Part shown: piece after piece, positions 1-64,000 of the stretch
How positions within the stretch are numbered: the first letter of the stretch is position 1
Layout: each line of letters begins with the position of its first letter
Origin: Hysterium pulicare CBS 123377
Taxonomy: Eukaryota > Ascomycota > Dothideomycetes > Hysteriales > Hysteriaceae
Assembly (NCBI GenBank): GCA_000467715.1
Contig: AJFK01000385.1
Coordinates: 113,380-177,379 of the forward strand
Reading direction: 5' to 3'
Length of the DNA stretch: 64,000 bases
Made by a program: the position numbers and the translations under genes
The notes under the pieces: generated by a model
Database searches by the model: none
The model's input: only the letters and a program-made list of their open reading frames with translations
What the model was told of the DNA's origin: nothing

Positions 1-2281
1 GGCTGGTGACGGATGGGCAACAGGGGCAGCTGTTTTTTTGCGAGTAGGTTTTACCGTGTGCTGGGGAGGTCGATGGTATATTTGTCGAGGCGATTGAATA
101 GGATGGTTAAGCTTGTTTGCGAAAATAGACTGCATATTTCTTGGGTTTGTTGGTGGAGGATTGCTTGGCAAGAGGATTTGGGCTATCTTTGGAAGTGCTT
201 GGAGACGAATCGAATCGATGCATAACAGAAATGGGGTATACGTACCGTTGCCGCTTAGATAATGATTAATAGCTGCTCAATAATAATATCCCTTCATTGA
301 ATCATACGATGGTGTTGAAATACTCTGGTGCCACACATCTCGTGTTTCTCACAAAGCTTGTGGCTGCTGACAAGTGTGGCTGTGACTTCCGTCCATCTCG
401 GTCTTGACATGGCCGGTCAATGTTACTCACGAACCTCAGCTTTCAACGCGTCTTTCAGAATATGGAATGTCGTCCGTGAGAACAGACTCTTGGTAATCGG
501 AAGATGGGATCGAGTTATTTTCAGCCCCCAGAATTCAGGAGAAAAGTTTTCAAGTCCAAGTTCAAGTTCAAGTTCAGCAAGGCGACGTAACCGCCGTGGC
601 TTGCGAGGCGAGGCTGTGGCCTAACGTGGAACTTAACAGTTAGAGATGGACGCCTCTAAGCGTCTTCTGGATACTTCGGTTGGATAGCAGTGTGTCATAG
701 TGATGGATAGCTGAGAAATGTCCATACCGAGCAGAGCAGATGAGAAGATGGGAGTTTGGGGGTTGGGTTTCGAGTTCACGACTTCGTATACTTTGGGTTG
801 AAAGCCGAGCAAATGATGAGAATGAGGGTGCTATGCGATGTCGGCCCAACCTACTCTTTATCCTGTATCTGGAGTTTGAAAGTTGGTGACGAGGGTCGTG
901 GTCGGAGATCCACCACCGTGTTGCACGAAGTTCTGAAGAGCTACTGCTACCTACGAGGATTCTCTTTCCCCTCCGATATGCTCCGATCTCCAGGCAGCAA
1001 GATGGTTGATGGATTGAGAGTGGGATGATTCTTGCCACTCGTGCGACAGTAGACTTGTGATTTACTAAGCGGGTTTTCTTGGAGTGATGTTGAGGGTGTT
1101 CGGACAACGAAGTCAACCTCTCCGAAGTGCCCTCATGGTGGAGAGGCCAAAGACCGAATGGAAGAAAAGAACTACACTCTGCGAACTGTGCAGTATTCTC
1201 GACGACGGGCTGCATGGATTGTCGGCTCCATCCTTAGTGCCCGTCTTCTTACCGCATTTTGGCAGCGAATGGAGTGCAGAAATGGGCATGTCTTTTCCAA
1301 GACTTTCCAGGTCATCCATCTCCAGCCTCAATGCATAGCAGGGAAAGGTTGGGCATTGGTCGGGCGAGGAGCAAGGTGCCTGGCCTGGTGGCTAGAGAGC
1401 CAGGATGATCGGCTCCGCCTCCACATGAACACCACGGCCGGTCATCGCTCTCCTCAGCTGCGACAACTCTCCCACCAGACTCCCCGTTTGTGACCACCAG
1501 ACGCGCAGAACTTTGTAAGCTTTCAGTACCCGTCGTCGCTGGAATGCGATTCTGCGCGCTTCCATCAACGGGCGAGCATAGGGCGCTGGCAAGGCGCTTT
1601 CGAGTCTGTCGCGGGCCGTCGTGGATGGGCGCGACATTCTGAGACACGGTGATGGCTCCGACTCGACCTCCCAAATGACCTCTAGGGCATCTATCCGGAC
1701 TCAGTCCGCTAACAATTGCTTGCTAATAACTCCCCAATCATCCCGAGCCCGTCTCCCCTCAGGCTCCTTTACCGGTCGAGATGACAGGGGCAGGTCTGCG
1801 TGTGGCTTTGACCTGCCTCTTCACCCTCGGCGAGGCAGTGCGCACCTCAGTCTCCAAACACGCCCGACCCAAGTGGTGAGAAGATGGACCCCACCGCCCG
1901 GCCTTTCCATGCGTCGCATTGCCCTTCCGTCATTCCAAGCTGCGAAGGCCATCCTTTGCACTGAGGCGTTGTTCTACCCTAGCTGTGCAAGATCGGAGCT
2001 GGACCACTGGAAGCGGCCAATTTCAGGCTGCACTTTCGCCCACCATACATATACCTCCCTCTGCCCCATAGGGCTATACGCCGTGCATGACTCTCCTGCA
2101 TACCCTTCTGCACGACATTTCTTCTTCTTGACCAAACTCTTGACTTGCTTCTCATTGTTCCCCTTCTCAGACAATACAAAGTATTCTTCAAAGTTCCATT
2201 TATACGTTTGCGACCTGTTTCACTTCCGATTGTCACCTGCTCCAAAACATCGTCACAACTACAAGCCTCAACAACACTCTT
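1..2281. other. Intergenic region with no supported gene
   Basis: Open frames on both strands here (for example 191 codons on the minus strand at 640-1215) have skewed composition and no recognisable motif. A short CAAGTT-rich tandem run lies near 549-580. The last few hundred bases are pyrimidine-rich and probably belong to the 5' leader and promoter of the gene at 2595. Confidence 0.5.
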
Positions 2282-2331
2282 GTAAGTCCACGCGGAAAAG
2301 AGTGATGACCAGCCGGTTTAACACTGTGTAG
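2282..2331 (+). other. Probable 5' UTR intron of the 2595-4571 gene
   Basis: The sequence shows a GTAAGT donor, a TTTAACAC branch-like element and a GTGTAG acceptor, 50 nt apart, in the non-coding leader upstream of the first good ATG. Its length and signals match the coding introns elsewhere in the window. It could instead be chance, since no transcript is available. Confidence 0.5.
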
Positions 2332-2594
2332 TCACTTTCACTGCAGTCATTCGTCCATCTCGTTCGAAACTATTTTCCCTGTCGCTTCCGATCTATCCAA
2401 CCTTCTTACTCCTTGTCGGACTTCGGGCGTAATCCCCATCAAAGCTCTGCATCAGTGCACAACGTCTCAAACACACCAATTTTGGAGCTTGCGATTCCTT
2501 TCCCGAGGGGTTGACGTGAGGAGCATTCGTTCCCGCGTTCAACAAAACCCACAGCAACCCAACTTCCACCCAGTCAACCCGCAACACCGCCACG

Positions 2595-4571
2595 ATGTGT
2601 ATGATCGAAGAGAGGACGTACATCTCCTCAGATGGCAATCGCCAGATGATTGAAGTGCCTCATTTCTGCAAGTATTCTCACCACGGTCGATGTTGCTCCA
2701 AGACGAACAGAAGAACGACCGAGTACTACTCCGACCCTCCTTCGCTCGGGTCGCTGCGGGATGAAGCGCCGTCGCCGGTTTCCCTCAACCCACCGACTCC
2801 AAGTGATAGTGGCACCGTCTTAATCGAAACGCGCCGCCCTGCTGAAAGCCGACCATCCAGCCAGGATAGTGGTCGTAGACGCGATAGCGGCACTCGCTAC
2901 ATTAAGCCTGAAATCATCATCAACCTCGGCTCGAAGAAAGGCAAAGAGACGAAATATAAGCGCTCATCTCTAGGCGCTGTCTCGGTTGCATCGTCTAATG
3001 AAGTTCATATCGACTCCCCTGGCTCAGGCTACTCACCCATTCGCACTGGCTTTCCAGAAGCTCCACTGCCACCTCCCACGCATACGACAGGGTATACCAG
3101 AGTGCCTGCTTACCCCACGGGCCATGCCACGAACCCCAGCCACCACCGCCACACTTCTTCGACCTCATCTTACGCCGCCTCAACCCATGATCCCTCCATC
3201 TACAACGCTCCGTCCGAGCCGGCTTCCCCGGTCCGGCGGAACACGCGCAGCCAACGTCCAGTCTCTATTCATAACACGCTTCCTCCCATCAATACGTCCG
3301 TTGTCGCACCTTCCCCTATTACGTCGCGCGCTCCTCCAAGTGCCGCTTATCGCACCACCACTGTTGCGCCTCGCCAAGCTGAATTTCCGCTTGACTATGA
3401 AGAGTTTCATACTACCCCTTCGTCTCACGCTCGTCCATCCTCCATTGATCATGCGCCAGAAATTCTAGATCGCGACTCCAGTCGGGAAAGACTTCGACGG
3501 AAGAACGCTGAAGAGGCGAGGAGACGGCAAGAAGAAGACGACCGACGACTCGCCGAGAAACTTGCAGCCGAGGAAGCACGCCAGGCGAAAATCGAGATGG
3601 GCCGTGCCCAGGGACGAGCCGAGTACAGGGCTGAGACGAAGTGGGCCGAGAATGAGAAAGACCGAGCGATGGAACGCGAAGAGTACAGGCGGCAAAAGAA
3701 AGAGGCGGATGACAGGGACGTGCGGGAGACAGAGAAGGAGAGGAGACACAGAGCTGACCGAGATGCTCGAGCGGATAAGCGTCAGGAGAAAAAGGAAACT
3801 TTAGCCGAGCAGGTGTCCAGGAGGAAGAAACAGTCCGAAGACGTGAAGCCAAAGACCACGTCCAAGACCACCCATTCCCGCGACAAGTCCGACAAGCGCA
3901 CCTCCAAGAAACTCTCCGACGAGATCTCCAAACGCGAACGCGAGATCCTCCTCGCTGAAACCGAAGCCCAAATGGAACGAGAGCGTCTGGCTGCTGAACA
4001 ACGCGAGCGCGACGAACGTATCAACGATCTTCGCCGCCAGCAACAGCAGCCCGAATACTGGGATCCAAGAGGTGGCAATCGCTTCCCAGTTCCAAACGAC
4101 GGTCCTCCCCCATCAACCATGCAACGACGCACCAGCGTCTCCTCGCAACGCCGCCCCAGCATCTCCACCGCCCCACTCGGCGGCATCAACAGGAGAGTCA
4201 GCATCCACCAACCCGCTCCACCCACCACTCTCCCACCTCTAAACACGAACCCCCAAGCACCTCCTCCTCAAAACGCCTACTCAACCCGTCCTCCCTCATC
4301 ACACGCTCGAACGCCTTCATCTCATTTCCCATCTAACCCCCTCTCGCCGAACGCAGCGTCGCTCCGTCAGCGCGGTGAACAAGTCATCGCGCAGGAGCAG
4401 GCGAGGGCAGAGGCGGAAGAGAGGACGAGGGTAGCAACTCGCGGTTTACGGCGTGCAACCCAAGACGACGAGCTTGAGAACGAAGAAGATCGTATTGCTG
4501 GGTTTGGGCCGAGGTTGGGGTTGGGGAGAAGAAATACTAACGGAGGGAAGAGGAGGAATGGGGGATACTAA
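2595..4571 (+). CDS. Disordered coiled-coil fungal protein, function unknown
   Basis: One uninterrupted exon encodes 658 residues, and the start ATG follows a good CACCACG context. The N-terminus (residues 1-45) holds a Cys/His-containing patch (HFCKYSHHGRCC). Residues about 50-290 are Ser/Pro/Thr-rich and look disordered. Residues about 290-480 are a long Glu/Arg/Lys/Ala heptad-like stretch, a predicted single helix or coiled coil. The tail is again Pro/Ser-rich and ends in basic residues. No enzyme motif, membrane segment or signal peptide is visible. Proteins of this layout are common hypothetical proteins in filamentous ascomycetes, and I do not know a function. The pyrimidine-rich leader upstream with a likely intron supports a transcribed gene. 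The coding claim is strong because the reading frame is long and composition is consistent throughout. Confidence 0.85.
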   Translation: MCMIEERTYISSDGNRQMIEVPHFCKYSHHGRCCSKTNRRTTEYYSDPPSLGSLRDEAPSPVSLNPPTPSDSGTVLIETRRPAESRPSSQDSGRRRDSGTRYIKPEIIINLGSKKGKETKYKRSSLGAVSVASSNEVHIDSPGSGYSPIRTGFPEAPLPPPTHTTGYTRVPAYPTGHATNPSHHRHTSSTSSYAASTHDPSIYNAPSEPASPVRRNTRSQRPVSIHNTLPPINTSVVAPSPITSRAPPSAAYRTTTVAPRQAEFPLDYEEFHTTPSSHARPSSIDHAPEILDRDSSRERLRRKNAEEARRRQEEDDRRLAEKLAAEEARQAKIEMGRAQGRAEYRAETKWAENEKDRAMEREEYRRQKKEADDRDVRETEKERRHRADRDARADKRQEKKETLAEQVSRRKKQSEDVKPKTTSKTTHSRDKSDKRTSKKLSDEISKREREILLAETEAQMERERLAAEQRERDERINDLRRQQQQPEYWDPRGGNRFPVPNDGPPPSTMQRRTSVSSQRRPSISTAPLGGINRRVSIHQPAPPTTLPPLNTNPQAPPPQNAYSTRPPSSHARTPSSHFPSNPLSPNAASLRQRGEQVIAQEQARAEAEERTRVATRGLRRATQDDELENEEDRIAGFGPRLGLGRRNTNGGKRRNGGY

Positions 4572-5350
4572 GGGGATGGTTCTTCCCTTCGGGTTTTGTA
4601 CCATTATTTCTTTTGTTGTGGGTTTGGGAAGACGGTGTGGGTGTGCTTTGGGTTTTGGCTTTGGCGCTGGGACTTTTACTGGCGTATCTGAGTTGGGATG
4701 GGGGGGGTTCAACAACGGTAGAAATGGACACGGACATATGGATGGGACTGGGTATTGGGGAAATGTTAGACTCGGAAATTTGCTCACGCAATACCTGGCA
4801 GTCTTTTCTTTTTTCACATCTCGAAATCTGAGTTCTAAGTCTAGGCGTTCTTGCTTCTGAGTTCGTTCGATATAACACTATATACCCACACTTTTCATTT
4901 GTCACTACCTAGCATACATAGAGTAGTCAGTCCAGCCCCGCCTGCAAGTGGTCGGTTAAGCAATATCAGCGTCGTATCGTTTCAATGGGTTGAATTCTGC
5001 GTAGTTGTGTCACTGGATTCGGGCAGGCTTTCCCTGGCGCGGAAAGTCCTTTTCGGACTCTACGGTCTCTCGTCCTTTGATATAATGTACGTGATGTATG
5101 GTTAAGGAGGAGACTGGTAATGATAGAAATCATCTAAACGCGATAACGATAAAGATCAACAGAAACCACCATCACCTCAACCTTACCCCTTCCATCAATC
5201 AAACTTCCTATCTCAAGCATCCTTACTTTCCGAAACCGTCTTCGAGGTACGCGGCATCCCCTCCCCTCCCCTTCCTTTCCTTCCCATAAACCCCACAACC
5301 ACCCTCCTTCTCCATCCCCTCCTCACTCATACCCACAGACAACTTCTTCA
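4572..5350. other. Intergenic region, downstream of coiled-coil gene
   Basis: G-rich low-complexity sequence directly follows the stop codon (about 4600-4760) and is probably 3' UTR. No gene, RNA or repeat is supported in the remainder. The first weak similarity to the direct-repeat array downstream begins near 5350. Confidence 0.45.
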
Positions 5351-5702
5351 TGCACGCATCGATATGATGAGGAGGAAGAATACCATGGACCATGGTCCGA
5401 AAGCCGGTTGTAAGAAACAAGCATGTTTTGGCCAGACAAGTGGATCCTGATGAAGGATGCTGGGCTGGTGTGCGGGCGTGCGGTACGTCCCTGGATCCAG
5501 AACTCGCATGGTGGAGTTGGGGAGTTGGGAAGAAGATTCGACAAGGGGGGAATGGAGTGGTGGTGGTGGAGATGGTCGTTGGGTTGGATGAAGGTGATGA
5601 GTAGCGGCGTTGGAATGAGAGAGTGGTGACGAGTCTCTACGTGTTCTGCGGTTGTGAGGGCTTGGGCGCTACTGTAGCATGACCCTGACGTCGTGACACT
5701 TT

Positions 5703-6142
5703 CACGTGCTAAGTAGCCCTAGGATCTATATAAATCCTGTCTTCCTCGTTCCCGAATCTCCTCCTCACTCCCGCGTTCTCTAAACTCCGCTCATATGCTA
5801 TAGAGCAGTCGTACGATGGACTGAAAAGTATGTCAAAATTCTCGTATGGTTTGGTTCAGAATGATAGAGCGAAGGCGATGGGAGTCCGACGCTGGGTTGG
5901 TAATTGCGAATGGTTGGTGCGGGACAAGCAACTTAGCGAACACTATGATGGTGGTGGACTTGGGAAACCGGCGAATGGAAGTCGAGAGGAGGTTGTGGGG
6001 AGTGAGTGGGGACAGCGATGGTGGTGATGATCGTTTGGGCTGAATGAAGGTGAAGATTAGTTGCATGAAACTAGAAACGCCGATGAAAAAGTACCACATC
6101 TTCCCTGGATGAGCTAGGGCTGGGATCGAATACGCATGGCCT
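5703..6142 (+). repeat. Array unit 1
   Basis: CACGTG is at 5703 and TATATAAA at 5727, followed by a CT-rich leader (CTCCTCACTCCC) and an ATG near 5817 that closes after two codons. The short spacing to the next CACGTG suggests an internally deleted copy. Confidence 0.55.
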
Positions 6143-7221
6143 CACGTGACGCTCTCTAGGAATTTGGTTTCAGTAAGGTCTATAAAACCTTCCCTCTCCC
6201 TCCTAAATCAGCTCCTCGCTCACAACCGCTTGATCCTGCTCATCAATGAAGTAAAGGAACTCGCGATGGACCAGAAGCTCTCTGGTGTGGGGCGTCTAAA
6301 CCTGTTAGTATAATGCCACCGATGGGTCTTGGAGTGGATCTTCCAATACACACTGGGAGAATGTGAAGATGGATTGGGGTTCGGGAATGTGTGGCAGTGT
6401 ATGTGCGGTGTTTGGGGGTTTGAGAGGGGATGGAGTGTTGGAAGTGATGGGAATGGGTATTGCGAAGGGGTGATGATACTCGTTAAGAGGGAAACTTGAA
6501 TTACAGGAAGTAAGTGAGTAAGGGGGTGAAAAGCAAGCATTCGTGGCCATATCGACAGAGTACTCGATATCCCAAATCCCGCACAAAGAGACATGTTCCA
6601 GGCTGTGATGGCATTATGGTCCATCAGGCTGTCGTCCACTAGGAGTTGAAGCTCTGGAGTTCTTCCTCCGTTGGTGGTCCATCCCTTCGTGGTACTTCTT
6701 TAGTCTCTTAAGTATACACTAGGTGGGTTGTTGATGAAGCAGCACACATAATGCCTTACTCATCTTCTCTTCAATGTCTCCGTCCCACCATATATAGTGC
6801 CCATCTCTTCGCTACCACTTCCCTCCTCACGCTCAATTCATCTTCAACTCTACTTACAACTAGACGAAGATAGAACCAATGGCCCAGAAGCTGCGAATCG
6901 GACCAGCAATGTGTGGGACCAAACACCGCGAAAGAACAACTATATGGTGTCTGGTTTGCGCCTCTGGAGCTTGGTGCTTGTCCAAGAAGTGCTCAATAAA
7001 GACTATATGGTGGAGGGTGGATTGGGAAGTTACGAAAGAAGACTCAGCGAGGGAGTGAGGGGAAGACGGCGGTGATGGAGATCGGTGTTAGGGTTCGATG
7101 ATATTCGCGAGGATCATCCTATGGAACGTTTAGCCACACATCGTTTACCAGCTCCACCGAATCGGCTTTTTTCCTTTTGACAAAACTCAATCGTTGATGG
7201 CGCGATATATGTGATCCTTCG
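6143..7221 (+). repeat. Array units 2 and 3, diverged
   Basis: Unit 2 has CACGTG at 6143, TATAAAACC at 6181 and an ATGGACCAGAAGCTCT start near 6265. A second leader has CCATATATAG near 6788 and an ATGGCCCAGAAGCTGCG start near 6879. The two start regions match in 13 of the first 16 bases, so they are copies of each other. Both frames close quickly. Confidence 0.5.
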
Positions 7222-8168
7222 CACGTGCTTCTTTACTTATCCGCTTCTTCAAAGTCGTCCTTCAACACCTACATGACCACCTTCCTGTCGTCTTACTCCT
7301 TCACCAGCAGATCAGGTTTCTGACTATCGCTTCCAGCTCCTTCGCCGTGCCGCCGGCAAAGACCTAGCCTCGGGTTACCAAACCCCATGCTCGCTCCCTG
7401 GCGCGGTCGGGGATTTCCTACAACCCATTTTCAGCTTCAAATCGATCCATACGGATCCCAGCAACATAATGGACTTCGGGATCGGAATGAGTTTGTAAAG
7501 CTGAAGAGGTATCGCGAAATGCTGGATGTGGCCGAAATGATGACGAAGTTCGCCATCACTATTCGATACTACTCATCAGCCTTGCATCACAAAGGGTGTC
7601 ATGATTGGCCTACCACCTTCTTTACCACTGGCGTACAAAGCCAAGCTCGACTTTGGGAAGAGCATAAAAGCAATTTGCCATCCATAAGAAAAGTCGGAAT
7701 CAGTATATGGAATGGGATCTTCCAATCTTGTTCCGGCAAAAGAGTTCATAGTATCGACGAATGAGGGCACCCATTGTGCATATAATTATCATCAACCACC
7801 GCCATTGACGTTCAGTGTATCCACCATCTTCCCTTCCTCTTTCTCTCGTCTCACCAACCCAACCCATGCATTGGCTCGATTTCTGCTTGTTGGTTCCAAG
7901 ACTCCCAGACCAGACCTGTGTACCTCCTGTATTTCCTAGATGATCCCATTTCATGATCGCCAGTTCCTGAATTGGATGGACCACATCGAAACGGCGAGTC
8001 TCGACCTTTGGACTTTGAGCAAGTCCAACTCCAAGGAAGAGGAGCATTCATCTCTTGCCATCTCCATTTTGGATTCATAGAGAGGAAATGTTGCAATTTG
8101 GAAACGGAAAAGGGAGAGAGGAGCGCGGCCTTTTATATGCATAAACGTCATGCCAGAGTCGTCGGATC

Positions 8169-8928
8169 GCATGTGAAGAGCTTACCAATCTTCTCACTAG
8201 CGTTTTGCTCGGCACATACATAAACTCCATTCACTTCCGTCAACCTCTCCACAAACTCCAGCTTGCCCATCGAATGCGGAAAAAGTCCATCCAACTGGTT
8301 GTTCTTCTGACTTTGCTCCAGAATGCTTCAAGCTTTGACCGCAATGTGTGCTGGATTCACCACGCGGACACAACCATCGAGAGGTTCTGTCTTTGCTCTG
8401 CCCTTTGGACTGGACGTCTTATGCGGAGGTCCAAAATGTGGAAATGACGAGCTTAATAAGCATTGTGAATTTGGAAGGTTGGATACGATGCTGCGGTCGG
8501 AGAACGGAAATATTTCGTTGGTGATGGATGGATTTATTGTTTGCTGATTTTAAAGATCATCGATAAGCTGACGCAGTGGTCGAAACACTTTTTCTAATCG
8601 CGATGTAGAGCCCCAGAGCCATTGCACATATTGTTTAATACGTATGATGGCGCTTCCGAACCTCTCATTTTTGTAATCTTCCCATGGTTATAGACTTCTA
8701 GTTCCCATTCGTGGAGAAGATGCCGAAACTTTAGTATTCCCACAGTCCCACGAGAGGACCATTCAACGCGGGATACTCTATAAACTAGAGCCATGTTCAG
8801 ATACGATTCCCATCATGTTATGGTTACAAATTGGTTTGCGGAAGTGGCGGAGGTAGAGTGGAGGACGTAGGCGGAGCGTCTTTATACTCCTTCAAATCCT
8901 TGCGGAGGAAGGAGAGGGTGATGAACAG
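8169..8928 (+). repeat. Array unit 5
   Basis: The unit opens with GCATGTGAAGAGCTTACCAA, nearly identical to the opening of the unit at 9682 (GCACGTGAAGCGCTTACCAA), with the E-box-like word changed from CACGTG to CATGTG. It contains CATACATAAA near 8214, the CACAAACTCCAGCTTG block, and a frame (8323-8547, 74 codons) with DVLCGGPK. The same DNA word recurs at about 9979 in a different reading frame context. It ends with the GCGGAAGTGGCGGAGGT block near 8838. Confidence 0.7.
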
Positions 8929-9682
8929 CACGTGATTGCTAATCACTTTCCAACACTTCCTCTCGCAACCCCATATAAAACCCCGTCTTCCCCTTCAAGC
9001 TCTTCACAACCCGCAACCTCTTTGCTAAGCGGCGACCCAGAAACACAATTTGCATCGACTAGTATGGTTCTTGTTCTTCCCTGCAGTTTGGGATTCGAGA
9101 ACCCTCAGAGCGTGGGCGTGACGGAAGTGTTGCGTTCCTCTGTTGAGAATGAAGAGCGCGATAGGATCAAGATGCCGCCTCTTCGACAGCCGATGGCGTT
9201 TAGTCAAAATCGTGCTACAAATGCGGTTGATCAAAGTTCGAAAGATTGGGAGACTGCTTAGTGGATGGAGATCTTACGGGGGAGAGAAGGGTAGCTAGAT
9301 GTGGCGATGATAGAAGGCTTTGTCGTTTGTTGCCTTTGAAGGTCATCATTACTTGCAGGATTGTAAGACGGCTTTGGGAATCAAAGTATACCCACTGAAC
9401 CTCTTATGACCGGATGCCGTTGGAAGTGGAAAGCTCTCTGCCATGTTGTTCAATCGTTGTACGATTCCGATTTCGAGTTCCCCATGCTGGTGGAATAGGC
9501 AAAGTGTTGATCTTCCCACAGGAGCACATTTACCATTGGCTACTCAAAAATCTAGAGCCATATCATCAAGTTTCATCCTCATATGGTTGTGTATTGAATT
9601 GCGAAAGTGGTGGAGGTTGAATGACGTGGTAGAGTGAGGCATTTATATAGGTTGGAAGTAGAGCGGAGGAAGGTTTAGATAG
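8929..9682 (+). repeat. Array unit 6
   Basis: CACGTG is at 8929, CATATAAAACCCC near 8971 and the 3' block TTGCGAAAGTGGTGGAGGT near 9598. The block GATGATAGAAGGCTTTGTCGT near 9305 matches GATGGACGCCTTCGTCGT in the next unit. A 109-codon frame at 8932-9261 is not conserved in the other copies. Confidence 0.7.
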
Positions 9683-10425
9683 CACGTGAAGCGCTTACCA
9701 ACTCCTTCCCAAATTCCCCTTTCACAAACTTATATAAATCCCTCACTCGCCACCTTCAGCGTTTTCATAAGGTTACAAACTCCGCCCTGCTCCAGGAGCG
9801 CAGTGGAAGGCTATCCAAAACCTCAGATCCACTTCGCATAATGGCTCAGTCCTTCTCTCACCTTCCCAAAAATTTCCCGAAGGAGCACTTCTCATGGGGA
9901 GTGGTTGGTTCATCACCACAGTTCGAAGAACGCGATGGGACCAATGGCGATGACTGTGGCCCAACACGCTCAAACAGATGTCTTATGCGGAGGTCCAAAA
10001 GAGGAAAGCGGCGGTCCAAATGGTTGTTGGGAGTCCAGACAGGTTTTGAGGTCGAAGATCTTGGTAGCTGGATGCGGTGGTGATGGACGCCTTCGTCGTT
10101 TGCTGGTTTCAAGGATCTTCATCAATGTTGTATATGCAGCGACTAAGGAATCTTACTATGCATAAGGTCTACTCTACATTAAGTCACCCATGGTGCTGGA
10201 TTTTGGGAACTTCCGAATCTGTATTCCCCATTCATCTCAAGGGCGGAAGGTTTTGGTCCTTTCCAGCAGGAGAACACGGCTCGCCTTTCCATCTATTCTG
10301 CACCCATGAGGCCGTGGACGTCCGCCTGGTGATTGTGGGTTGAATTGCGGAAGTGGTGGAGGTCGGAATACGTGGTAGTTGTTTATATACCCATGGGCTC
10401 CGCTGGGGAAAAGCCTTTTAAACAG
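9683..10425 (+). repeat. Array unit 7, best preserved
   Basis: CACGTG is at 9683, TATATAAATCC at 9731 and an ATGGCTCAGTCC start at 9841. The frame from that ATG has 80 codons (9841-10083), the longest from the conserved start position. The 3' block TTGCGGAAGTGGTGGAGGTCG is near 10344, and the next TATATA word precedes the following CACGTG. If any copy is expressed as protein, this is the likeliest, but composition gives no support. Confidence 0.65.
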
Positions 10426-11583
10426 CACGTGAGGCTTGGAAATGAACGGATTAGTAATCCTACGAAAGATTGCTGAGGGACTGTATATAAATCTTCCTTT
10501 TCTCTTTTCTTGATCTCCTCACCAAGCCTAGCTTGTTCATAGGGCGCAGCGGGGCTGCGGGATTCCAAAAGTGTGTGTGAATGCTGAAGATGTTCTTCCT
10601 CGTTGTGAGGGATACGGCGTAGAAGGAGGGGAGTGAGGAAGGATTGGGCGGTGGGAGCGGTGATATATCAATTTTCAAGTCTCGCGAGAATGATGGAGCT
10701 TCTGTATTCGCTGGGTGTAGGTGAGTCGTTCTGGGAAGCGGGTTCGGCCGAAATCGATGCTGGGGGTGCTCTGTGGCAAGGAACCGTAATAATGCATGGT
10801 GATGAACATGGTGATCGTTTCTTCGGCGATCCAAGGCTCGGGCAATTTTTTCCCTTCGGTTTTTGGTCCTCTGGCATGGGCTCATTCTTCGCACTCACAT
10901 GCATGTATGACGAGAACCGTTCGAACATTGACCCTAGCAAATTGCTTAGCCATTCTGAAATTTCGCCGGTACATAAAACCATCCTTTCTCTCTTCATCCT
11001 CTTCACAAACTCCAGCTCGCTCATTGAGAATGAGCGTAGTGGAGCTCAATTCAGAACAGCCTGCTCCCTCTTACCAATGGGTTTCTCCGCTGTTTCAGAA
11101 CCAGAACTGTTCTCCCTGAGAGTTTCATGCTCCGCAGTACTCAGATTGAACGCAAAACCATGGGTTTCTGTGAGTGTGGTGGGTTCAGCACTGGGTATAT
11201 ATATTCGTTATGACACCAAAAACAGCCTCGAGTGCAGTTGATGGATTTGGTGTGGAGCCGTAGGAGTTGGAATTGCAGAACTTAAGCTCGTGATGATATT
11301 CGACTCGTGGAGATCATCGTCAACGGTATAAGATTATGCTGTCGTCGGCTCAGCGAGTTTCGCGGTTTGCGGGAAGCCCAGAAAGACCCCGTTCTGTCCG
11401 AGTTCATATATTTTTGGTAGGTTCAGTTAACGAGCAGCGGCTCTTTAGCCATCGCGTCCTTCCCTATCATAACATGATTGAGGATCAGATTGCGAAAATG
11501 ATGGAGGTCGAAAAGTTTCGGGGGGAGGTGTTAATATATTCGTGGACTCCGCCGCGGTGACGAAGAGAGAGGAGAGTTCTTGA
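10426..11583 (+). repeat. Array unit 8, composite
   Basis: CACGTG is at 10426 and TATATAAATC at 10484. A second leader begins with ACATAAAACC near 10971, followed by CACAAACTCCAGCTCGCT. The double leader suggests two units fused by loss of an internal CACGTG. The 3' block TTGCGAAAATGATGGAGGTCG is near 11490. Confidence 0.6.
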
Positions 11584-12410
11584 CACGTGAAATCTGGGAA
11601 TTGAAATTAGTAAGCCTTTCAAGATCTCTTTGGGGAAACGAATATAGAACCCCTCCGTCTTCTCATTTCGAATCCCTCACAAACTCCAGCTCGCTACTGA
11701 GGGCAGCGGAAGTCCATCCAAACCAAGCAGCTTGAACTCCTATGGTTGTGGTTCCTTTCCGCTGTCTGAGCCAAACCATTTCTCCCTCCGAGCGAGATGC
11801 TCCGTCAACCGTGTAACCAGCCCAAACCAATGCGTTTCCTCGCTCCGGTCGCCTCAACACTGTCCGGGAAACAAGCAGGTGGAGCCAGAATCCAACAACG
11901 GCTCAAAGTATGTCTGGGTGCGGAGTGACTTGAGTTTCGAAGGATTCTGATTGTCGAAAGTGCCGTATGGATGATGACTTTCATCATCAAGTTCAACTGC
12001 AAAACAATGTTAGTAGAGTAGTTTCCATTCAAGCCCACACCGCATACGCCGCCATCCAATGCATTTTTGGCAGAGATGCGAAAATTTCTGGGCATGATAG
12101 ATGCTGCGAGCGATGATCTAAAAGCTCACCTACAGAGTGTTCGACACCGATTCCGCTTATTCAGTGGTGTACTAAAAGTGGAAAAGCGTACTAGGGAAGG
12201 GGGAGAGGTTGCGGGAGTGGGAGTGGGAGAAGTTCGGGGAGTGGATTCAGGGGATCACGTGACTATGCCAAGCCATGTCATTCCAAGGTTTTCGCTATCA
12301 GAAAAGGGGTACAAAAACGAGCGCTCTTATAAAATTGAGCAGACATTTTTAAATTTCTGGTATCTTTGAGATTGAGAAGTTAATGGAATCGACAGAACTC
12401 AGCACGTGAG
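11584..12410 (+). repeat. Array units 9 and terminal fragment
   Basis: CACGTG is at 11584, GAATATAGAACCCC near 11640 and CACAAACTCCAGCTCGCT near 11682, with GCGGAAGTCCATCCAA just after. Further CACGTG words at 12256 and 12403 mark the decayed end of the array, about 280 bp from the stop codon of the convergent transporter gene. Confidence 0.6.
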
Positions 12411-12686
12411 ATTTGGAATGGTCCACCAAAAGCGGACTATAGCTAAATTCATAGATAAATTCCACGGGGCTTGGTACACTTTTGTTCGTCCCGCGGTGGA
12501 CGGTCCCAGCTGTCTGCGGAGATCGTTTGAGTGACGGAGGAGTTTAGAGGCGTAGACAACTGAAATCCAGGATGCCTCATGGCGGGAGCAGACCTGATGT
12601 CGGAAGGGTGGAAGCAAGTTCCAGAGCCGTGTACCAAACCCCAAAATTGCACCCAATGCAATCAATACCACATTAATCCCCACCCC

Positions 12687-14424
12687 TCATCCCGTAGGCA
12701 CAAACCGACTCTTCTCCCTAACCTTCGCTCCATATTTATAAAACACAATCGGCACCGGCGCAAAAACCACACAGAGGAAAGCCAGAAGGCTAGTCGCCCA
12801 CGGCACACCCAGGTTGTGATACATAGCCGGCGCGAAAAGCGGAAACCCCGCTCCTGCAAAACTCCGCACAAACGTATTAACCGCAATCGCCGAATTCGAA
12901 TAAAATCCATAGACATCTATGATATAGCTCATACCCTGCCAGAAAGTAACCATACAGCCCATACCGACTAGTGCGGAGGAAATGACCTGTGGTGGCCAGG
13001 GTATACTAGGATCTGACGTCCATCCGAACCAGAAGAGGCCGATGGGAAGGATTATGGCGCCGACGATCATGGGCGGGAGACGCTCTTCTGGGATCGGGCG
13101 GCCGTGTTTTAGGAAGGCTCGTTTGAAGTTTGTGGCGCTGGAATAGGCCATTAGGGCGGCGCCGAGGGCAATACCAATGACGAAGGAGGTGAAGGGGAGG
13201 GAAGAAACGCCAAGGGACCAGTGGCGTTGTTCCATGAAGGATATTGGATACTAGGAATTGACGGTTAGTTTCAAGCTTGGGGGAGGGAGAGTGGGATGGG
13301 GGGAAGAGAGGCTTACTGCTTCGAATAGTAGATAGACGATTCCGTAGATGAATGTCATGTATGCTGTTACAAGCGCCAAGATGGGCTCCTGGGCAATCAT
13401 TTTGAATGGTCGTACCAAGTATACTGACATGATTGATGATACCGTGATGCGATTCTCATCTGCCTTTGCGTGTAAAGCCCAGTTCTTCGTCTCGTGTCGC
13501 AATCTCGCGGCCCGAGTTTGTAGTATTCTTGCAGCCGAGGTTTCTGGTATAATGATAGCCCCAATGGTTCCAAACAATGCGGCCATTATCAAAGTAATCC
13601 AACTCGTCCACCTCCACCCAAGATAAGATTGTGTTATGAATCCACCCGCAATCGGTCCAGCCACTGGTCCTGCGAATCCTCCAGCTGCAAATACACAGAT
13701 GGCGTAGGCTCTGTCGATTGGATCCCAGAGATCTGCGAGCGCGCCTCCGACGACTGCGAGAGGAGCAGACGCGAAGAAACCTCCGAAGAATCGCCCTAGC
13801 ATTATTGTTTCCACATTTTGTGCTACGGCGACGGGGATTTGGAAGATTGCGAAGACGAAGTAGCCGAAGAGGAGGGGAGGGCGACGTCCGTAGACCTCTG
13901 ACATTGGACCGAATGCTATGGGACCGAAGACGAAACCCTATCGCATATGGGAGTTAGCATATTCTACCAAACCTGAGCATGAGATATGGTGATGTTCTTA
14001 CCAGAACAAATAATGCGACACCCAAAGTCGCTGTCACATTGCCGACATTGTACTTCTCCGCCACGACTCCAATACACGTACTGAAAATCGAGCTTGAAAA
14101 CGTCACTGTGAAGACCATTGATCCCATTGATAGTGTGATTGCCCATTTCCTTCGTTTGCTCCAATTCTTGGGATTCCCGGGATCGTCTGGTCCATCAAAT
14201 TCTACGAGATTGCTGTCGCGAGCTTGTTCCTCTGGTTTCGACAGGATGCCATCCTCCCCCTTTTCAATATCGCGCCCAATGTCATCGGACGCTACATCGT
14301 CTGCGCTTTTCGAGGGCTTCTCTTGAGCGTCCGGCTGTAGTTGTTCGTCGATTGAGGAGCGTGTGGATGCTTGGTCAGGCGTGGGGATCTGTATTGAAGC
14401 AGGCGACGCGATTGTTGCCGCCAT
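12687..14424 (-). CDS. MFS drug/polyamine-type exporter, DHA1 family
   Basis: Three exons (14424-14002, 13937-13317, 13250-12687) joined by introns of 64 and 66 nt give 535 residues. Both introns have GTAAG donors; the first has a GCTAAC branch point. The N-terminal cytoplasmic tail holds GPDDPGNPKNWSKRRKW, the mark of fungal drug:H+ antiporter-1 proteins. GPMSEVYGRRPP matches the loop motif after the second membrane helix. A cluster of Gly in AGGFAGPVAGPIAGGF matches the fifth-helix antiporter region, and WRWTSWI follows. About twelve hydrophobic segments can be counted, so it should sit in the plasma membrane and export small molecules by proton antiport. The family includes Flr1/Tpo-like exporters; the substrate cannot be read from sequence. 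The gene is intact with no odd features. It sits between the decayed array and the A-I gene family and shows no link to either. Confidence 0.92.
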
Positions 14425-15333
14425 TGGTGAGAGGAGGGCGAGCAGAACTGAGCAATTGTACTTGAAGGGGGTTTAGAGAGGTCATGATGGCATTTAAACA
14501 TGGGGTATAGCAGATCGTCTTGGTTATTCCCGATAGTGCAGGTTTGGGGATGGAGTTAAGCATCATGAGCTAATGGATCAACTGCCGGGTGCCGATTGCC
14601 GGACGTTAACCATACTGGTAGCAAAGAGCAAGAAGTTCTTCAAAGGAGGCAGAAATCGTAAGCATTTCAAATGTTGGAAGTAGAGATAATGGACAAAGGA
14701 ATGCAATCTTGCTGTGGGTTGTGTTGTGTCAGCGGCTTCTACGGATTTGTGAAACTTTTCTCGGCCGTTGTTCGGTTCAGGGGTGACTAAGCCAAATCAT
14801 CCCGAAAAGCTTCGTTTTACTTCCTCTCGTCATTCATCCTTCAACACCTCCGATATTCCATTATCATTGGTAGTAACATCTTAATACTTTGCGAGTGCAG
14901 AAAACTTGGCTATGGTAAAGAAACGTGACTATCGCAAAGTACGCCTACGGTATGTTCATCTCTAAGGAGAACGACTGGCCGGAGAGCAGAGAATTCATTA
15001 TCATATCTTAAGCATCTATTTCCTGGTCTGTGAACGAGTTGTATAATGCAATCTTCAGTAATAACTGAATCAAACCCCTACAATACAACACCCGAAACAA
15101 ATGGAACCACAAAGCAATTTCAGATCCGACTTCTCTTTACTCCTTCTCCCCTCCCCTTCTCAACATAATTGAGCACCGAGTGGAATGCGGTGGCCATTAC
15201 CATTTACTTCCTTTTCCGGGAAACCCCTTGGGCTACTGCTTTTCCCGACTTTGTTATTCCCCTTGCTAGATCCATTGCCGAGCGCTTCCGACGGCTCGTC
15301 TTCAAAGTCAACGGACGTCGTTTGGGCGGTGCT
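14425..15333. other. Intergenic region between transporter and gene B
   Basis: About 900 bp holding the promoter of the transporter gene and the 3' end of gene B. No open frame, structured RNA or repeat is supported. Confidence 0.5.
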
Positions 15334-17082
15334 TTAGTCCTGTCTAGCTTTGCCTTTGGCTTTACGACTGATCGGCTTTGATTCCTTCTGCCCTGTCTTT
15401 CCCGTCTTTTGACGCTTGGGGGGAGGTGGGTGCGGGTCCGAGAGTGGATCACCATCTGAATCATCTGACACATCGCGGGCAGGTCCTGGATCGCCATCTT
15501 CAGGTGCTTCGGTGGAATCTGTAGGCAAGTTCTTCTGCAACCTGTCTTGCAGCTTTTCGAAGCCGCTGTAGAACTGATGCATTTCTGCCGTAGTATGATG
15601 CTGTGCGTATCTCAAAATCAAATCTTGTGTGGAACGCTCAACCCAGTTCCCGCCAACTTGGATGCCATTTGAAGCCAGACAGTCCAGTACGTCCGTCTCC
15701 GAAACGAACAAGATTATCCACATGAGTATCCAGCTCCCAGATCTTAGGAGGTATGGCGCAAATTCGATGATCTCCATGCAATCAGATCTACACTGCGCGA
15801 TGATCTGCCTCGACGAGAAGATTTGATCCGCTTGACCTGATCTAGCAGGAATAACATTTTCGAACATCCAGGCCAGTAAGTTGGGAAGGCCAACCAGGGG
15901 TCTTACTGGCTGTGACAACGCGTACTGTGGGTCAAGGATGCCCTTGAATCGGACAGTGAGGCCGTGATACGGAATAAGCCCGTCAGGACTTATTCCTCCA
16001 CTGTCAGAGTATTTGTAGTAGGCGGCTTGGATTGCAGTATAGGCGGAACGCCCCTCAGAGCTACGATTCTCGAACAGCTCCAAAGGATAGTCGCCGACAA
16101 AGATGTAGTCTTCCTCGTGAATGAACCGGATCCACGTTGTATCCATGTTGTCTTCCACAACTCTAACAATATCCTCGAAGAGATGCTGGAGGGCTTCTTC
16201 ATCGGGCTCATCTTCGTCGGGCTCATTTTCATCGGGCTCATTCTTATCCGCCATCTTTTCTGAGATTGCGTGAGTATTGGGCTGCGTCTCATTCTGATTA
16301 GGCTCTTTGTTGATTCCGGATTGTATCTTTTGCCCTGACTGATCATCCGGTTTTCCAACGTCCCATCGATTGGGTTTAGGCTCCGTCCCTGTTTTCTTTG
16401 CACCGGGTTTATTGCGTTTGCGATCTTCAGCCTCCTGATTGTCTTCGCTTTTGTTCCTTAGGTTGTTCGTGCTCAGCGAACCATTATTGTCTTCATCATT
16501 CGATTCAACCAGCTCTAGATACTCGTCCCAACCAGTCATTTTCGCCATTTTCTGATGCGTCTTGTCCCATGCCGCCTTGAGCTCGTTGAAGTTGGGGAGA
16601 GTTGTCTTTTTCTTGATATCCAGTTGAGTTTGCCAGCTTGGCTTCTCTTCGACGCAATATAATCTGACCTCCTGTCCAGCTCGTGTTCCATAAGCAGTGA
16701 TTCTAACGTCCACCTCATCATCTTCATCGTCGTCAGTTTCGGCTAACTCTGCATAATTGATCCAATCAGGATGCTCTGGAGGCGGATCTTTTTTCTTCGT
16801 TGCTTCCCATCTCTCATGGAGGGCCTTAAAGTTCTTGATTTTATCCTGTTCCTCCCAGATTCGCTTCTTTTCGAGACGGTACATCCAGCCCTTGTGGGTG
16901 TTCCGCCCCCCCTTTCTTCTAGCAGCGGTAAATCGAGCGAGAGGCGCCTCGGGATCCGGATGATTTTTAGGATTCGGAAGGGTTTCAACCTCAATTTTGT
17001 CTGGACTGCTAGGTTCTGCACGCGTCTTCTTAGCGTTGGCCTTCGTGGTGACCTGTCTAGATCCAGGTCGTGGCGGTGCCAT
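15334..17082 (-). CDS. Family gene B: two chromo-like N-modules plus helical C-module
   Basis: A single exon encodes 582 residues. Residues about 48-115 and 126-192 are two copies of one module. Each has a strand-rich start, a W-x(n)-N-F-x-x-L-x-x-x-W-[DE] helix and a terminal W-x-x-Y-x-E-L followed by acidic residues. Residues 280-296 are a 15-nt tandem acidic repeat (NEPDE three times, the last two diverged). Residues about 295-518 are the family C-module with EFAPYLL at 440-446, MWIILFV at 454-460 and LASNGIQVGGNW at 469-480. These align closely with gene A (QAPFML, LWIILII, LASDGIMIGESW). The tail (553-582) is a Pro and Lys/Arg run that reads as a bipartite nuclear import signal. There is no signal peptide. 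The function is unknown, and nuclear location is an inference. Gene A lies upstream on the same strand, 613 bp away, and is the closest relative. Confidence 0.9.
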   Translation of the reverse strand: MAPPRPGSRQVTTKANAKKTRAEPSSPDKIEVETLPNPKNHPDPEAPLARFTAARRKGGRNTHKGWMYRLEKKRIWEEQDKIKNFKALHERWEATKKKDPPPEHPDWINYAELAETDDDEDDEVDVRITAYGTRAGQEVRLYCVEEKPSWQTQLDIKKKTTLPNFNELKAAWDKTHQKMAKMTGWDEYLELVESNDEDNNGSLSTNNLRNKSEDNQEAEDRKRNKPGAKKTGTEPKPNRWDVGKPDDQSGQKIQSGINKEPNQNETQPNTHAISEKMADKNEPDENEPDEDEPDEEALQHLFEDIVRVVEDNMDTTWIRFIHEEDYIFVGDYPLELFENRSSEGRSAYTAIQAAYYKYSDSGGISPDGLIPYHGLTVRFKGILDPQYALSQPVRPLVGLPNLLAWMFENVIPARSGQADQIFSSRQIIAQCRSDCMEIIEFAPYLLRSGSWILMWIILFVSETDVLDCLASNGIQVGGNWVERSTQDLILRYAQHHTTAEMHQFYSGFEKLQDRLQKNLPTDSTEAPEDGDPGPARDVSDDSDGDPLSDPHPPPPKRQKTGKTGQKESKPISRKAKGKARQD

Positions 17083-17695
17083 GGTTGTGGTCCCTCACTT
17101 CCACAGAGCGTTGCCTGGCAGATTAAAGCCGACGCTTGAACGAGACGAGTGTAAGATGGAGGGTAATTGCTCGCACGGAGAAGAAAATATAAGTGTGCAA
17201 GCCGCACAAAGAACGGGTCGGCAAAAAGATCAAACCTTCTTTGGAGTCTTGTGGAGAGGACAGGATGTAACGCACCCAGTGTTTGTTTCCCGCAGAAACC
17301 CCGGGGAACGCCCATGATCACGGGGATAGCACATTTCCATGCATTACCAAGCATTGTCAAGCCAAGAACCAGACATTCTAAGGAAAACTCTTTTGTCTTC
17401 TCCCGTAGCACTACTTAGTAACGCCGGTATTGCAGTCGAACTTAGAATTTACCAGCCTTCCTCAAATGCAAGTGTGTCAACACATCCGAGCTCAAGGTTG
17501 CAATTGTCTATCAACCTATTGTCCAAAATCAAATTCTGAAAGATCTCCATACCACTCATTGAACAGTCTATCGTCTACCAACCAACGCATATCATCAAAC
17601 CAACTCCCATATTCCATGTCAAGCTTCATAAACCAAGCTAGCAACACCTGTCCTACTTTCCCAATCTGTTTCCTCCACTGACTACCCCTGCTCCG
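17083..17695. other. Intergenic region between genes A and B
   Basis: About 610 bp containing the promoter and 5' leader of gene B and the end of gene A. No other feature is supported. Confidence 0.5.
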
Positions 17696-19738
17696 TTACC
17701 TTCTACTGCTTCTGCCCTTCCCACTTCCAAGTCCCCTCACTCCAAACATCCCCCCAAACGGATTGCTCCTGTGAGTGTGGGTTTTGCTTGTATTTGTTGT
17801 TTTCCCAAACATACCTAGATTTGGCGTACGAGCTCTATTTGTCTGTGCCGGCTTGGGAAGAATGCCGGGGTTGGCACGCTTCGGTGCGGGTGTTTCATCT
17901 TCGGACGCTGGTGGATCGTCGTGGCCCCTCTTACGACTCTGGTCCTTCGGCGGCGCATGTTTGGGCAAGGGTGCCCTTTCTGGGCTGGGGTTGCCGCGAA
18001 GGGTTGGTTGCGTTTCTTCGGCTGCATCTCCAGAGTCTGACGGATTGGAAGGATTGGAGGGAATGAGGATGGGCTCATGATATCTGGCATAACCTCGCTT
18101 TCTACCATGCCTTTCCTCTCTACCACGACTCGAATCTTTGTCACGAACTGAGTCTTTGGTACGTCCTTGCTTTCTACCGCGATCCTGCTCTTTGGTCGAG
18201 GGGCGTCTGGATGATGATGGTTCGTGGGCTTTCTTGCCAGAGTAAATAGTTCCTTTCTGCGTTCCAACCCCGGATACCTTGCGGGAGTTCTCAGGCTCGA
18301 AATCGTCGTCTTCTACATCATCGCTCTCGTTATCACGCGGATTCTGAACGTTCTCATGGTTGCCGTTGATTTGGCTGTTCTCCTCGCTATCTTCATCATT
18401 GCTGTCGTCGTCCTCATCATTTCCATCATTCGGAGGCATGATTTCCTGGAAGAATCCTTGCAATCCATTGAAAGTTTCCTGAACATCTTCGATGGTTTGA
18501 CTGCCGCCCCCTCGTTCATTTGAAACTAAATACTCGCTCAGCATATCGTGGATGGAATCTTGGACCCACGACTCTCCAATCATGATGCCATCACTAGCGA
18601 GTGTGTTCCGGAGCTCATCCTCTGGAATGATAAGAATTATCCAAAGAAGTGCCCAACTGCTGTCATTGAGCATAAAAGGGGCTTGTCGAACGATTTTGTT
18701 GCATGCCTTTCCATGGTCCCTAAGTAGTTTCCTTCGGCCTGCTGATCGAAAGAAGGGGCCTGCATCAGTGGGGAAACCGAGGTTCAACATCCTGTTGATC
18801 ACTGTGGACATTTGGAAATCTATCCGGTCTTCCATCTGGTCTCCAGCCTCATGAGCTTTTCTGGCAGCTTCCCGATCAAGTTCGCCAACGTAGCGAATGA
18901 AGATGTCTTCGTAAGGGACGCGCCCTATCGTGGATTCAGAGTCGAGAAATTTTGTTTTACGAGGATCGTCGTACGCAAGAGTCATTGTTTTGTGTGCGTT
19001 CCGGACTGCCCATTGGTTTACAATCTCCATGCTGGCTGGCGTCAAGCTGTAGTCTGATCTTCCCATTATTTCGGGCGGTGGCAGTTGTACTTCTATAAGG
19101 TTGAGTATCTTGTCGAGCATGTCTTTCATATCTTGCTCTGGAACGCCCCTTCGCTCCTTGCGCTTCGGTGTCGTATTTCGAGCACGAATAGGCCTATCTT
19201 CGTCATCTGGGTGCTCTTCGGCTACTTCAGCTAGCGCGGCGGTGCCATTTCTGATGGGCCTGTTGCGAATAATGTTTCGTTTCGAGGCCTGTCTCTCCGG
19301 CTGCTTACGAACGTGATCAGACATTGCTTGCCGTTCAGCCCCGTTGTCACCACCCTGAGCTCGCACCCTGATATTGTTCTGCGCACTAGGCCTAGGACCT
19401 TCATTCCTCTCTCCCTCACGTTCCCTTCTCACTTGCTCTGCAGATTTTCCATCTTCCCACCCGTCCCCATCCTTCAGGTCCTTGTATTGATACCACGGCC
19501 ATGGGTGGCCACGCTCTTTGTCACGGCTTGTCCTTGGTGCCTTCTCATCGCGATCCCATCTCTTCTTCAATGCCACGAAGTTTGTTAGTTGCTCCTTGGT
19601 CGCGTAAGTGTCTGGCCATTCGACGAGATACTCCACTGGCCCATTTTTCGTGCGTCGCCCTTCGCCGATGATGCGATCGCCTATGAAGACCTTGTTGCTG
19701 GTTTGGGGGGCTTGGAACATGTCCTGTCGGGTGCCCAT
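17696..19738 (-). CDS. Family gene A: chromo-like N-module plus helical C-module
   Basis: A single exon encodes 680 residues. Residues 16-90 begin with VFIGDRIIGEG and EYLVEWPD, which match the first strands of a chromodomain (the Y-L-V-x-W core). An N-F-x-A-L-K-x-R-W-D helix and W-Y-x-Y-K-D-L follow, the same layout as the two modules of gene B. The usual chromodomain W-E-P segment is not evident, so chromo-like is the safest term. Residues about 200-435 are the C-module: an amphipathic start (DMLDKILNLIEV), RQAPFML at 351-357, LLWIILIIP at 364-372, then LASDGIMIGESW. The last 240 residues are acidic, then basic and Ser/Pro-rich with several Arg/Lys clusters. There is no signal peptide or membrane anchor; the Ile/Leu run is short and shared by all members, so it is probably a buried helix. 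The function is unknown. Confidence 0.9.
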   Translation of the reverse strand: MGTRQDMFQAPQTSNKVFIGDRIIGEGRRTKNGPVEYLVEWPDTYATKEQLTNFVALKKRWDRDEKAPRTSRDKERGHPWPWYQYKDLKDGDGWEDGKSAEQVRREREGERNEGPRPSAQNNIRVRAQGGDNGAERQAMSDHVRKQPERQASKRNIIRNRPIRNGTAALAEVAEEHPDDEDRPIRARNTTPKRKERRGVPEQDMKDMLDKILNLIEVQLPPPEIMGRSDYSLTPASMEIVNQWAVRNAHKTMTLAYDDPRKTKFLDSESTIGRVPYEDIFIRYVGELDREAARKAHEAGDQMEDRIDFQMSTVINRMLNLGFPTDAGPFFRSAGRRKLLRDHGKACNKIVRQAPFMLNDSSWALLWIILIIPEDELRNTLASDGIMIGESWVQDSIHDMLSEYLVSNERGGGSQTIEDVQETFNGLQGFFQEIMPPNDGNDEDDDSNDEDSEENSQINGNHENVQNPRDNESDDVEDDDFEPENSRKVSGVGTQKGTIYSGKKAHEPSSSRRPSTKEQDRGRKQGRTKDSVRDKDSSRGREERHGRKRGYARYHEPILIPSNPSNPSDSGDAAEETQPTLRGNPSPERAPLPKHAPPKDQSRKRGHDDPPASEDETPAPKRANPGILPKPAQTNRARTPNLGMFGKTTNTSKTHTHRSNPFGGMFGVRGLGSGKGRSSRR

Positions 19739-21599
19739 ACTGGTAGGTTGGTTGACTCCTGGGTGGGAGCAAAGTCTGGTGTGAACTGTTGGTAGTGCGA
19801 TTCGGCGGGTGCTTAAAGGTTGTGCATGTGGAATGCAAGTTTGCTAGGTGAAACACTGGATAGCATTCGAATCGTGTAGAGACGCCACTTCTTCTTTTCT
19901 CGCACTGATTGCCTCCCGAATACCGCAAAGCATCGAATCTGCCCGCAATTAGCCGTGCGAAAAGATCTTGGGGGGTGCGTTTGAGCCGACACTAAACCTG
20001 AAGAATGACGTTCTGGCAAGGTGTAGACATTCCCAGCACCCGCGACATTGTTGGGCGTCCGGGACCTCATTTTTGTTCTCATCAGTCTATTCATGCGCTT
20101 CTGGCAGACAATGGTGCTGTCTTGGAAACGGCTTCCTTTCTTTTCTTAGCGCCTATTTTCGCTGTTTGCACCCTTAGTAGATTCTTCATTCACCATCGGT
20201 ATCACTCGAAGGCGGTACCACCATAGCCTACCAAATTCGCAGCCTCCTATCCGTCTCAAGACATGGCGGCTGTCTACACTGGGAGAAGTTGCAAACATAA
20301 GGAGGCTCTGTTCAGGGTTGTGCTATTCAAACCCGGGTATCTTATTTTTCTCTACGTTATGGTTGAATTTCGCTAATTTCAATTTCTATACTGCGACCTC
20401 CCTCTACGGCCCTTCCGTAAGACTTCCTCTCTGTTCTCACTGTTCTCCTGTCTTCTCTTCCAAAGAGCTTTTCTCTCTCCGCCGAAACCTTTCAAGCCGA
20501 AGCGATCACCCTCGAAGCTGGTGCTACCTATTCGCCATAGACTCGTTCTTCTCCCCCCCTACACTGTTTTTAGCCAACGTGGCGAAGTACAAGTTCCGCA
20601 GTACGGTGTCGCAAGCACAGGGGAGAGCCCGACAATATCATCCTCCAAGTCAAGTTTCGGTCTGGATATCCACACCGATGCCGAGACCGTTAGAGTGGCT
20701 ACCTCATAGCCATCGTTTGCTAGCACCCTCCCTTCGACTTCTCCCAGATTACGATGGTGATGTGGACTGCGTTGAGCGAGAGGACAATTGTGGCATTTTC
20801 TACGGCTCCGCTGATCAGCTCCAGACTCGGGATGGAATCTTTCAAACCCCCAATCCAAATGTATAGTGCGTAATCCCTCACGTTGGATCCAGGGTCGTCG
20901 CCCGAGCTACAAGTTTAAACGAGCCCCGGCATATAATTAGGTTAAATCCTGTCCCTTTTCCACGCGGCCTGGAAATAGACGCCCTGCACTTATCAGTCTC
21001 TTGTTTATCTTGAGGCAGGTGGCTGGATCTTTCAACATTCTCACAGTCCGAGTGCGTCGTGCACACGGCCTAGAAAGTGGTATTGCATGTGGAGCTTTCA
21101 TATGTAGAAAGATTTACCGGTAAGCTTTCTACAGCTAGCAGGTTTAGATATAGACTCTGCATTTCTTAGGCACTATTACAAGTATACATCACTCCTCTAA
21201 GAGCAAATTTTAGGTTCATTAGAACTTCTATGATTGCTATGAATAGGTTAAGATATATCCCTTTTCTACACCAGCCAAATGTAGACAGTGACGCTGCATC
21301 TACCTACCCTTACTCCTACAGTTGGAAAAGCCATTTCACACGCTTCTCAAAGCCTAATCCAATCGTGCACAGGGCAGGAAGCTTTGAGTGGAGCCTGATA
21401 CGCTGATGTAGAATATGCCGTGCCCTTCTCGCCAGTGACGCGCACTGGCCAACAGAACGACAGCCTGTCCACCATCGAGCAGCGCTAGCGCGTAATGCCA
21501 AGGCTAATTTCGTGTTAGATCTACTGTTCTTTTCCTAGGCAGCCCGTTCTACTCTCTCATCCAACCACCTCCACCTCCTCCACCACCACCTCCTCCACC
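19739..21599. other. Intergenic region between gene A and the small spliced gene
   Basis: It holds the promoter of gene A and about 1.5 kb of unassigned sequence. A 62-codon frame at 20521-20709 ends in a coding-looking stretch (SKSSFGLDIHTDAETV) but has no recognisable partner exon. The part at 21060-21300 is AT-rich and may be an old repeat, but I could not match it to anything. Confidence 0.4.
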
Positions 21600-21854
21600 A
21601 TGTGGAGCATCCGGCGCCTATGGCGCAAAGTCAGGTTAGTTCTTGCTACTCTGCGTACGTACATGTGAGAATATAAGGCTGACTTTCATAATAACAGAGA
21701 TCGCGTCCGCCGCCGCCAGCAACCACCACCACCACCACGCGCACGGCCGGTGATCGGCCCTCCCACCGGGGGACACCCCATCGGGCCCGTGTTCTGGCAA
21801 CTCGGGCCAGACGGGCCGGTATACTTCCAACAAGGAAGTATACCGGTGTGGTGA
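21600..21854 (+). CDS. Small spliced gene, 63 aa, Arg/Pro-rich
   Basis: An ATG at 21600 after a CCTCCACC-type leader opens an exon to 21634. A 63-nt intron follows (21635-21697: donor GTTAGT, branch-like GGCTGAC, acceptor AACAG). The second exon (21698-21854) stays open and closes with TGA. The product starts MWSIRRLWRKVRDRVRRR, then has five prolines and a Gly/Pro-rich end (IGPPTGGHPIGPVFWQLG). The N-terminus is a strongly basic amphipathic helix and no domain is recognised. The codons for the last residues form a perfect 13-bp inverted repeat. Splicing keeps frame precisely, which supports a real gene, but at this size chance cannot be excluded. It lies 511 bp upstream of gene C on the same strand. 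Confidence 0.5.
21816..21846. repeat. Perfect 13-bp inverted repeat with 5-nt loop
   Basis: CCGGTATACTTCC, loop AACAA, GGAAGTATACCGG. It lies inside the last codons of the 63-aa gene and would fold into a strong hairpin in RNA just before the stop codon. Confidence 0.9.
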
Positions 21855-22364
21855 TCCCCCCGGGAGGGAGGGTTGAGCTCTGTACGGTATGCTCAACTCT
21901 CTATCCGTCCTGGTGAACGATAGCAAGAAGTAGACAAGAGATCTGCCTAGATTGGAGTCTACTGGAAAACAACACTCACTGAAACCTGCCTATACTGGTC
22001 TCTAAGTATATTTGGCTAACTTGTTGGTTAGATAAGGCAGTGGCATTTTTTTTGTTTTTTCTTGTTTCGGTACGTATAAATATTTCCTTTCACCCTTCTA
22101 AACCATCCTTTCTATTTCCCCGACAGCAATCTCATCAATTGTTTCCTCCGCCTTTTCTTGGCGGGTATGAACATTTTGTCATGTGCTTGCCAAATATGGT
22201 TAGCGCTCGGTTACGCGAACGTGAATGTCGAACCTCGAAAACCTTTCTAACATGACTTCCCCCTCCAGACTTTTCTCCGCCTCCACCAACAACCCCTACA
22301 CAGGCTTCTATCGACACCACGCCTGCGCCTATCTGTTTCCTAGACATTCCCATCGATTTCTATC

Positions 22365-23706
22365 ATGAATTCATCAATTCCGCCTCAATTTCCCGCTCTT
22401 CTCGGCCAGCAGGGGCCTTTGGCTCCCGCAGCACGAACTCTCAACGGAACACAGTCCTCTCAGCGTAAGTTGGACTCACAAATATAATGAGTGCGGATGC
22501 TCACTCACGCTTTGCTTAGAGCATCCCTCTGTGGCATTTGACGATCTCTATAAGGACCATTTCACCAAGCTAGTGGACGCAGCCAATTCTCAACAAACCA
22601 CGCTCCCGCGGCGCGACCGCAAAAGACTCATCAAACAGGCACATGATTCCGCAGACAAGATCTTCTACCCAAATCAATCCGTCCTCGGCCCATATGAACG
22701 TCAGCAACGTGCTTTGACCAAAGTATTTTATCATGTCCTGGCAGACGAACCTTGGTCGGAAGAGTGGATCCGCGCGCCAGACGTGGAGCGAAAGCTATCT
22801 CGTTATGAATTCCACCCAGACTCCCTCGAATTGGCTCAGAAACATGGTTTTGCTAGCCCCAAAGACGCTGTCATCGCCGCCCGTAACGAGCTTGAAGAGA
22901 TCTCATCGAAGGCAAATATCACAGATAAAACCACTGCAAATTCGTCCACCGCTGCCGGAAAAGCCCCCGCTACTACTACTACTGGCGTACCTTTCGACAA
23001 CATCGATATCATCTACATTCCAGGAACCGTGAGCTCCGAGGCTACCAATTCCATCAATCGGCAGGAGATCTACCCAATCAGTGTCGAGTCCATCGCATAC
23101 CAACTACACAGTCACATATGCAGACCAGGCCCCCAAAAGCTACGACCATACGAGCTGGCATCTGAGTTCATCCATACCGATAACGTAGCCACGCTCCTCA
23201 GATACCGAAGTTTTGCTTGCGACGTCTGCGATTTCGCACCCCACCTCCTCGATAACGACAACATCAGCCTCCTAGTCATTCTCCTTATCCTCGGCCGTTC
23301 AGAGATCTGCAAGCGCTTCGAAGAAAACGGCATCCGAATCGAAGGATCAACCATGAGCCACAGGAAGTCCGAATGCATGAAGCACGCCATGGGTTGGAAG
23401 ACTCAGGAAGACAAATGGGGCTACGATTCTACCGCCAACGAGATACAGAAGAAGATCAAGCTGGCGCTCCACCCGAACGGCAAGCCTAAGGGCCCTCGGA
23501 AACCCCGCAAATCGACTACGAATTCAGCTACGAACGGTACTCCGAAGCGCCCATCGATCAACGGTAATGGTATCGCAGGAAGCAGCCTTGGAGGAGGCGT
23601 TGTTAATGCAAACAGTGTTCGTACAGGCAGCATTGGAGGAGGTACCGTCGCAGGGCCTAGCGTTCGAACTGGTAGTATCGGAGGCGGCGAGCCCATGCAG
23701 ATGTGA
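22365..23706 (+). CDS. Family gene C: C-module protein with Gly/Ser repeat tail
   Basis: Exon 1 (22365-22464) starts MNSSIPPQFPALL. A 55-nt intron (22465-22519, GTAAGT to TGCTTAG) follows, and exon 2 (22520-23706) completes 428 residues. The join restores a glutamine codon and keeps frame, so the ATG at 22365 is preferred over any in exon 2. Residues about 40-170 are a helical, charged region not seen in the other members. The C-module then follows with QLHSHICRPG in place of the usual HP motif, CDFAPHLLDND as the APHL motif, SLLVILLIL, and EENGIRIEG, which matches ASNGIQVGG of gene B. The tail is Lys/Pro/Arg-rich and ends with SVRTGSIGGG twice. No signal peptide is seen. The function is unknown. 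Confidence 0.87.
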
Positions 23707-25675
23707 CCGAATATGGTGTTTTCTTTGCTTCTCTTTTCTTTTCTATCCATTTCTTTTCCTTTCTTTCCCATTCTCATGCTTGCATACGGACGGTGCATCC
23801 ATCTGGCAGGAGTTTCACATGCAAGGAGTTTTCAGGATTGCGGATTGCGATTTGCCGGCGGCATTCTCTGGCAGCCTGCGGGCGCCTTTTCACACATGTT
23901 CATTGCTTGCATTCTCGGGGTTTGATGACCCATTTCTTATTGCTGGCCACTCCCCAATAGAATTCTGATGCATTATCTCCATTTCCTTGATGGCTTCTGT
24001 GATGATCGCGAGCGGTGGGTTCCAATGAAGATTGTTGGAGATCACGTGTGTGTGCGGGGAAGGGAATGGAAGGCTCGGTAAATCATGCCGCCTTGTGAAA
24101 GCTGAGGAACACCGAACTTTGACCGTGGTAGGGACATTCACTATTTTTTCGCATCGTGGTAATTCGCGTCAACACCCTCGTATTGGTTGCGAAATTATTA
24201 TGTTTTGATGCTTAGGTCATTGAGTTTTACTTTTGCGACTTTTCTTTGGGCGACCTTACGAAGATCCCTCCTTCTTGCGACGATCGTCTCTTGCGCGCGA
24301 AGAACCACATTGGAATAAGATACAAGCTCGATGTGGGTATGTAGCATCCTCTAAACCTCTGTTCGGTCATGCTATTGATGCGCTATCACAGTATCGTCTT
24401 ATCCAATACCACAAATCTCGACCCTCGACCGCCGCGAACAGAAAATGTGGAATATTATTTTACCAACCAAGATACCAGGCGCTGGAAGAACATGCCTTCG
24501 GAGACCGTGTCCATACCGCTTACGTTATTCCAGAGCGCCGACATTCCCTCCTTCTTTCAAATTACCACACACAATCCGCATCCGGCCGAAATCTTTTTTG
24601 GCCGGAGAAGGGGGGGGCATCGGTATCTGCGTTGGGATAGAAAGAAGGCGCGACAGGTGGGTTGACGGAATTTGGCTGGTAGAAGCCTGTAACAAGGGAC
24701 AGGCCGGTTGTTTGGCCCTCCAAGATCTCGTGCCTTCGGGTACCCGGTCGGGGGTATGCAAGAGAGGCGCAAAGTCGAGACAATACAGGTCCACAGGACA
24801 GCGGGACTTTGCTTCTAGACCTGGTTGGTTCGCCTTATCTCAGCGTTGGCGGATGTCGATAGATAAATTGCCCGGTGAAGGGGTAAGTGAGAACGTTCTT
24901 CGGGACTTGGGGGATCCGCTATGCGATGAAGTGGCTGGGAAGGTGCTCAGCAGTGTGATTAACTACGAAGCGGGAGAGGGCTGTAGAAGACGAAATTATA
25001 ATCTGGCATTATCTTGAAGGAGCGGACAGTGCTGGAAGTACCTTTGAATGCGAGGGGGAAGTAGAGGGGGGTATCATCTCGTAGACTGAGTTTTTGATTC
25101 GTTTGGACCCTTTGCAGAAATACTGGCTTTCTTAGAGTTTGTGGTGGAAAAGTATAAACCAATTGAATGATTTCCATGCTATATCTTCATCGAAATTGCA
25201 GGAAACGCTCCCGGTACGGCTTCAACGGCCTGCCCTTATATAAACCATTGCCAGATTCCTGGAACACGACTAATTTACCCACAAACATTCAATGCCCGCT
25301 AGGCACTCGCATACTTTCAACGAAGGAGATGCCGCTGTCGTCCAGTTAGCGCGGTTTATTTCTCCGCAGCCTACCTACACCAGCGACGTACGCCAGTTGC
25401 AAACCACGACAAAACACAAACAGACGTATCGATTCGGACTTCTCGAACATACTACACACTCCGGATCTTGACGCCAAGAAGACCTCGTCATCTCAGAGGT
25501 ATCGACGTACTCTTCTTTTCTGCCCGCTCTAAGATTTCCGGAAAAGAATCATCCTGACAGCTTGCCAGAATGTCTCTGCCGATTTGGGAGAGATTTAGGC
25601 GGATCAATGCACACAGCAGACGCAAACCACCAGAAGTTATTGTCGGAAAGCAGCCGCAGTAGCAAACTACGAGTA
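23707..25675. other. Gene-free stretch downstream of gene C
   Basis: Pyrimidine-rich sequence just after gene C is probably its 3' UTR. Several frames of 70-190 codons around 24230-25020 overlap one another on both strands, none with a recognisable motif. A CACGTG word lies near 24044. No gene is supported. Confidence 0.4.
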
Positions 25676-25960
25676 CAGCAGACGATGGAATATCCCAGAT
25701 CCAACCAATCCTCGAATGACGCGTGAGTTTTTCGGCGCCCAACGACCCTTCGAAATAGCACACGGGAATCAACTTCGAGAAATACGACGATATTGCGGTC
25801 AAAAGAGTTTCTAACGATCCTCCCAAACAGCACACCGGAGACAATCTCAAGAAGTACAATGATGTTCTGGATGAAGAGCTTCGGTGCTTCCAGCGAAGCT
25901 GCTCCAGCAAAGTCGACTGATTCGACAGCGGTCCGGTCAAAACCGCTAGTTGGAGTGGTA
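25676..25960 (+). pseudogene. Fragment of a Ded1-type DEAD-box RNA helicase with internal duplication
   Basis: The plus strand reads IPDPTNPRMTREFFG from 25692, then after a 2-nt frame change PNDPSK-stop-HTGINFEKYDDI. This is the segment just upstream of the Q-motif in fungal Ded1/DBP1 helicases. The 72-bp stretch starting at 25743 is followed at 25815 by a diverged second copy reading NDPPKQHTGDNLKKYNDV. Copy 1 has TAG where copy 2 has CAG, so the stop arose by C to T. No helicase core motif (GSGKT, DEAD, SAT) follows, so only this small piece of the gene was captured or retained. It cannot make a helicase. Assignment rests on the family segment remembered for Ded1 and on the frame repair implied by the duplicate. 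Confidence 0.7.
25743..25886 (+). repeat. Tandem 72-bp duplication inside the Ded1 relic
   Basis: Copies start at 25743 and 25815 in the same frame (24 codons). Shared blocks are CGAYCCT, CAGCACACSGGA (with T for C in copy 1) and AAGTACRAYGATRTT. Confidence 0.75.
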
Positions 25961-27469
25961 AGTTCGCACGGGACTCACCAATCCTCCTCTCGACGATCAC
26001 GGTTGGGGGCAACTTGGGGTTGGCAGTGACGGTGCATTCGAGTTCAAAAATTGAGAGCAGGTGGTGATTCTTTCAACTCTTGAGAAGTAGGATGCTAACT
26101 TTCGTATAGAAATACCTATTCCTATCGTCATAGGGTGGCCGAGACTTGATAGCCTACGAACAGACTGCTTTCAGAACACCTGGTTGTTTCCTTCCCCATC
26201 CCCTCCCAGGCTTACCAGACTGGCGCAAACTCTACTCCACCAAGTATACAAACGATTGTCAGCGAACAGCCTACCCATAATTTTCAGATTCGACCGGCGC
26301 AATTGGATCCCTCAAAATATTTACACCAAGCTCGTGGCAGTGGAGGAAGAAGGGGGAAAATTTTCAAGGGGGCTTCTAAGTGGCTGTTCAAGATGTTCAA
26401 GCAGACCGGCAAATAACCTTGACCCTACCGGTTGGAATCAAAAGAAGATTATGGGGTGTATTCGCTTAGGTATCTGGAGGAGGCCATTTGTACTGAAGTC
26501 ATCGAGATAGGTTTTTTTCTTGTTCCTGTAAAGAGATTCCTAGGCCCCATAACCAGAACCTATGGTGACACAGATGTTGGGTTGAGCTCCCTTTGACTCG
26601 GTAGATTAGGATCATCGTCTATACGGTCATTTTACTCAAGAGTTCTCTATTACCAGGGACTAACTTGAATTTTACTCCACGCTGTACCGCTTCGTCATCT
26701 CGCTAGCCTCTATGGACTGAGCAGTGACATTTCATTCTTCGAACCCAGTATATTTGGATACATGAGAGAATCAAGTTTGATTTCTTATCCTTCCTTCATA
26801 GGAGGAATGGTGGTTATATATACATCTTTCTGTGGGTTCATCCTCTAGAAATTACATCATGAAGGACTGTACCCACTGTCTACCTGCGATAGATTTCCAA
26901 CACAGTAGCCCTATTTTGCTCTCACAAGTAGCGCATGACGCTTGTGAATTACTCCTAAAATCTCAGGGATTACGTCGTCGTCGAAGGGTTAGAATCCTAC
27001 GCCGTCAGTTGAAACCAGGGGTATGAACGTTGCTAGGGGTATAATTGAATCTAGCCTAAGGAAGACCTCGGAGGAAAAGTATGAATAAGTATGCCGGTGT
27101 CGTAGAACCTAAATTGACAAATATATTGTGCCCCAGCTCAAATTGTGATAAGTTGGCGGTATAGATTTCCAGCCTGTCACTGGACTTAACCGGTGTCTGG
27201 ACAAGCTAAGCTTAATTCTAGAAATGCGTAGAGGAGTCTCTCGTCCCCCATCCTCCCAAGCCCTACAATTGAAACGTTTAGACGCCTCACCTGACGCTTA
27301 GAGCACTATTGGCTTGCACAGTAGCTTTTCCAAGTCGGTATATACTTAACCATTTGCATAGAGAAGCGCCAGCACTGTACGTCCCTCGGCAGTAATAAGC
27401 AACTGTCTTTGTTACAGACTCATCGGACCTAGTTGGGGGGCAGCTCCATCATATTCGCCCGCTCAGTTC
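25961..27469. other. Gene-free stretch upstream of gene D
   Basis: About 1.5 kb of moderately AT-rich sequence. Short frames (108 codons at 26184, 64 at 26832) carry no recognisable motif. The last 150 bp before 27470 are likely promoter of gene D. Confidence 0.4.
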
Positions 27470-27785
27470 TCACCACCCTTTAACCCCCGCGACGCGCCCA
27501 AAGCCTTGCAACAACACACCATCTTCACTTGTTGACACCCCAAACGACACCACATCCTCGACCCTTTTCTTTGACCAGCGCCCCACAATACTTATACTTA
27601 CTTCTCGAAGGGCAATCCGGTCATCGAACGCTCACTCGTCACCCCCCTTTACCTCCCGCTACGCGTCTACCGCGCTGCCACCAAAGCAATCTTCATTTCC
27701 TGTGTGCACAAACAACATCAAATCTTCAAGGCTTTTCATTATTCGGTGCACCACAACACTTCCACATACTTCTCGAAAGATCTCA
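27470..27785 (+). repeat. Duplicated leader of gene D, about 168-bp period
   Basis: The segment at 27470-27610 recurs, diverged, at 27638-27785. Matching blocks are ACCCCCGCGACGCG with ACCTCCCGCTACGCG, AATCTTCATTTCCTG with CATCTTCACTTGTTG, and ACAATACTTATACTTACTTCTCGAAG with its partner ending CATACTTCTCGAAAG. The second copy ends just before the start codon of gene D. Confidence 0.7.
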
Positions 27786-27795
27786 AGGACTCGTC

Positions 27796-28971
27796 ATGGA
27801 GAAGACAGCTGCTTCAGAGCGTCCCCAGCGCAATGCGACCAAGAAAACCTACACCGAAAAAGCGCCTCCGCGAGCTTCTTCATCACACAAAGCTACCGTA
27901 CCCAGAATCGTCATCACTGATACCGCACTAGCGTCGCCAGCCACAACATCCACTCATCGTAATGCTTCATCAATCCCGGACCAAGAAGCTCATGCTCGAG
28001 CATCAGACTCCCTCCTCATGCCTCCTCCAGCCACCAAAGGCAAAGAAAAAGCGGTTCAGGCTGACGACTTCACTGACGATTTTAGCGAAATCACCGGCAT
28101 CATCCACGAGACTCCAACTACATGGAGAGTCCAATGGACTCCTACGGATGTCATCAAGCCAGGGCCCAAGGAAAGAGCTTCCGAACAGGTCACCGAAACT
28201 GCCCTCTCATACTGGAATAACGAAAAATTGATGGGTCGGGTTGTTCGAAATGAGGGCGGAGAGTGGGAACCAGTAGAGCAATTCCTCGAGCCTGATGCTG
28301 ACGACATTCTTGCAACATTGGAATGCATCTTCGAGATGGGCCATCAGAATAAGGACTGGAATCTGGAGCATATCCCTGACGGTACTTATGCGTGGCCTGC
28401 AAACTCCTCCCGTCGAGTCGGCGTCACTCCCAGAAGAGTCATCAATCCTAAATATGCCATCTACGAGGCCCTCAGAGTTCTCCTCAGGGGCGGACCGAAG
28501 CATAACGAACACCTCATATACACCCCTGCCGAAAACGAAGCCTATCAAACCACCACTTTCGGCCTCGTGAAAGCTCTCCAAAACCACCCCTTCAAATACG
28601 AGCACACCTCGCTGGAGGCCGCCTCCTTCTACCTGAACGAGGCTATGGATCAGGACTACCTGGATCTCTTCGCCAAATGCCGCGCTTTGCTGAAGTACGC
28701 GCCACACCTCCACGTCGCCAGCTCGGCGACAAATGTGCTTGCTGTTTTGGTCCTCACGAAGGAAGATATTCGGGAGGTACAGGGGGAAGGCGTGACGGAT
28801 GAGAAGGTGCAACTCTGGAAGAGCCTTGCGGTGCGCTGGTTTTGCCAGCAGCTGAGAGAGATGGAGGCGGATGAGGAGATCATCCGTGGTGTGCGAAGCA
28901 CCATGATTGCCCTTGCCGCCGTGCTCCAGAGGAGCGTGGGAAGAGCGAGGAGGGCTGCTGGGAGGGAGTAG
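27796..28971 (+). CDS. Family gene D: chromo-like N-module plus C-module
   Basis: A single exon encodes 391 residues from the ATG at 27796. The frame stays open upstream to 27529 but has no ATG there. Residues 1-90 are Ser/Thr/Ala-rich and disordered. Residues about 97-165 are an N-module: EITGIIHE, TWRVQWTPTD (chromo-like Y/R-V-x-W core), a helix, then GRVVRNEGGEWEPVEQFLEP, which aligns with gene E. The C-module starts DDILATLECIFE, has the W at 188, LQNHPFKYEHTSLEAASFYL at 261-280 and KYAPHLHV at 300-307. A variant hydrophobic run (NVLAVLVLTKEDI) replaces the Leu-rich helix. The C-terminus is basic. No signal peptide is seen. It converges on gene E, whose coding remnant ends about 260 bp downstream on the other strand. 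Confidence 0.87.
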   Translation: MEKTAASERPQRNATKKTYTEKAPPRASSSHKATVPRIVITDTALASPATTSTHRNASSIPDQEAHARASDSLLMPPPATKGKEKAVQADDFTDDFSEITGIIHETPTTWRVQWTPTDVIKPGPKERASEQVTETALSYWNNEKLMGRVVRNEGGEWEPVEQFLEPDADDILATLECIFEMGHQNKDWNLEHIPDGTYAWPANSSRRVGVTPRRVINPKYAIYEALRVLLRGGPKHNEHLIYTPAENEAYQTTTFGLVKALQNHPFKYEHTSLEAASFYLNEAMDQDYLDLFAKCRALLKYAPHLHVASSATNVLAVLVLTKEDIREVQGEGVTDEKVQLWKSLAVRWFCQQLREMEADEEIIRGVRSTMIALAAVLQRSVGRARRAAGRE

Positions 28972-29228
28972 GGTGGTAAGGGGATGAGTGTGAGGGTTGG
29001 GATTGAGGGTGGGGACTAAGGTTAATTTGCTGGTACTCCTGTAATTAGAAAAGTTTGAATGAATTCAGTCTACATGGTCCTAACGAGACATTTCCATTTG
29101 TCCACTGTCTACCTATCCCGTTTGATATTTGGGATGTCTAACAAATCCAGTTCGCGTTCGTGAGTGATAGAACCTTTCTCCATAAACCTGAGCCTTAGAT
29201 TTGCCTTCCTCCCCCTTGTCTCTATTCT
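28972..29228. other. Short spacer between convergent genes D and E
   Basis: It holds the 3' ends of both genes and nothing else that I can support. The APHL part of a C-module, which gene E lacks, is not found here in any frame. Confidence 0.5.
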
Positions 29229-29965
29229 TCAGAGCTTGTATTGAAGTAGATTCTTAGAAACCTTTTCCTCATACATCCTTTGCAGGCTCATCGAAGCCTC
29301 CTTCACAGTCACAGCCGCTCCCGCTTCGACGTTCCTCAAGATATAACATCTCTATGGACGCTATAAAGCCGGAGATATTCTGGACCCCATCCACGGTTCC
29401 CTATCATCCACTTGAGCAAATTTTCCAACAGATCGTGAGATTTAGGGATGGTGTTGGAAGCTTCGGCCACCTTGATGCTTCCAGACAAGGACGCTGTACC
29501 CCCAGCAAGTTTCTGTGCATCCTCTTCCACCGCTCGCTGCTCGTCATCCGCCTTAACAACATTTCCAGCTCCTTCAGCATCCTCATCAAAGCCGGAAGCG
29601 GTCGCCGCAAGAGCCTCCTCGGATCCAGGGTCCGGATATTGGTCATCGAAGTAGTGGGACGTATGTTGCAGTGGATCACTCGTAGTGCTACTCGGCATCC
29701 CTTCAATTTCAATAATCTCGTACATAGATCTCAGACCGTTCCTGATCGTGGCATCGACCCAACGACCGTCCTGTAGAATTCTTCCCTGAAATGTCAGTCC
29801 AGCGGCTATGGCGTCGTTGAACTTCTTCTGATGTTCTTCCAATGGTGAATCAGTCCATTCGGGGTGCCAGTCCATGAGCGATTCATCTGCGGTTTGGGCA
29901 AGAATACCTCTGGCAATATATTGGTAGGTTTTGGGTTTCGCTTTCCCTTTTCTTTGGGGTCCCAT
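29229..29965 (-). CDS. Family gene E: truncated or frameshifted member
   Basis: The open frame from the ATG at 29965 encodes 209 residues and stops at 29336. Residues about 14-95 are an N-module (YIARGILAQT, W-H-P-E-W, then GRILQDGRWVDATIRNGL) that aligns with genes D and F. An acidic linker follows, then the first helix of the C-module (LLENLLKWMIGNRGWGPEYL), and the frame stops a few residues later. A second frame continues immediately (29343-29229) for 37 codons reading ILRNVEAGAAVTVKEASMSL, which matches the HP-helix of genes G and H. The APHL-Leu core is absent on either strand up to gene D. So the C-module has lost its middle and its end. Either the short protein is used as is, or this is a young pseudogene. 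The break lies where genes G and H carry an intron. Confidence 0.65.
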
Positions 29966-30538
29966 GATGGTTGACCTGGAGCGGGGGTTGGTGTGTAGTT
30001 CGAGAGGCCGATTGCCGGATGAGCTGAGTATTATATGAAAGCAATGTGTTTGTCTCGGAGGTTAGCTACCAACGTATGCTGTCCATCATCATCATGTGGA
30101 CATTCTGGAAGCTCCTACAAATAGTCTCCTGACCCGTCAATCTGTAATGGTTGAGCGTGACAGTTCCAGTATTAACTTCATATGTTTGCGTATTATTCCT
30201 ACCACGTAGTAGCTTTGGTACAATACATACACAACGCCGCGCACCTAACGCTAAACTTTAAACAAACTTGCTCACCCACGCACACTACGGTTCGAGATGT
30301 GCTCATGTTCTTTCCGAGAGGGAGGACAAGTTAATTACCCGGCTGCAGTCACTTGTTTGGGTCTGGGGTGTGTATCAATCTTGTAGTGGTTATACACGTT
30401 GTCTGCGTACCTTGATAATCTTGATAATCCTGTTTTCGAAACAATTGCATGTACATTATACCGTTATAGGGACTTAGAAGGCCCACAGCCCCATGCCTGA
30501 GTATCCCGTCTACTCCTTATCGCTCTCGATCATATCCC
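29966..30538. other. Intergenic region between genes E and F
   Basis: About 570 bp holding the promoter of gene E and the 3' end of gene F. No further feature is supported. Confidence 0.5.
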
Positions 30539-31760
30539 CTATCCGGATTCCACTCTGCCTTGTAAGAATTCGGCTAAATCATCGAAGGTCCATCGAATCT
30601 CTTCGAGATCCTGCGTGCATTGAAAGGTATCCATATAATCTTCCAGCTTTTGAACTTTCCGAGCCTCCAATTCTTCCTCGTCCAGGGTTCTGTCATGGTG
30701 CTTTAATGTTCGAAGTATTGTGCTCGTGGGTATAAGAAGCAAAAGAAGTAGTAGTGACGGGTTCTGCTTATTATCGTTGAACATGTGCGGGGCCGCTAAA
30801 CGAGCCAACCCGCTGAAGGTCTTATATCGCTCCATCAAAGCCTTGTCTGGCTTTGCCTTGCAAAGCTTTCTCACTTCATCCTCCGGATTTTCGCATTTTC
30901 GAAGCGGGTGAGCCATCATCGTTGTCGCGATGCTCCGGATCTCCACAGTGTTTCCAAGATCACCCTTGCCGTTAGCGTATCCGACTCGAAGACCTCGGCA
31001 GTATTCGATTATGCGATTATCGACTGTGCTTGGTAACGTCTCGCCCGAGTCTTTCATGAAAAGCATTGTGACTGTCGACGTTGGACTTAAATCGACCGTG
31101 GTAGGGGGGGTGGGAGGATTGCCTAAGGGCGTATAAACGTAACCCAAATCATTTCCTTGAATCCTGGAAAAGCGGATGTGACTTTGAGCATCCCAACCTG
31201 CCTGGTCGATGTTCATCTTCAGAACGTTATGAAGTAACTCCACCATGTCTTTCGACATTTCACCTCCCGATCTTGTCGATATCAGAGCACTGTTGAGTTT
31301 AAGCTGGGTGTTATGGAGGACAGCCGAAGGTTCGATGTTGGTGGACGCGGTTTGCATGAGCCTATTTGATTTTCGAGCAGAAGGAGGTGGTGGATTCAGG
31401 GTGTCTAGCCTCAGCGTGTTAAGAAATTATTGAAGAAGAATGATTTACATAACACGTACCATCTCCCTGCGCGGATTCAACTGTTTTCGGCGCTTTGCCC
31501 TTGCCCTTTCCCACCTCCTGCATGTGGTGTTCGTACCCCTCTCGAACCTCAGCTTCGCCCCAATGATTGTCTTTGGATATGACCATCCTAGTTGTCTTGC
31601 CCTGTTCGTAGGTCCTCTTCCACTCTTGAATAAACTCATCAGGGGCCTGGAGGTGCTCTAACCATCCACTATGAAGCCTGTAATAATACCCTTTATCCTG
31701 CGCGATGATGATATCGCCCGAAGGAAGCCGGGGGATGCGAGTTGCTGTAACCAAGGCCAT
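30539..31760 (-). CDS. Family gene F: N-module plus C-module, two exons
   Basis: Exon 1 (31760-31460) and exon 2 (31404-30539) are joined across a 55-nt intron with a GTACGT donor and GGCTAG acceptor, giving 388 residues. Residues 10-80 are an N-module (PSGDIIIAQDKGYYYRL, W-L-E-H, EFIQEWKRTYEQG, then DNHWGEAEVREGY) that aligns with gene E. A Lys-rich linker follows and carries the intron. The C-module starts with MVELLHNVLKMNIDQAGW. It has MMAHPLRKCENPEDE from about 263, LARLAAPHMFND near 300-311, and SLLLLLLLIP at 317-326. It ends with WTFDDLAEFLQG, the same ending as gene I (FWDLGNFLQG). There is no signal peptide; the Leu run lies deep in a conserved domain, so I do not read it as a membrane anchor. 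The function is unknown. Confidence 0.88.
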
Positions 31761-32298
31761 CTCGCGGAAACTTCTTGTGATGCTAAGCAGGGGAAGACTT
31801 AGTGGAACTGAATATAGAATTCAAGCAGGAGGACTTATACATACAAGATGCTTGAAGACTGAGTAGGAAAGAGAGCGTTGGGAGCGAGCAGAGAGCCACA
31901 ACGCGTTCGCTTGTGATAAGCGTGGACCACATTCACTCTACACGTGACAAGGAAAGCGAGTGACGTAATTAGAGCTATCACAAACCAATTAATGAGTTGA
32001 AAGATACCGCAGCTACCAGAAGCTTACTAGAAACTCGATTATGCTGACTAAGTTACAGGAATCATTGTGGCCAAACAGCTCAGGGATCATACGTCAAACC
32101 AGCAGGTTAAGAAGGCTGAATAGTCTTAGTCAGCAAAAGATTCTATATAGTCTAGAGTCACGAGGAGTAGTGCTGGTGACTTTTTCTATTCTACTATCAT
32201 TGAGTATCTACAATTACAGAAGCCTCATTATTTCCACAAGGCTGGAAAAGCCAATTATCATCGCTCGCGCCGCCCAATCCGTCTCCACCCCCCTCCTC
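31761..32298. other. Intergenic region between genes F and G
   Basis: About 540 bp containing the promoter of gene F (a CACGTG lies near 31940) and the 3' end of gene G. The stretch around 32000-32230 is AT-rich without recognisable content. Confidence 0.45.
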
Positions 32299-34322
32299 CT
32301 ACGTCGTATCCCCTTCCTGGAAGAGGGGAACGAGGGCCTCGAAATCCTCCTCTGTAATCGGGGCCTGGCCCATCTTTCTGCTGCAGCGCTGCAGCAATCC
32401 ACGTTTCTCTTCCCCAATCATCTCCGCAGACGTCTCCACACCCTCGTTGTTCAACGCCTTTACCAGGCCACTGACTGGAGAAAAGAGGAGCACCAACAAG
32501 AGCGAGAAGCTCTTGTCTAGGCAGAGGTGAGGTGTATGCTGAGGCGCCGCAAAGGCCCAGGCTCGGTATCGTGCCTGTAACGGAGGGCTGCCCTCTTTGC
32601 CCAGCAGGGCGGAAGCCTCTTGAACGGGATCGGTGATTGTTGCAGCAGGATGTGTGTTGAGGGTCTCTACCAGTTTTGCTACGATGATAGTTGGCCGAGG
32701 GTAACCAGACATGTCGTCCCTATGCTTGCCGGAATACTGAACTCGGATGCTGGCCCAGGCGGGATCTTCAGGTTCTTCCTGGCATTCGGTGATCAGGGGC
32801 TTTGCATCGTCCCTGCTTCCCACCCCGAAATAGTCGATGTATCTGTAAATAGTATTAGTCGCGGTTTGCTCACGGCATGAATATTGATGAATCTGGACGG
32901 GACATACTCTGGGTTCTTTTTGGTGGGGCATATATAACGTAGTGTCCATTCTTTTTGCTTCATGATAGCGCCGAGGATGGCACTCAAGACCCTCTTATTT
33001 CCCTCCAGATGCCCCTTACGGGTCGTGATATCCCACGTGATGGGAGTCTTCCCGAAGGTCGGCGTAGGCGCAGCTAATGGACGAGGCACCGCGTTAGGTA
33101 TTGCTAGAGGTGGTATAGCCTGTCTGGCTGGGGCTTTAATGGGTATTGTGAATGATGTTGTACTGGGGCGAGGTCCGGGGTGCGCGTTCTGTTTGTTTGT
33201 CTGTCGCTTTCTCGTAGCTAGTACTTGCTTCCGGCTAAGTCGTTCCAATTCGTTCCGAATGGAATCATCATGAGGGTCAGGCTGACTGAGCGGGTCGTAT
33301 TCTAGGCGTTTGATCTGTCTCATGACCATTTGAACCGCCAAAGATGATTGAGAGTCAACCGCGGACTCAATTTGTGGGTTCTTTGGCGCCGTGCGAGTCT
33401 TCTTTGCTGCTTTTATTTCGCTGGTATTTGAAGGCAATGATCGCTTTGCGCCTAGCTTGTCTTGCCTGGGAACAGGAGCAGTATGAGTCGTAGTTTCCTC
33501 GATTATGCCAGAGGATTGATTGGTATTTGCAGTGCCCTCCTGAGGCTTAGCCGCCGTAAGTGCTGTCTGCCGAGCCACTATAGTTGCAGGGGGAGTCGCC
33601 CCAGAAGCCGCTGCCGCGGATGTAGGTGCCATTGTAACCGCAGTGGCGGGAGTGACATCATCAACGTTTCGGTAAATATTCTTGTGATGTACCTCTAAGT
33701 ACTTCGTCGGTGTGTGTAGTGCAGTTCCGGTTAGAGTGGCCAGGTTGTAGGTGGGAAGTTTTGCTCGCGTGCTGCGAATCTCGCGCTGGGACGTCACTGG
33801 TGCTACAGGTGTCGGTGCTGAAGCTGGTGTGGAAGAGGTTGGCGCCACGGTCGCTGACTGAGGGTGTACTGGTGAGGGAGTACTGTTCTGAGCCTTGTTT
33901 GAGCTCTCATTCAGCTTTGGGAGCGGAAAGTATGACTGGTTTTGCAGATTTGGGATGGAGCTTGACACCGTGGGTTGGAGGGAGCCAAGGCGTGAGAAGT
34001 GTCCAGCCAACGTGCTGGCGGTCTGGGCGAACTTTCGATATTCAGCGGGGGTGTAGGGTTGGTCTGGGAGAATAGCTTGGATGCCCTCTAGAGCTCGTTT
34101 AGTTCTACCATCCATCGTGACGCCGAATTGGCGGTCTCCAGACTCCTCGGAGTCATCATCGTCCGAGAACATTGGATCGGTGTCGTTGATGGAGGAGTGC
34201 GGCTGGTTGTTGGAGAGGTACGGGTTCATGATGAGGGGATAGTATCTAGCCAGAAAACTGGGATGCGGAGGTGAAGGTGGCTGTTGAAGGTCGGTTAGTG
34301 TTGCATTGAGAGAATGTGGCAA
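32299..34322 (-). CDS. Family gene G: long disordered N-terminus plus C-module
   Basis: Exon 1 (from 34322 or, more likely, the second ATG at 34229, to 32908) and exon 2 (32842-32299) flank a 65-nt intron (GTATGT donor, GACTAATAC branch, TTTACAG acceptor). The product is 652 or 621 residues. The region before the second ATG is pyrimidine-rich like a leader, so the shorter form is preferred. The first two thirds are Pro/Ala/Thr/Ser-rich with basic clusters and no N-module that I can see. The C-module opens with VLSAILGAIMKQKEW. It has LNTHPAATITDPVQEASALL, then HTPHLCLD, SFSLLLVLLFSP and NNEGVETSAEM, and ends 25 residues later. The intron falls just after the first helix of the C-module, the same place as in gene H, which argues that G and H are sisters. 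Confidence 0.85.
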
Positions 34323-34395
34323 TAGAATTGAAAAACATTAGCTTAGTAGGCCACGTGATTAGGGCGCGGAGCATTGATAGAGGTAACCAACGAGC

Positions 34396-34737
34396 TTACC
34401 TAATAGCGCTCACGATTATTGAAATGAAAAACGGATACATTAAATAATAGATTATAACCATTCGAGAATAATGAATTTGTCTAAGTACCCTCAACGCCAG
34501 GTCTATTTTTTGATCAAGGATTTTCTTTCTATGGGAGATCATTGGAGGTTCCAGCTGTTCACACTGAGCACATGAGATTTGAGCCCATTTACAAATCCAG
34601 TTCTGCCCTGGGGGTATGATACGATTGCCCTTTGAGCCATAGAACAAATCTAGTTCGGCCTCGTGAGAGAAACCTCTGTATTGAAGCCCCCATAAGTCTA
34701 CATTTCGTTCATCTGACAAACAACAGTTCTCCCCCAC
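34396..34737 (-). other. Uncertain 113-codon open frame between genes G and H
   Basis: The frame reads LWGLQYRGFSHEAELDLFYG and later IPPGQNWICKWAQISCAQC, a composition that looks more coding than most neighbours. It ends in a hydrophobic segment that may be chance. No family is recognised and no supporting intron signals were found. It lies in what should be the promoter region of gene G. Confidence 0.25.
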
Positions 34738-34790
34738 TCATCTAGAGACTTCCCAGGCTCTCTTATACCCGCATCTATCCCCAAGCCGTC

Positions 34791-35917
34791 TCAGAGATCA
34801 TTGTTCCAGACCCTGTTCTGGATAGCCTTCTCCAGCTTCTCGAACACTTCCGTACAGTCCTCACCAGCCCAATACTTCTCGCTGAAGCGCAGAAGCGCGA
34901 TATCCCTTCCATGAATCAAGTAGTTTGACGAGATGCCAAAATACATAGCCCGACACTGTTGGACAATGTCTCTGTATGGTCGAAGAAGGAGAACCAATAA
35001 CAGGGTCTCGTTGCTGGGTTTGAGGAGATGTGGAGCGTCGTATGGGATTATCCTGGCGAAGTCCTTGTACCTCTTGATGAGAGCGATATCTTTTGGGGTA
35101 GCTCGTTCGGTATCAAGAGCCAGGAGGCTGCTGGCTTCGGCTTCGGAGTCTTCCATTTGGCGGACCGGGTGTGATGCAAGAGCTTCCGCTAGACTGCCAA
35201 CTATGATTGGGGGTCGATACTCGCGCATCTGTTCATAGCCATTGTAAACAACCGAGACACGGTTGAACCGGATGCCGTATGTCTCCACTGCTTCTCCGTG
35301 AAGCTCGGTGTTGTAGGCAGAGTTAATTAAATTCTTAGCCGATTCGACAGACCCTTGCTGTACCCCTTTCTTCGTGATCCTGCCGTTAGGAGGGAAGGAA
35401 TAGTCGTCGTCACTGTTGTCCGTCAATACATGCGCAATTAAACAGGGTATTATCTCATCACATACAGGATAGGATCTTCGCCCGTCGGTTCCCAAGACTT
35501 TTGCGACTGAACGGCTTGAAGGATGCAGGAAAGCAAGGTCTGGAAGTCTTGGAAATCCTCCCGACTGTAACGAATATTGTGGAGCACACGGGCATCCATC
35601 CTTGGGACGGATCCTGGTTGGCCATGTTCTGGAGTCGTGTGCGCAACTGATGCGCAAATTCCACACGCATCTTTTGCCCTCCTCTTAATAGTGTTTGGTG
35701 GATTGGTATTATGAGGGGCCGGCATAGGGTGGGTATTTCCGACTTGTTCAGAGGCAGGGTCAACCCCTTCAACGCCCTGTTGTGTTTCCTTGGAATTGAT
35801 AGTATTGGAAGTTTCGATGTCCATTGGCGTAACCTCGTCACTCGGATGCTCCGGACTCATTTTAGTATCCCTCGTCACGTTAGAGAATCGAGACACTGGA
35901 TAGATGACGCTAGACAT
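34791..35917 (-). CDS. Family gene H: disordered N-terminus plus C-module
   Basis: Exon 1 (35917-35466, starting MSSVIYPVSRFSN) and exon 2 (35412-34791) are separated by a 53-nt intron with a GTATGT donor and ACAACAG acceptor, giving 357 residues. The frame is open further upstream to 36076 and the next ATG is MSPEHPSDE, so the exact start is open. Residues 1-110 are low-complexity. The C-module opens with FQTLLSCILQAVQSQKSW, interrupted by the intron. It then carries IVGSLAEALASHPVRQMEDS, EAEASSLL, RYKDFARIIPYDAPHLL and NETLLLVLLLRPYRDIV, the clearest example of the HP and APHL-Leu motifs in the window. It ends FEKLEKAIQNRVW. The intron is placed as in gene G. The function is unknown. Confidence 0.86.
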
Positions 35918-37030
35918 TGTATCTACGAGGAGGGGGTAGGTTTTAAATTTTTCAGCGTTTGTGTGAAGGTGCCTGACAACAAAACAAAACATTAGCAAAA
36001 AAGAAGAAATTGATGGTAAATGAGGCCAAACATGGCTCATCCCGCAAATCTGTCCAAATGGATAGCCAGACAACATGAACTGGAAAACCTACCTGTCTCT
36101 TTCGTGCGTGTTTGCTCGGTTGATCGCCGTGGGTTTCCGGCGATGTGTGTGAGATAGAATCGCACTTGGATGAAATTTGAAGTCAAGAGTATGTATCCGA
36201 ATGAGTCGGCGAAGATTGTGCGTCGGAGGGTTACGCGTTGACGAAGAATGGGAGGGAGACTGGAGGAGGCTGAGAAGGCGGCGGGAGTGCAGCTGGTGAC
36301 TTTGCTATTGATTGTCCGCCGAAAAGCGACGAGGCGAATCTTAGAAACGAATTTCAGTGAAGAAGCCCCAACTAAGCTGCTAGTAACTTAGACGGGAGTT
36401 GCGTCATGTGAAGGAAGGAGTTTGTTATTCACGGCGGTCGGTAATATCCGGGCTTGATGGTAAATTGGCCGCAGGACACTCATTGGATCATTAAGTTACT
36501 GTTGATGACTTCATGAAAGCAACATCTTAGTTGCAACAATTTTCACGGGTGTCATGGCCGCAATCCGCGCAGTGTCACGGTTTAACGCAAGAAAAAGGCA
36601 CTTAGGGGGCAGACATGTATTCTGGTATTTGTGGAGCCAGATACTTGGCAATCAATTATCATGGTAATGCATACCTATGAAGACTGCATAAGCCATCTTG
36701 GCTCGCTAGTTGTGCCTGAAGGCTATGAACTTCGTCAGTGACTCGGTGGAAATACTGCACTGTCACAATGTTTCAAAACGAAGTGCGATAGCTGGAGCAC
36801 ATAAACCGAGAAGGGTCATAAGAGTATACCATATTCCAGAAAGCTGGAACCCCTTTCCACAGTCGGTAACGTTCGGTTTGTCATGTTTGCTGTTATGACA
36901 TATACCCAAAACAGGTGCACCACGCAGCATAAGTTCTCTTGGCAGCGGACCCACGGGCCATTACATCATACCACCACAAAATTTATCGCTCTATGTGCTC
37001 TGGTTCAACTATATAATTAATTAATTTAAG
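35918..37030. other. Gene-free stretch upstream of gene H
   Basis: It contains the promoter and leader of gene H and about 700 bp in which I see no gene or repeat. The final 30 bp hold the TATA box of the U6 gene. Confidence 0.45.
37010..37017 (+). promoter_or_regulatory. TATA box of the U6 gene
   Basis: TATATAAT 25-30 bp upstream of the inferred U6 start, the normal position for a Pol III TATA element. Confidence 0.65.
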
Positions 37031-37035
37031 CAGTT

Positions 37036-37140
37036 CTTTCGCCTTCGGGCATCAGGTCAATTTGAAACGATACAGAGAAGATCAGCACGGCCCCTGTACT
37101 AGGATGACGTACTATCAAAGATGAGCTACAAATTTTTTTT
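37036..37140 (+). ncRNA. U6 spliceosomal RNA
   Basis: The sequence carries GGTCAATTTGAAACGATACAGAGAAGATCAGC with the ACAGAGA box and AGC triad, then GGCCCCTG, AGGATGAC and a run of eight T at 37133-37140 as a Pol III terminator. A 5' hairpin GCC-TTCG-GGC (37041-37050) fits the usual U6 cap stem. A TATATAAT box at 37010 lies 25-30 bp before the likely start, as expected for Pol III U6 genes. The internal stem differs from the common form at two places that still pair (ACG against CGT), so the fold is kept. A B-box-like GGTTCGAGCAG follows the terminator at 37147. The exact 5' end is uncertain by a few bases, and whether this is the only U6 copy cannot be told. Confidence 0.9.
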
Positions 37141-37146
37141 GTTGAT

Positions 37147-37157
37147 GGTTCGAGCAG
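37147..37157 (+). promoter_or_regulatory. B-box-like element downstream of U6
   Basis: GGTTCGAGCAG starts 7 bp after the T-run. It matches the Pol III B-box core GGTTCGA with a poor last part. Yeast U6 genes use a B box placed 3' of the terminator, so the position is meaningful, though 7 bp is closer than in budding yeast. Confidence 0.4.
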
Positions 37158-37159
37158 TC

Positions 37160-40100
37160 GATGGGGTATCAAGACTTTATTCTTTTGCGATTCTGCTATT
37201 TTAAGGCCTTGAGCGGCTCGGGGTCACTCATACCCGGCTCTATACAACGTTCTATAATTCACAGTAATATCAGAAGTAGGGCAAAGGGTAGAGATAGATC
37301 AATGTTCAAGTTTAATCTCTCGACGAAAGTCCCAAGGCTTACGGGGAAGTTACCCCAGTAAGAAGAACGAAAGTGAACGAATGTTGGCAGGGTGTTCAAT
37401 AGACAACCAGCGCGAGACTCACTTCCTTCAACCACGCAATAAACTAGCCGAGTGTTTAAGACTCTTATGAATCTATCTTATGATTGTATTGCTTGATTTC
37501 CACTATTATATGACTATTACACTGCATTAAGACCGGCATTTTCGGACTCTCTTGACCACAGCCGATTGCGATGTGCGAATGTGTTACTTCATACAATGCT
37601 CAGATCACTGAAATGATAGCAGTGACACTCCAACACCCGCAAATGATGGACTGTCAACAGACACAATCTCCGGACTGAGCTCAGCCATTCACACTATATG
37701 TGTCCGACAAAGGATTCCTCCAAGTAATGTCAGCACACACTATTTCCCCGATGCCACCTCCTAGCAGTAATAAGCGACACGTACTTTATCGAAGAGCTGC
37801 GCAAAGGAACTCAAATATGCAGGCACGCTCAAATAATACTGTGACTGATGCGGTTACAAAGCCGCTTTGATCCCGCAACGCTCTTTCCCAGCAACATTTA
37901 TCTGTAAGGTTTGATCCGGTTGAGCCCCGAAAAGATTGAGAAGTTCCATTTTATTGGCTATTCCGGGGGCCCAATGAAATCAGTTGGCAATTTTTTACTA
38001 AGCCGCTACGGGCTGTTTATGCGAGGGCGGAACGATTAGAATGCTCCCCCCTTAGCAGGTAGAGAAATCGTTGTCTGATGCGTAGTCATCTGGGATTGAG
38101 TCGTTGGCGACCCGGTTTGACGATTGACAGTTGGAATCCTTTCTGCAACGACCGGGGTTTCTCGATAAGCTAATGGAGCCTGAATTGGGTGGTCGTGAAC
38201 TACGACGATAGTGTCCTGCAATTAGACGTTTCAATCGACTGGTACGAAGATGTTTTCCCCAATAATGCATTTAAGCTCAAGGCAATACAGGTGTTGAAGC
38301 GTGGTGTAGGACCGAAGGTCCGACGCCACGATTCATGCAGCCAAGACTCCCATGCAGCCACTGCATGCATATAAGGATGGGCTCCCGCCCTCTAGAATCA
38401 ATTAAGGTTGTTCGACCATCATACTCCTTACAACAACAGGGACGTCAAAGAAATGATGGTTCTCCTTCAATGCAAGGTAGCCCGGCGGTATTCTGGCATG
38501 TCTCTCGTCTTCTGATATTTCGAACATACGGACCACGTCTTGACAGATGGTAGGGCTCCCTGTACCGCTGTACGCATTGTTGAATGGCTGTTTCCATACG
38601 GAGATGGTCCGTCGAGATAGAGCAGGACACTTGAGCGGAAGTTGAAGGCATATCAAGCAATATTGGAGTCGTATACAAAGGTTGGGGTGGGCTTGCCGCT
38701 TAGATCATGCTGAAGTTGTAAGAACAAGCCGCAAAAGACTTCTTGCAGGGCGCCTGTCGTAGAAGCAATATACGTAGACAATCAGTATAATGGCCTCTCT
38801 CTTCAAGGCGCCAGCCTCGTCCGTGCATGTTTCTTCTTCGGACCACTTGAAGAAGAGACCGCTTCGCTTTTATGTTTTCGACAATGTTGCGCATTTTATT
38901 CCTTTTCTGACCGTCAATGTCGCAAATTGGTAGATTGGTAGCTCTCCTTGCGCGCCGTTGTTATAAGCTTTCTCGTGTCGTCGTTAGACGCGGCATCGAT
39001 CCCTGGTTGGCGGGTACACCACGGGAGCGATGATCGATCCGCCGCTGCCTTTTCCAGATCTCCACATCTGAGCCTAATCTAACCCCAAGAGCCACGAATG
39101 GCAGTCCGCTTATACACGCTAGTTCCGAAAACCCATGTCATGTGCATTTAACATAATCGCGCCAACTTCCTGGTGTGCAGTGCGTATGCTGCTTCGGTGG
39201 TGTCATGCCAAGCGACGGTGCGGATTTAGGGCTGCGAGAAGGTATGGTCCACGAGGATGGAAGAAATTCCACGTTGTTTGCATTCTAATGAGCGGTGCGT
39301 TATTTGTTATAACTGAATGAATCAGTTGCTTGTCAATGGGTGATATGTGTTCCTGGAAGGGAAATGTCGTCCTGGTTGAATCAAATAGTTCTATCAAGCT
39401 TCAGCATCGGCACCTCAAACAGAGAGAACAGGACGTATCTTTTGTCCTCCTAGTACATGTCTGTTGAAAAAATGTGAGGACCAGATCCATATGCAAGTTG
39501 GTGCTTGGTATCGGAATCCAGGTCTCCCTCCAGGGTCACCCGCATTCTGTATCGAGTATATCGTCTTCCATTCCATTGTTCAGCCTCTATTTTCCAAACC
39601 CTTGTACAACAGTATATTAAGACTACCTTTCTCGGCTTTGCGTTCCTTCTCAACCTTTCAGCATACATCTCCGGCATCTGGACTGTTCTCTGTGACCCCT
39701 TTTATCTTTCTCAAGTCCTGGTGTATTTTTCTTCCAATCCGCCAGTCTTATTCGTCCTAGAAGCCATGGAATCTTGCTTGCAAAATGCTAAACGCTCGTG
39801 GTGGTCAATCGGATTCGGAGCGCGTTGTGAACCCTGCCTACTCCTAGTATACTGTTGCTGCACGCGTCCATAGACGGTTGGCACTCTATACGTCGCCGTC
39901 AACCTGACCCAGAGAGAAACGCATGAAGTATGCTTGAATGTGGAATCGTGGAAATGCAACAGCGTTGTAAACCCCCTTTCCTAGCCTCCGCAATTGACAC
40001 AGTATATCTCGGGCCGAAGTCGTGGAGGGGTTTACGAGGTATAGTTTTACGAAGGAAGTTTCGCGACCAACGATCCTGATTCAACATGTTGTCAACATTA

Positions 40101-43100
40101 TGAGATTCGAAAGTTGTGGTATAGAGACAATGGCGAGGGAGAGGAAAACGGCGTTTTTATCGTGTTCCACTACAACATGCTCATTATAAAACCTCAGGCA
40201 TATTACCTTCTCGATTGAGCATCGCAGCATCGCAGCATCCCAGTGCGTTGTTAAGATGGTCTATCTTTCAATTTGGGATTTATGCCTGTCGAAATGTCAT
40301 CATCATCTAGTGCCACCGTTTATGACCCAATCCTTATTCAAGAAAACTTGAGCGACACCTTCCGCGGGCGTGGCTGAAGAATTCGTCTCGCAAAAGGAAA
40401 AAGTGCTGCGTTTATCTTCTCTAGAAATACGGCGAGGAGGTGGGTAGCGGATGTCGCCCGGCGTCGGTAAAAGCCTAGGGGATGCGATTATGGTATAATC
40501 AAGTGGTCCGGAATGATTTAGCAGATTTGAAGACGATTTGGGGGTACAAATGGATGCGTGGCAGGGAGATGGATGTGGAAGCAGCGATAACTTCGAGAAC
40601 GCGGCAGCGAAAGGAGTATTGGAATAGGCATCGCGAGAAGAGTGGCGATATCTTAGGACATGGAATATATGAGACGGGGCAAATAGATGCACTCTGCTCT
40701 TCGGACGAGGATGGTGTCCAGATAAACGGTGGAGTTGATGTTCTACTTGAGAGGCCTCAGCAGTTTTTCGTGTCCTCCACCAAGCTGGAGCTAGATTCAG
40801 ACGCATTAGCCGCCTACCCCAGGGCTATCAGCCACCACAATTACATTCTCCTCCCGGCTAGATCTCCGACCCTGGGGGGTAATTTTGGAATTTTTCCCCG
40901 GCAGCTGTCACTTTCCCTTCAGCATCGCCAACGTGGTGCGCGATTGATGTTGAACAATTTAGGAAAATTTCAGGGCAAACCTGTGCCTGTAGGCATACCG
41001 AAACACCCTACAGTCTGCACCATGTCGCACCCATACACAATTGCGCCCCCTACCTTCGCTCTGAAGCGCTTGAGTCCATCTCTGGTGTCATCGACCAGCA
41101 GTGCGACACTGTGTTACATTTCAATGAAATCCTTGCAATTCCTGGAAACAGTATCTACAAGCAAGAAATTGTTTCCCAAGACTTAACAGCAATTGTTATT
41201 CGATACTATGCAGTACTGCTTCCTAGGAGAATACCCCCCGACCATTCCTATCGCCTAGATTTCTCAATCATCCTCGCACTGAACGCAAAGAGAAGACGGA
41301 TACACACAGCAAGTGGATTGACAGATACGGGCCGAATGATACTAGATTCGGAAGATCATGGTTGATGGAGAAGTATAGGAAGATAAGAATACGAAAGGAG
41401 TACGATTGGCTTCAGATCTCCTTAGGTCCTGCATCAGCCCTCACTGCTCCTTCGAAATCAGTCAATTTGAGTTCGGAATAGGATCCAGCCAAAGCGAGCC
41501 CTTCAGCAAACTATCCAGTCCCTAACCTTCTACAAGGCCGGGACGTGTTCAAACCCACGTCGTTCATCGCTTCGATAAGGGTTACAACACAGGCGCCGCC
41601 TCCGCCTGGTCCTCAATTCGGATTCGGATTTCCGCACGCACACATTGCTCGTCAACCTATGTCATCGTAGACGCCTTCGCATTTTTCGTAGAAGACGGAG
41701 GGACAACAATGCGGTTCTGTGCGGGTGTGCAAGTTACAGGCACGCTCGGCTTCCTTTGGTCCATCACCCACTCGATTCATGCGAGCATAACACTGCAATG
41801 CAAATTTCGAATTTACCAGTACACATACGCAGCCTAGAGAGTAGCAGAACAAACTCCAGGGGAGGGAATCCATGTGGTTCGAGAGTCTTCACTAGCGACA
41901 CACCGAAGCCGGAGTCAATTATATCAAGCTCCCAGATTCCATTCCTAGTAGGAATTCAGAGTAAGGCCAATGATGGGTTGAATACAAATTAGGACGTTGT
42001 ATACCCGAGGAGGCGCGTTTCTCGCTCAGTTGTCCTCCTTGGGAGGATGTTTATTCGTGCTAACAAAAGGCAAAGGAGACAATGGACGCATCCAGACGAG
42101 CGGTATCAATTGCTACCAACCTACTGCACACGAGGAAGTTGCCCGATAGCGACGCAAGATCATACAAGACCTACACCACACCCCATACCTTATACGCAGC
42201 CCACCGTCGGATATTTCGAGACGAGTCATCACTCAGGCTACAAAGGTCTGCAGAATACCGAGGGGGTAATACTGAGAGGACTAATTTGGCACGATGATAC
42301 CCTGTGAGGATGGGGAGCAGTTCAAGATGGATCATGGTTTGACAATGCTAAAAGCTTAAGAGACCCTTGGTACGACAGCGATAGGAAGGCGGCTTTGGCC
42401 GGTCTCCCTTCCACATGTCTAAAAGCTGAAGCCTGGATATACTGATGCAGATAAGCTGGTAGATGCAGCTTAAGAAAAAGAGCACGACAGTGACCTCGGC
42501 GTCTAAAGGTCTAGTAAGTTATCCTGGCTTCAAGATAGTATCGATTCAAATTGTTCTAACTTGTCCCGGTAGGTATTACCGAATAAGAACTTTGACGCTT
42601 CCAATTTTATCAATGTTTGTCACGAGCAGGTGTGGTCAGGCATGCCGATATTCTGACAAAAAATTGTCACGAGTAGTACCTTAATCCTAATGTCCGCCAC
42701 CAATCTCAGGAAATCGGTAACGGCAACCTTGATTGAACAGGCCGACCATCACTTGGCAACGCAAAGCTGATAACCACTACCGGACAATGTGATAAGTCCT
42801 GTTGTGCATCCGGCAAAATGAGCCGTTGTTCTTTTTACGTTGAAGGCTGGCTAACCGATTGCATTAGATTAGAGTCCACCATATACGTGCTAGGAACTCC
42901 AGTCCAGAAGCATATGGAATATCATTCAGATCCTCTTCACGTCCCCGTTATTACAATGGCACATCCTTCTACTATGCTCCTTGCTTCTCAACAATCAATC
43001 GAGCATCAAAGAAAACTCCTTGTTCCCGGATATAATGCGTGATCCAACTTGCCGCCACGTTTACGGAACTGTCGGTCGTGGAATCCCTTGGTAATCCATG

Positions 43101-43771
43101 TAGAGAAGTAACTTGTGCTGATTCTGCATCAGGTCTGAATTTTGAATTTTTCAGAAGAATAGACTTCCGGACGCAGTGGAGTTATGTGGTGGATGCGTTG
43201 CTTTAGGAGGAGATTCGTTTCGAATCAAAATGGTCCTATGTAGCGGTATAGGGGTAGTACGATTTATCTTATGAAAGGAGGAACATTATATTATTATATT
43301 TGTGATAGCTAAACTCTTCGCGGCATCACTAAAGTTACACACCGTTCGAGAGGATTAAGTTAGAGCTTGAATTTAAAAAGGCAGACGCTTTGAAAATACA
43401 AGGAACAAGTTTCTGATTCTTTATTATAGACTTTCCCTCGCTGATGCCAGGAAATTGTGCGCACGTCATCTGTCACGTGATTGAGTTCTTGCGGTGTTTA
43501 TCCAAACGGGGGCGCGCTACATCCTCCTTTGTGCAAGCAGCCCATTTGTCTCGCTCTTCGTCCCTAGCATTCATCACACGGTTGCCTTCGCTCTCCAAAC
43601 TACCCAACATTCTGATCATTCTCTATCAAGCAAAACACATTTCCTGCCAGCAACCGTGATCGCTATTCGACAGTGCGAGTTTCCGAAGCCCCAGTCCTCT
43701 ACTCAGATCTCGTCCGCGCGCGTGGTGCTTACCTGCGTCTACATCCTTGCTCGTCGACAGAAGTTTTCCTT
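37160..43771. other. Gene-poor stretch of 6.6 kb
   Basis: Frames of 60-234 codons exist on both strands but overlap each other, have inconsistent composition and show no motif that I recognise. Two places look slightly more coding: 40482-40810 plus, and 41060-41365 plus with HFNEILAIPGNSIYKQEIVS. Neither has a credible start, intron or partner. An imperfect hairpin lies at 38300-38330. I see no transposon protein. Confidence 0.4.
38300..38330. repeat. Imperfect 14-bp inverted repeat
   Basis: CGTGGTGTAGGACC, loop GAA, GGTCCGACGCCACG; 12 of 14 positions pair. No gene is attached. Confidence 0.7.
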
Positions 43772-43824
43772 GTAAGTATGCATCCTTCCCTAAAGTTATA
43801 CAAGAGACTAACCTGATACTCTAG
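43772..43824 (+). other. 5' UTR intron of gene I
   Basis: GTAAGT donor, GACTAACC branch point and ACTCTAG acceptor, 53 nt, ending 50 bp before the ATG of gene I. Reading frames upstream do not join in frame to the coding sequence, so it is placed in the leader. Confidence 0.65.
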
Positions 43825-43874
43825 CTACGTTCCTCTACCTCGACTCCAGAGAGCGTTCCCGCGAAACTGCCCAA

Positions 43875-44717
43875 ATGGAACTTGATCTAGCCCTCAGGTC
43901 GGCCCGCCACAAGGTCCTGACACGCATCTTCGAGCTCGCAAATGCCATCGATAGAACTCCTTGGAGGACCCGCCCAGGGCTATCAAACTACAGCAAGGAT
44001 GAGCCAGAGATCACCCAGGTCTACCACTGCGACGCTGCCGGCAACTGGGTGTTATCCGACTACTATAGACCAAACTGTATCGTGATGGACTTGATTACGG
44101 GATGCACCCTGCAAGTGTTAGGTATGCGTGACGGGCACCCGTGTCACATATCCGACGACACGTCAGAAGTTCGATACCACTTCTCAAACGGCGATACTGT
44201 AACCATGCCGGAAAGCCGAATCACCCACTCCATGGTCAATCATCCTCTAAGCCTAGCGACCCCCACCATAACCCCTTCACAGGCGGCAATAGCTCTTATA
44301 CATGCTATGGAGCAATTCCCCGAGCGGACGAGTCAGCATTATCTTATTTGGCTTTTGAATTGCTTCAATGGGGCTCCTCATTTGGGATGGGATATTCGAG
44401 ATCCTCGAGACATCACAATCGCATTTGCCATTCTCATCATACCGAATTTCAGAGGGGATCCCGGCGGCTTTGACCGTTATACTCCACAAGAGCTAGACAA
44501 GATCATCACAACTGCTATGGAGTGGTTAGCGACGAAGTTTCCGGAGCTGGAGCGGGAGGTAGCCTTAAAGGCCTTCTGGGACCTTGGCAACTTCTTACAA
44601 GGTCACACACACCCATTTGACTTCATGCCTGCTACCGACGTCCAGCTCATCGATTCTTCCTATGCTATGGTTCCGGAATGGGCGGCTTTGGTGGGTGAGG
44701 TTGTGTTGGATGATTGA
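43875..44717 (+). CDS. Family gene I: minimal member, C-module alone
   Basis: A single coding exon encodes 280 residues. The start is the first ATG after the leader intron. The whole protein aligns with the C-module of the other members. It opens with RHKVLTRIFELANAIDRTPW, the helix-plus-Trp opening, and has SMVNHPLSLATP at 119-130 followed by QAAIALIHAM. FNGAPHLGWD lies at 164-173, a shortened hydrophobic run with AFAILIIP at 183-190, and FWDLGNFLQG at 234-243. The hydrophobic helix is less Leu-rich than in genes F and H. There is no N-module, no low-complexity arm and no signal peptide. It lies 8 kb from gene H and on the other strand. It marks the limits of the C-module at about 240 residues and suggests that the module folds by itself. 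Confidence 0.86.
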   Translation: MELDLALRSARHKVLTRIFELANAIDRTPWRTRPGLSNYSKDEPEITQVYHCDAAGNWVLSDYYRPNCIVMDLITGCTLQVLGMRDGHPCHISDDTSEVRYHFSNGDTVTMPESRITHSMVNHPLSLATPTITPSQAAIALIHAMEQFPERTSQHYLIWLLNCFNGAPHLGWDIRDPRDITIAFAILIIPNFRGDPGGFDRYTPQELDKIITTAMEWLATKFPELEREVALKAFWDLGNFLQGHTHPFDFMPATDVQLIDSSYAMVPEWAALVGEVVLDD

Positions 44718-45755
44718 GGATTCTTTATTTGTATATTAGACTACTGGAATAAACCACCTTGCTGTTAAGAGGCTTACTATCTACCACTCTACGTGACGCG
44801 AACTGGATTTCTGGAGGGTCTCACAGCTCGAACCAATACCATACTGCGTTCAGACCTCTTGAGGAGCATTAGTGGAGACCCTCTCGCAAGTCTATCTTTC
44901 ATGCCTAGATCTCTATCCTACAGTCTTTTTCTTTTTACTAATACTTTTAGAAGAAAGGCTAACTCTAGTTTATATATAGATTCTTATGTTACAGGACTAA
45001 CAGCAGTAGAGTAGAGTACTGTACAGAAGCTTGAGGATGGATGCAGTATCTTCAGCGATCTTGATTTATCACGCTTCTCACAGCTCAATCCAATCTTGTA
45101 CCATGCCTAGACCTTCATCGAAGCCTCCGAGATGATTGTAATCCGTAGCAAGACTTCAGCTTCAGCCATTAGTCATACACTTTCATGGTTGGGGAAGATA
45201 GACCATTATGTGCTTACAATCGGCATTGAGGCTTACAATCGGCATCGAAGTTGCACTAATATACCCCCTAATCTTTCGCCCTGAGATACTCCCGACTGGG
45301 AACTCCGCATCCGCGGCTTATTACCGGTCTTAATTCTTGCTCAATACGCATTCTATTGTACTATGACTCGCAATAGTACAATAGTAGATCTTATTATTAT
45401 CTTTTTCAATTGTATCAATTTTTCTATATCAGTCTCCAAAGAAGCCAATTTCATACTATTTATTGCACTTCCGAATTCCTCAATTCAATATTTTCCCGCA
45501 AAACCTTTCCAATTACAGTCTCACCTCATAATCTGGAACTGAGTCAGAGTCCGAATCATCCTCACTTAAAGCAACTCCAACACCAACCCAAATGCCTTCT
45601 TTCTCGTGGCTACTGAAAGTTGTGACCGCGCCACCTATCTCAATAGTTTGCTTCCGGCGTCCATCACCTCCAAGTAGTCCATCAGGCAGATCCGTATGTA
45701 TATTTTCTGAATCCTTCCCACCATTCCTAAGCTCACTGTCTTTAAGCCTACAGTC
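44718..45755. other. Intergenic region with small repeats
   Basis: About 1 kb without a supported gene. The stretch near 44925-45020 is AT-rich. A word CTCACAGCTCRAWCCAAT occurs at about 44820 and 45078, hinting at an old 258-bp duplication. A 19-bp tandem duplication lies at 45212-45249. A minus-strand frame covering 45513-45845 overlaps the next gene and is judged unlikely. Confidence 0.45.
45212..45249 (+). repeat. 19-bp tandem duplication
   Basis: GCTTACAATCGGCATTGAG is followed directly by GCTTACAATCGGCATCGAA. Confidence 0.85.
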
Positions 45756-46199
45756 ATGTCTACGGAGCAACCGCACTCTCAAGATCTTGTGAACGGGGTC
45801 TCGGAAGACGCTGCCACGAACCAAACAGAACAGCCCGCCACACAACCTTCAAACACCGCAGAAAGTGCCAACCTTCCCGCCCCGAGCGACACCGAAGAAC
45901 CTGAATCTGAGGATTACGATACTGAATGGGAGGAGCTTACCGAAGAGCAAGAGCAAAATGACAAGCAATACGAGCAGGAGATGAAAGATGTGGTGAAGGA
46001 ACGTTTCGACATCCATGAGGCCCTCCGCCACTTCGACAAGAGAACCATCTGGGCTAATCGGCAGCTCGCGTGGTATACCATCAGATACGGCTGCTCAGAT
46101 GGCTTCGACTGGTTTGAGGGAGATCCGGCGCGGTATTTGAAGGCGGAGGAGATTACTTGGAGGGAACAAGAGGTCTTTATCATGGATGACGACTTTTAA
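45756..46199 (+). CDS. Small acidic protein, 147 aa, function unknown
   Basis: A single exon opens MSTEQPHSQDLVNGVSED in a reasonable start context (CAGTCATGTC). Residues 1-60 are Ser/Thr/Glu-rich and disordered, and residues 60-85 are strongly acidic (YDTEWEELTEEQEQ). Residues 85-147 look folded, with many aromatic residues (W-A-N-R-Q-L-A-W-Y, F-D-W-F-E-G) and an acidic end (FIMDDDF). No known domain, signal peptide or membrane segment is seen, and there is no visible similarity to the C-module family. It stands alone between gene I and the large palindrome. Confidence 0.6.
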   Translation: MSTEQPHSQDLVNGVSEDAATNQTEQPATQPSNTAESANLPAPSDTEEPESEDYDTEWEELTEEQEQNDKQYEQEMKDVVKERFDIHEALRHFDKRTIWANRQLAWYTIRYGCSDGFDWFEGDPARYLKAEEITWREQEVFIMDDDF

Positions 46200-46524
46200 A
46201 GCGGATGGTGAGAAGGAGTATACACGGAGAGCATAGGATTGGCATAGTTTTGGGGGAGGAGCTTTTATAAATGTGTGTGTGTGTATTGTTATCACTGTCT
46301 CAAAAAGGGCAGGTTCAGAGTCAATAAAGGCCTGCGGTTGTTTCTTAATTCTATCATTATGATTAAGGAATGGAATGCAGCTGAAGATCGAGAGGGGTTT
46401 CTGGTTCTGCATTGCTATGTAAGTTCTAAAATCTTATGAAGCAAAAACGGTTTAAGTTTTAGACATGGACATATTCAATATCAGCCTCAATCAACAGGCA
46501 GAGAATGTTTCCGACCATTTTACA

Positions 46525-46803
46525 GTATTGCCATAACACATTAGGCAACCGAGGCAAGGGAGAGTGGGGCGGGACGTAGTGGACACGCTGATAGCATACA
46601 CTTGAACGATAACCCCGTATTTAATAGAAACACCCTGTGTGTGAGGGTAGAAGAGCATTGCCTTCTACCCTCATACCCAGGTTCCTTCAGTCAAATACGG
46701 AGTTGTCTTTCAAATGTGTACCATCAACGAATCCGCTAAGTCCCGGCCCACTATCCCTCGCCTCGGCCCCTCCTGCCCTATTCCGACGTTCCGCAATGCA
46801 ATG
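46525..46803. repeat. Imperfect palindrome of about 280 bp, MITE-like or hairpin RNA source
   Basis: The arms pair around a centre at 46657. TGAGGGTAGAAG and CTTCTACCCTCA flank an 8-nt loop (46642-46673), and CCGTATTT pairs with AAATACGG (46615, 46693). Further out, AGTGGGGCGGGAC pairs with its diverged complement, and CCGAGGCAAGGG (46549-46560) pairs with CCCTCGCCTCGG (46755-46766). These pairs are exactly symmetric about the centre. Pairing continues with small gaps to TATTGCC and its partner near 46526 and 46800. There is no open frame inside. A non-autonomous inverted-repeat element or an inverted duplication is the simplest reading; target-site duplications could not be fixed. Confidence 0.75.
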
Positions 46804-46865
46804 ATGTCTTGTCCCTTCAACTGCAGCCGGCAAGTTGCGTACTCAATTCCGGCCTAGCGTCCTCC

Positions 46866-47300
46866 GCTCCTCCCTCTGGTACACGCTTCCTCGACCTCAT
46901 CTCTGCTCCAATAAACCCTTCCTTCCAGCTCCCAGTTACTGATGCTGTGGAGATACTTTTTAACCCTCCACCTTACACCTCCCATCATCTCCTGCTGGGA
47001 CCCACTTCCTCCAACTCATCTCTGCTCCAATGAATCCTTCCTCCTGGATGAGAATGACCTGTGCCTTGTGGATAATCCTGCCTCTCTCCGTATCCAAACC
47101 ATCAGGCTTGCTGATAGAAGCCGAGACAGCAAACCTGATATCAAAACTCCCGGGAATCTGTGGACTAGTTGCATAGTTTTAGTCGGAGAGCTATGGAGTA
47201 CCGAAGAGTCGGACTTACGTTCCAATAAACCCTTTGTTTCGACTGAGAGTGACAGACTTTGTGTGGATAGAACATCCATTTCGACGGTGTTGATTTGGCC
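46866..47300 (+). repeat. Three diverged direct repeats beside the palindrome
   Basis: The block CTCATCTCTGCTCCAATAAAC with CCTTCCTTC and a following GTKACTGATGCTGTGG-like part occurs near 46896. It recurs near 47015 (CTCATCTCTGCTCCAATGAA) and, more diverged, near 47221 (TTCCAATAAACCCTTTG). Spacings are about 120 and 196 bp. The copies share words such as GAGAATGACCTGTGCCTTGTGG with GAGAGTGACAGACTTTGTGTGG. No product is recognised. Confidence 0.55.
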
Positions 47301-47974
47301 AACGGAAATTTGGTACGCCTGGGTCTCACCAAAGTGAGGTTACTGCCTGTCCGACCGCCATGTCAAGAAGTTTTTCTGGGTCGGGATCCACCACGTATTC
47401 CATAAGGTATTGGCAAAATTCGTCGTTCCGATCTGCTTGCATCCTTTTTCGAAAACCAATTTCCTTGAAGATTATGTCCTTCACTCTAGCCTTGAGCGCT
47501 TCGACATGAAATTTCGTTATCAAGGAGTCAAGGTTGGTAGAGAGAGTCTCAGCTAGTGAGTGAGCTCGCCCGTCTCTGTGGTTGGTATTGTTCTTCCCAG
47601 CGGCGTAGATTCCTTGGGTGGCATCGGGCTAAGTGTTACGGTGAGCTTCGCAGCCAGATTTGCGCTTTGACATTAAGTCAAACTTCAAATCCAGAAAGGA
47701 TCTATTCGATCTAGATTCCGGGACGGAGACATAAGCCTTTAGTCCTCTCGCCCTTTCGCACTTTCTTGAGTAGCCTGAGAGAATTCGTGCAAATATCAGG
47801 ACGTCAATCAGGTACTTTTGTTCGGGGGGGGGGCTCCTTTCGATATGCTCGGCGGTTTACGTTGGTGGGTTGTCGGCGTCAACCTGGTAACGTTTGTTAG
47901 CTAGGCTCATGCGACTGTCCTTAGGAGACTTACCCAACCGAAAGCTTGCAGAACGAACCTCTTCTTGATCATTG
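47301..47974. other. Unassigned sequence downstream of the kinase relic
   Basis: A 65-codon minus-strand frame at 47326-47523 extends upstream without a start and reads IFKEIGFRKRMQADRNDEF. It may be an exon of the decayed kinase gene or of another gene, and no family is recognised. The rest is without features apart from a G-run at 47827. Confidence 0.35.
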
Positions 47975-48796
47975 AGACCTACATACGTGCATCCTTTTCT
48001 CTTTCTCTGAGCTCAAGCACATAAGTTTTGACCTCTCGCGGGACGGCCTTCTCGTCTTCGCCTTCCTCTGAATCGACGCTCCCTTCAGCTACGTTGTTGC
48101 CGAACAGACGACCATCCTATGCTGGCTGACGTAGGACAAAAAGGTATCGTGAGAGCTTGATACGCGGCGGCCGGATTTTACCGTTCTAACGAGGTCCTGA
48201 TTGAGCCAAAACCAACAAGCTGAGAACTTCCACTTCATCCACCCCAACGTCACGTCTGTGACAATCTTCTAGAAGAACATCATCGGCCTCCACTTGAGTA
48301 TTGAACCTAGCCAATGTGTACAGCGTGTGCGGAAAGACGCTTGAACATACGCGAAAGTCCAAAGTCGGTAAGCTTCAAATGCACCTTCTGGTATATGAGG
48401 AGATTGTCAGGTTTCAGGTCGCGATGAACGATGTTACGACTATGAAGATGTTCGACACCGAGAACGTCTTCGGCAAGGTTTTTTTCGCCCCATCTTCCAG
48501 GAGCGTGTCGAGAACCTTAATTAGCGAGACGCAATTTCCACAATTGAGGCAGTCAAGGCTAGAACGACAGTCCACACCCTTTTCAGTATCGACAGAAAAT
48601 CTTCCCGGTTGGGGGGAGGAATATGGCTCGCAAGATTGCGGCCGCAACTTCTGCTTGTGGCTTTGGTGAGAGACATTGACGAGCGACTCGGACTGTGACT
48701 TCGTGGCTGATATTCCTCTTGTCGCTTCGTGAACTCTAGAGTGGGTCGCTTGAAGGATCTCTCAGACCTAGCTTGAGACGAGGTCTCAGCATTCAT
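47975..48796 (-). pseudogene. Relic of a Rim15/Cek1-type protein kinase gene
   Basis: On the minus strand [14 protein letters not shown] and then [12 protein letters not shown] (catalytic loop and DFG segment) lie at about 48335-48435. They are preceded in frame by [12 protein letters not shown] and, after a frame change, by [18 protein letters not shown]. This order with SLIKVL before the GVEHLH helix is typical of Rim15/Cek1 (AGC-like, with a long insert after DFG). Further upstream, FKRPTLEFTKRQEEYQP and a Ser-rich stretch may be the linker before the kinase domain, but the whole N-lobe (Gly loop, Lys, Glu) is missing. After the DFG segment the frame closes. A later piece, EGSVDSEEGEDEKAVPREVK (about 48000-48100), looks like the acidic insert. 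No APE or activation segment is found. The gene is dead as a kinase. Confidence 0.72.
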
Positions 48797-49419
48797 TTCC
48801 GATGGGCTGTCACTACAAATACGTTCCAGATCTGAACACTACGATCTTCATTTGCTCTCTGACAGTGACGGTGTGTCGCCCATTGCTGCCCATTGGATCA
48901 TCCGTGAATGCTTCGTAACATCCGCTGCAAAATCCCGCCACCAATGCATGCTGTAATGTTGTTACACGATATAGGCAAATTGACTGTCGTTCCATGGCTT
49001 CGTTGGTATCGGACCATTGTTTGTAACCATTGACACCGTTCATATGTCGTACAGGCCTGCCAGGGCCGAGGACCGCATGAAGAATGGCAGCTGGTGAGCG
49101 CCCCTGCGTGCAAAACTAGGGTGGACATCTTGAGCCCTAAAGCCCTGAGGAATAGAAGGCTGAGGGGTAGGAGTTTGAAAGTTGGGCAGTTGGCGAACAG
49201 GGACTTGAGGGATAGAAGTTTGAAAGTTCGGCAGTTGGCGACCAGGTACCTGAGGGAAAGGAGCCCGAGGCAAAAGAACCCGAGGAAAGGGAGTGTCGAT
49301 GACCATAGGATGGCATTTCGCATTGGTACGAAGGTACCCTGGATGTAATTACCCTGGAAATACCTTTGCCAACTAGCAACACGGCCTTCAAGGACAGCTC
49401 GGACGGCAGGACTGACTTG
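48797..49419 (-). other. Pro/Gln-rich frame upstream of the kinase relic
   Basis: A minus-strand frame at 49040-49306 contains two near-identical blocks, RQLPNFQTSIPQVPV and RQLPNFQTPTPQPSIPQ, and is Pro/Gln-rich. The repetition in frame suggests that it was once coding. It may be an N-terminal part of the decayed gene downstream or a separate remnant. Confidence 0.35.
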
Positions 49420-50472
49420 CTAGGTATACCTAGCGATATCTTCATATCCATGCCCAGACCTCCGCGAGATCCAATCTTCACCCCTCTTCGGCAATAGGAG
49501 ATTGTGATCAAGATCTGTGGCGTCTCCAATACCAACGGCTTCAGTGGGCTCGAGTTCGGAGCACTGTCCTAGGTTTTTTAGTCCCTCTCTAAAGATTCCG
49601 AGAGGAATTTTTGGGGGATTATCGTAAATGGATCCGACCGGCGAAGTATTGGCACTTCGTAGCTGAGGGAAAACATGGTTTCCTCCTCGGAGAAGAAAGA
49701 CATTTCTCCATTCCAATCTTATGTCGCGACATGTCGCGCGGTGGTTGTTGAAATCGTGGTGGAAAGCGGCATGATCTGTGCCGGTCCTTGTCATGGCTAC
49801 TGCTGTGATGTTGTGATGAAAATACCGATTCATTTCGTGACCTGTCTCCTCGGTGCTCATCTTTGCCAGCTCTATCTTTGGATTCGTCCCGCGTACCTTC
49901 ACGGGCGTCATAGTCGTCGTACTTAGAAGAGTGATAATGCGTTTATGAATCTCGGAGGGGACTGAAGGCTCCACGTTTCTTCTTAGCCCATGCTCTTGTA
50001 CTCTAAACCGATTGATGTGCTGCAACAAATTCAGCTGGTATACAGTATCGTTCACGAAATCCTGTTCCAAGGCACTGAGTGTGGTATATTTTCGATCCTC
50101 ACCAAGGACATCGACGATGATGCAGTCATTGTTACGGCTAGGAATATTGAAGCCAACTTTGCGAGCAGTTGCAACAAGCGTGCTATTCGGCATTGCGCTC
50201 ATTTTTGATGAATGGCAATGAAGGGGATTCTCAGGTTGGAGGTTTGGGACCCGAAGAAGCTTGCACTGAAATTTTGTTTGCTCAAGCATCTCTCCGTCGA
50301 CAGCTTCGGCTTGAGCAAGGTCATGCATTGCCATCAACGGGACTTGTGAGTTGTGCATTGAGTGGAAGTCGGACGAAGAGCAAATATTCCTGCCACGTTG
50401 GTGTTGTAGTGACCGCGAGGCGTCTTGGTGTTCTTGCATGCGTCCTTCCCGATCATTCCACCTAAGACGCAC
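49420..50472 (-). CDS. Hypothetical 350-residue frame, unrecognised
   Basis: An uninterrupted minus-strand frame of 1053 bp, the longest in the 47-57 kb region. The middle part (GFNIPSRNNDCIIVDVLGED, VPSEIHKRIITLL) has a coding-like composition. The ends are rich in His, Met, Ser and Asn without clear organisation. No domain, signal peptide or membrane helix is seen. Neighbouring frames are remnants, so this could be a decayed exon that has stayed open by chance. The start ATG at 50472 has no special support. Confidence 0.35.
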   Translation of the reverse strand: MRLRWNDREGRMQEHQDASRSLQHQRGRNICSSSDFHSMHNSQVPLMAMHDLAQAEAVDGEMLEQTKFQCKLLRVPNLQPENPLHCHSSKMSAMPNSTLVATARKVGFNIPSRNNDCIIVDVLGEDRKYTTLSALEQDFVNDTVYQLNLLQHINRFRVQEHGLRRNVEPSVPSEIHKRIITLLSTTTMTPVKVRGTNPKIELAKMSTEETGHEMNRYFHHNITAVAMTRTGTDHAAFHHDFNNHRATCRDIRLEWRNVFLLRGGNHVFPQLRSANTSPVGSIYDNPPKIPLGIFREGLKNLGQCSELEPTEAVGIGDATDLDHNLLLPKRGEDWISRRSGHGYEDIARYT

Positions 50473-51169
50473 TCTTCGGGACCTAAGAAGCCCATGGACA
50501 GAAGGACTAGGTCAGTAGAGAAGAACTCCTACTGCCTTCAACTTGCTTCATGTTCCAACCTCCGGTGGCAGATTTTGTCCACTCGACTCGCACGGTGCTT
50601 ATACCCTGGACAAGACCTAGGTAGCTTTGGTCGAGCTTTCGTAATGACAACGATGGAGGGATTGGCAAGTGAACTACCGCGCCACTCGCGTTCTTTGCCG
50701 TCCGCAGTGTCTCTTCGATATGGCTCAAGATGGTTTCCGAGACCTTCTCAATCAAACCGCCTCCAACAATTGCACCGAGTTCAGTTTTGAGTATCCCCAT
50801 CTCGCCTCACAGCTGTGAAAAGCCTGTCAATGATGTCGGTTGCGGTGACCTCTTGCTGCGTGCCAGGTATTCCTGAGATCTAGCCAGGGGCGTTCGCTTG
50901 CCAGAGTATTCATTGTTGGAGGCTCAGCCCGATTCCAACAAGTCTTTGATCTCCTTTTGAACTGGGTGGACTTTCGGAAGTAGATGGAGCACCACAGGTC
51001 CTGCGCAAATTGAAGCATGTGCCACTCCACTATGCACTGTTCCGTGTACCCTTGCTGATCATCTGACGGAATTGAGGAGCTGGGGTAGGTCTTGGTCTTG
51101 ATCATGCAGTGTAATAGAGGGCAGTATAATAGAGGCTGGGAAACGTCCACTAGTCGGTGTCGGGGTCGT
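50473..51169. other. Unassigned sequence in the relic region
   Basis: Minus-strand frames at 50507-50800 (97 codons, with IPPSLSLRKLDQSYLGLVQG) and 50827-51150 show some coding-like composition but no recognisable family. They may be remnants of the same gene as the repeated exon modules just upstream. Confidence 0.3.
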
Positions 51170-51771
51170 GGTCCATGCTAATCTCTGCAATTAATTAGTT
51201 GAAACAGTTCCAAGTGTTATTGGGGTAATCAACTTACGTAGAGCCCAAGGTGCTGTCCGTTTAAAACATTTCGGACCGCTGCTCACTGACACGCTTCTCA
51301 TAAGGAATACCATTTACAGTTGCTTTCTTGAATTCCGTGACGCTTTGAGGTGCTGTCCTTTAGCCACAGTCTTCGCCTTCTTCAACTGAGGACCGGAGCT
51401 GCCCGCTTGTCGAGGTGGAGGTCCACACCAACCTCTGCTATCGCTCGTTAGGACTGTTCAGACGGTTAGTTTGGGAACCGAACATACCTAGAGCATTAGG
51501 CACTGTCTTTTAATCATTCGGCCCAAGGGCAGTCCATCTGTAATGGTGGTGGTCTCCACCAAATTCTGCTGATGGTCAGTCCGAACTGTGGAGTGTCATT
51601 GTTCCATGGTACATACATAGAGCCCCAAGCACCGCCGTTCAACCACTCAGCCTGGTGCTCGCTCACACGAGCAAACTTCCGAAAGGAGCAGCTGGTTGAG
51701 GTTTGCTCTTCGTGTGGTTGATGACTGTGAGGTGTCCAAGTGGTGAAGGGAGTCGAGGGGCGAAGTGGCAA
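51170..51771 (-). pseudogene. Tandemly duplicated exon-intron modules of an unknown gene
   Basis: Three minus-strand modules have the same layout. An exon end like VSEHQAEWLNGGAWGSM is followed by a short intron with a GTATGT or GTAAGT donor and a CAG acceptor, then an exon start like EFGGDHHH. The introns lie at 51185-51237, 51435-51487 and 51569-51616 (53, 53 and 48 nt). The first listed copy (51772 side) is open. The other two carry stops or frame changes (KCF-stop-like and GPND-stop). Shared DNA includes GAGCCCAAGGTGCTGTC with GAGCCCCAAGCACCGCC and GCATTAGGCACTGTC. A gene with repeated exons, or successive duplications of one exon, has decayed here. The family is not recognised. Confidence 0.55.
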
Positions 51772-53550
51772 AACCCGCCGAAGCTCCTGGACGCTCGCTA
51801 GATTGCCAAGACGGCTTCATGCAGGCACGCTCATCGGTACGAGCTGAGGAAGTCCTTCCAGTTTGATGTGGTATCTAGGGTGATCAATATCAATGAATAC
51901 AGCTCTTGAGCTATGCGGGCAAAGTAGGTTGAGGGACAGGGGTCAGGGTGTACAGCAGTGGTGCGAACGGCGTCTAATTAAATCACTCAGTTTCACCCTA
52001 TGCCTCGCATTCACACTTCAGCTACATTTACACCTTTATAACTTGCAATGGATCGATTTTAGCTTGTACGATTAAGTACAATTATTTGTGTGAACAAACA
52101 ATCAGGAGTCAAGAGAACAAAGCTCTCCCCGTTATCAATTATTGGAATCATCTTTCGGATTACCGGGAGAGCTTTAGGAATCGATTTAACAATCAAGGAA
52201 AAACACTTGTAAATATAGAAAGTCTAAAAGCCTCAGTCTTGGGTCGGGCCCTTCCATGCCGATATTCCAGTGCAAACCTGCTTCTCTCATCATATCCTTA
52301 TGAATCACCCTCTCCTGGAAGAGACTTTTTGGCAAAGCGACAAGTATCGTATTCAATTTTTTCTAGGGATTCTACGCATTCACTTCTTGGCAATAACTTC
52401 AACATGCTGGAGAGGAAGCGTAATCAACCGCGGTGGTCGCCCTGGGCTGATGAAGTGGTCGACCGGAACAAACACAGGTCTAGGACGCAAGGTCAGTATG
52501 TTGCTTCAAATTTTTCGGATTCTGAATCTAACCTGAGTAGTCTAGGCTTCAGCGCCGCGTCAGTAATGCAAAGGACTGCTATTGCAATAGCATAAACGTT
52601 TTGACTTGGACCTGCCATTATGCCTCCAGCTCTGGATGATTATGGGAAACCGAAATTGTCAATGGGCGTGAATATCTTGGGATTGAACACGATCGTCGCA
52701 GAGGGTGTCGATAATGATCGGGCTGGGTAAACTGGCCTTGAGCTAGGATCCCAAACACTCTCGTATGGATGTTCTGAGAGAGAACAATCCAGACCATGAT
52801 GAGGTAGATGCTATTTGGTATATCTCGGTCGCCACCGTCGCCAGAGCTATTGTCTTCTCCGTTGCCAGTAGCCGGTCGCCGCTGGCTGGTTTGCAGGTAG
52901 GAGTCATTTCTTGTCTTCTGCAAATTACTCCTTATCTTGTCTACCGAACCCAGCAACTCCAGTCATAACCGACGAGTCGACGATCAGTAGTTCCTCGAAG
53001 ATCATGAGGCGTACCTCTGTTGAGAATCAGTTGATGTATTTGTGCCAGATTGTCTTTATGACCGAACAACGAGCATCAACCGGAGAACCAGATTGCTCGA
53101 CAAGGGAGATACCATGCTGTAGCAGTGTTCTAGACATGGTGCTAAGCAGGATGTTGAGTAGGGTGCTCCGTAACATAGTTGGCATCTAACACTTCGCCAT
53201 CAAAAGAATTGTCTGTGGTGCCATCATTGTGTCGAGGGGTCTTCGTGGGGCTATCGGTTTGCAAAGAGTTGTGTTCTCTTCGAAGGAGGGAGGGTTGCAC
53301 CGATATCTCCGTGGACAGAACAGGGAGGTGCGGAGGAGTTCTTGGCTGGCGTGTCGAACGCGGAAGAAGAGTTTGCTAAAGCTCAACCACGCGTAAGCGG
53401 TGATAATTTTTGAGCTCTCATTAATGGTTGATTTCATTGAATGAGGTAACGGTGTTTCTTGATTTTGCGTTGAGTTCTCATTGGTTTTGTTTCTTTGGTT
53501 GTCGAAAGCCGAGTGTAGTTCTGAGTCTTGAAAAGTTATGTTTGTTTGCC
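51772..53550. other. Gene-free stretch in the relic region
   Basis: Frames of 60-169 codons on both strands overlap and show no recognisable motif; the plus-strand frame at 52086-52595 is Ser-rich and unconvincing. No repeat was found within it. Confidence 0.35.
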
Positions 53551-54640
53551 CTAGAAACTGCGATCGGAGCAGCTAAAGCTAGGTAGTCCAGCAAACACTC
53601 TCTCACAGCTGATACGTTCATGTTGAGTGTGCTGACCAATTTGCAGTAACCTGGCGGCCACAGTCTTCCTCGTCTTCAAAATAGGAGGGCACCGACACCA
53701 ATCTTTCGTCACCGGGTTGGGACCGTAAATGTGTAAGAAGATCTTCTCAAACCCAGATGAAGCCCGGACGATTAGATTCCAAATGACGCTCGACCTGTCA
53801 AATTTTTCCAAGCCTGAGGCTTCCGACTGGAAAGAACTCGATATTGTATTCCCGGACCTCCCTTGACAATGACGACCTTCTCGAGTCGCAATGAAGCACG
53901 ATATGTTAGAGCCTTCCATGGTTCTAGGGTGCTCAACGTAGAAATAATTCGCATAGCAGACGGCGTTGATAGTGCTATCCCGAACTAGAATCCGCGTGTT
54001 AGTCATTCAATAGACTCTTTAGAGCGGAGGTTATCGTACCTAAGATTCGTCCCAATTATTGTCCTGCAAGTACTGTGCACCCATAACATCATCAGTGCGA
54101 CAATGTTGCTATCCTCGTCCCTAGCGCCGCTACGTAATGTCAGGAGTCCTGGAGGAGTAAGGGTCGTAACCCGTATTCGTCCCGATTGTTGTCTTGCGAG
54201 TACTGCGCATCCAGAACATCGTGCAGTGTGTCCATGTTGCTGTCTTCGCCCATGGAGCTACTAAGTATTGTAGAACATACACTGCTACTGGAGCTGAAGG
54301 CAAGTTCAGAGAGTCCTGAAATAAGTGCCTGACCCACAGCTGATCGGCTGGCTTAACGGGACGCGCGATCTGATACATGTTGCAGTGGACTGGACGGCGT
54401 CGAACATACTCCGACACTGGACTTCTAGACAAAAGACCAGTTTCCACCGAAGAATCGCAGGGTTGCTTCGTCAGGGCGAACATCTCGGCCTCTGTGGGCC
54501 AGACGATGGTCGGGAGGATGGGCGTGCCGTTCGTGAAGACCCATTTGTAGATCTCGTCACGGATCTCTCGCGGAATGGTGAGGAGGGTTGGACCCTCCTT
54601 GGGTGGCAGCAGAGGAAGAAGTTGAAGTGGGTGCGGATGT
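53551..54640 (-). pseudogene. Relic of a 2EXR/F-box-like fungal protein gene
   Basis: A minus-strand frame reads LLTIPREIRDEIYKWVF at about 54555-54605, the signature opening of the fungal 2EXR-type proteins, and stays open to 54130 without an upstream start codon. Further on, a frame at 53551-54006 has NAVCYANYFYVEHPRTM, which fits the family segment where the structural strand after the F-box-like helix ends. The parts are in different frames and separated by a duplicated block. These proteins are abundant and variable in filamentous fungi and their roles are mostly unknown. The copy has no intact frame. Confidence 0.5.
54034..54268. repeat. Tandem duplication, about 130-bp period
   Basis: The block ATTCGTCCCAATTATTGTCC at 54045 recurs as ATTCGTCCCGATTGTTGTCT at 54175. 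Matching continues through AAGTACTGTGCACCC with GAGTACTGCGCATCC and GTTGCTATCCTCG with GTTGCTGTCTTCG. It sits inside the 2EXR-like relic. Confidence 0.75.
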
Positions 54641-55299
54641 AATGAGGGAACGAGGTGGGAGTGTTAGTTAGGAGGCGCTTGGAGCCTGACTGCACAAGAT
54701 CCGCGCGGGGCAAGGCCAAACAATTCACATTCACCAGTCTCGAGCTTTCGGCTTCAGCAAACCGGTATTTTGAGGACAGGCTATTAATGCCGAACTTCTT
54801 ATTGGAAATGTGGCATCAAGTCATGTGCTATAATTACTCAAAGTAAAAGCCGTAACTACTGGAAGATCTCCTTGATATCGCCCCTCCCAACACTCTCAAG
54901 GAAACAAAAGCAAAATATAGCAGTCGGCGTATTTACAGTGTCTTCTCAGCACATGCGTTCTTTCCACCACTCCACAGACTTGTGAGTGTTCACGTGCTGA
55001 ATCGTAACAACTCGGTATTGAATTTGCGGAGCGGCAACGCTGTTCAACCTGATCGAATAAAGTCTTCGACGCCACCCCGAATCTTGACCATTTGAGACCA
55101 GCTCTGTGCTCTTGCATTGAAGGCGACGTGTTTGATCTGGCTTTAACAGTTAGCTGCGATGGCCATTATCCTTCGCAAGGTGGCTTACCGTGAATATATA
55201 TCTCGTTCCCCACCGAGTGCACATATCCATCGCCTCGGAGAGACCCAAAGCAGCAACCATTCAGTTGCAGTGCCAAAGTTTGCTGAAATCTTGTGACAC

Positions 55300-56560
55300 T
55301 CCACACGCGAGGCTCCTGAAGTTCCCTTGTCTACATCACGACCGCCGTCACGTTCAAAAGTACCACCGGAGCCGCCAGCGTAAGCTCCTCGGCCACTACG
55401 GCCAGACAAATCCGAGCCTTGGAACGCGTATTGATTCTGAGAGTTAAAATTGCGCAGAAGATTGGCAGTCGACTCCGGTGTAAATTTGTCGTTTCCGAGA
55501 CCAACTCGGATGGGTCGACCGGCAAGATCAAACCCATTCAATTTCTCTAACGCTTCCTTGGCTTGAATGGGGTCGCGATATCTAAATCGTTAGTACTGTA
55601 TTTGACGACTAAGTGGCAAGAAGGGATGTACTCACTGAAGGAAACCATATCCTTTGCTTCGGCCATGTTCTTCCTTCTAAAGCTGGACGAACTCAAGCTC
55701 GCCGAAGGGTTCGAAGACACTCTTGGCGGAGGTAGCTTGGTCGGTCGGTGGGGTGTCTCTGGTGGAGCACTAAGGTGGACCATGTTTTACCCAATGAGCT
55801 AGGCAATCGAAGGGGATCAGTCTTCGAGTGCCGTCCTTGCTCACCGGATAAAACATGGCCCATCCACAGCAGGCACACACTCCTCCGACCAAACGTCCAT
55901 GATTATAAAAAAAAAATCTGGAACAAGCATGCACCATCAACAAGTCCAGTCGCGTATCTTTGTCCGTCATGAGAGTAGCATCGATAACTCGACCGAATTG
56001 CTGGAAGAACCTCTGGAAGTCTTGGTTCCACAGTTACTTGTTCGTTCCTGTCCCTCGCGCGGAATAGCTCGCTTTGGGTCAATCTGCTCTACATGTTAGA
56101 CTAATTTGCGGATGAGGGAGGTAGATAGTGCTTACTATTTTTCCATCTTTACTACAGCACCATTTCAGACCAGTCTCTGCTTAATGGAAAATGTATGTTA
56201 CCAACATAGAGTCTGTGGAACGGAACGCCATTGTTGGCAGCTTGAGTGCCCCCTGTGTTGCGAACCTCTTCTGGCACACCCAGAAGCTTCTGGCCTGCCA
56301 GTTGCAGGGCTTTCTGAACGGACTCTTCATCCTTCAACTTGGTAGAACCCAGGTGAGGGTGAAGGTCAATGTAACCAGCTTTCCCATTTGGAACGAGTCA
56401 TGTTGCGATCCTTCACGATCTGAGCTTCTTTGACTGGGCCAGCTCTGCTAAAGAATTCTATGAGATCTTTAGTGCGGGCACGTGCAGCAAGCTGCTGAAT
56501 GTAGATGGTGCGCTTATTGCGCTCGTCTTCGGAGGTCTGTGGTGTCTTCTCAGGTGTCTC
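55300..56560 (-). pseudogene. Relic of an Rsd1/RBM39-type splicing factor gene
   Basis: Minus-strand pieces occur in the gene's order. RRM1 is marked by RTIYIQQLAARARTKDLIEF and GPVKEAQIVKDRN (56400-56540), and its end and the linker by LKDEESVQKALQLAGQKLLG and AANNGVPFHRLYVGNIHF (56190-56345). The second half of RRM2 reads VFEPFGELEFVQL-stop-KEE and then GRSKGYGFLQ (55640-55740). After a 54-nt intron with GTGAGT and ACTAACG signals comes [20 protein letters not shown], then [20 protein letters not shown] (55340-55580). The stop lies where a glutamine is expected (TAG for CAG). RRM2 is split by about 400 bp of foreign sequence. RBM39/Rsd1 proteins are nuclear splicing factors with a C-terminal U2AF-homology RRM, which is missing here. 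The intron shows that it is a DNA copy, not a processed pseudogene. Confidence 0.8.
55745..56105 (-). pseudogene. Hrp1-like RRM piece inserted in the Rsd1 relic
   Basis: Between the first strand of RRM2 (ends near 56165) and its helix (starts near 55745) the minus strand reads EQIDPKRAIPREGQERT. After a frame change it reads FQQFGRVIDATLMTDKDT (about 55950-56010). This is the linker and second RRM start of Hrp1/Nab4-type (hnRNP A/B-like) proteins, where KRAIPR precedes the RNP motif. The remaining insert (55750-55920) is unassigned. The insertion point is the matching position of another RRM. Confidence 0.55.
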
Positions 56561-56599
56561 AGTGGACTCTCTCTCCCTGTCTAGTCAAGGCCGGCATGT

Positions 56600-58509
56600 C
56601 TTCTCAACCCTAAAAATGATGTTAGCTAGACGCCGGATCTTTTGACTGGGTGTTTTACCTTGGGATTGTCTTAACCCAAGCAACGACCTGGTGGCTGGAT
56701 GGAAGGTTTGTCCATAAAAAACCCGCGAAAAATGCGCCGCATGGATTGTTTCAAACCATTTCATGCGAGTGGCGTGTAGTGAGCTGCACGAACGAGCACT
56801 GAAAATATAGTTAGCCCAGACCAAAACACTTAGGAGGAAGGTAACGGCATTACAGTTGCTGTAGTTTTTCAGTAGGAGCGGCCAGCCATTGATGCCAGGC
56901 GTAGGAGCTGAGACTGCCGGCTGGCTGGTATAATCCATATCGTGATCCATCTTTTGGAGAGCCAAATTGGCAGGCTCGATGAAGAGATCGAGGTGTGAGC
57001 CTGGCTAGACTTCACTGAGAAGTTTGTTAGCCTGTAACCCAGGGAACTTGGGTCAAAGCGGGAATACTTGAAGCACTCGTTGATAGCATGAAGGGGAGGA
57101 GTCAAGGAGGAAGCCAGTGGTGAGAGTGGATGAGGGATTTGTTAGACGAAAAGTTTGTGCGAGTCTTGTAGTGAGGCGAAAGCTAGAAGCGCTAAGCACT
57201 GGAATGCAAGCGAACGCTGCCTGAGCAATCACACAGATTACTGCCCTCTCGGTAGCTCCGGCTCTACTAGGCTTTGGACAGAATAATGGGAATCCTATCA
57301 CTGCCTGTAGCAATTGGCGCAGTTCGTCCGCAGTTCGCTTCGGCTCAGCTATTGAATGCATAATCTGCTCACGCCGAGAGCACATAGCTTGAGCACACCA
57401 TTGCGTTGCATGGTCTTATTCTCCTGCCTTGTTCGTGATAGACATTGATCAACAGAAAACTGCCTGTGCCAGATCAAGAGTAAGTGGCAAATAGAGACAT
57501 GCATTACAATATGTAAATGACTCCCAAATAGTCACTGGGAATGATAAGTTCATTCAGAATTCATTCTCGTGCCCCTTGGGTGGCTAAGTTCACGTAAAAA
57601 CGTGCAGCTTGTCAGTGACGTAGCTACCGCTGAATTCCCACCATGACACCATCGCCCTAGCCCCGCACGGTTTCCCAAGGCTCCAGCCCTAAAAGCTTGC
57701 AAGGGACGTCTATATAAATATAATATTTTGCTCAAAATGTCAGGAAAGTAGCTGTCGTTTAGCCCCGACTCCTTACGCACCGATCATTCAATGTTACTAA
57801 CCAATACTCACTCCTTGGGCGGCATGTATCTGGATCGGTGCCCTTTCCTTTTGTTTTTGTTAAATTCTAGGTTCGAGTAATGGATAGCCCAATTTCTTTC
57901 CTTTTTGTGCTTTATTGCTATTGAGGGCGGCTTGGTATGGATTTGAGGCCACATATTTACTGGTCATGCCCTCAATAAGCTGGAATAAGGATCTGACAAT
58001 CGCGCTCAGAGGGAAAGGCTTAAGTTACTATCTTGTGGCAAAATCCTTGAAGAGAGGATGGAAACTGAAGGATTTATCTTATTAAATTTTCTCGTCACAG
58101 TTATTCTAGGCCTTAAAGCCCTTTCATGCCTCCTGCTAGACTTCCGCTCATATACTACGTTACCGACGCTGGCACGATGTACATGTTGTTACAGGATGTA
58201 TTATTCAGCTAAGCATGCTAACTCATTATGTTTCCAGCTCTCCACTCCCAACCCCTCGCTTTCAAGCGTCCCTATTGCCCAACACGTGCCACTTCAAGGT
58301 GGCAGAAGCCACAGCAAAACTCCGACGAGCGCGCGCCGCAATTTCATAAGCCTAATAGTATATTAGTGATATCCTCGCAGTGTCTAAAGAGTCTGTGGGC
58401 TATACCCGAAGGCGCAACAAACCAGCCCAACCTTCTTCCTTCTTCTCCTTCTCTTCTTCTTCTTCTTCCGGCTAGTGTATCATTATGTCAGCTACCTTAT
58501 TCTAGACTG
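56600..58509. other. Gene-free stretch downstream of the relic region
   Basis: Minus-strand frames at 56585-56965 and 57053-57385 have no recognisable motif. The part 57500-58200 is AT-rich with no gene, RNA or repeat that I can support. Confidence 0.4.
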
Positions 58510-58824
58510 ATGTCCTTCGAGACTGATGAAGAGCTCTCCATGTATGATATGACATATGAGGAAGCGCGGAGGACCTACGATTGTGCAGAGGAGGTGGTAT
58601 CGGGTGCTGGGGTTACCAGCGGGGTCACCGGAGGTGTCTGCCATTTCTGTCTACGTCGAATTGTTAGCAGCTGCTATCCAGATTCAGAGCTGTGGAGGAA
58701 GGTGATTTGCAGAAGGGTAGACAGTCCAGCAGCTGTCAATGAAGATGTACGATTGCTGGGAACCGGTGCGAACGATATCTGTGGCTTGGAGCACAATTCG
58801 TTCCGACACTGTGGAGCGACTTGA
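58510..58824 (+). other. Uncertain 104-codon open frame
   Basis: From the ATG at 58510 the frame reads MSFETDEELSMYDMTYEEAR and later VCHFCLRRIVSSC, with acidic and cysteine-containing parts. It ends with TGA at 58824. A CTTCTTCTTCTTC leader lies just upstream. No family is recognised and the end looks random, so it may be a remnant. Confidence 0.3.
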
Positions 58825-59600
58825 AATACGAGGAAGATGTATGGCTGAGGCTGGGATATCTTACTTCGCTGTAGTGCTAATGTGCACTTCCGGCTTGTTG
58901 TTGGTATGGGATGCGTGCTCGGAGCGACGTTGATATAGTTAGGTTGATTCTATAGTCTATAATCAGCAGGTTTCTTTCTATACGCTTTGAAGCCAGCGTC
59001 GAATTGGGAAGACAAGAAGTTGATGACAGAATCGTTGCAGAGTGATGTGTTTCAGCCTTGTGTTAGGTCGTGAAGCTCAAACTGAGTCGTGATACGAATA
59101 TAGGAGATAGAAACGATGTAATGTCGAAACCGGTTAGGACGGAAAGAGGAGGGTTTACTCACTGATGTGGCAGATGATGTTGTGGTTGAGAAGAAATCGA
59201 GAGCGCAGCACATGCGAAATTATGTCGGAATAATAAATGCCAAGAAAATGAATACCACCTTCACCTACATCGGAGATTTCTCTTTGGAGCACCGACGTAA
59301 TATATCTTTATTATTTGTAACACCCATAGCGAGACCTTGTAGTGGTTCGGCCCTTTTAGCAAATTCATAATACCATATACAGCCTTGAGATATGGATTAA
59401 ACCAGGATTGGTAGTTTCAGGCGAATATCATATTCGTACACAAACCGCAAACTTGGATTCATTATCCACAAAGATTGATTTTTTCAGCATGCCTCTCAAG
59501 ACCGCCCTCTCCTCACTCAGCTTTGACGGTATCCCGCGTCATGATCTCCTCAACCCACCTGAGTAGATATCTACACACTTACTTATCAATTCTCTTCTCC
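58825..59600. other. Intergenic region upstream of the SAP-like pair
   Basis: About 780 bp with no supported gene. The part just before 59601 is the 3' end of the first SAP-like gene. Confidence 0.4.
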
Positions 59601-60815
59601 CTACTCATCTCGAGCACTTCCACCCAGAAGGCTACCATCGTTCATTATAGCCATAACCCAGTCATCTTTAATTTGAGCCTCATAGACCCTCCTAGCCTCT
59701 CTCTTCCTTTCATCCTCCACGTGTGCACGGTATGCTCCGAAAATTCCTGACAGCTGTTCGAGGGCCCAATAGTGCTCGGCGCTTGTGTAATCACCGTGAA
59801 GATCGAAATGATCAAAGAAACCATTGATCTTTTGTCTGACAAAGTCGCTCATTGGATAGCGATGTTCGGCAACCCCAGTCGAAGGAGGAGGAGCGGTGCG
59901 GGTAGTGGTATCGGAAGTATTGACGTTGACGCCGGCTTGTTGCTGATTGTCCGGTGCATTGCCAATTGATAGTTTGCCTCTACACTTTTCGGCAAGGCTG
60001 GGCTGGAGATTAGGAATTGTAGTATGAGTGTTGGTGGCAGCGACGTCATACTGCTGCTCTTCCTTTTTTGCGTCGTTGCCATCATTGTCCGAAGCTTCCG
60101 GTGACAAGACGACCATATTGGTTGATTTAGCTCGCGGTGGCATTTCAAGGCCTGGAATCGTAAAAGTTGAGATTGTAGACGGTGAAATGGGTAAGACGTG
60201 TTGTCCAGTAGTTGGAGCTGGGTGTAATTCAGTGTTGATGCCACCTTCTGGTGTGTTTGCTGGCAGCTGTACAGCTGACTGCGCGATTGTTCTTGATGGG
60301 GTCGCATTCTGCGAAGCACGAAAACTGTCCAAGCTCTTCTCTCTGCACTCCTCTTCGCTCGTTTGTGTGGTATTTGGATAGGAGGGATTTTGTCCTTGAT
60401 CGAATTCATCCAGGAACCTCCCCATTTCAACCCAAGTAGTGAACCTTGTACAGTCGAGATCGCGCATCTTCAGTGCTGTCTCTAGTTCGGCCACTGTGAA
60501 GTTGTTACCCCAATCCTCTTTTGACCAGCATTGTTGGAGTTTGTCGATTATGTGGGCCTTAGCAAACGGATGTCGGATGATAATAGCACCTGAAGCTGAT
60601 CGGGTCGCGTTCATTGGAGTTAGAACATTTTGAGATGGAGCCTGAGCGTGTGAAGCTGAGTTTGCGTTGGTTGAGAGGAATAGATGGCGGTGCGAGCTTG
60701 TGGCTGCATCATCTAATATCATTTAGCATTTATGGTCATTTGGCCTGTATGAGAAGATGCAAGATCTACCATGACTCCTCGGGTTGCCCGTCCCTTTGTT
60801 CGCTTTAGGTGGCAT
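59601..60815 (-). CDS. SAP-like motif protein 1
   Basis: Exon 1 (60815-60770) begins MPPKANKGTGNPRSH. A 57-nt intron (GTAGAT donor, TGCTAAATG branch, ATATTAG acceptor) is followed by exon 2 (60712-59601), giving 385 residues. The join is in frame. Residues about 80-125 hold NNFTVAELETALKMRDLD and then MGRFLDEFDQGQNPSYP. This helix-loop-helix with a Leu-rich first helix and RDLD turn resembles a SAP motif (DNA-binding, chromatin-linked). The middle is Thr/Ser/Pro-rich. The C-terminus (about 290-350) is a helical region starting DFVRQKINGFFDHFDLHGDY with aligned partners in protein 2. There is no signal peptide. A nuclear, DNA-associated role is inferred only from the SAP likeness. It pairs with the paralog 640 bp upstream on the same strand. 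Confidence 0.82.
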
Positions 60816-61452
60816 GGCTTGATCGCAAGTTGTGTACCTAATTAATTGGTGTGGTTGGAGATGGTGGTTGGAGTTAGTGACGGAAGATGGTTCTGGACTT
60901 AAAAGTCAAAAGCAACCAATATATATTTTATAAGAACTGCTTATAGAGTCGCAGTGGTTGAGAGTAGTTGTTGTGCGCCTGCTGGTCAGTGGTGCAGTGG
61001 AAGCAGAATTGGAGCGGAGTTTAAAAACCACGCGATCTGAGAGAATCCCAGATTCGCCCTAGGCTGTGGCAAACTTTGAGAGCGTAGTAATGTGATTCAA
61101 GGGTTGTGGTACTCAGTGATTCAGTAGAGTCAATTGTATATTCGCTTATGAAAGACCATTTATGAGCCTATCTAGGTATTCACGAAGATTAGTAAGGCTT
61201 AATGTCCGAGAACTGACAACGTCAGCTAGAAAGAATTTCTGGTGAAGATGTCATGTGGGAGCTTTGTACTAAGATCTTTTGAACCGAACTTTGATAGACT
61301 GGAAAATCATGCCTGGCAGGGAAAACGTATATCACCCACAAAATGAATATGACATCAGTCCACCAATGTAGTAGTCGACTACAATGACACGGCATGCTGA
61401 ACCCGGAGATAATAGGAGAGGTAACAATTGTAGCTAGCCACAAAGTGACGCT
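60816..61452. other. Spacer between the SAP-like genes
   Basis: About 640 bp holding the promoter of gene 1 and the 3' end of gene 2; no other feature is supported. Confidence 0.5.
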
Positions 61453-62576
61453 CTATTCTTGCCGTCCTTTAGCCTTGCCCGTGTAGGTAGTTGGCGTTTG
61501 CTTCCCATCTGAAACTTCCGTATCCCTGTTTTGAATAATCTCGAACATTCCCTCATTCGTTTGTGTATCTCTCTCTCCCTCATCGTCCGCAAAGTAACTA
61601 GCGTCGTCATCTAGCAGGCTCCGGTCCGTCAAAGAGTCGGTGATAGGGTCTTGCTCGTCGATCTGTGTCTCGTAAGACCGAGCTAAAGCTTTGAATGCCT
61701 TAATAACATTCATGTGCTCTTTATGGGTATGTGCTTCCTGCATCAGTCGAAAAGTATCAAAAATTTGATCTTTCGTCGCCTCTTTTACGGAATATCTTGC
61801 CTGTGATAAGGAACACATAGTTTCCACACGCTTTGGGGTACCATGAGTGTCGTTCGTTTCCGCAATGGGGCGCTTGCCGAGCGCGCTGATTGGAAAGGTT
61901 GGTGCGATGTTTGATGTTGCTTCTGCGGGGGGTAGAGCAAACGAAATTTGGGCTTGTAGTAATCCGGGGAGCTGCCTGGATACCAGTTGCTGCAACTTGT
62001 GTTGAAGATAAGGAACGCTTGTAAGTACGCGTACGCTTATATGAAGCATCCCATGAAGGGTATGATGGGTTATTTCCCTTGTCGTAGTCGTCGAGAAAGT
62101 CGCTCATTTGTTTATTTTTCTGGAACTTGGAAGGATCTAGTCCCCGTAGGCGCAACGCACTCGAGAGCTTGTCTACCTTGAACCCGGCTAGCCAAGTGCT
62201 GCTCTTCCGACTCTTGAGTAGTCTCGCCTTCTCCTTCTGCGTCAGGGTCGTGTTGCTCGTCGTGGCCGAGGCGATGTTCGATACTGAGCTTGAAGCATCA
62301 TTGGCTTGAGGGGTACTAGTCGTACCATTTTCGTTCGAGGGAGAATCCATTGCAGCAGAAGTACCGCGGGTGGCAGGCTGCGCTGGCGTGCCCGGCACCA
62401 CCGAAGTAGCTGGACCTGGCATGGGGACATTTGGAGATCGTGGGGTCCTCGTACCCGCAGTATTCGGAGGCTTCTTACCTGGACGAATGTAAGCAACAAA
62501 TCCAATTACCTCGAATGTTGAATGAAATACCTAGAGTACCGCATTTAGCGGTTTGTTCGGTACTCTTCGGTGGCAT
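61453..62576 (-). CDS. SAP-like motif protein 2, paralog of protein 1
   Basis: Exon 1 (62576-62540) encodes MPPKSTEQTAKC. A 61-nt intron (GTACTC donor, GTCCAG acceptor) follows and exon 2 starts at 62478, mirroring the structure of gene 1. Residues about 105-150 hold WLAGFKVDKLSSALRLRGLD and then MSDFLDDYDKGNNPSYP, closely matching the SAP-like part of protein 1. Around 62030-61930 the frame changes. Either a second intron (candidates begin GTACGC or GTACTT near 62033 and end TACAAG or CCGCAG) or a frameshift joins it to the last part. That part is clearly coding (ISALGKRPIAETNDTHGTPK, DQIFDTFRLMQEAHTHKE) and ends in KAKGRQE at 61453. The last helical region aligns with that of protein 1. Product about 330 residues. 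The function is unknown. Confidence 0.75.
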
Positions 62577-64000
62577 TCTGGTATGCTCTAAATCATTATT
62601 AGCAAGTTTGCTTTGAGAATGTTATAGTCCAGTAGAACCATGGGTAGAATTCCGAAGGAGACGGGGTCACAACACCTTTGCGGCTTCGCTTCTCTTTTGC
62701 GAGCTGGAGCCAGAGCACGCTGAAATCGGACGCGAAGAGGTGCGGCAAAGTCGTAGATCTTGCCGTAACGAAGCCGCGTCTTCGACTTCAAAGGAACTAG
62801 AAATATGACTTACTAGTTTGTGTTAATGCCGCAGTTGGTGGAGATATGGTTGGGTTGTGGCGGGGAGACCAAAAGAAAATACAAAATACAAAAGTTGCAG
62901 AACTTCAAATCCAGATGGCCGCAATTACATCACCCAAGCTATCTAGGGTCTTAGCGTAGATCTTGATGCTGCCATATCTGTTCATTCTTTTCCCTGAGGA
63001 GCATTTTTTCGCGATGAAATTGAAATACTTCTCACCCAATTCAGCCCAAGCAATTAGATCTTAGTAATTATCCTCCAAATTCACATTTACCAGAACATGG
63101 AAAATAAGCAGGGAGAATCTACGAGGAGTCTTGTTCATCCCATGAAGCAATATTTTTTGATTTCTTATATCGTACCTTAATTTTGAATCCCAATTGCCTC
63201 TCCCACCTGGCATCGTTTCCGACTTCCCTTTCTCAGCATCCTTGGTCTCCGCCTCCGCTTCCTCCTTACGTCTTTTTTCCCTAATGTCGCTAGTGGTGTC
63301 CAGGTGATGGTGTGGCCCGTGATTACTTCTTCAATTTAGATGCGACTATATGTTGCTTCCTGGCCCTGCTTTTATAAGTCCTTTCTCTATCTCTAACCCC
63401 AGTCGGAGCTAAGAAAATGTAATCTCTATACCTCGGATAGGAGAGAATAGTGGAAAAGGAGCCTGGCGCTGAGTAGAGATTCAGAAGGTGTCACGGCCTT
63501 TAAGATGCTTAATGTTCAAAACAAGGGATCTCCCTGGTATCATTCCATGATTCTCGACCGTAAACTCCGAGGCCTATGATACAGTAGGCAGCAAAGAAAC
63601 ACTCCCAAATCACCCCCCAATCCCTCACCTCCTCTCACCCCCGTTCCCACAGCTTCATCCGACCCCCTTCGGCCTGTGGTTCTTCCAAGGGCTCTGGACA
63701 ACGGGTCGGGCCGCCGACCGCGATTCTGACGTTGCCCAGCGTACCCTTACTCACCCGAAGGCCTCGGAGGGGTTACCATGATCGAGGGGATCTTCCCCAA
63801 ATCTTCTTCCTTCTATACAAGCATTGTGTCAGCTACTGTGTACGACGGCGTGCTCACGTGGCTTTGGATCAGATTGGTGAACGGCGTTAATGGAAGGTGA
63901 GGGAGGTATGCAGAGGATAACTGGTATGATATAATATGGTTATATTACGTACGGGGAAAAAAATGAGATAGGCCTCCTGAGGAGGCGGCGGCGGCGGCGG
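62577..64000. other. Intergenic region at the right edge
   Basis: It contains the promoter of SAP-like gene 2 and about 1.2 kb without a supported gene. It ends in a GGC triplet run (63982-64000) cut by the window edge. Confidence 0.45.

What the first reader, a model, noticed from the sequence alone, without database searches (positions are those of the whole stretch)
15334..44717. A nine-member local gene family with an unrecognised C-terminal module
Genes A, B, C, D, E, F, G, H and I share one module: an amphipathic start helix ending in Trp, an L-x-x-H-P motif followed by a helix with E-A-x-x-L, then A-P-H-L, a run of Leu/Ile/Val ending in P or E, and a closing helix. Order and spacing are kept although identity between distant members is low (only A and B are close). 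I know of no named family with this pattern. A cluster of nine divergent copies with variable N-termini within 30 kb looks like an actively diversifying system.
Basis: partly seen in the sequence, partly recalled or inferred. Interest (0 to 1): 0.87.

Follow-up and report, generated by a model that had tools for sequence, protein, structure and literature searches.

The report
Old local family of fungal genes
A stretch of a fungal genome carries eight distantly related neighbouring genes, plus one shortened possible relative, that share a helical protein module absent from the libraries searched; the family is real but looks old rather than freshly diversifying, and its job is unknown.

Summary
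Eight of the nine genes (A, B, C, D, F, G, H, I) carry one homologous C-terminal module of about 200 residues. Leave-one-out profiles recover 7 of 8 at E 3e-6 to 1e-19. I is recovered only weakly: E 2.4 with the full module, but 0 of 5000 shuffles reach its core score. E lacks the module core. The quoted motifs are looser than claimed, and A/B are not the only close pair (G/H 33%).

No Pfam match reaches its cut-off. AlphaFold2 gives a mainly helical domain (F: pTM 0.69); Foldseek finds nothing better than E 0.14. Fungal proteomes could not be searched, so 'uncatalogued' means only in the libraries used here.

'Actively diversifying' is not supported: no DNA similarity between copies at E 1e-3, third codon positions least and second most conserved. 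Best reading: an old, locally duplicated family of intracellular, probably non-enzymatic proteins with a conserved helical binding module and variable N-termini. The function is inferred, not shown.

The parts
15334..17082 (-). gene A, 582 aa, single ORF; module at 15514-16197; two copies of a small Trp/Tyr N-terminal domain at 16729-16947 and 16495-16710
   Evidence: ORF; leave-one-out E 2.4e-13; N-domain alignment
17696..19738 (-). gene B, 680 aa, single ORF; module at 18422-19138; one N-terminal small domain at 19460-19696
   Evidence: ORF; leave-one-out E 1.4e-16; model
22365..23706 (+). gene C, ATG 22365, putative intron 22465-22519 (GTAAGT donor; other acceptors possible), module 22696-23490
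   Evidence: gene model; leave-one-out E 1.2e-16
27796..28971 (+). gene D, 391 aa, single ORF, module 28288-28953
   Evidence: ORF; leave-one-out E 2.9e-6
29336..29965 (-). gene E, 209 aa ORF: N-terminal part and a first-helix-like stretch only, no module core
   Evidence: ORF; score not significant; hhalign P 0.0084 over 22 columns
30539..31760 (-). gene F, putative intron 31405-31459 (GTACGT, no branch point found, alternatives exist), module 30542-31264 in one ORF
   Evidence: leave-one-out E 7.3e-18; AlphaFold2 model
32299..34229 (-). gene G, putative intron 32843-32907 (GTATGT, phase 2; other acceptors possible), module spans the intron
   Evidence: leave-one-out E 5.1e-15
34791..36076 (-). 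gene H, putative intron 35380-35465 (GTATGT, phase 2, just after the Trp helix as in G), module spans the intron; true start codon uncertain
   Evidence: leave-one-out E 1.2e-19
43875..44717 (+). gene I, 280 aa, single ORF, the most divergent member, module 43887-44624
   Evidence: ORF; full module E 2.4, core 9.1 bits with 0 of 5000 shuffles at or above

Best explanation
An old family of paralogous genes, duplicated locally on both strands in an ascomycete-like fungal genome. Each full member has a variable N-terminal part (by eye often charged or low in complexity) and a conserved, mainly helical C-terminal module: in the model of F a first helix ending at the Trp, a beta hairpin and eight helical segments, one of them the Leu/Ile/Val run. 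I infer that the module is a non-catalytic binding or dimerisation unit, and that the proteins act inside the cell as adaptors, some perhaps in the nucleus, with specificity carried by the N-termini. Shown here: homology of eight modules (I weakly), one predicted helix order in two members, old divergence, no known relative in the libraries searched. Inferred: intracellular location, binding role, division of labour.
For: Leave-one-out recovery of 7 of 8 and core shuffle test, 8 of 8. Putative intron of the same phase and donor just after the Trp helix in G and H. Model of F with pTM 0.69 and 146 of 241 residues at pLDDT 70 or more; B model with the same core helix order, 123 of 136 aligned core residues agreeing on helix or not, 0 of 135 circular shifts as good. 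Second codon positions most conserved, third least. No match between copies at DNA level. Basic runs by a simple pattern in 5 of the 9 genes (A, B, C, G, H), a weak sign of nuclear location. No enzyme family above its cut-off.
Against: No function was tested. The two models share alignment rows, so their agreement is not independent; the B model is poor overall (pTM 0.39) and lacks the beta hairpin. D, E, F and I have no basic run by the pattern used. No localisation or signal-peptide program was run. An enzyme of an undescribed kind is not excluded. I is near the noise with full-length profiles. The tree is mostly unresolved.
Confidence: 0.5

Rival explanations
1. A recognition system under diversifying or balancing selection, such as heterokaryon incompatibility or genome defence, with variable N-termini sensing different partners.
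For: Many divergent neighbours, variable N-termini, one gene without the module core.
Against: No HET, NACHT or NB-ARC match in the Pfam scans of the nine genes. Divergence looks old and constrained. No population data.
Confidence: 0.15
2. A family descended from a transposon protein, for example a domesticated Gag-like helical domain, spread locally.
For: Helical bundle. Ty1 p22 Gag CA-CTD is in the Foldseek list of the B model (E 2.4, prob 0.12), which is not significant. A 98-base dispersed repeat overlaps the 3' end of gene G.
Against: No reverse transcriptase, integrase or capsid match in the 30 ORFs scanned. The other copy of that repeat (10609-10706) is not beside a family gene, and no repeat found pairs the ends of two copies. 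Putative introns in C, G and H.
Confidence: 0.08
3. Secreted or host-directed effectors in a fast-evolving genome compartment.
For: Local, divergent family without a named domain.
Against: By eye the N-termini are charged or polar; H alone starts with a hydrophobic stretch and its start is uncertain. No signal-peptide program was run.
Confidence: 0.1
4. The similarity is a chance or compositional pattern (short helices, Leu runs) read by eye.
For: The literal motifs are met by only some members; I is inside the decoy range with full-length profiles.
Against: Seven of eight recovered at E 3e-6 or better and far above the decoys.
Confidence: 0.02

Closest known systems
Lineage-specific, locally duplicated gene families of filamentous fungi (general kind, recalled, from no call)
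   Same: Clustered, divergent paralogues without a named domain; one shortened copy.
   Different: Shares a distinct module that none of the libraries searched here holds; the copies are old.
Polycomb-like MTF2 C-terminal domain (Pfam PF14061), for the small N-terminal domain of B
   Same: A 15-residue stretch matches: E 0.0017, 19 bits with the N-domain alone, E 0.023 with the whole protein.
   Different: Below Pfam's cut-off of 27 bits, one of six N-domain segments, 15 of 48 model positions; B's N-terminus is modelled as helices at low confidence.
Ty1 p22 restriction factor / Gag CA-CTD
   Same: Small helical bundle from a fungus; listed by Foldseek for the B model.
   Different: E 2.4, probability 0.12: no evidence of relation.

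Membership tests
   7 of 8 at E 3e-6 or better; I fails there and passes only the core shuffle test, narrowly
   No significant score; 22-residue helix only
   F and B models agree in core helix order but share alignment rows, and F's hairpin is not in the B model; the other members were not modelled
Known Pfam family | score above gathering cut-off | tested here: not met
   nine genes scanned as ORFs (F, G, H as two ORFs each) and eight modules
Chromodomain (for the N-terminal part of A, B, D, E, F) | match to chromodomain families or solved chromodomains, or predicted chromo fold | tested here: not met
   no chromodomain in Pfam scans of six N-domain segments at E 10 nor of the ORFs at E 5, nor in a PDB profile search built from A and B segments only; B's N-terminus modelled at low confidence
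Actively diversifying system | recent copies, positive or balancing selection | tested here: inconclusive
   no recent copies found, old constrained divergence; selection within the species not testable here
Heterokaryon-incompatibility / NLR gene | HET, NACHT, NB-ARC or similar Pfam domain | tested here: not met
   no such match in the nine genes

The most novel reading that the evidence does not exclude
The module is a new, uncatalogued protein fold that founds a fungus-specific recognition or chromatin-associated system, in which a conserved helical core couples interchangeable N-terminal readers to a common partner.
Probability: 0.12. Interest if true: 0.7.

Novelty: new member of a known kind. 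Interest (0 to 1): 0.38.

Why it matters
If no fungal database names it, this is a domain family worth a Pfam entry, with eight divergent natural variants in one place, a good base for an alignment and a structure. It would matter more if copy number or sequence varies between strains.

Tried and rejected
Chromodomain reading of the N-termini: I suspected it by eye from B (YLVEW...); Pfam, a PDB profile search and the B model gave no support. A leave-one-out test of the N-domain against 2100 shuffles supports the second copy in A and the one in B; A's first copy lies inside the shuffle range (12.6 against 13.8 bits), and D, E, F and the 45711-46196 ORF are not recovered.

RIP-type mutation as a source of divergence: TpA/ApT is 0.53 to 0.82 and (CpA+TpG)/(ApC+GpT) 1.08 to 1.33 over 16 blocks, not in the RIP range as I recall it. 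Transposon origin: see rivals. Relatives elsewhere: bacterial/archaeal genomes (2 scans: B; H second exon), IMG/VR (3 scans: B, C module, H second exon) and plasmids (B) gave none; these collections are not fungal, so this says little. Phage and E. coli collections were not searched. One NCBIfam match of one of 8 modules (ribulose-1-phosphate aldolase, E 0.0045; two weaker ones at 0.074 and 0.8) was set aside as chance. Papers: four keyword searches, of which I saw listings and abstract starts only; nothing on this family was seen, and no paper was opened. These searches cannot show that it is not in print.

Full report
What is there. The window looks like an ascomycete fungus (ORF structure, short candidate introns with GTATGT/GTAAGT donors). 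The species was not identified and no genome is held. The low end of A and the end of I match the finding's start and end exactly. Gene models with introns (C, F, G, H) rest on splice consensus only; alternatives exist.

Is the shared module real? Yes for eight genes, with I the weakest. I cut the C-terminal modules of A, B, C, D, F, G, H, I, built a profile from seven, and searched the eighth together with 940 six-frame ORFs of the window, and separately 2008 shuffled or reversed decoys. Seven of eight came back at E 2.9e-6 to 1.2e-19 (Z = 10000). I did not (E 2.4, 6.8 bits, best decoy 7.6). On the core alone, each of the eight scored above all its 5000 shuffles (3260 to 4454 of the 5000 were reported with a score); the margin for I is thin, 9.1 against 8.8 bits, E 0.061 at Z = 1000. 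A scan of the whole window in six frames, stops masked, with the eight-member profile finds these eight places; nothing else stands above the best score of the reversed-window control, 2.8 bits. E is not among them; its last 33 residues contain a helix like the module's first, after which the ORF ends. I therefore count eight members and one possible shortened relative. Plain blastp links 11 of 28 module pairs at E 0.001 or better, none with D or I.

How exact are the motifs? By eye on the sequences, the strict patterns hold in 2 to 4 of 8 members; a relaxed [AT]P[HYF][LM] and an aliphatic run are in all eight. G and H are the closest pair (33%), and share a putative intron of phase 2 with a GTATGT donor just after the Trp helix.

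Fold. AlphaFold2 on the F module with the eight-row alignment gives pTM 0.69, mean pLDDT 67.8; residues 23-90 are below pLDDT 50, the rest is a first helix, a beta hairpin and eight helical segments. The B model is weaker (pTM 0.39, mean pLDDT 50.7) and lacks the hairpin, but its core shows the same order of helices: 123 of 136 aligned core residues agree on helix or not, and none of 135 circular shifts does as well. The two models share rows, so this is consistency, not independent proof. Foldseek: best PDB match E 0.53 for F and 1.0 for B; best viral model E 0.14 for F; B was not compared with the viral library.

Known families. No Pfam match reaches its cut-off in the nine genes, scanned as unspliced ORFs, or in the eight modules. 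PDB sequences: nothing at E 10 for B alone, best E 1.2 for the module profile. Prokaryotic-genome, viral-contig and plasmid searches with some members were empty, as expected for a fungal family. So 'uncatalogued in Pfam as held' is shown; 'unknown' is not.

Age and selection. A blastn self-comparison of the window lists no match between two copies. Over 3894 aligned codon pairs, identity is 0.367, 0.458 and 0.306 at positions 1, 2, 3: third positions are the least conserved, second positions the most. I did not compute a chance level or dN/dS. The tree supports only A+B (1 of 5 inner branches). This is the picture of old duplications under constraint, not of a burst. It does not exclude present selection within the species.

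N-termini. A carries two copies and B one copy of a small domain with the pattern Y-x-[VL]-E ... NFxxLxxxW ... WxxYxxL. Leave-one-out supports the second copy in A and the one in B (15.1 and 16.7 bits against best shuffles of 11.1 and 11.0), the first copy in A is inside the shuffle range, and D, E, F are not recovered. I first took these for chromodomains; the tests did not bear that out.

Mechanism. The most likely reading is a set of intracellular adaptor-like proteins: a conserved helical binding core and variable N-termini. That is inference from anatomy. I give it about even odds because no function was tested.

Noticed in passing
59604-60722 (-) and 61760-62530 (-): A second local pair of unknown genes sharing a 56-residue stretch at 39% identity (E 6e-10), by eye ending near a G-x-NPSYP motif; no Pfam match.
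   Followed up: partly
16495-16710, 16729-16947, 19460-19696: A small Trp/Tyr-rich N-terminal domain, two copies in A and one in B, without a convincing known relative.
   Followed up: partly
27460-27609 and 27629-27777: A direct duplication of about 150 bases (70% identical) just upstream of the start codon of gene D.
   Followed up: no
10609-10706 and 32215-32312: A dispersed inverted repeat of about 98 bases, 77% identical; one copy overlaps the last bases of gene G and runs beyond its 3' end.
   Followed up: no
54045-54140 and 54175-54271: A local direct duplication of about 97 bases, 77% identical.
   Followed up: no
12690-13937 (-): A major facilitator superfamily transporter gene flanks the cluster on the left (PF07690 E 2.6e-24 on one ORF, above cut-off; 8.9e-7 on the next, below cut-off).
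   Followed up: no
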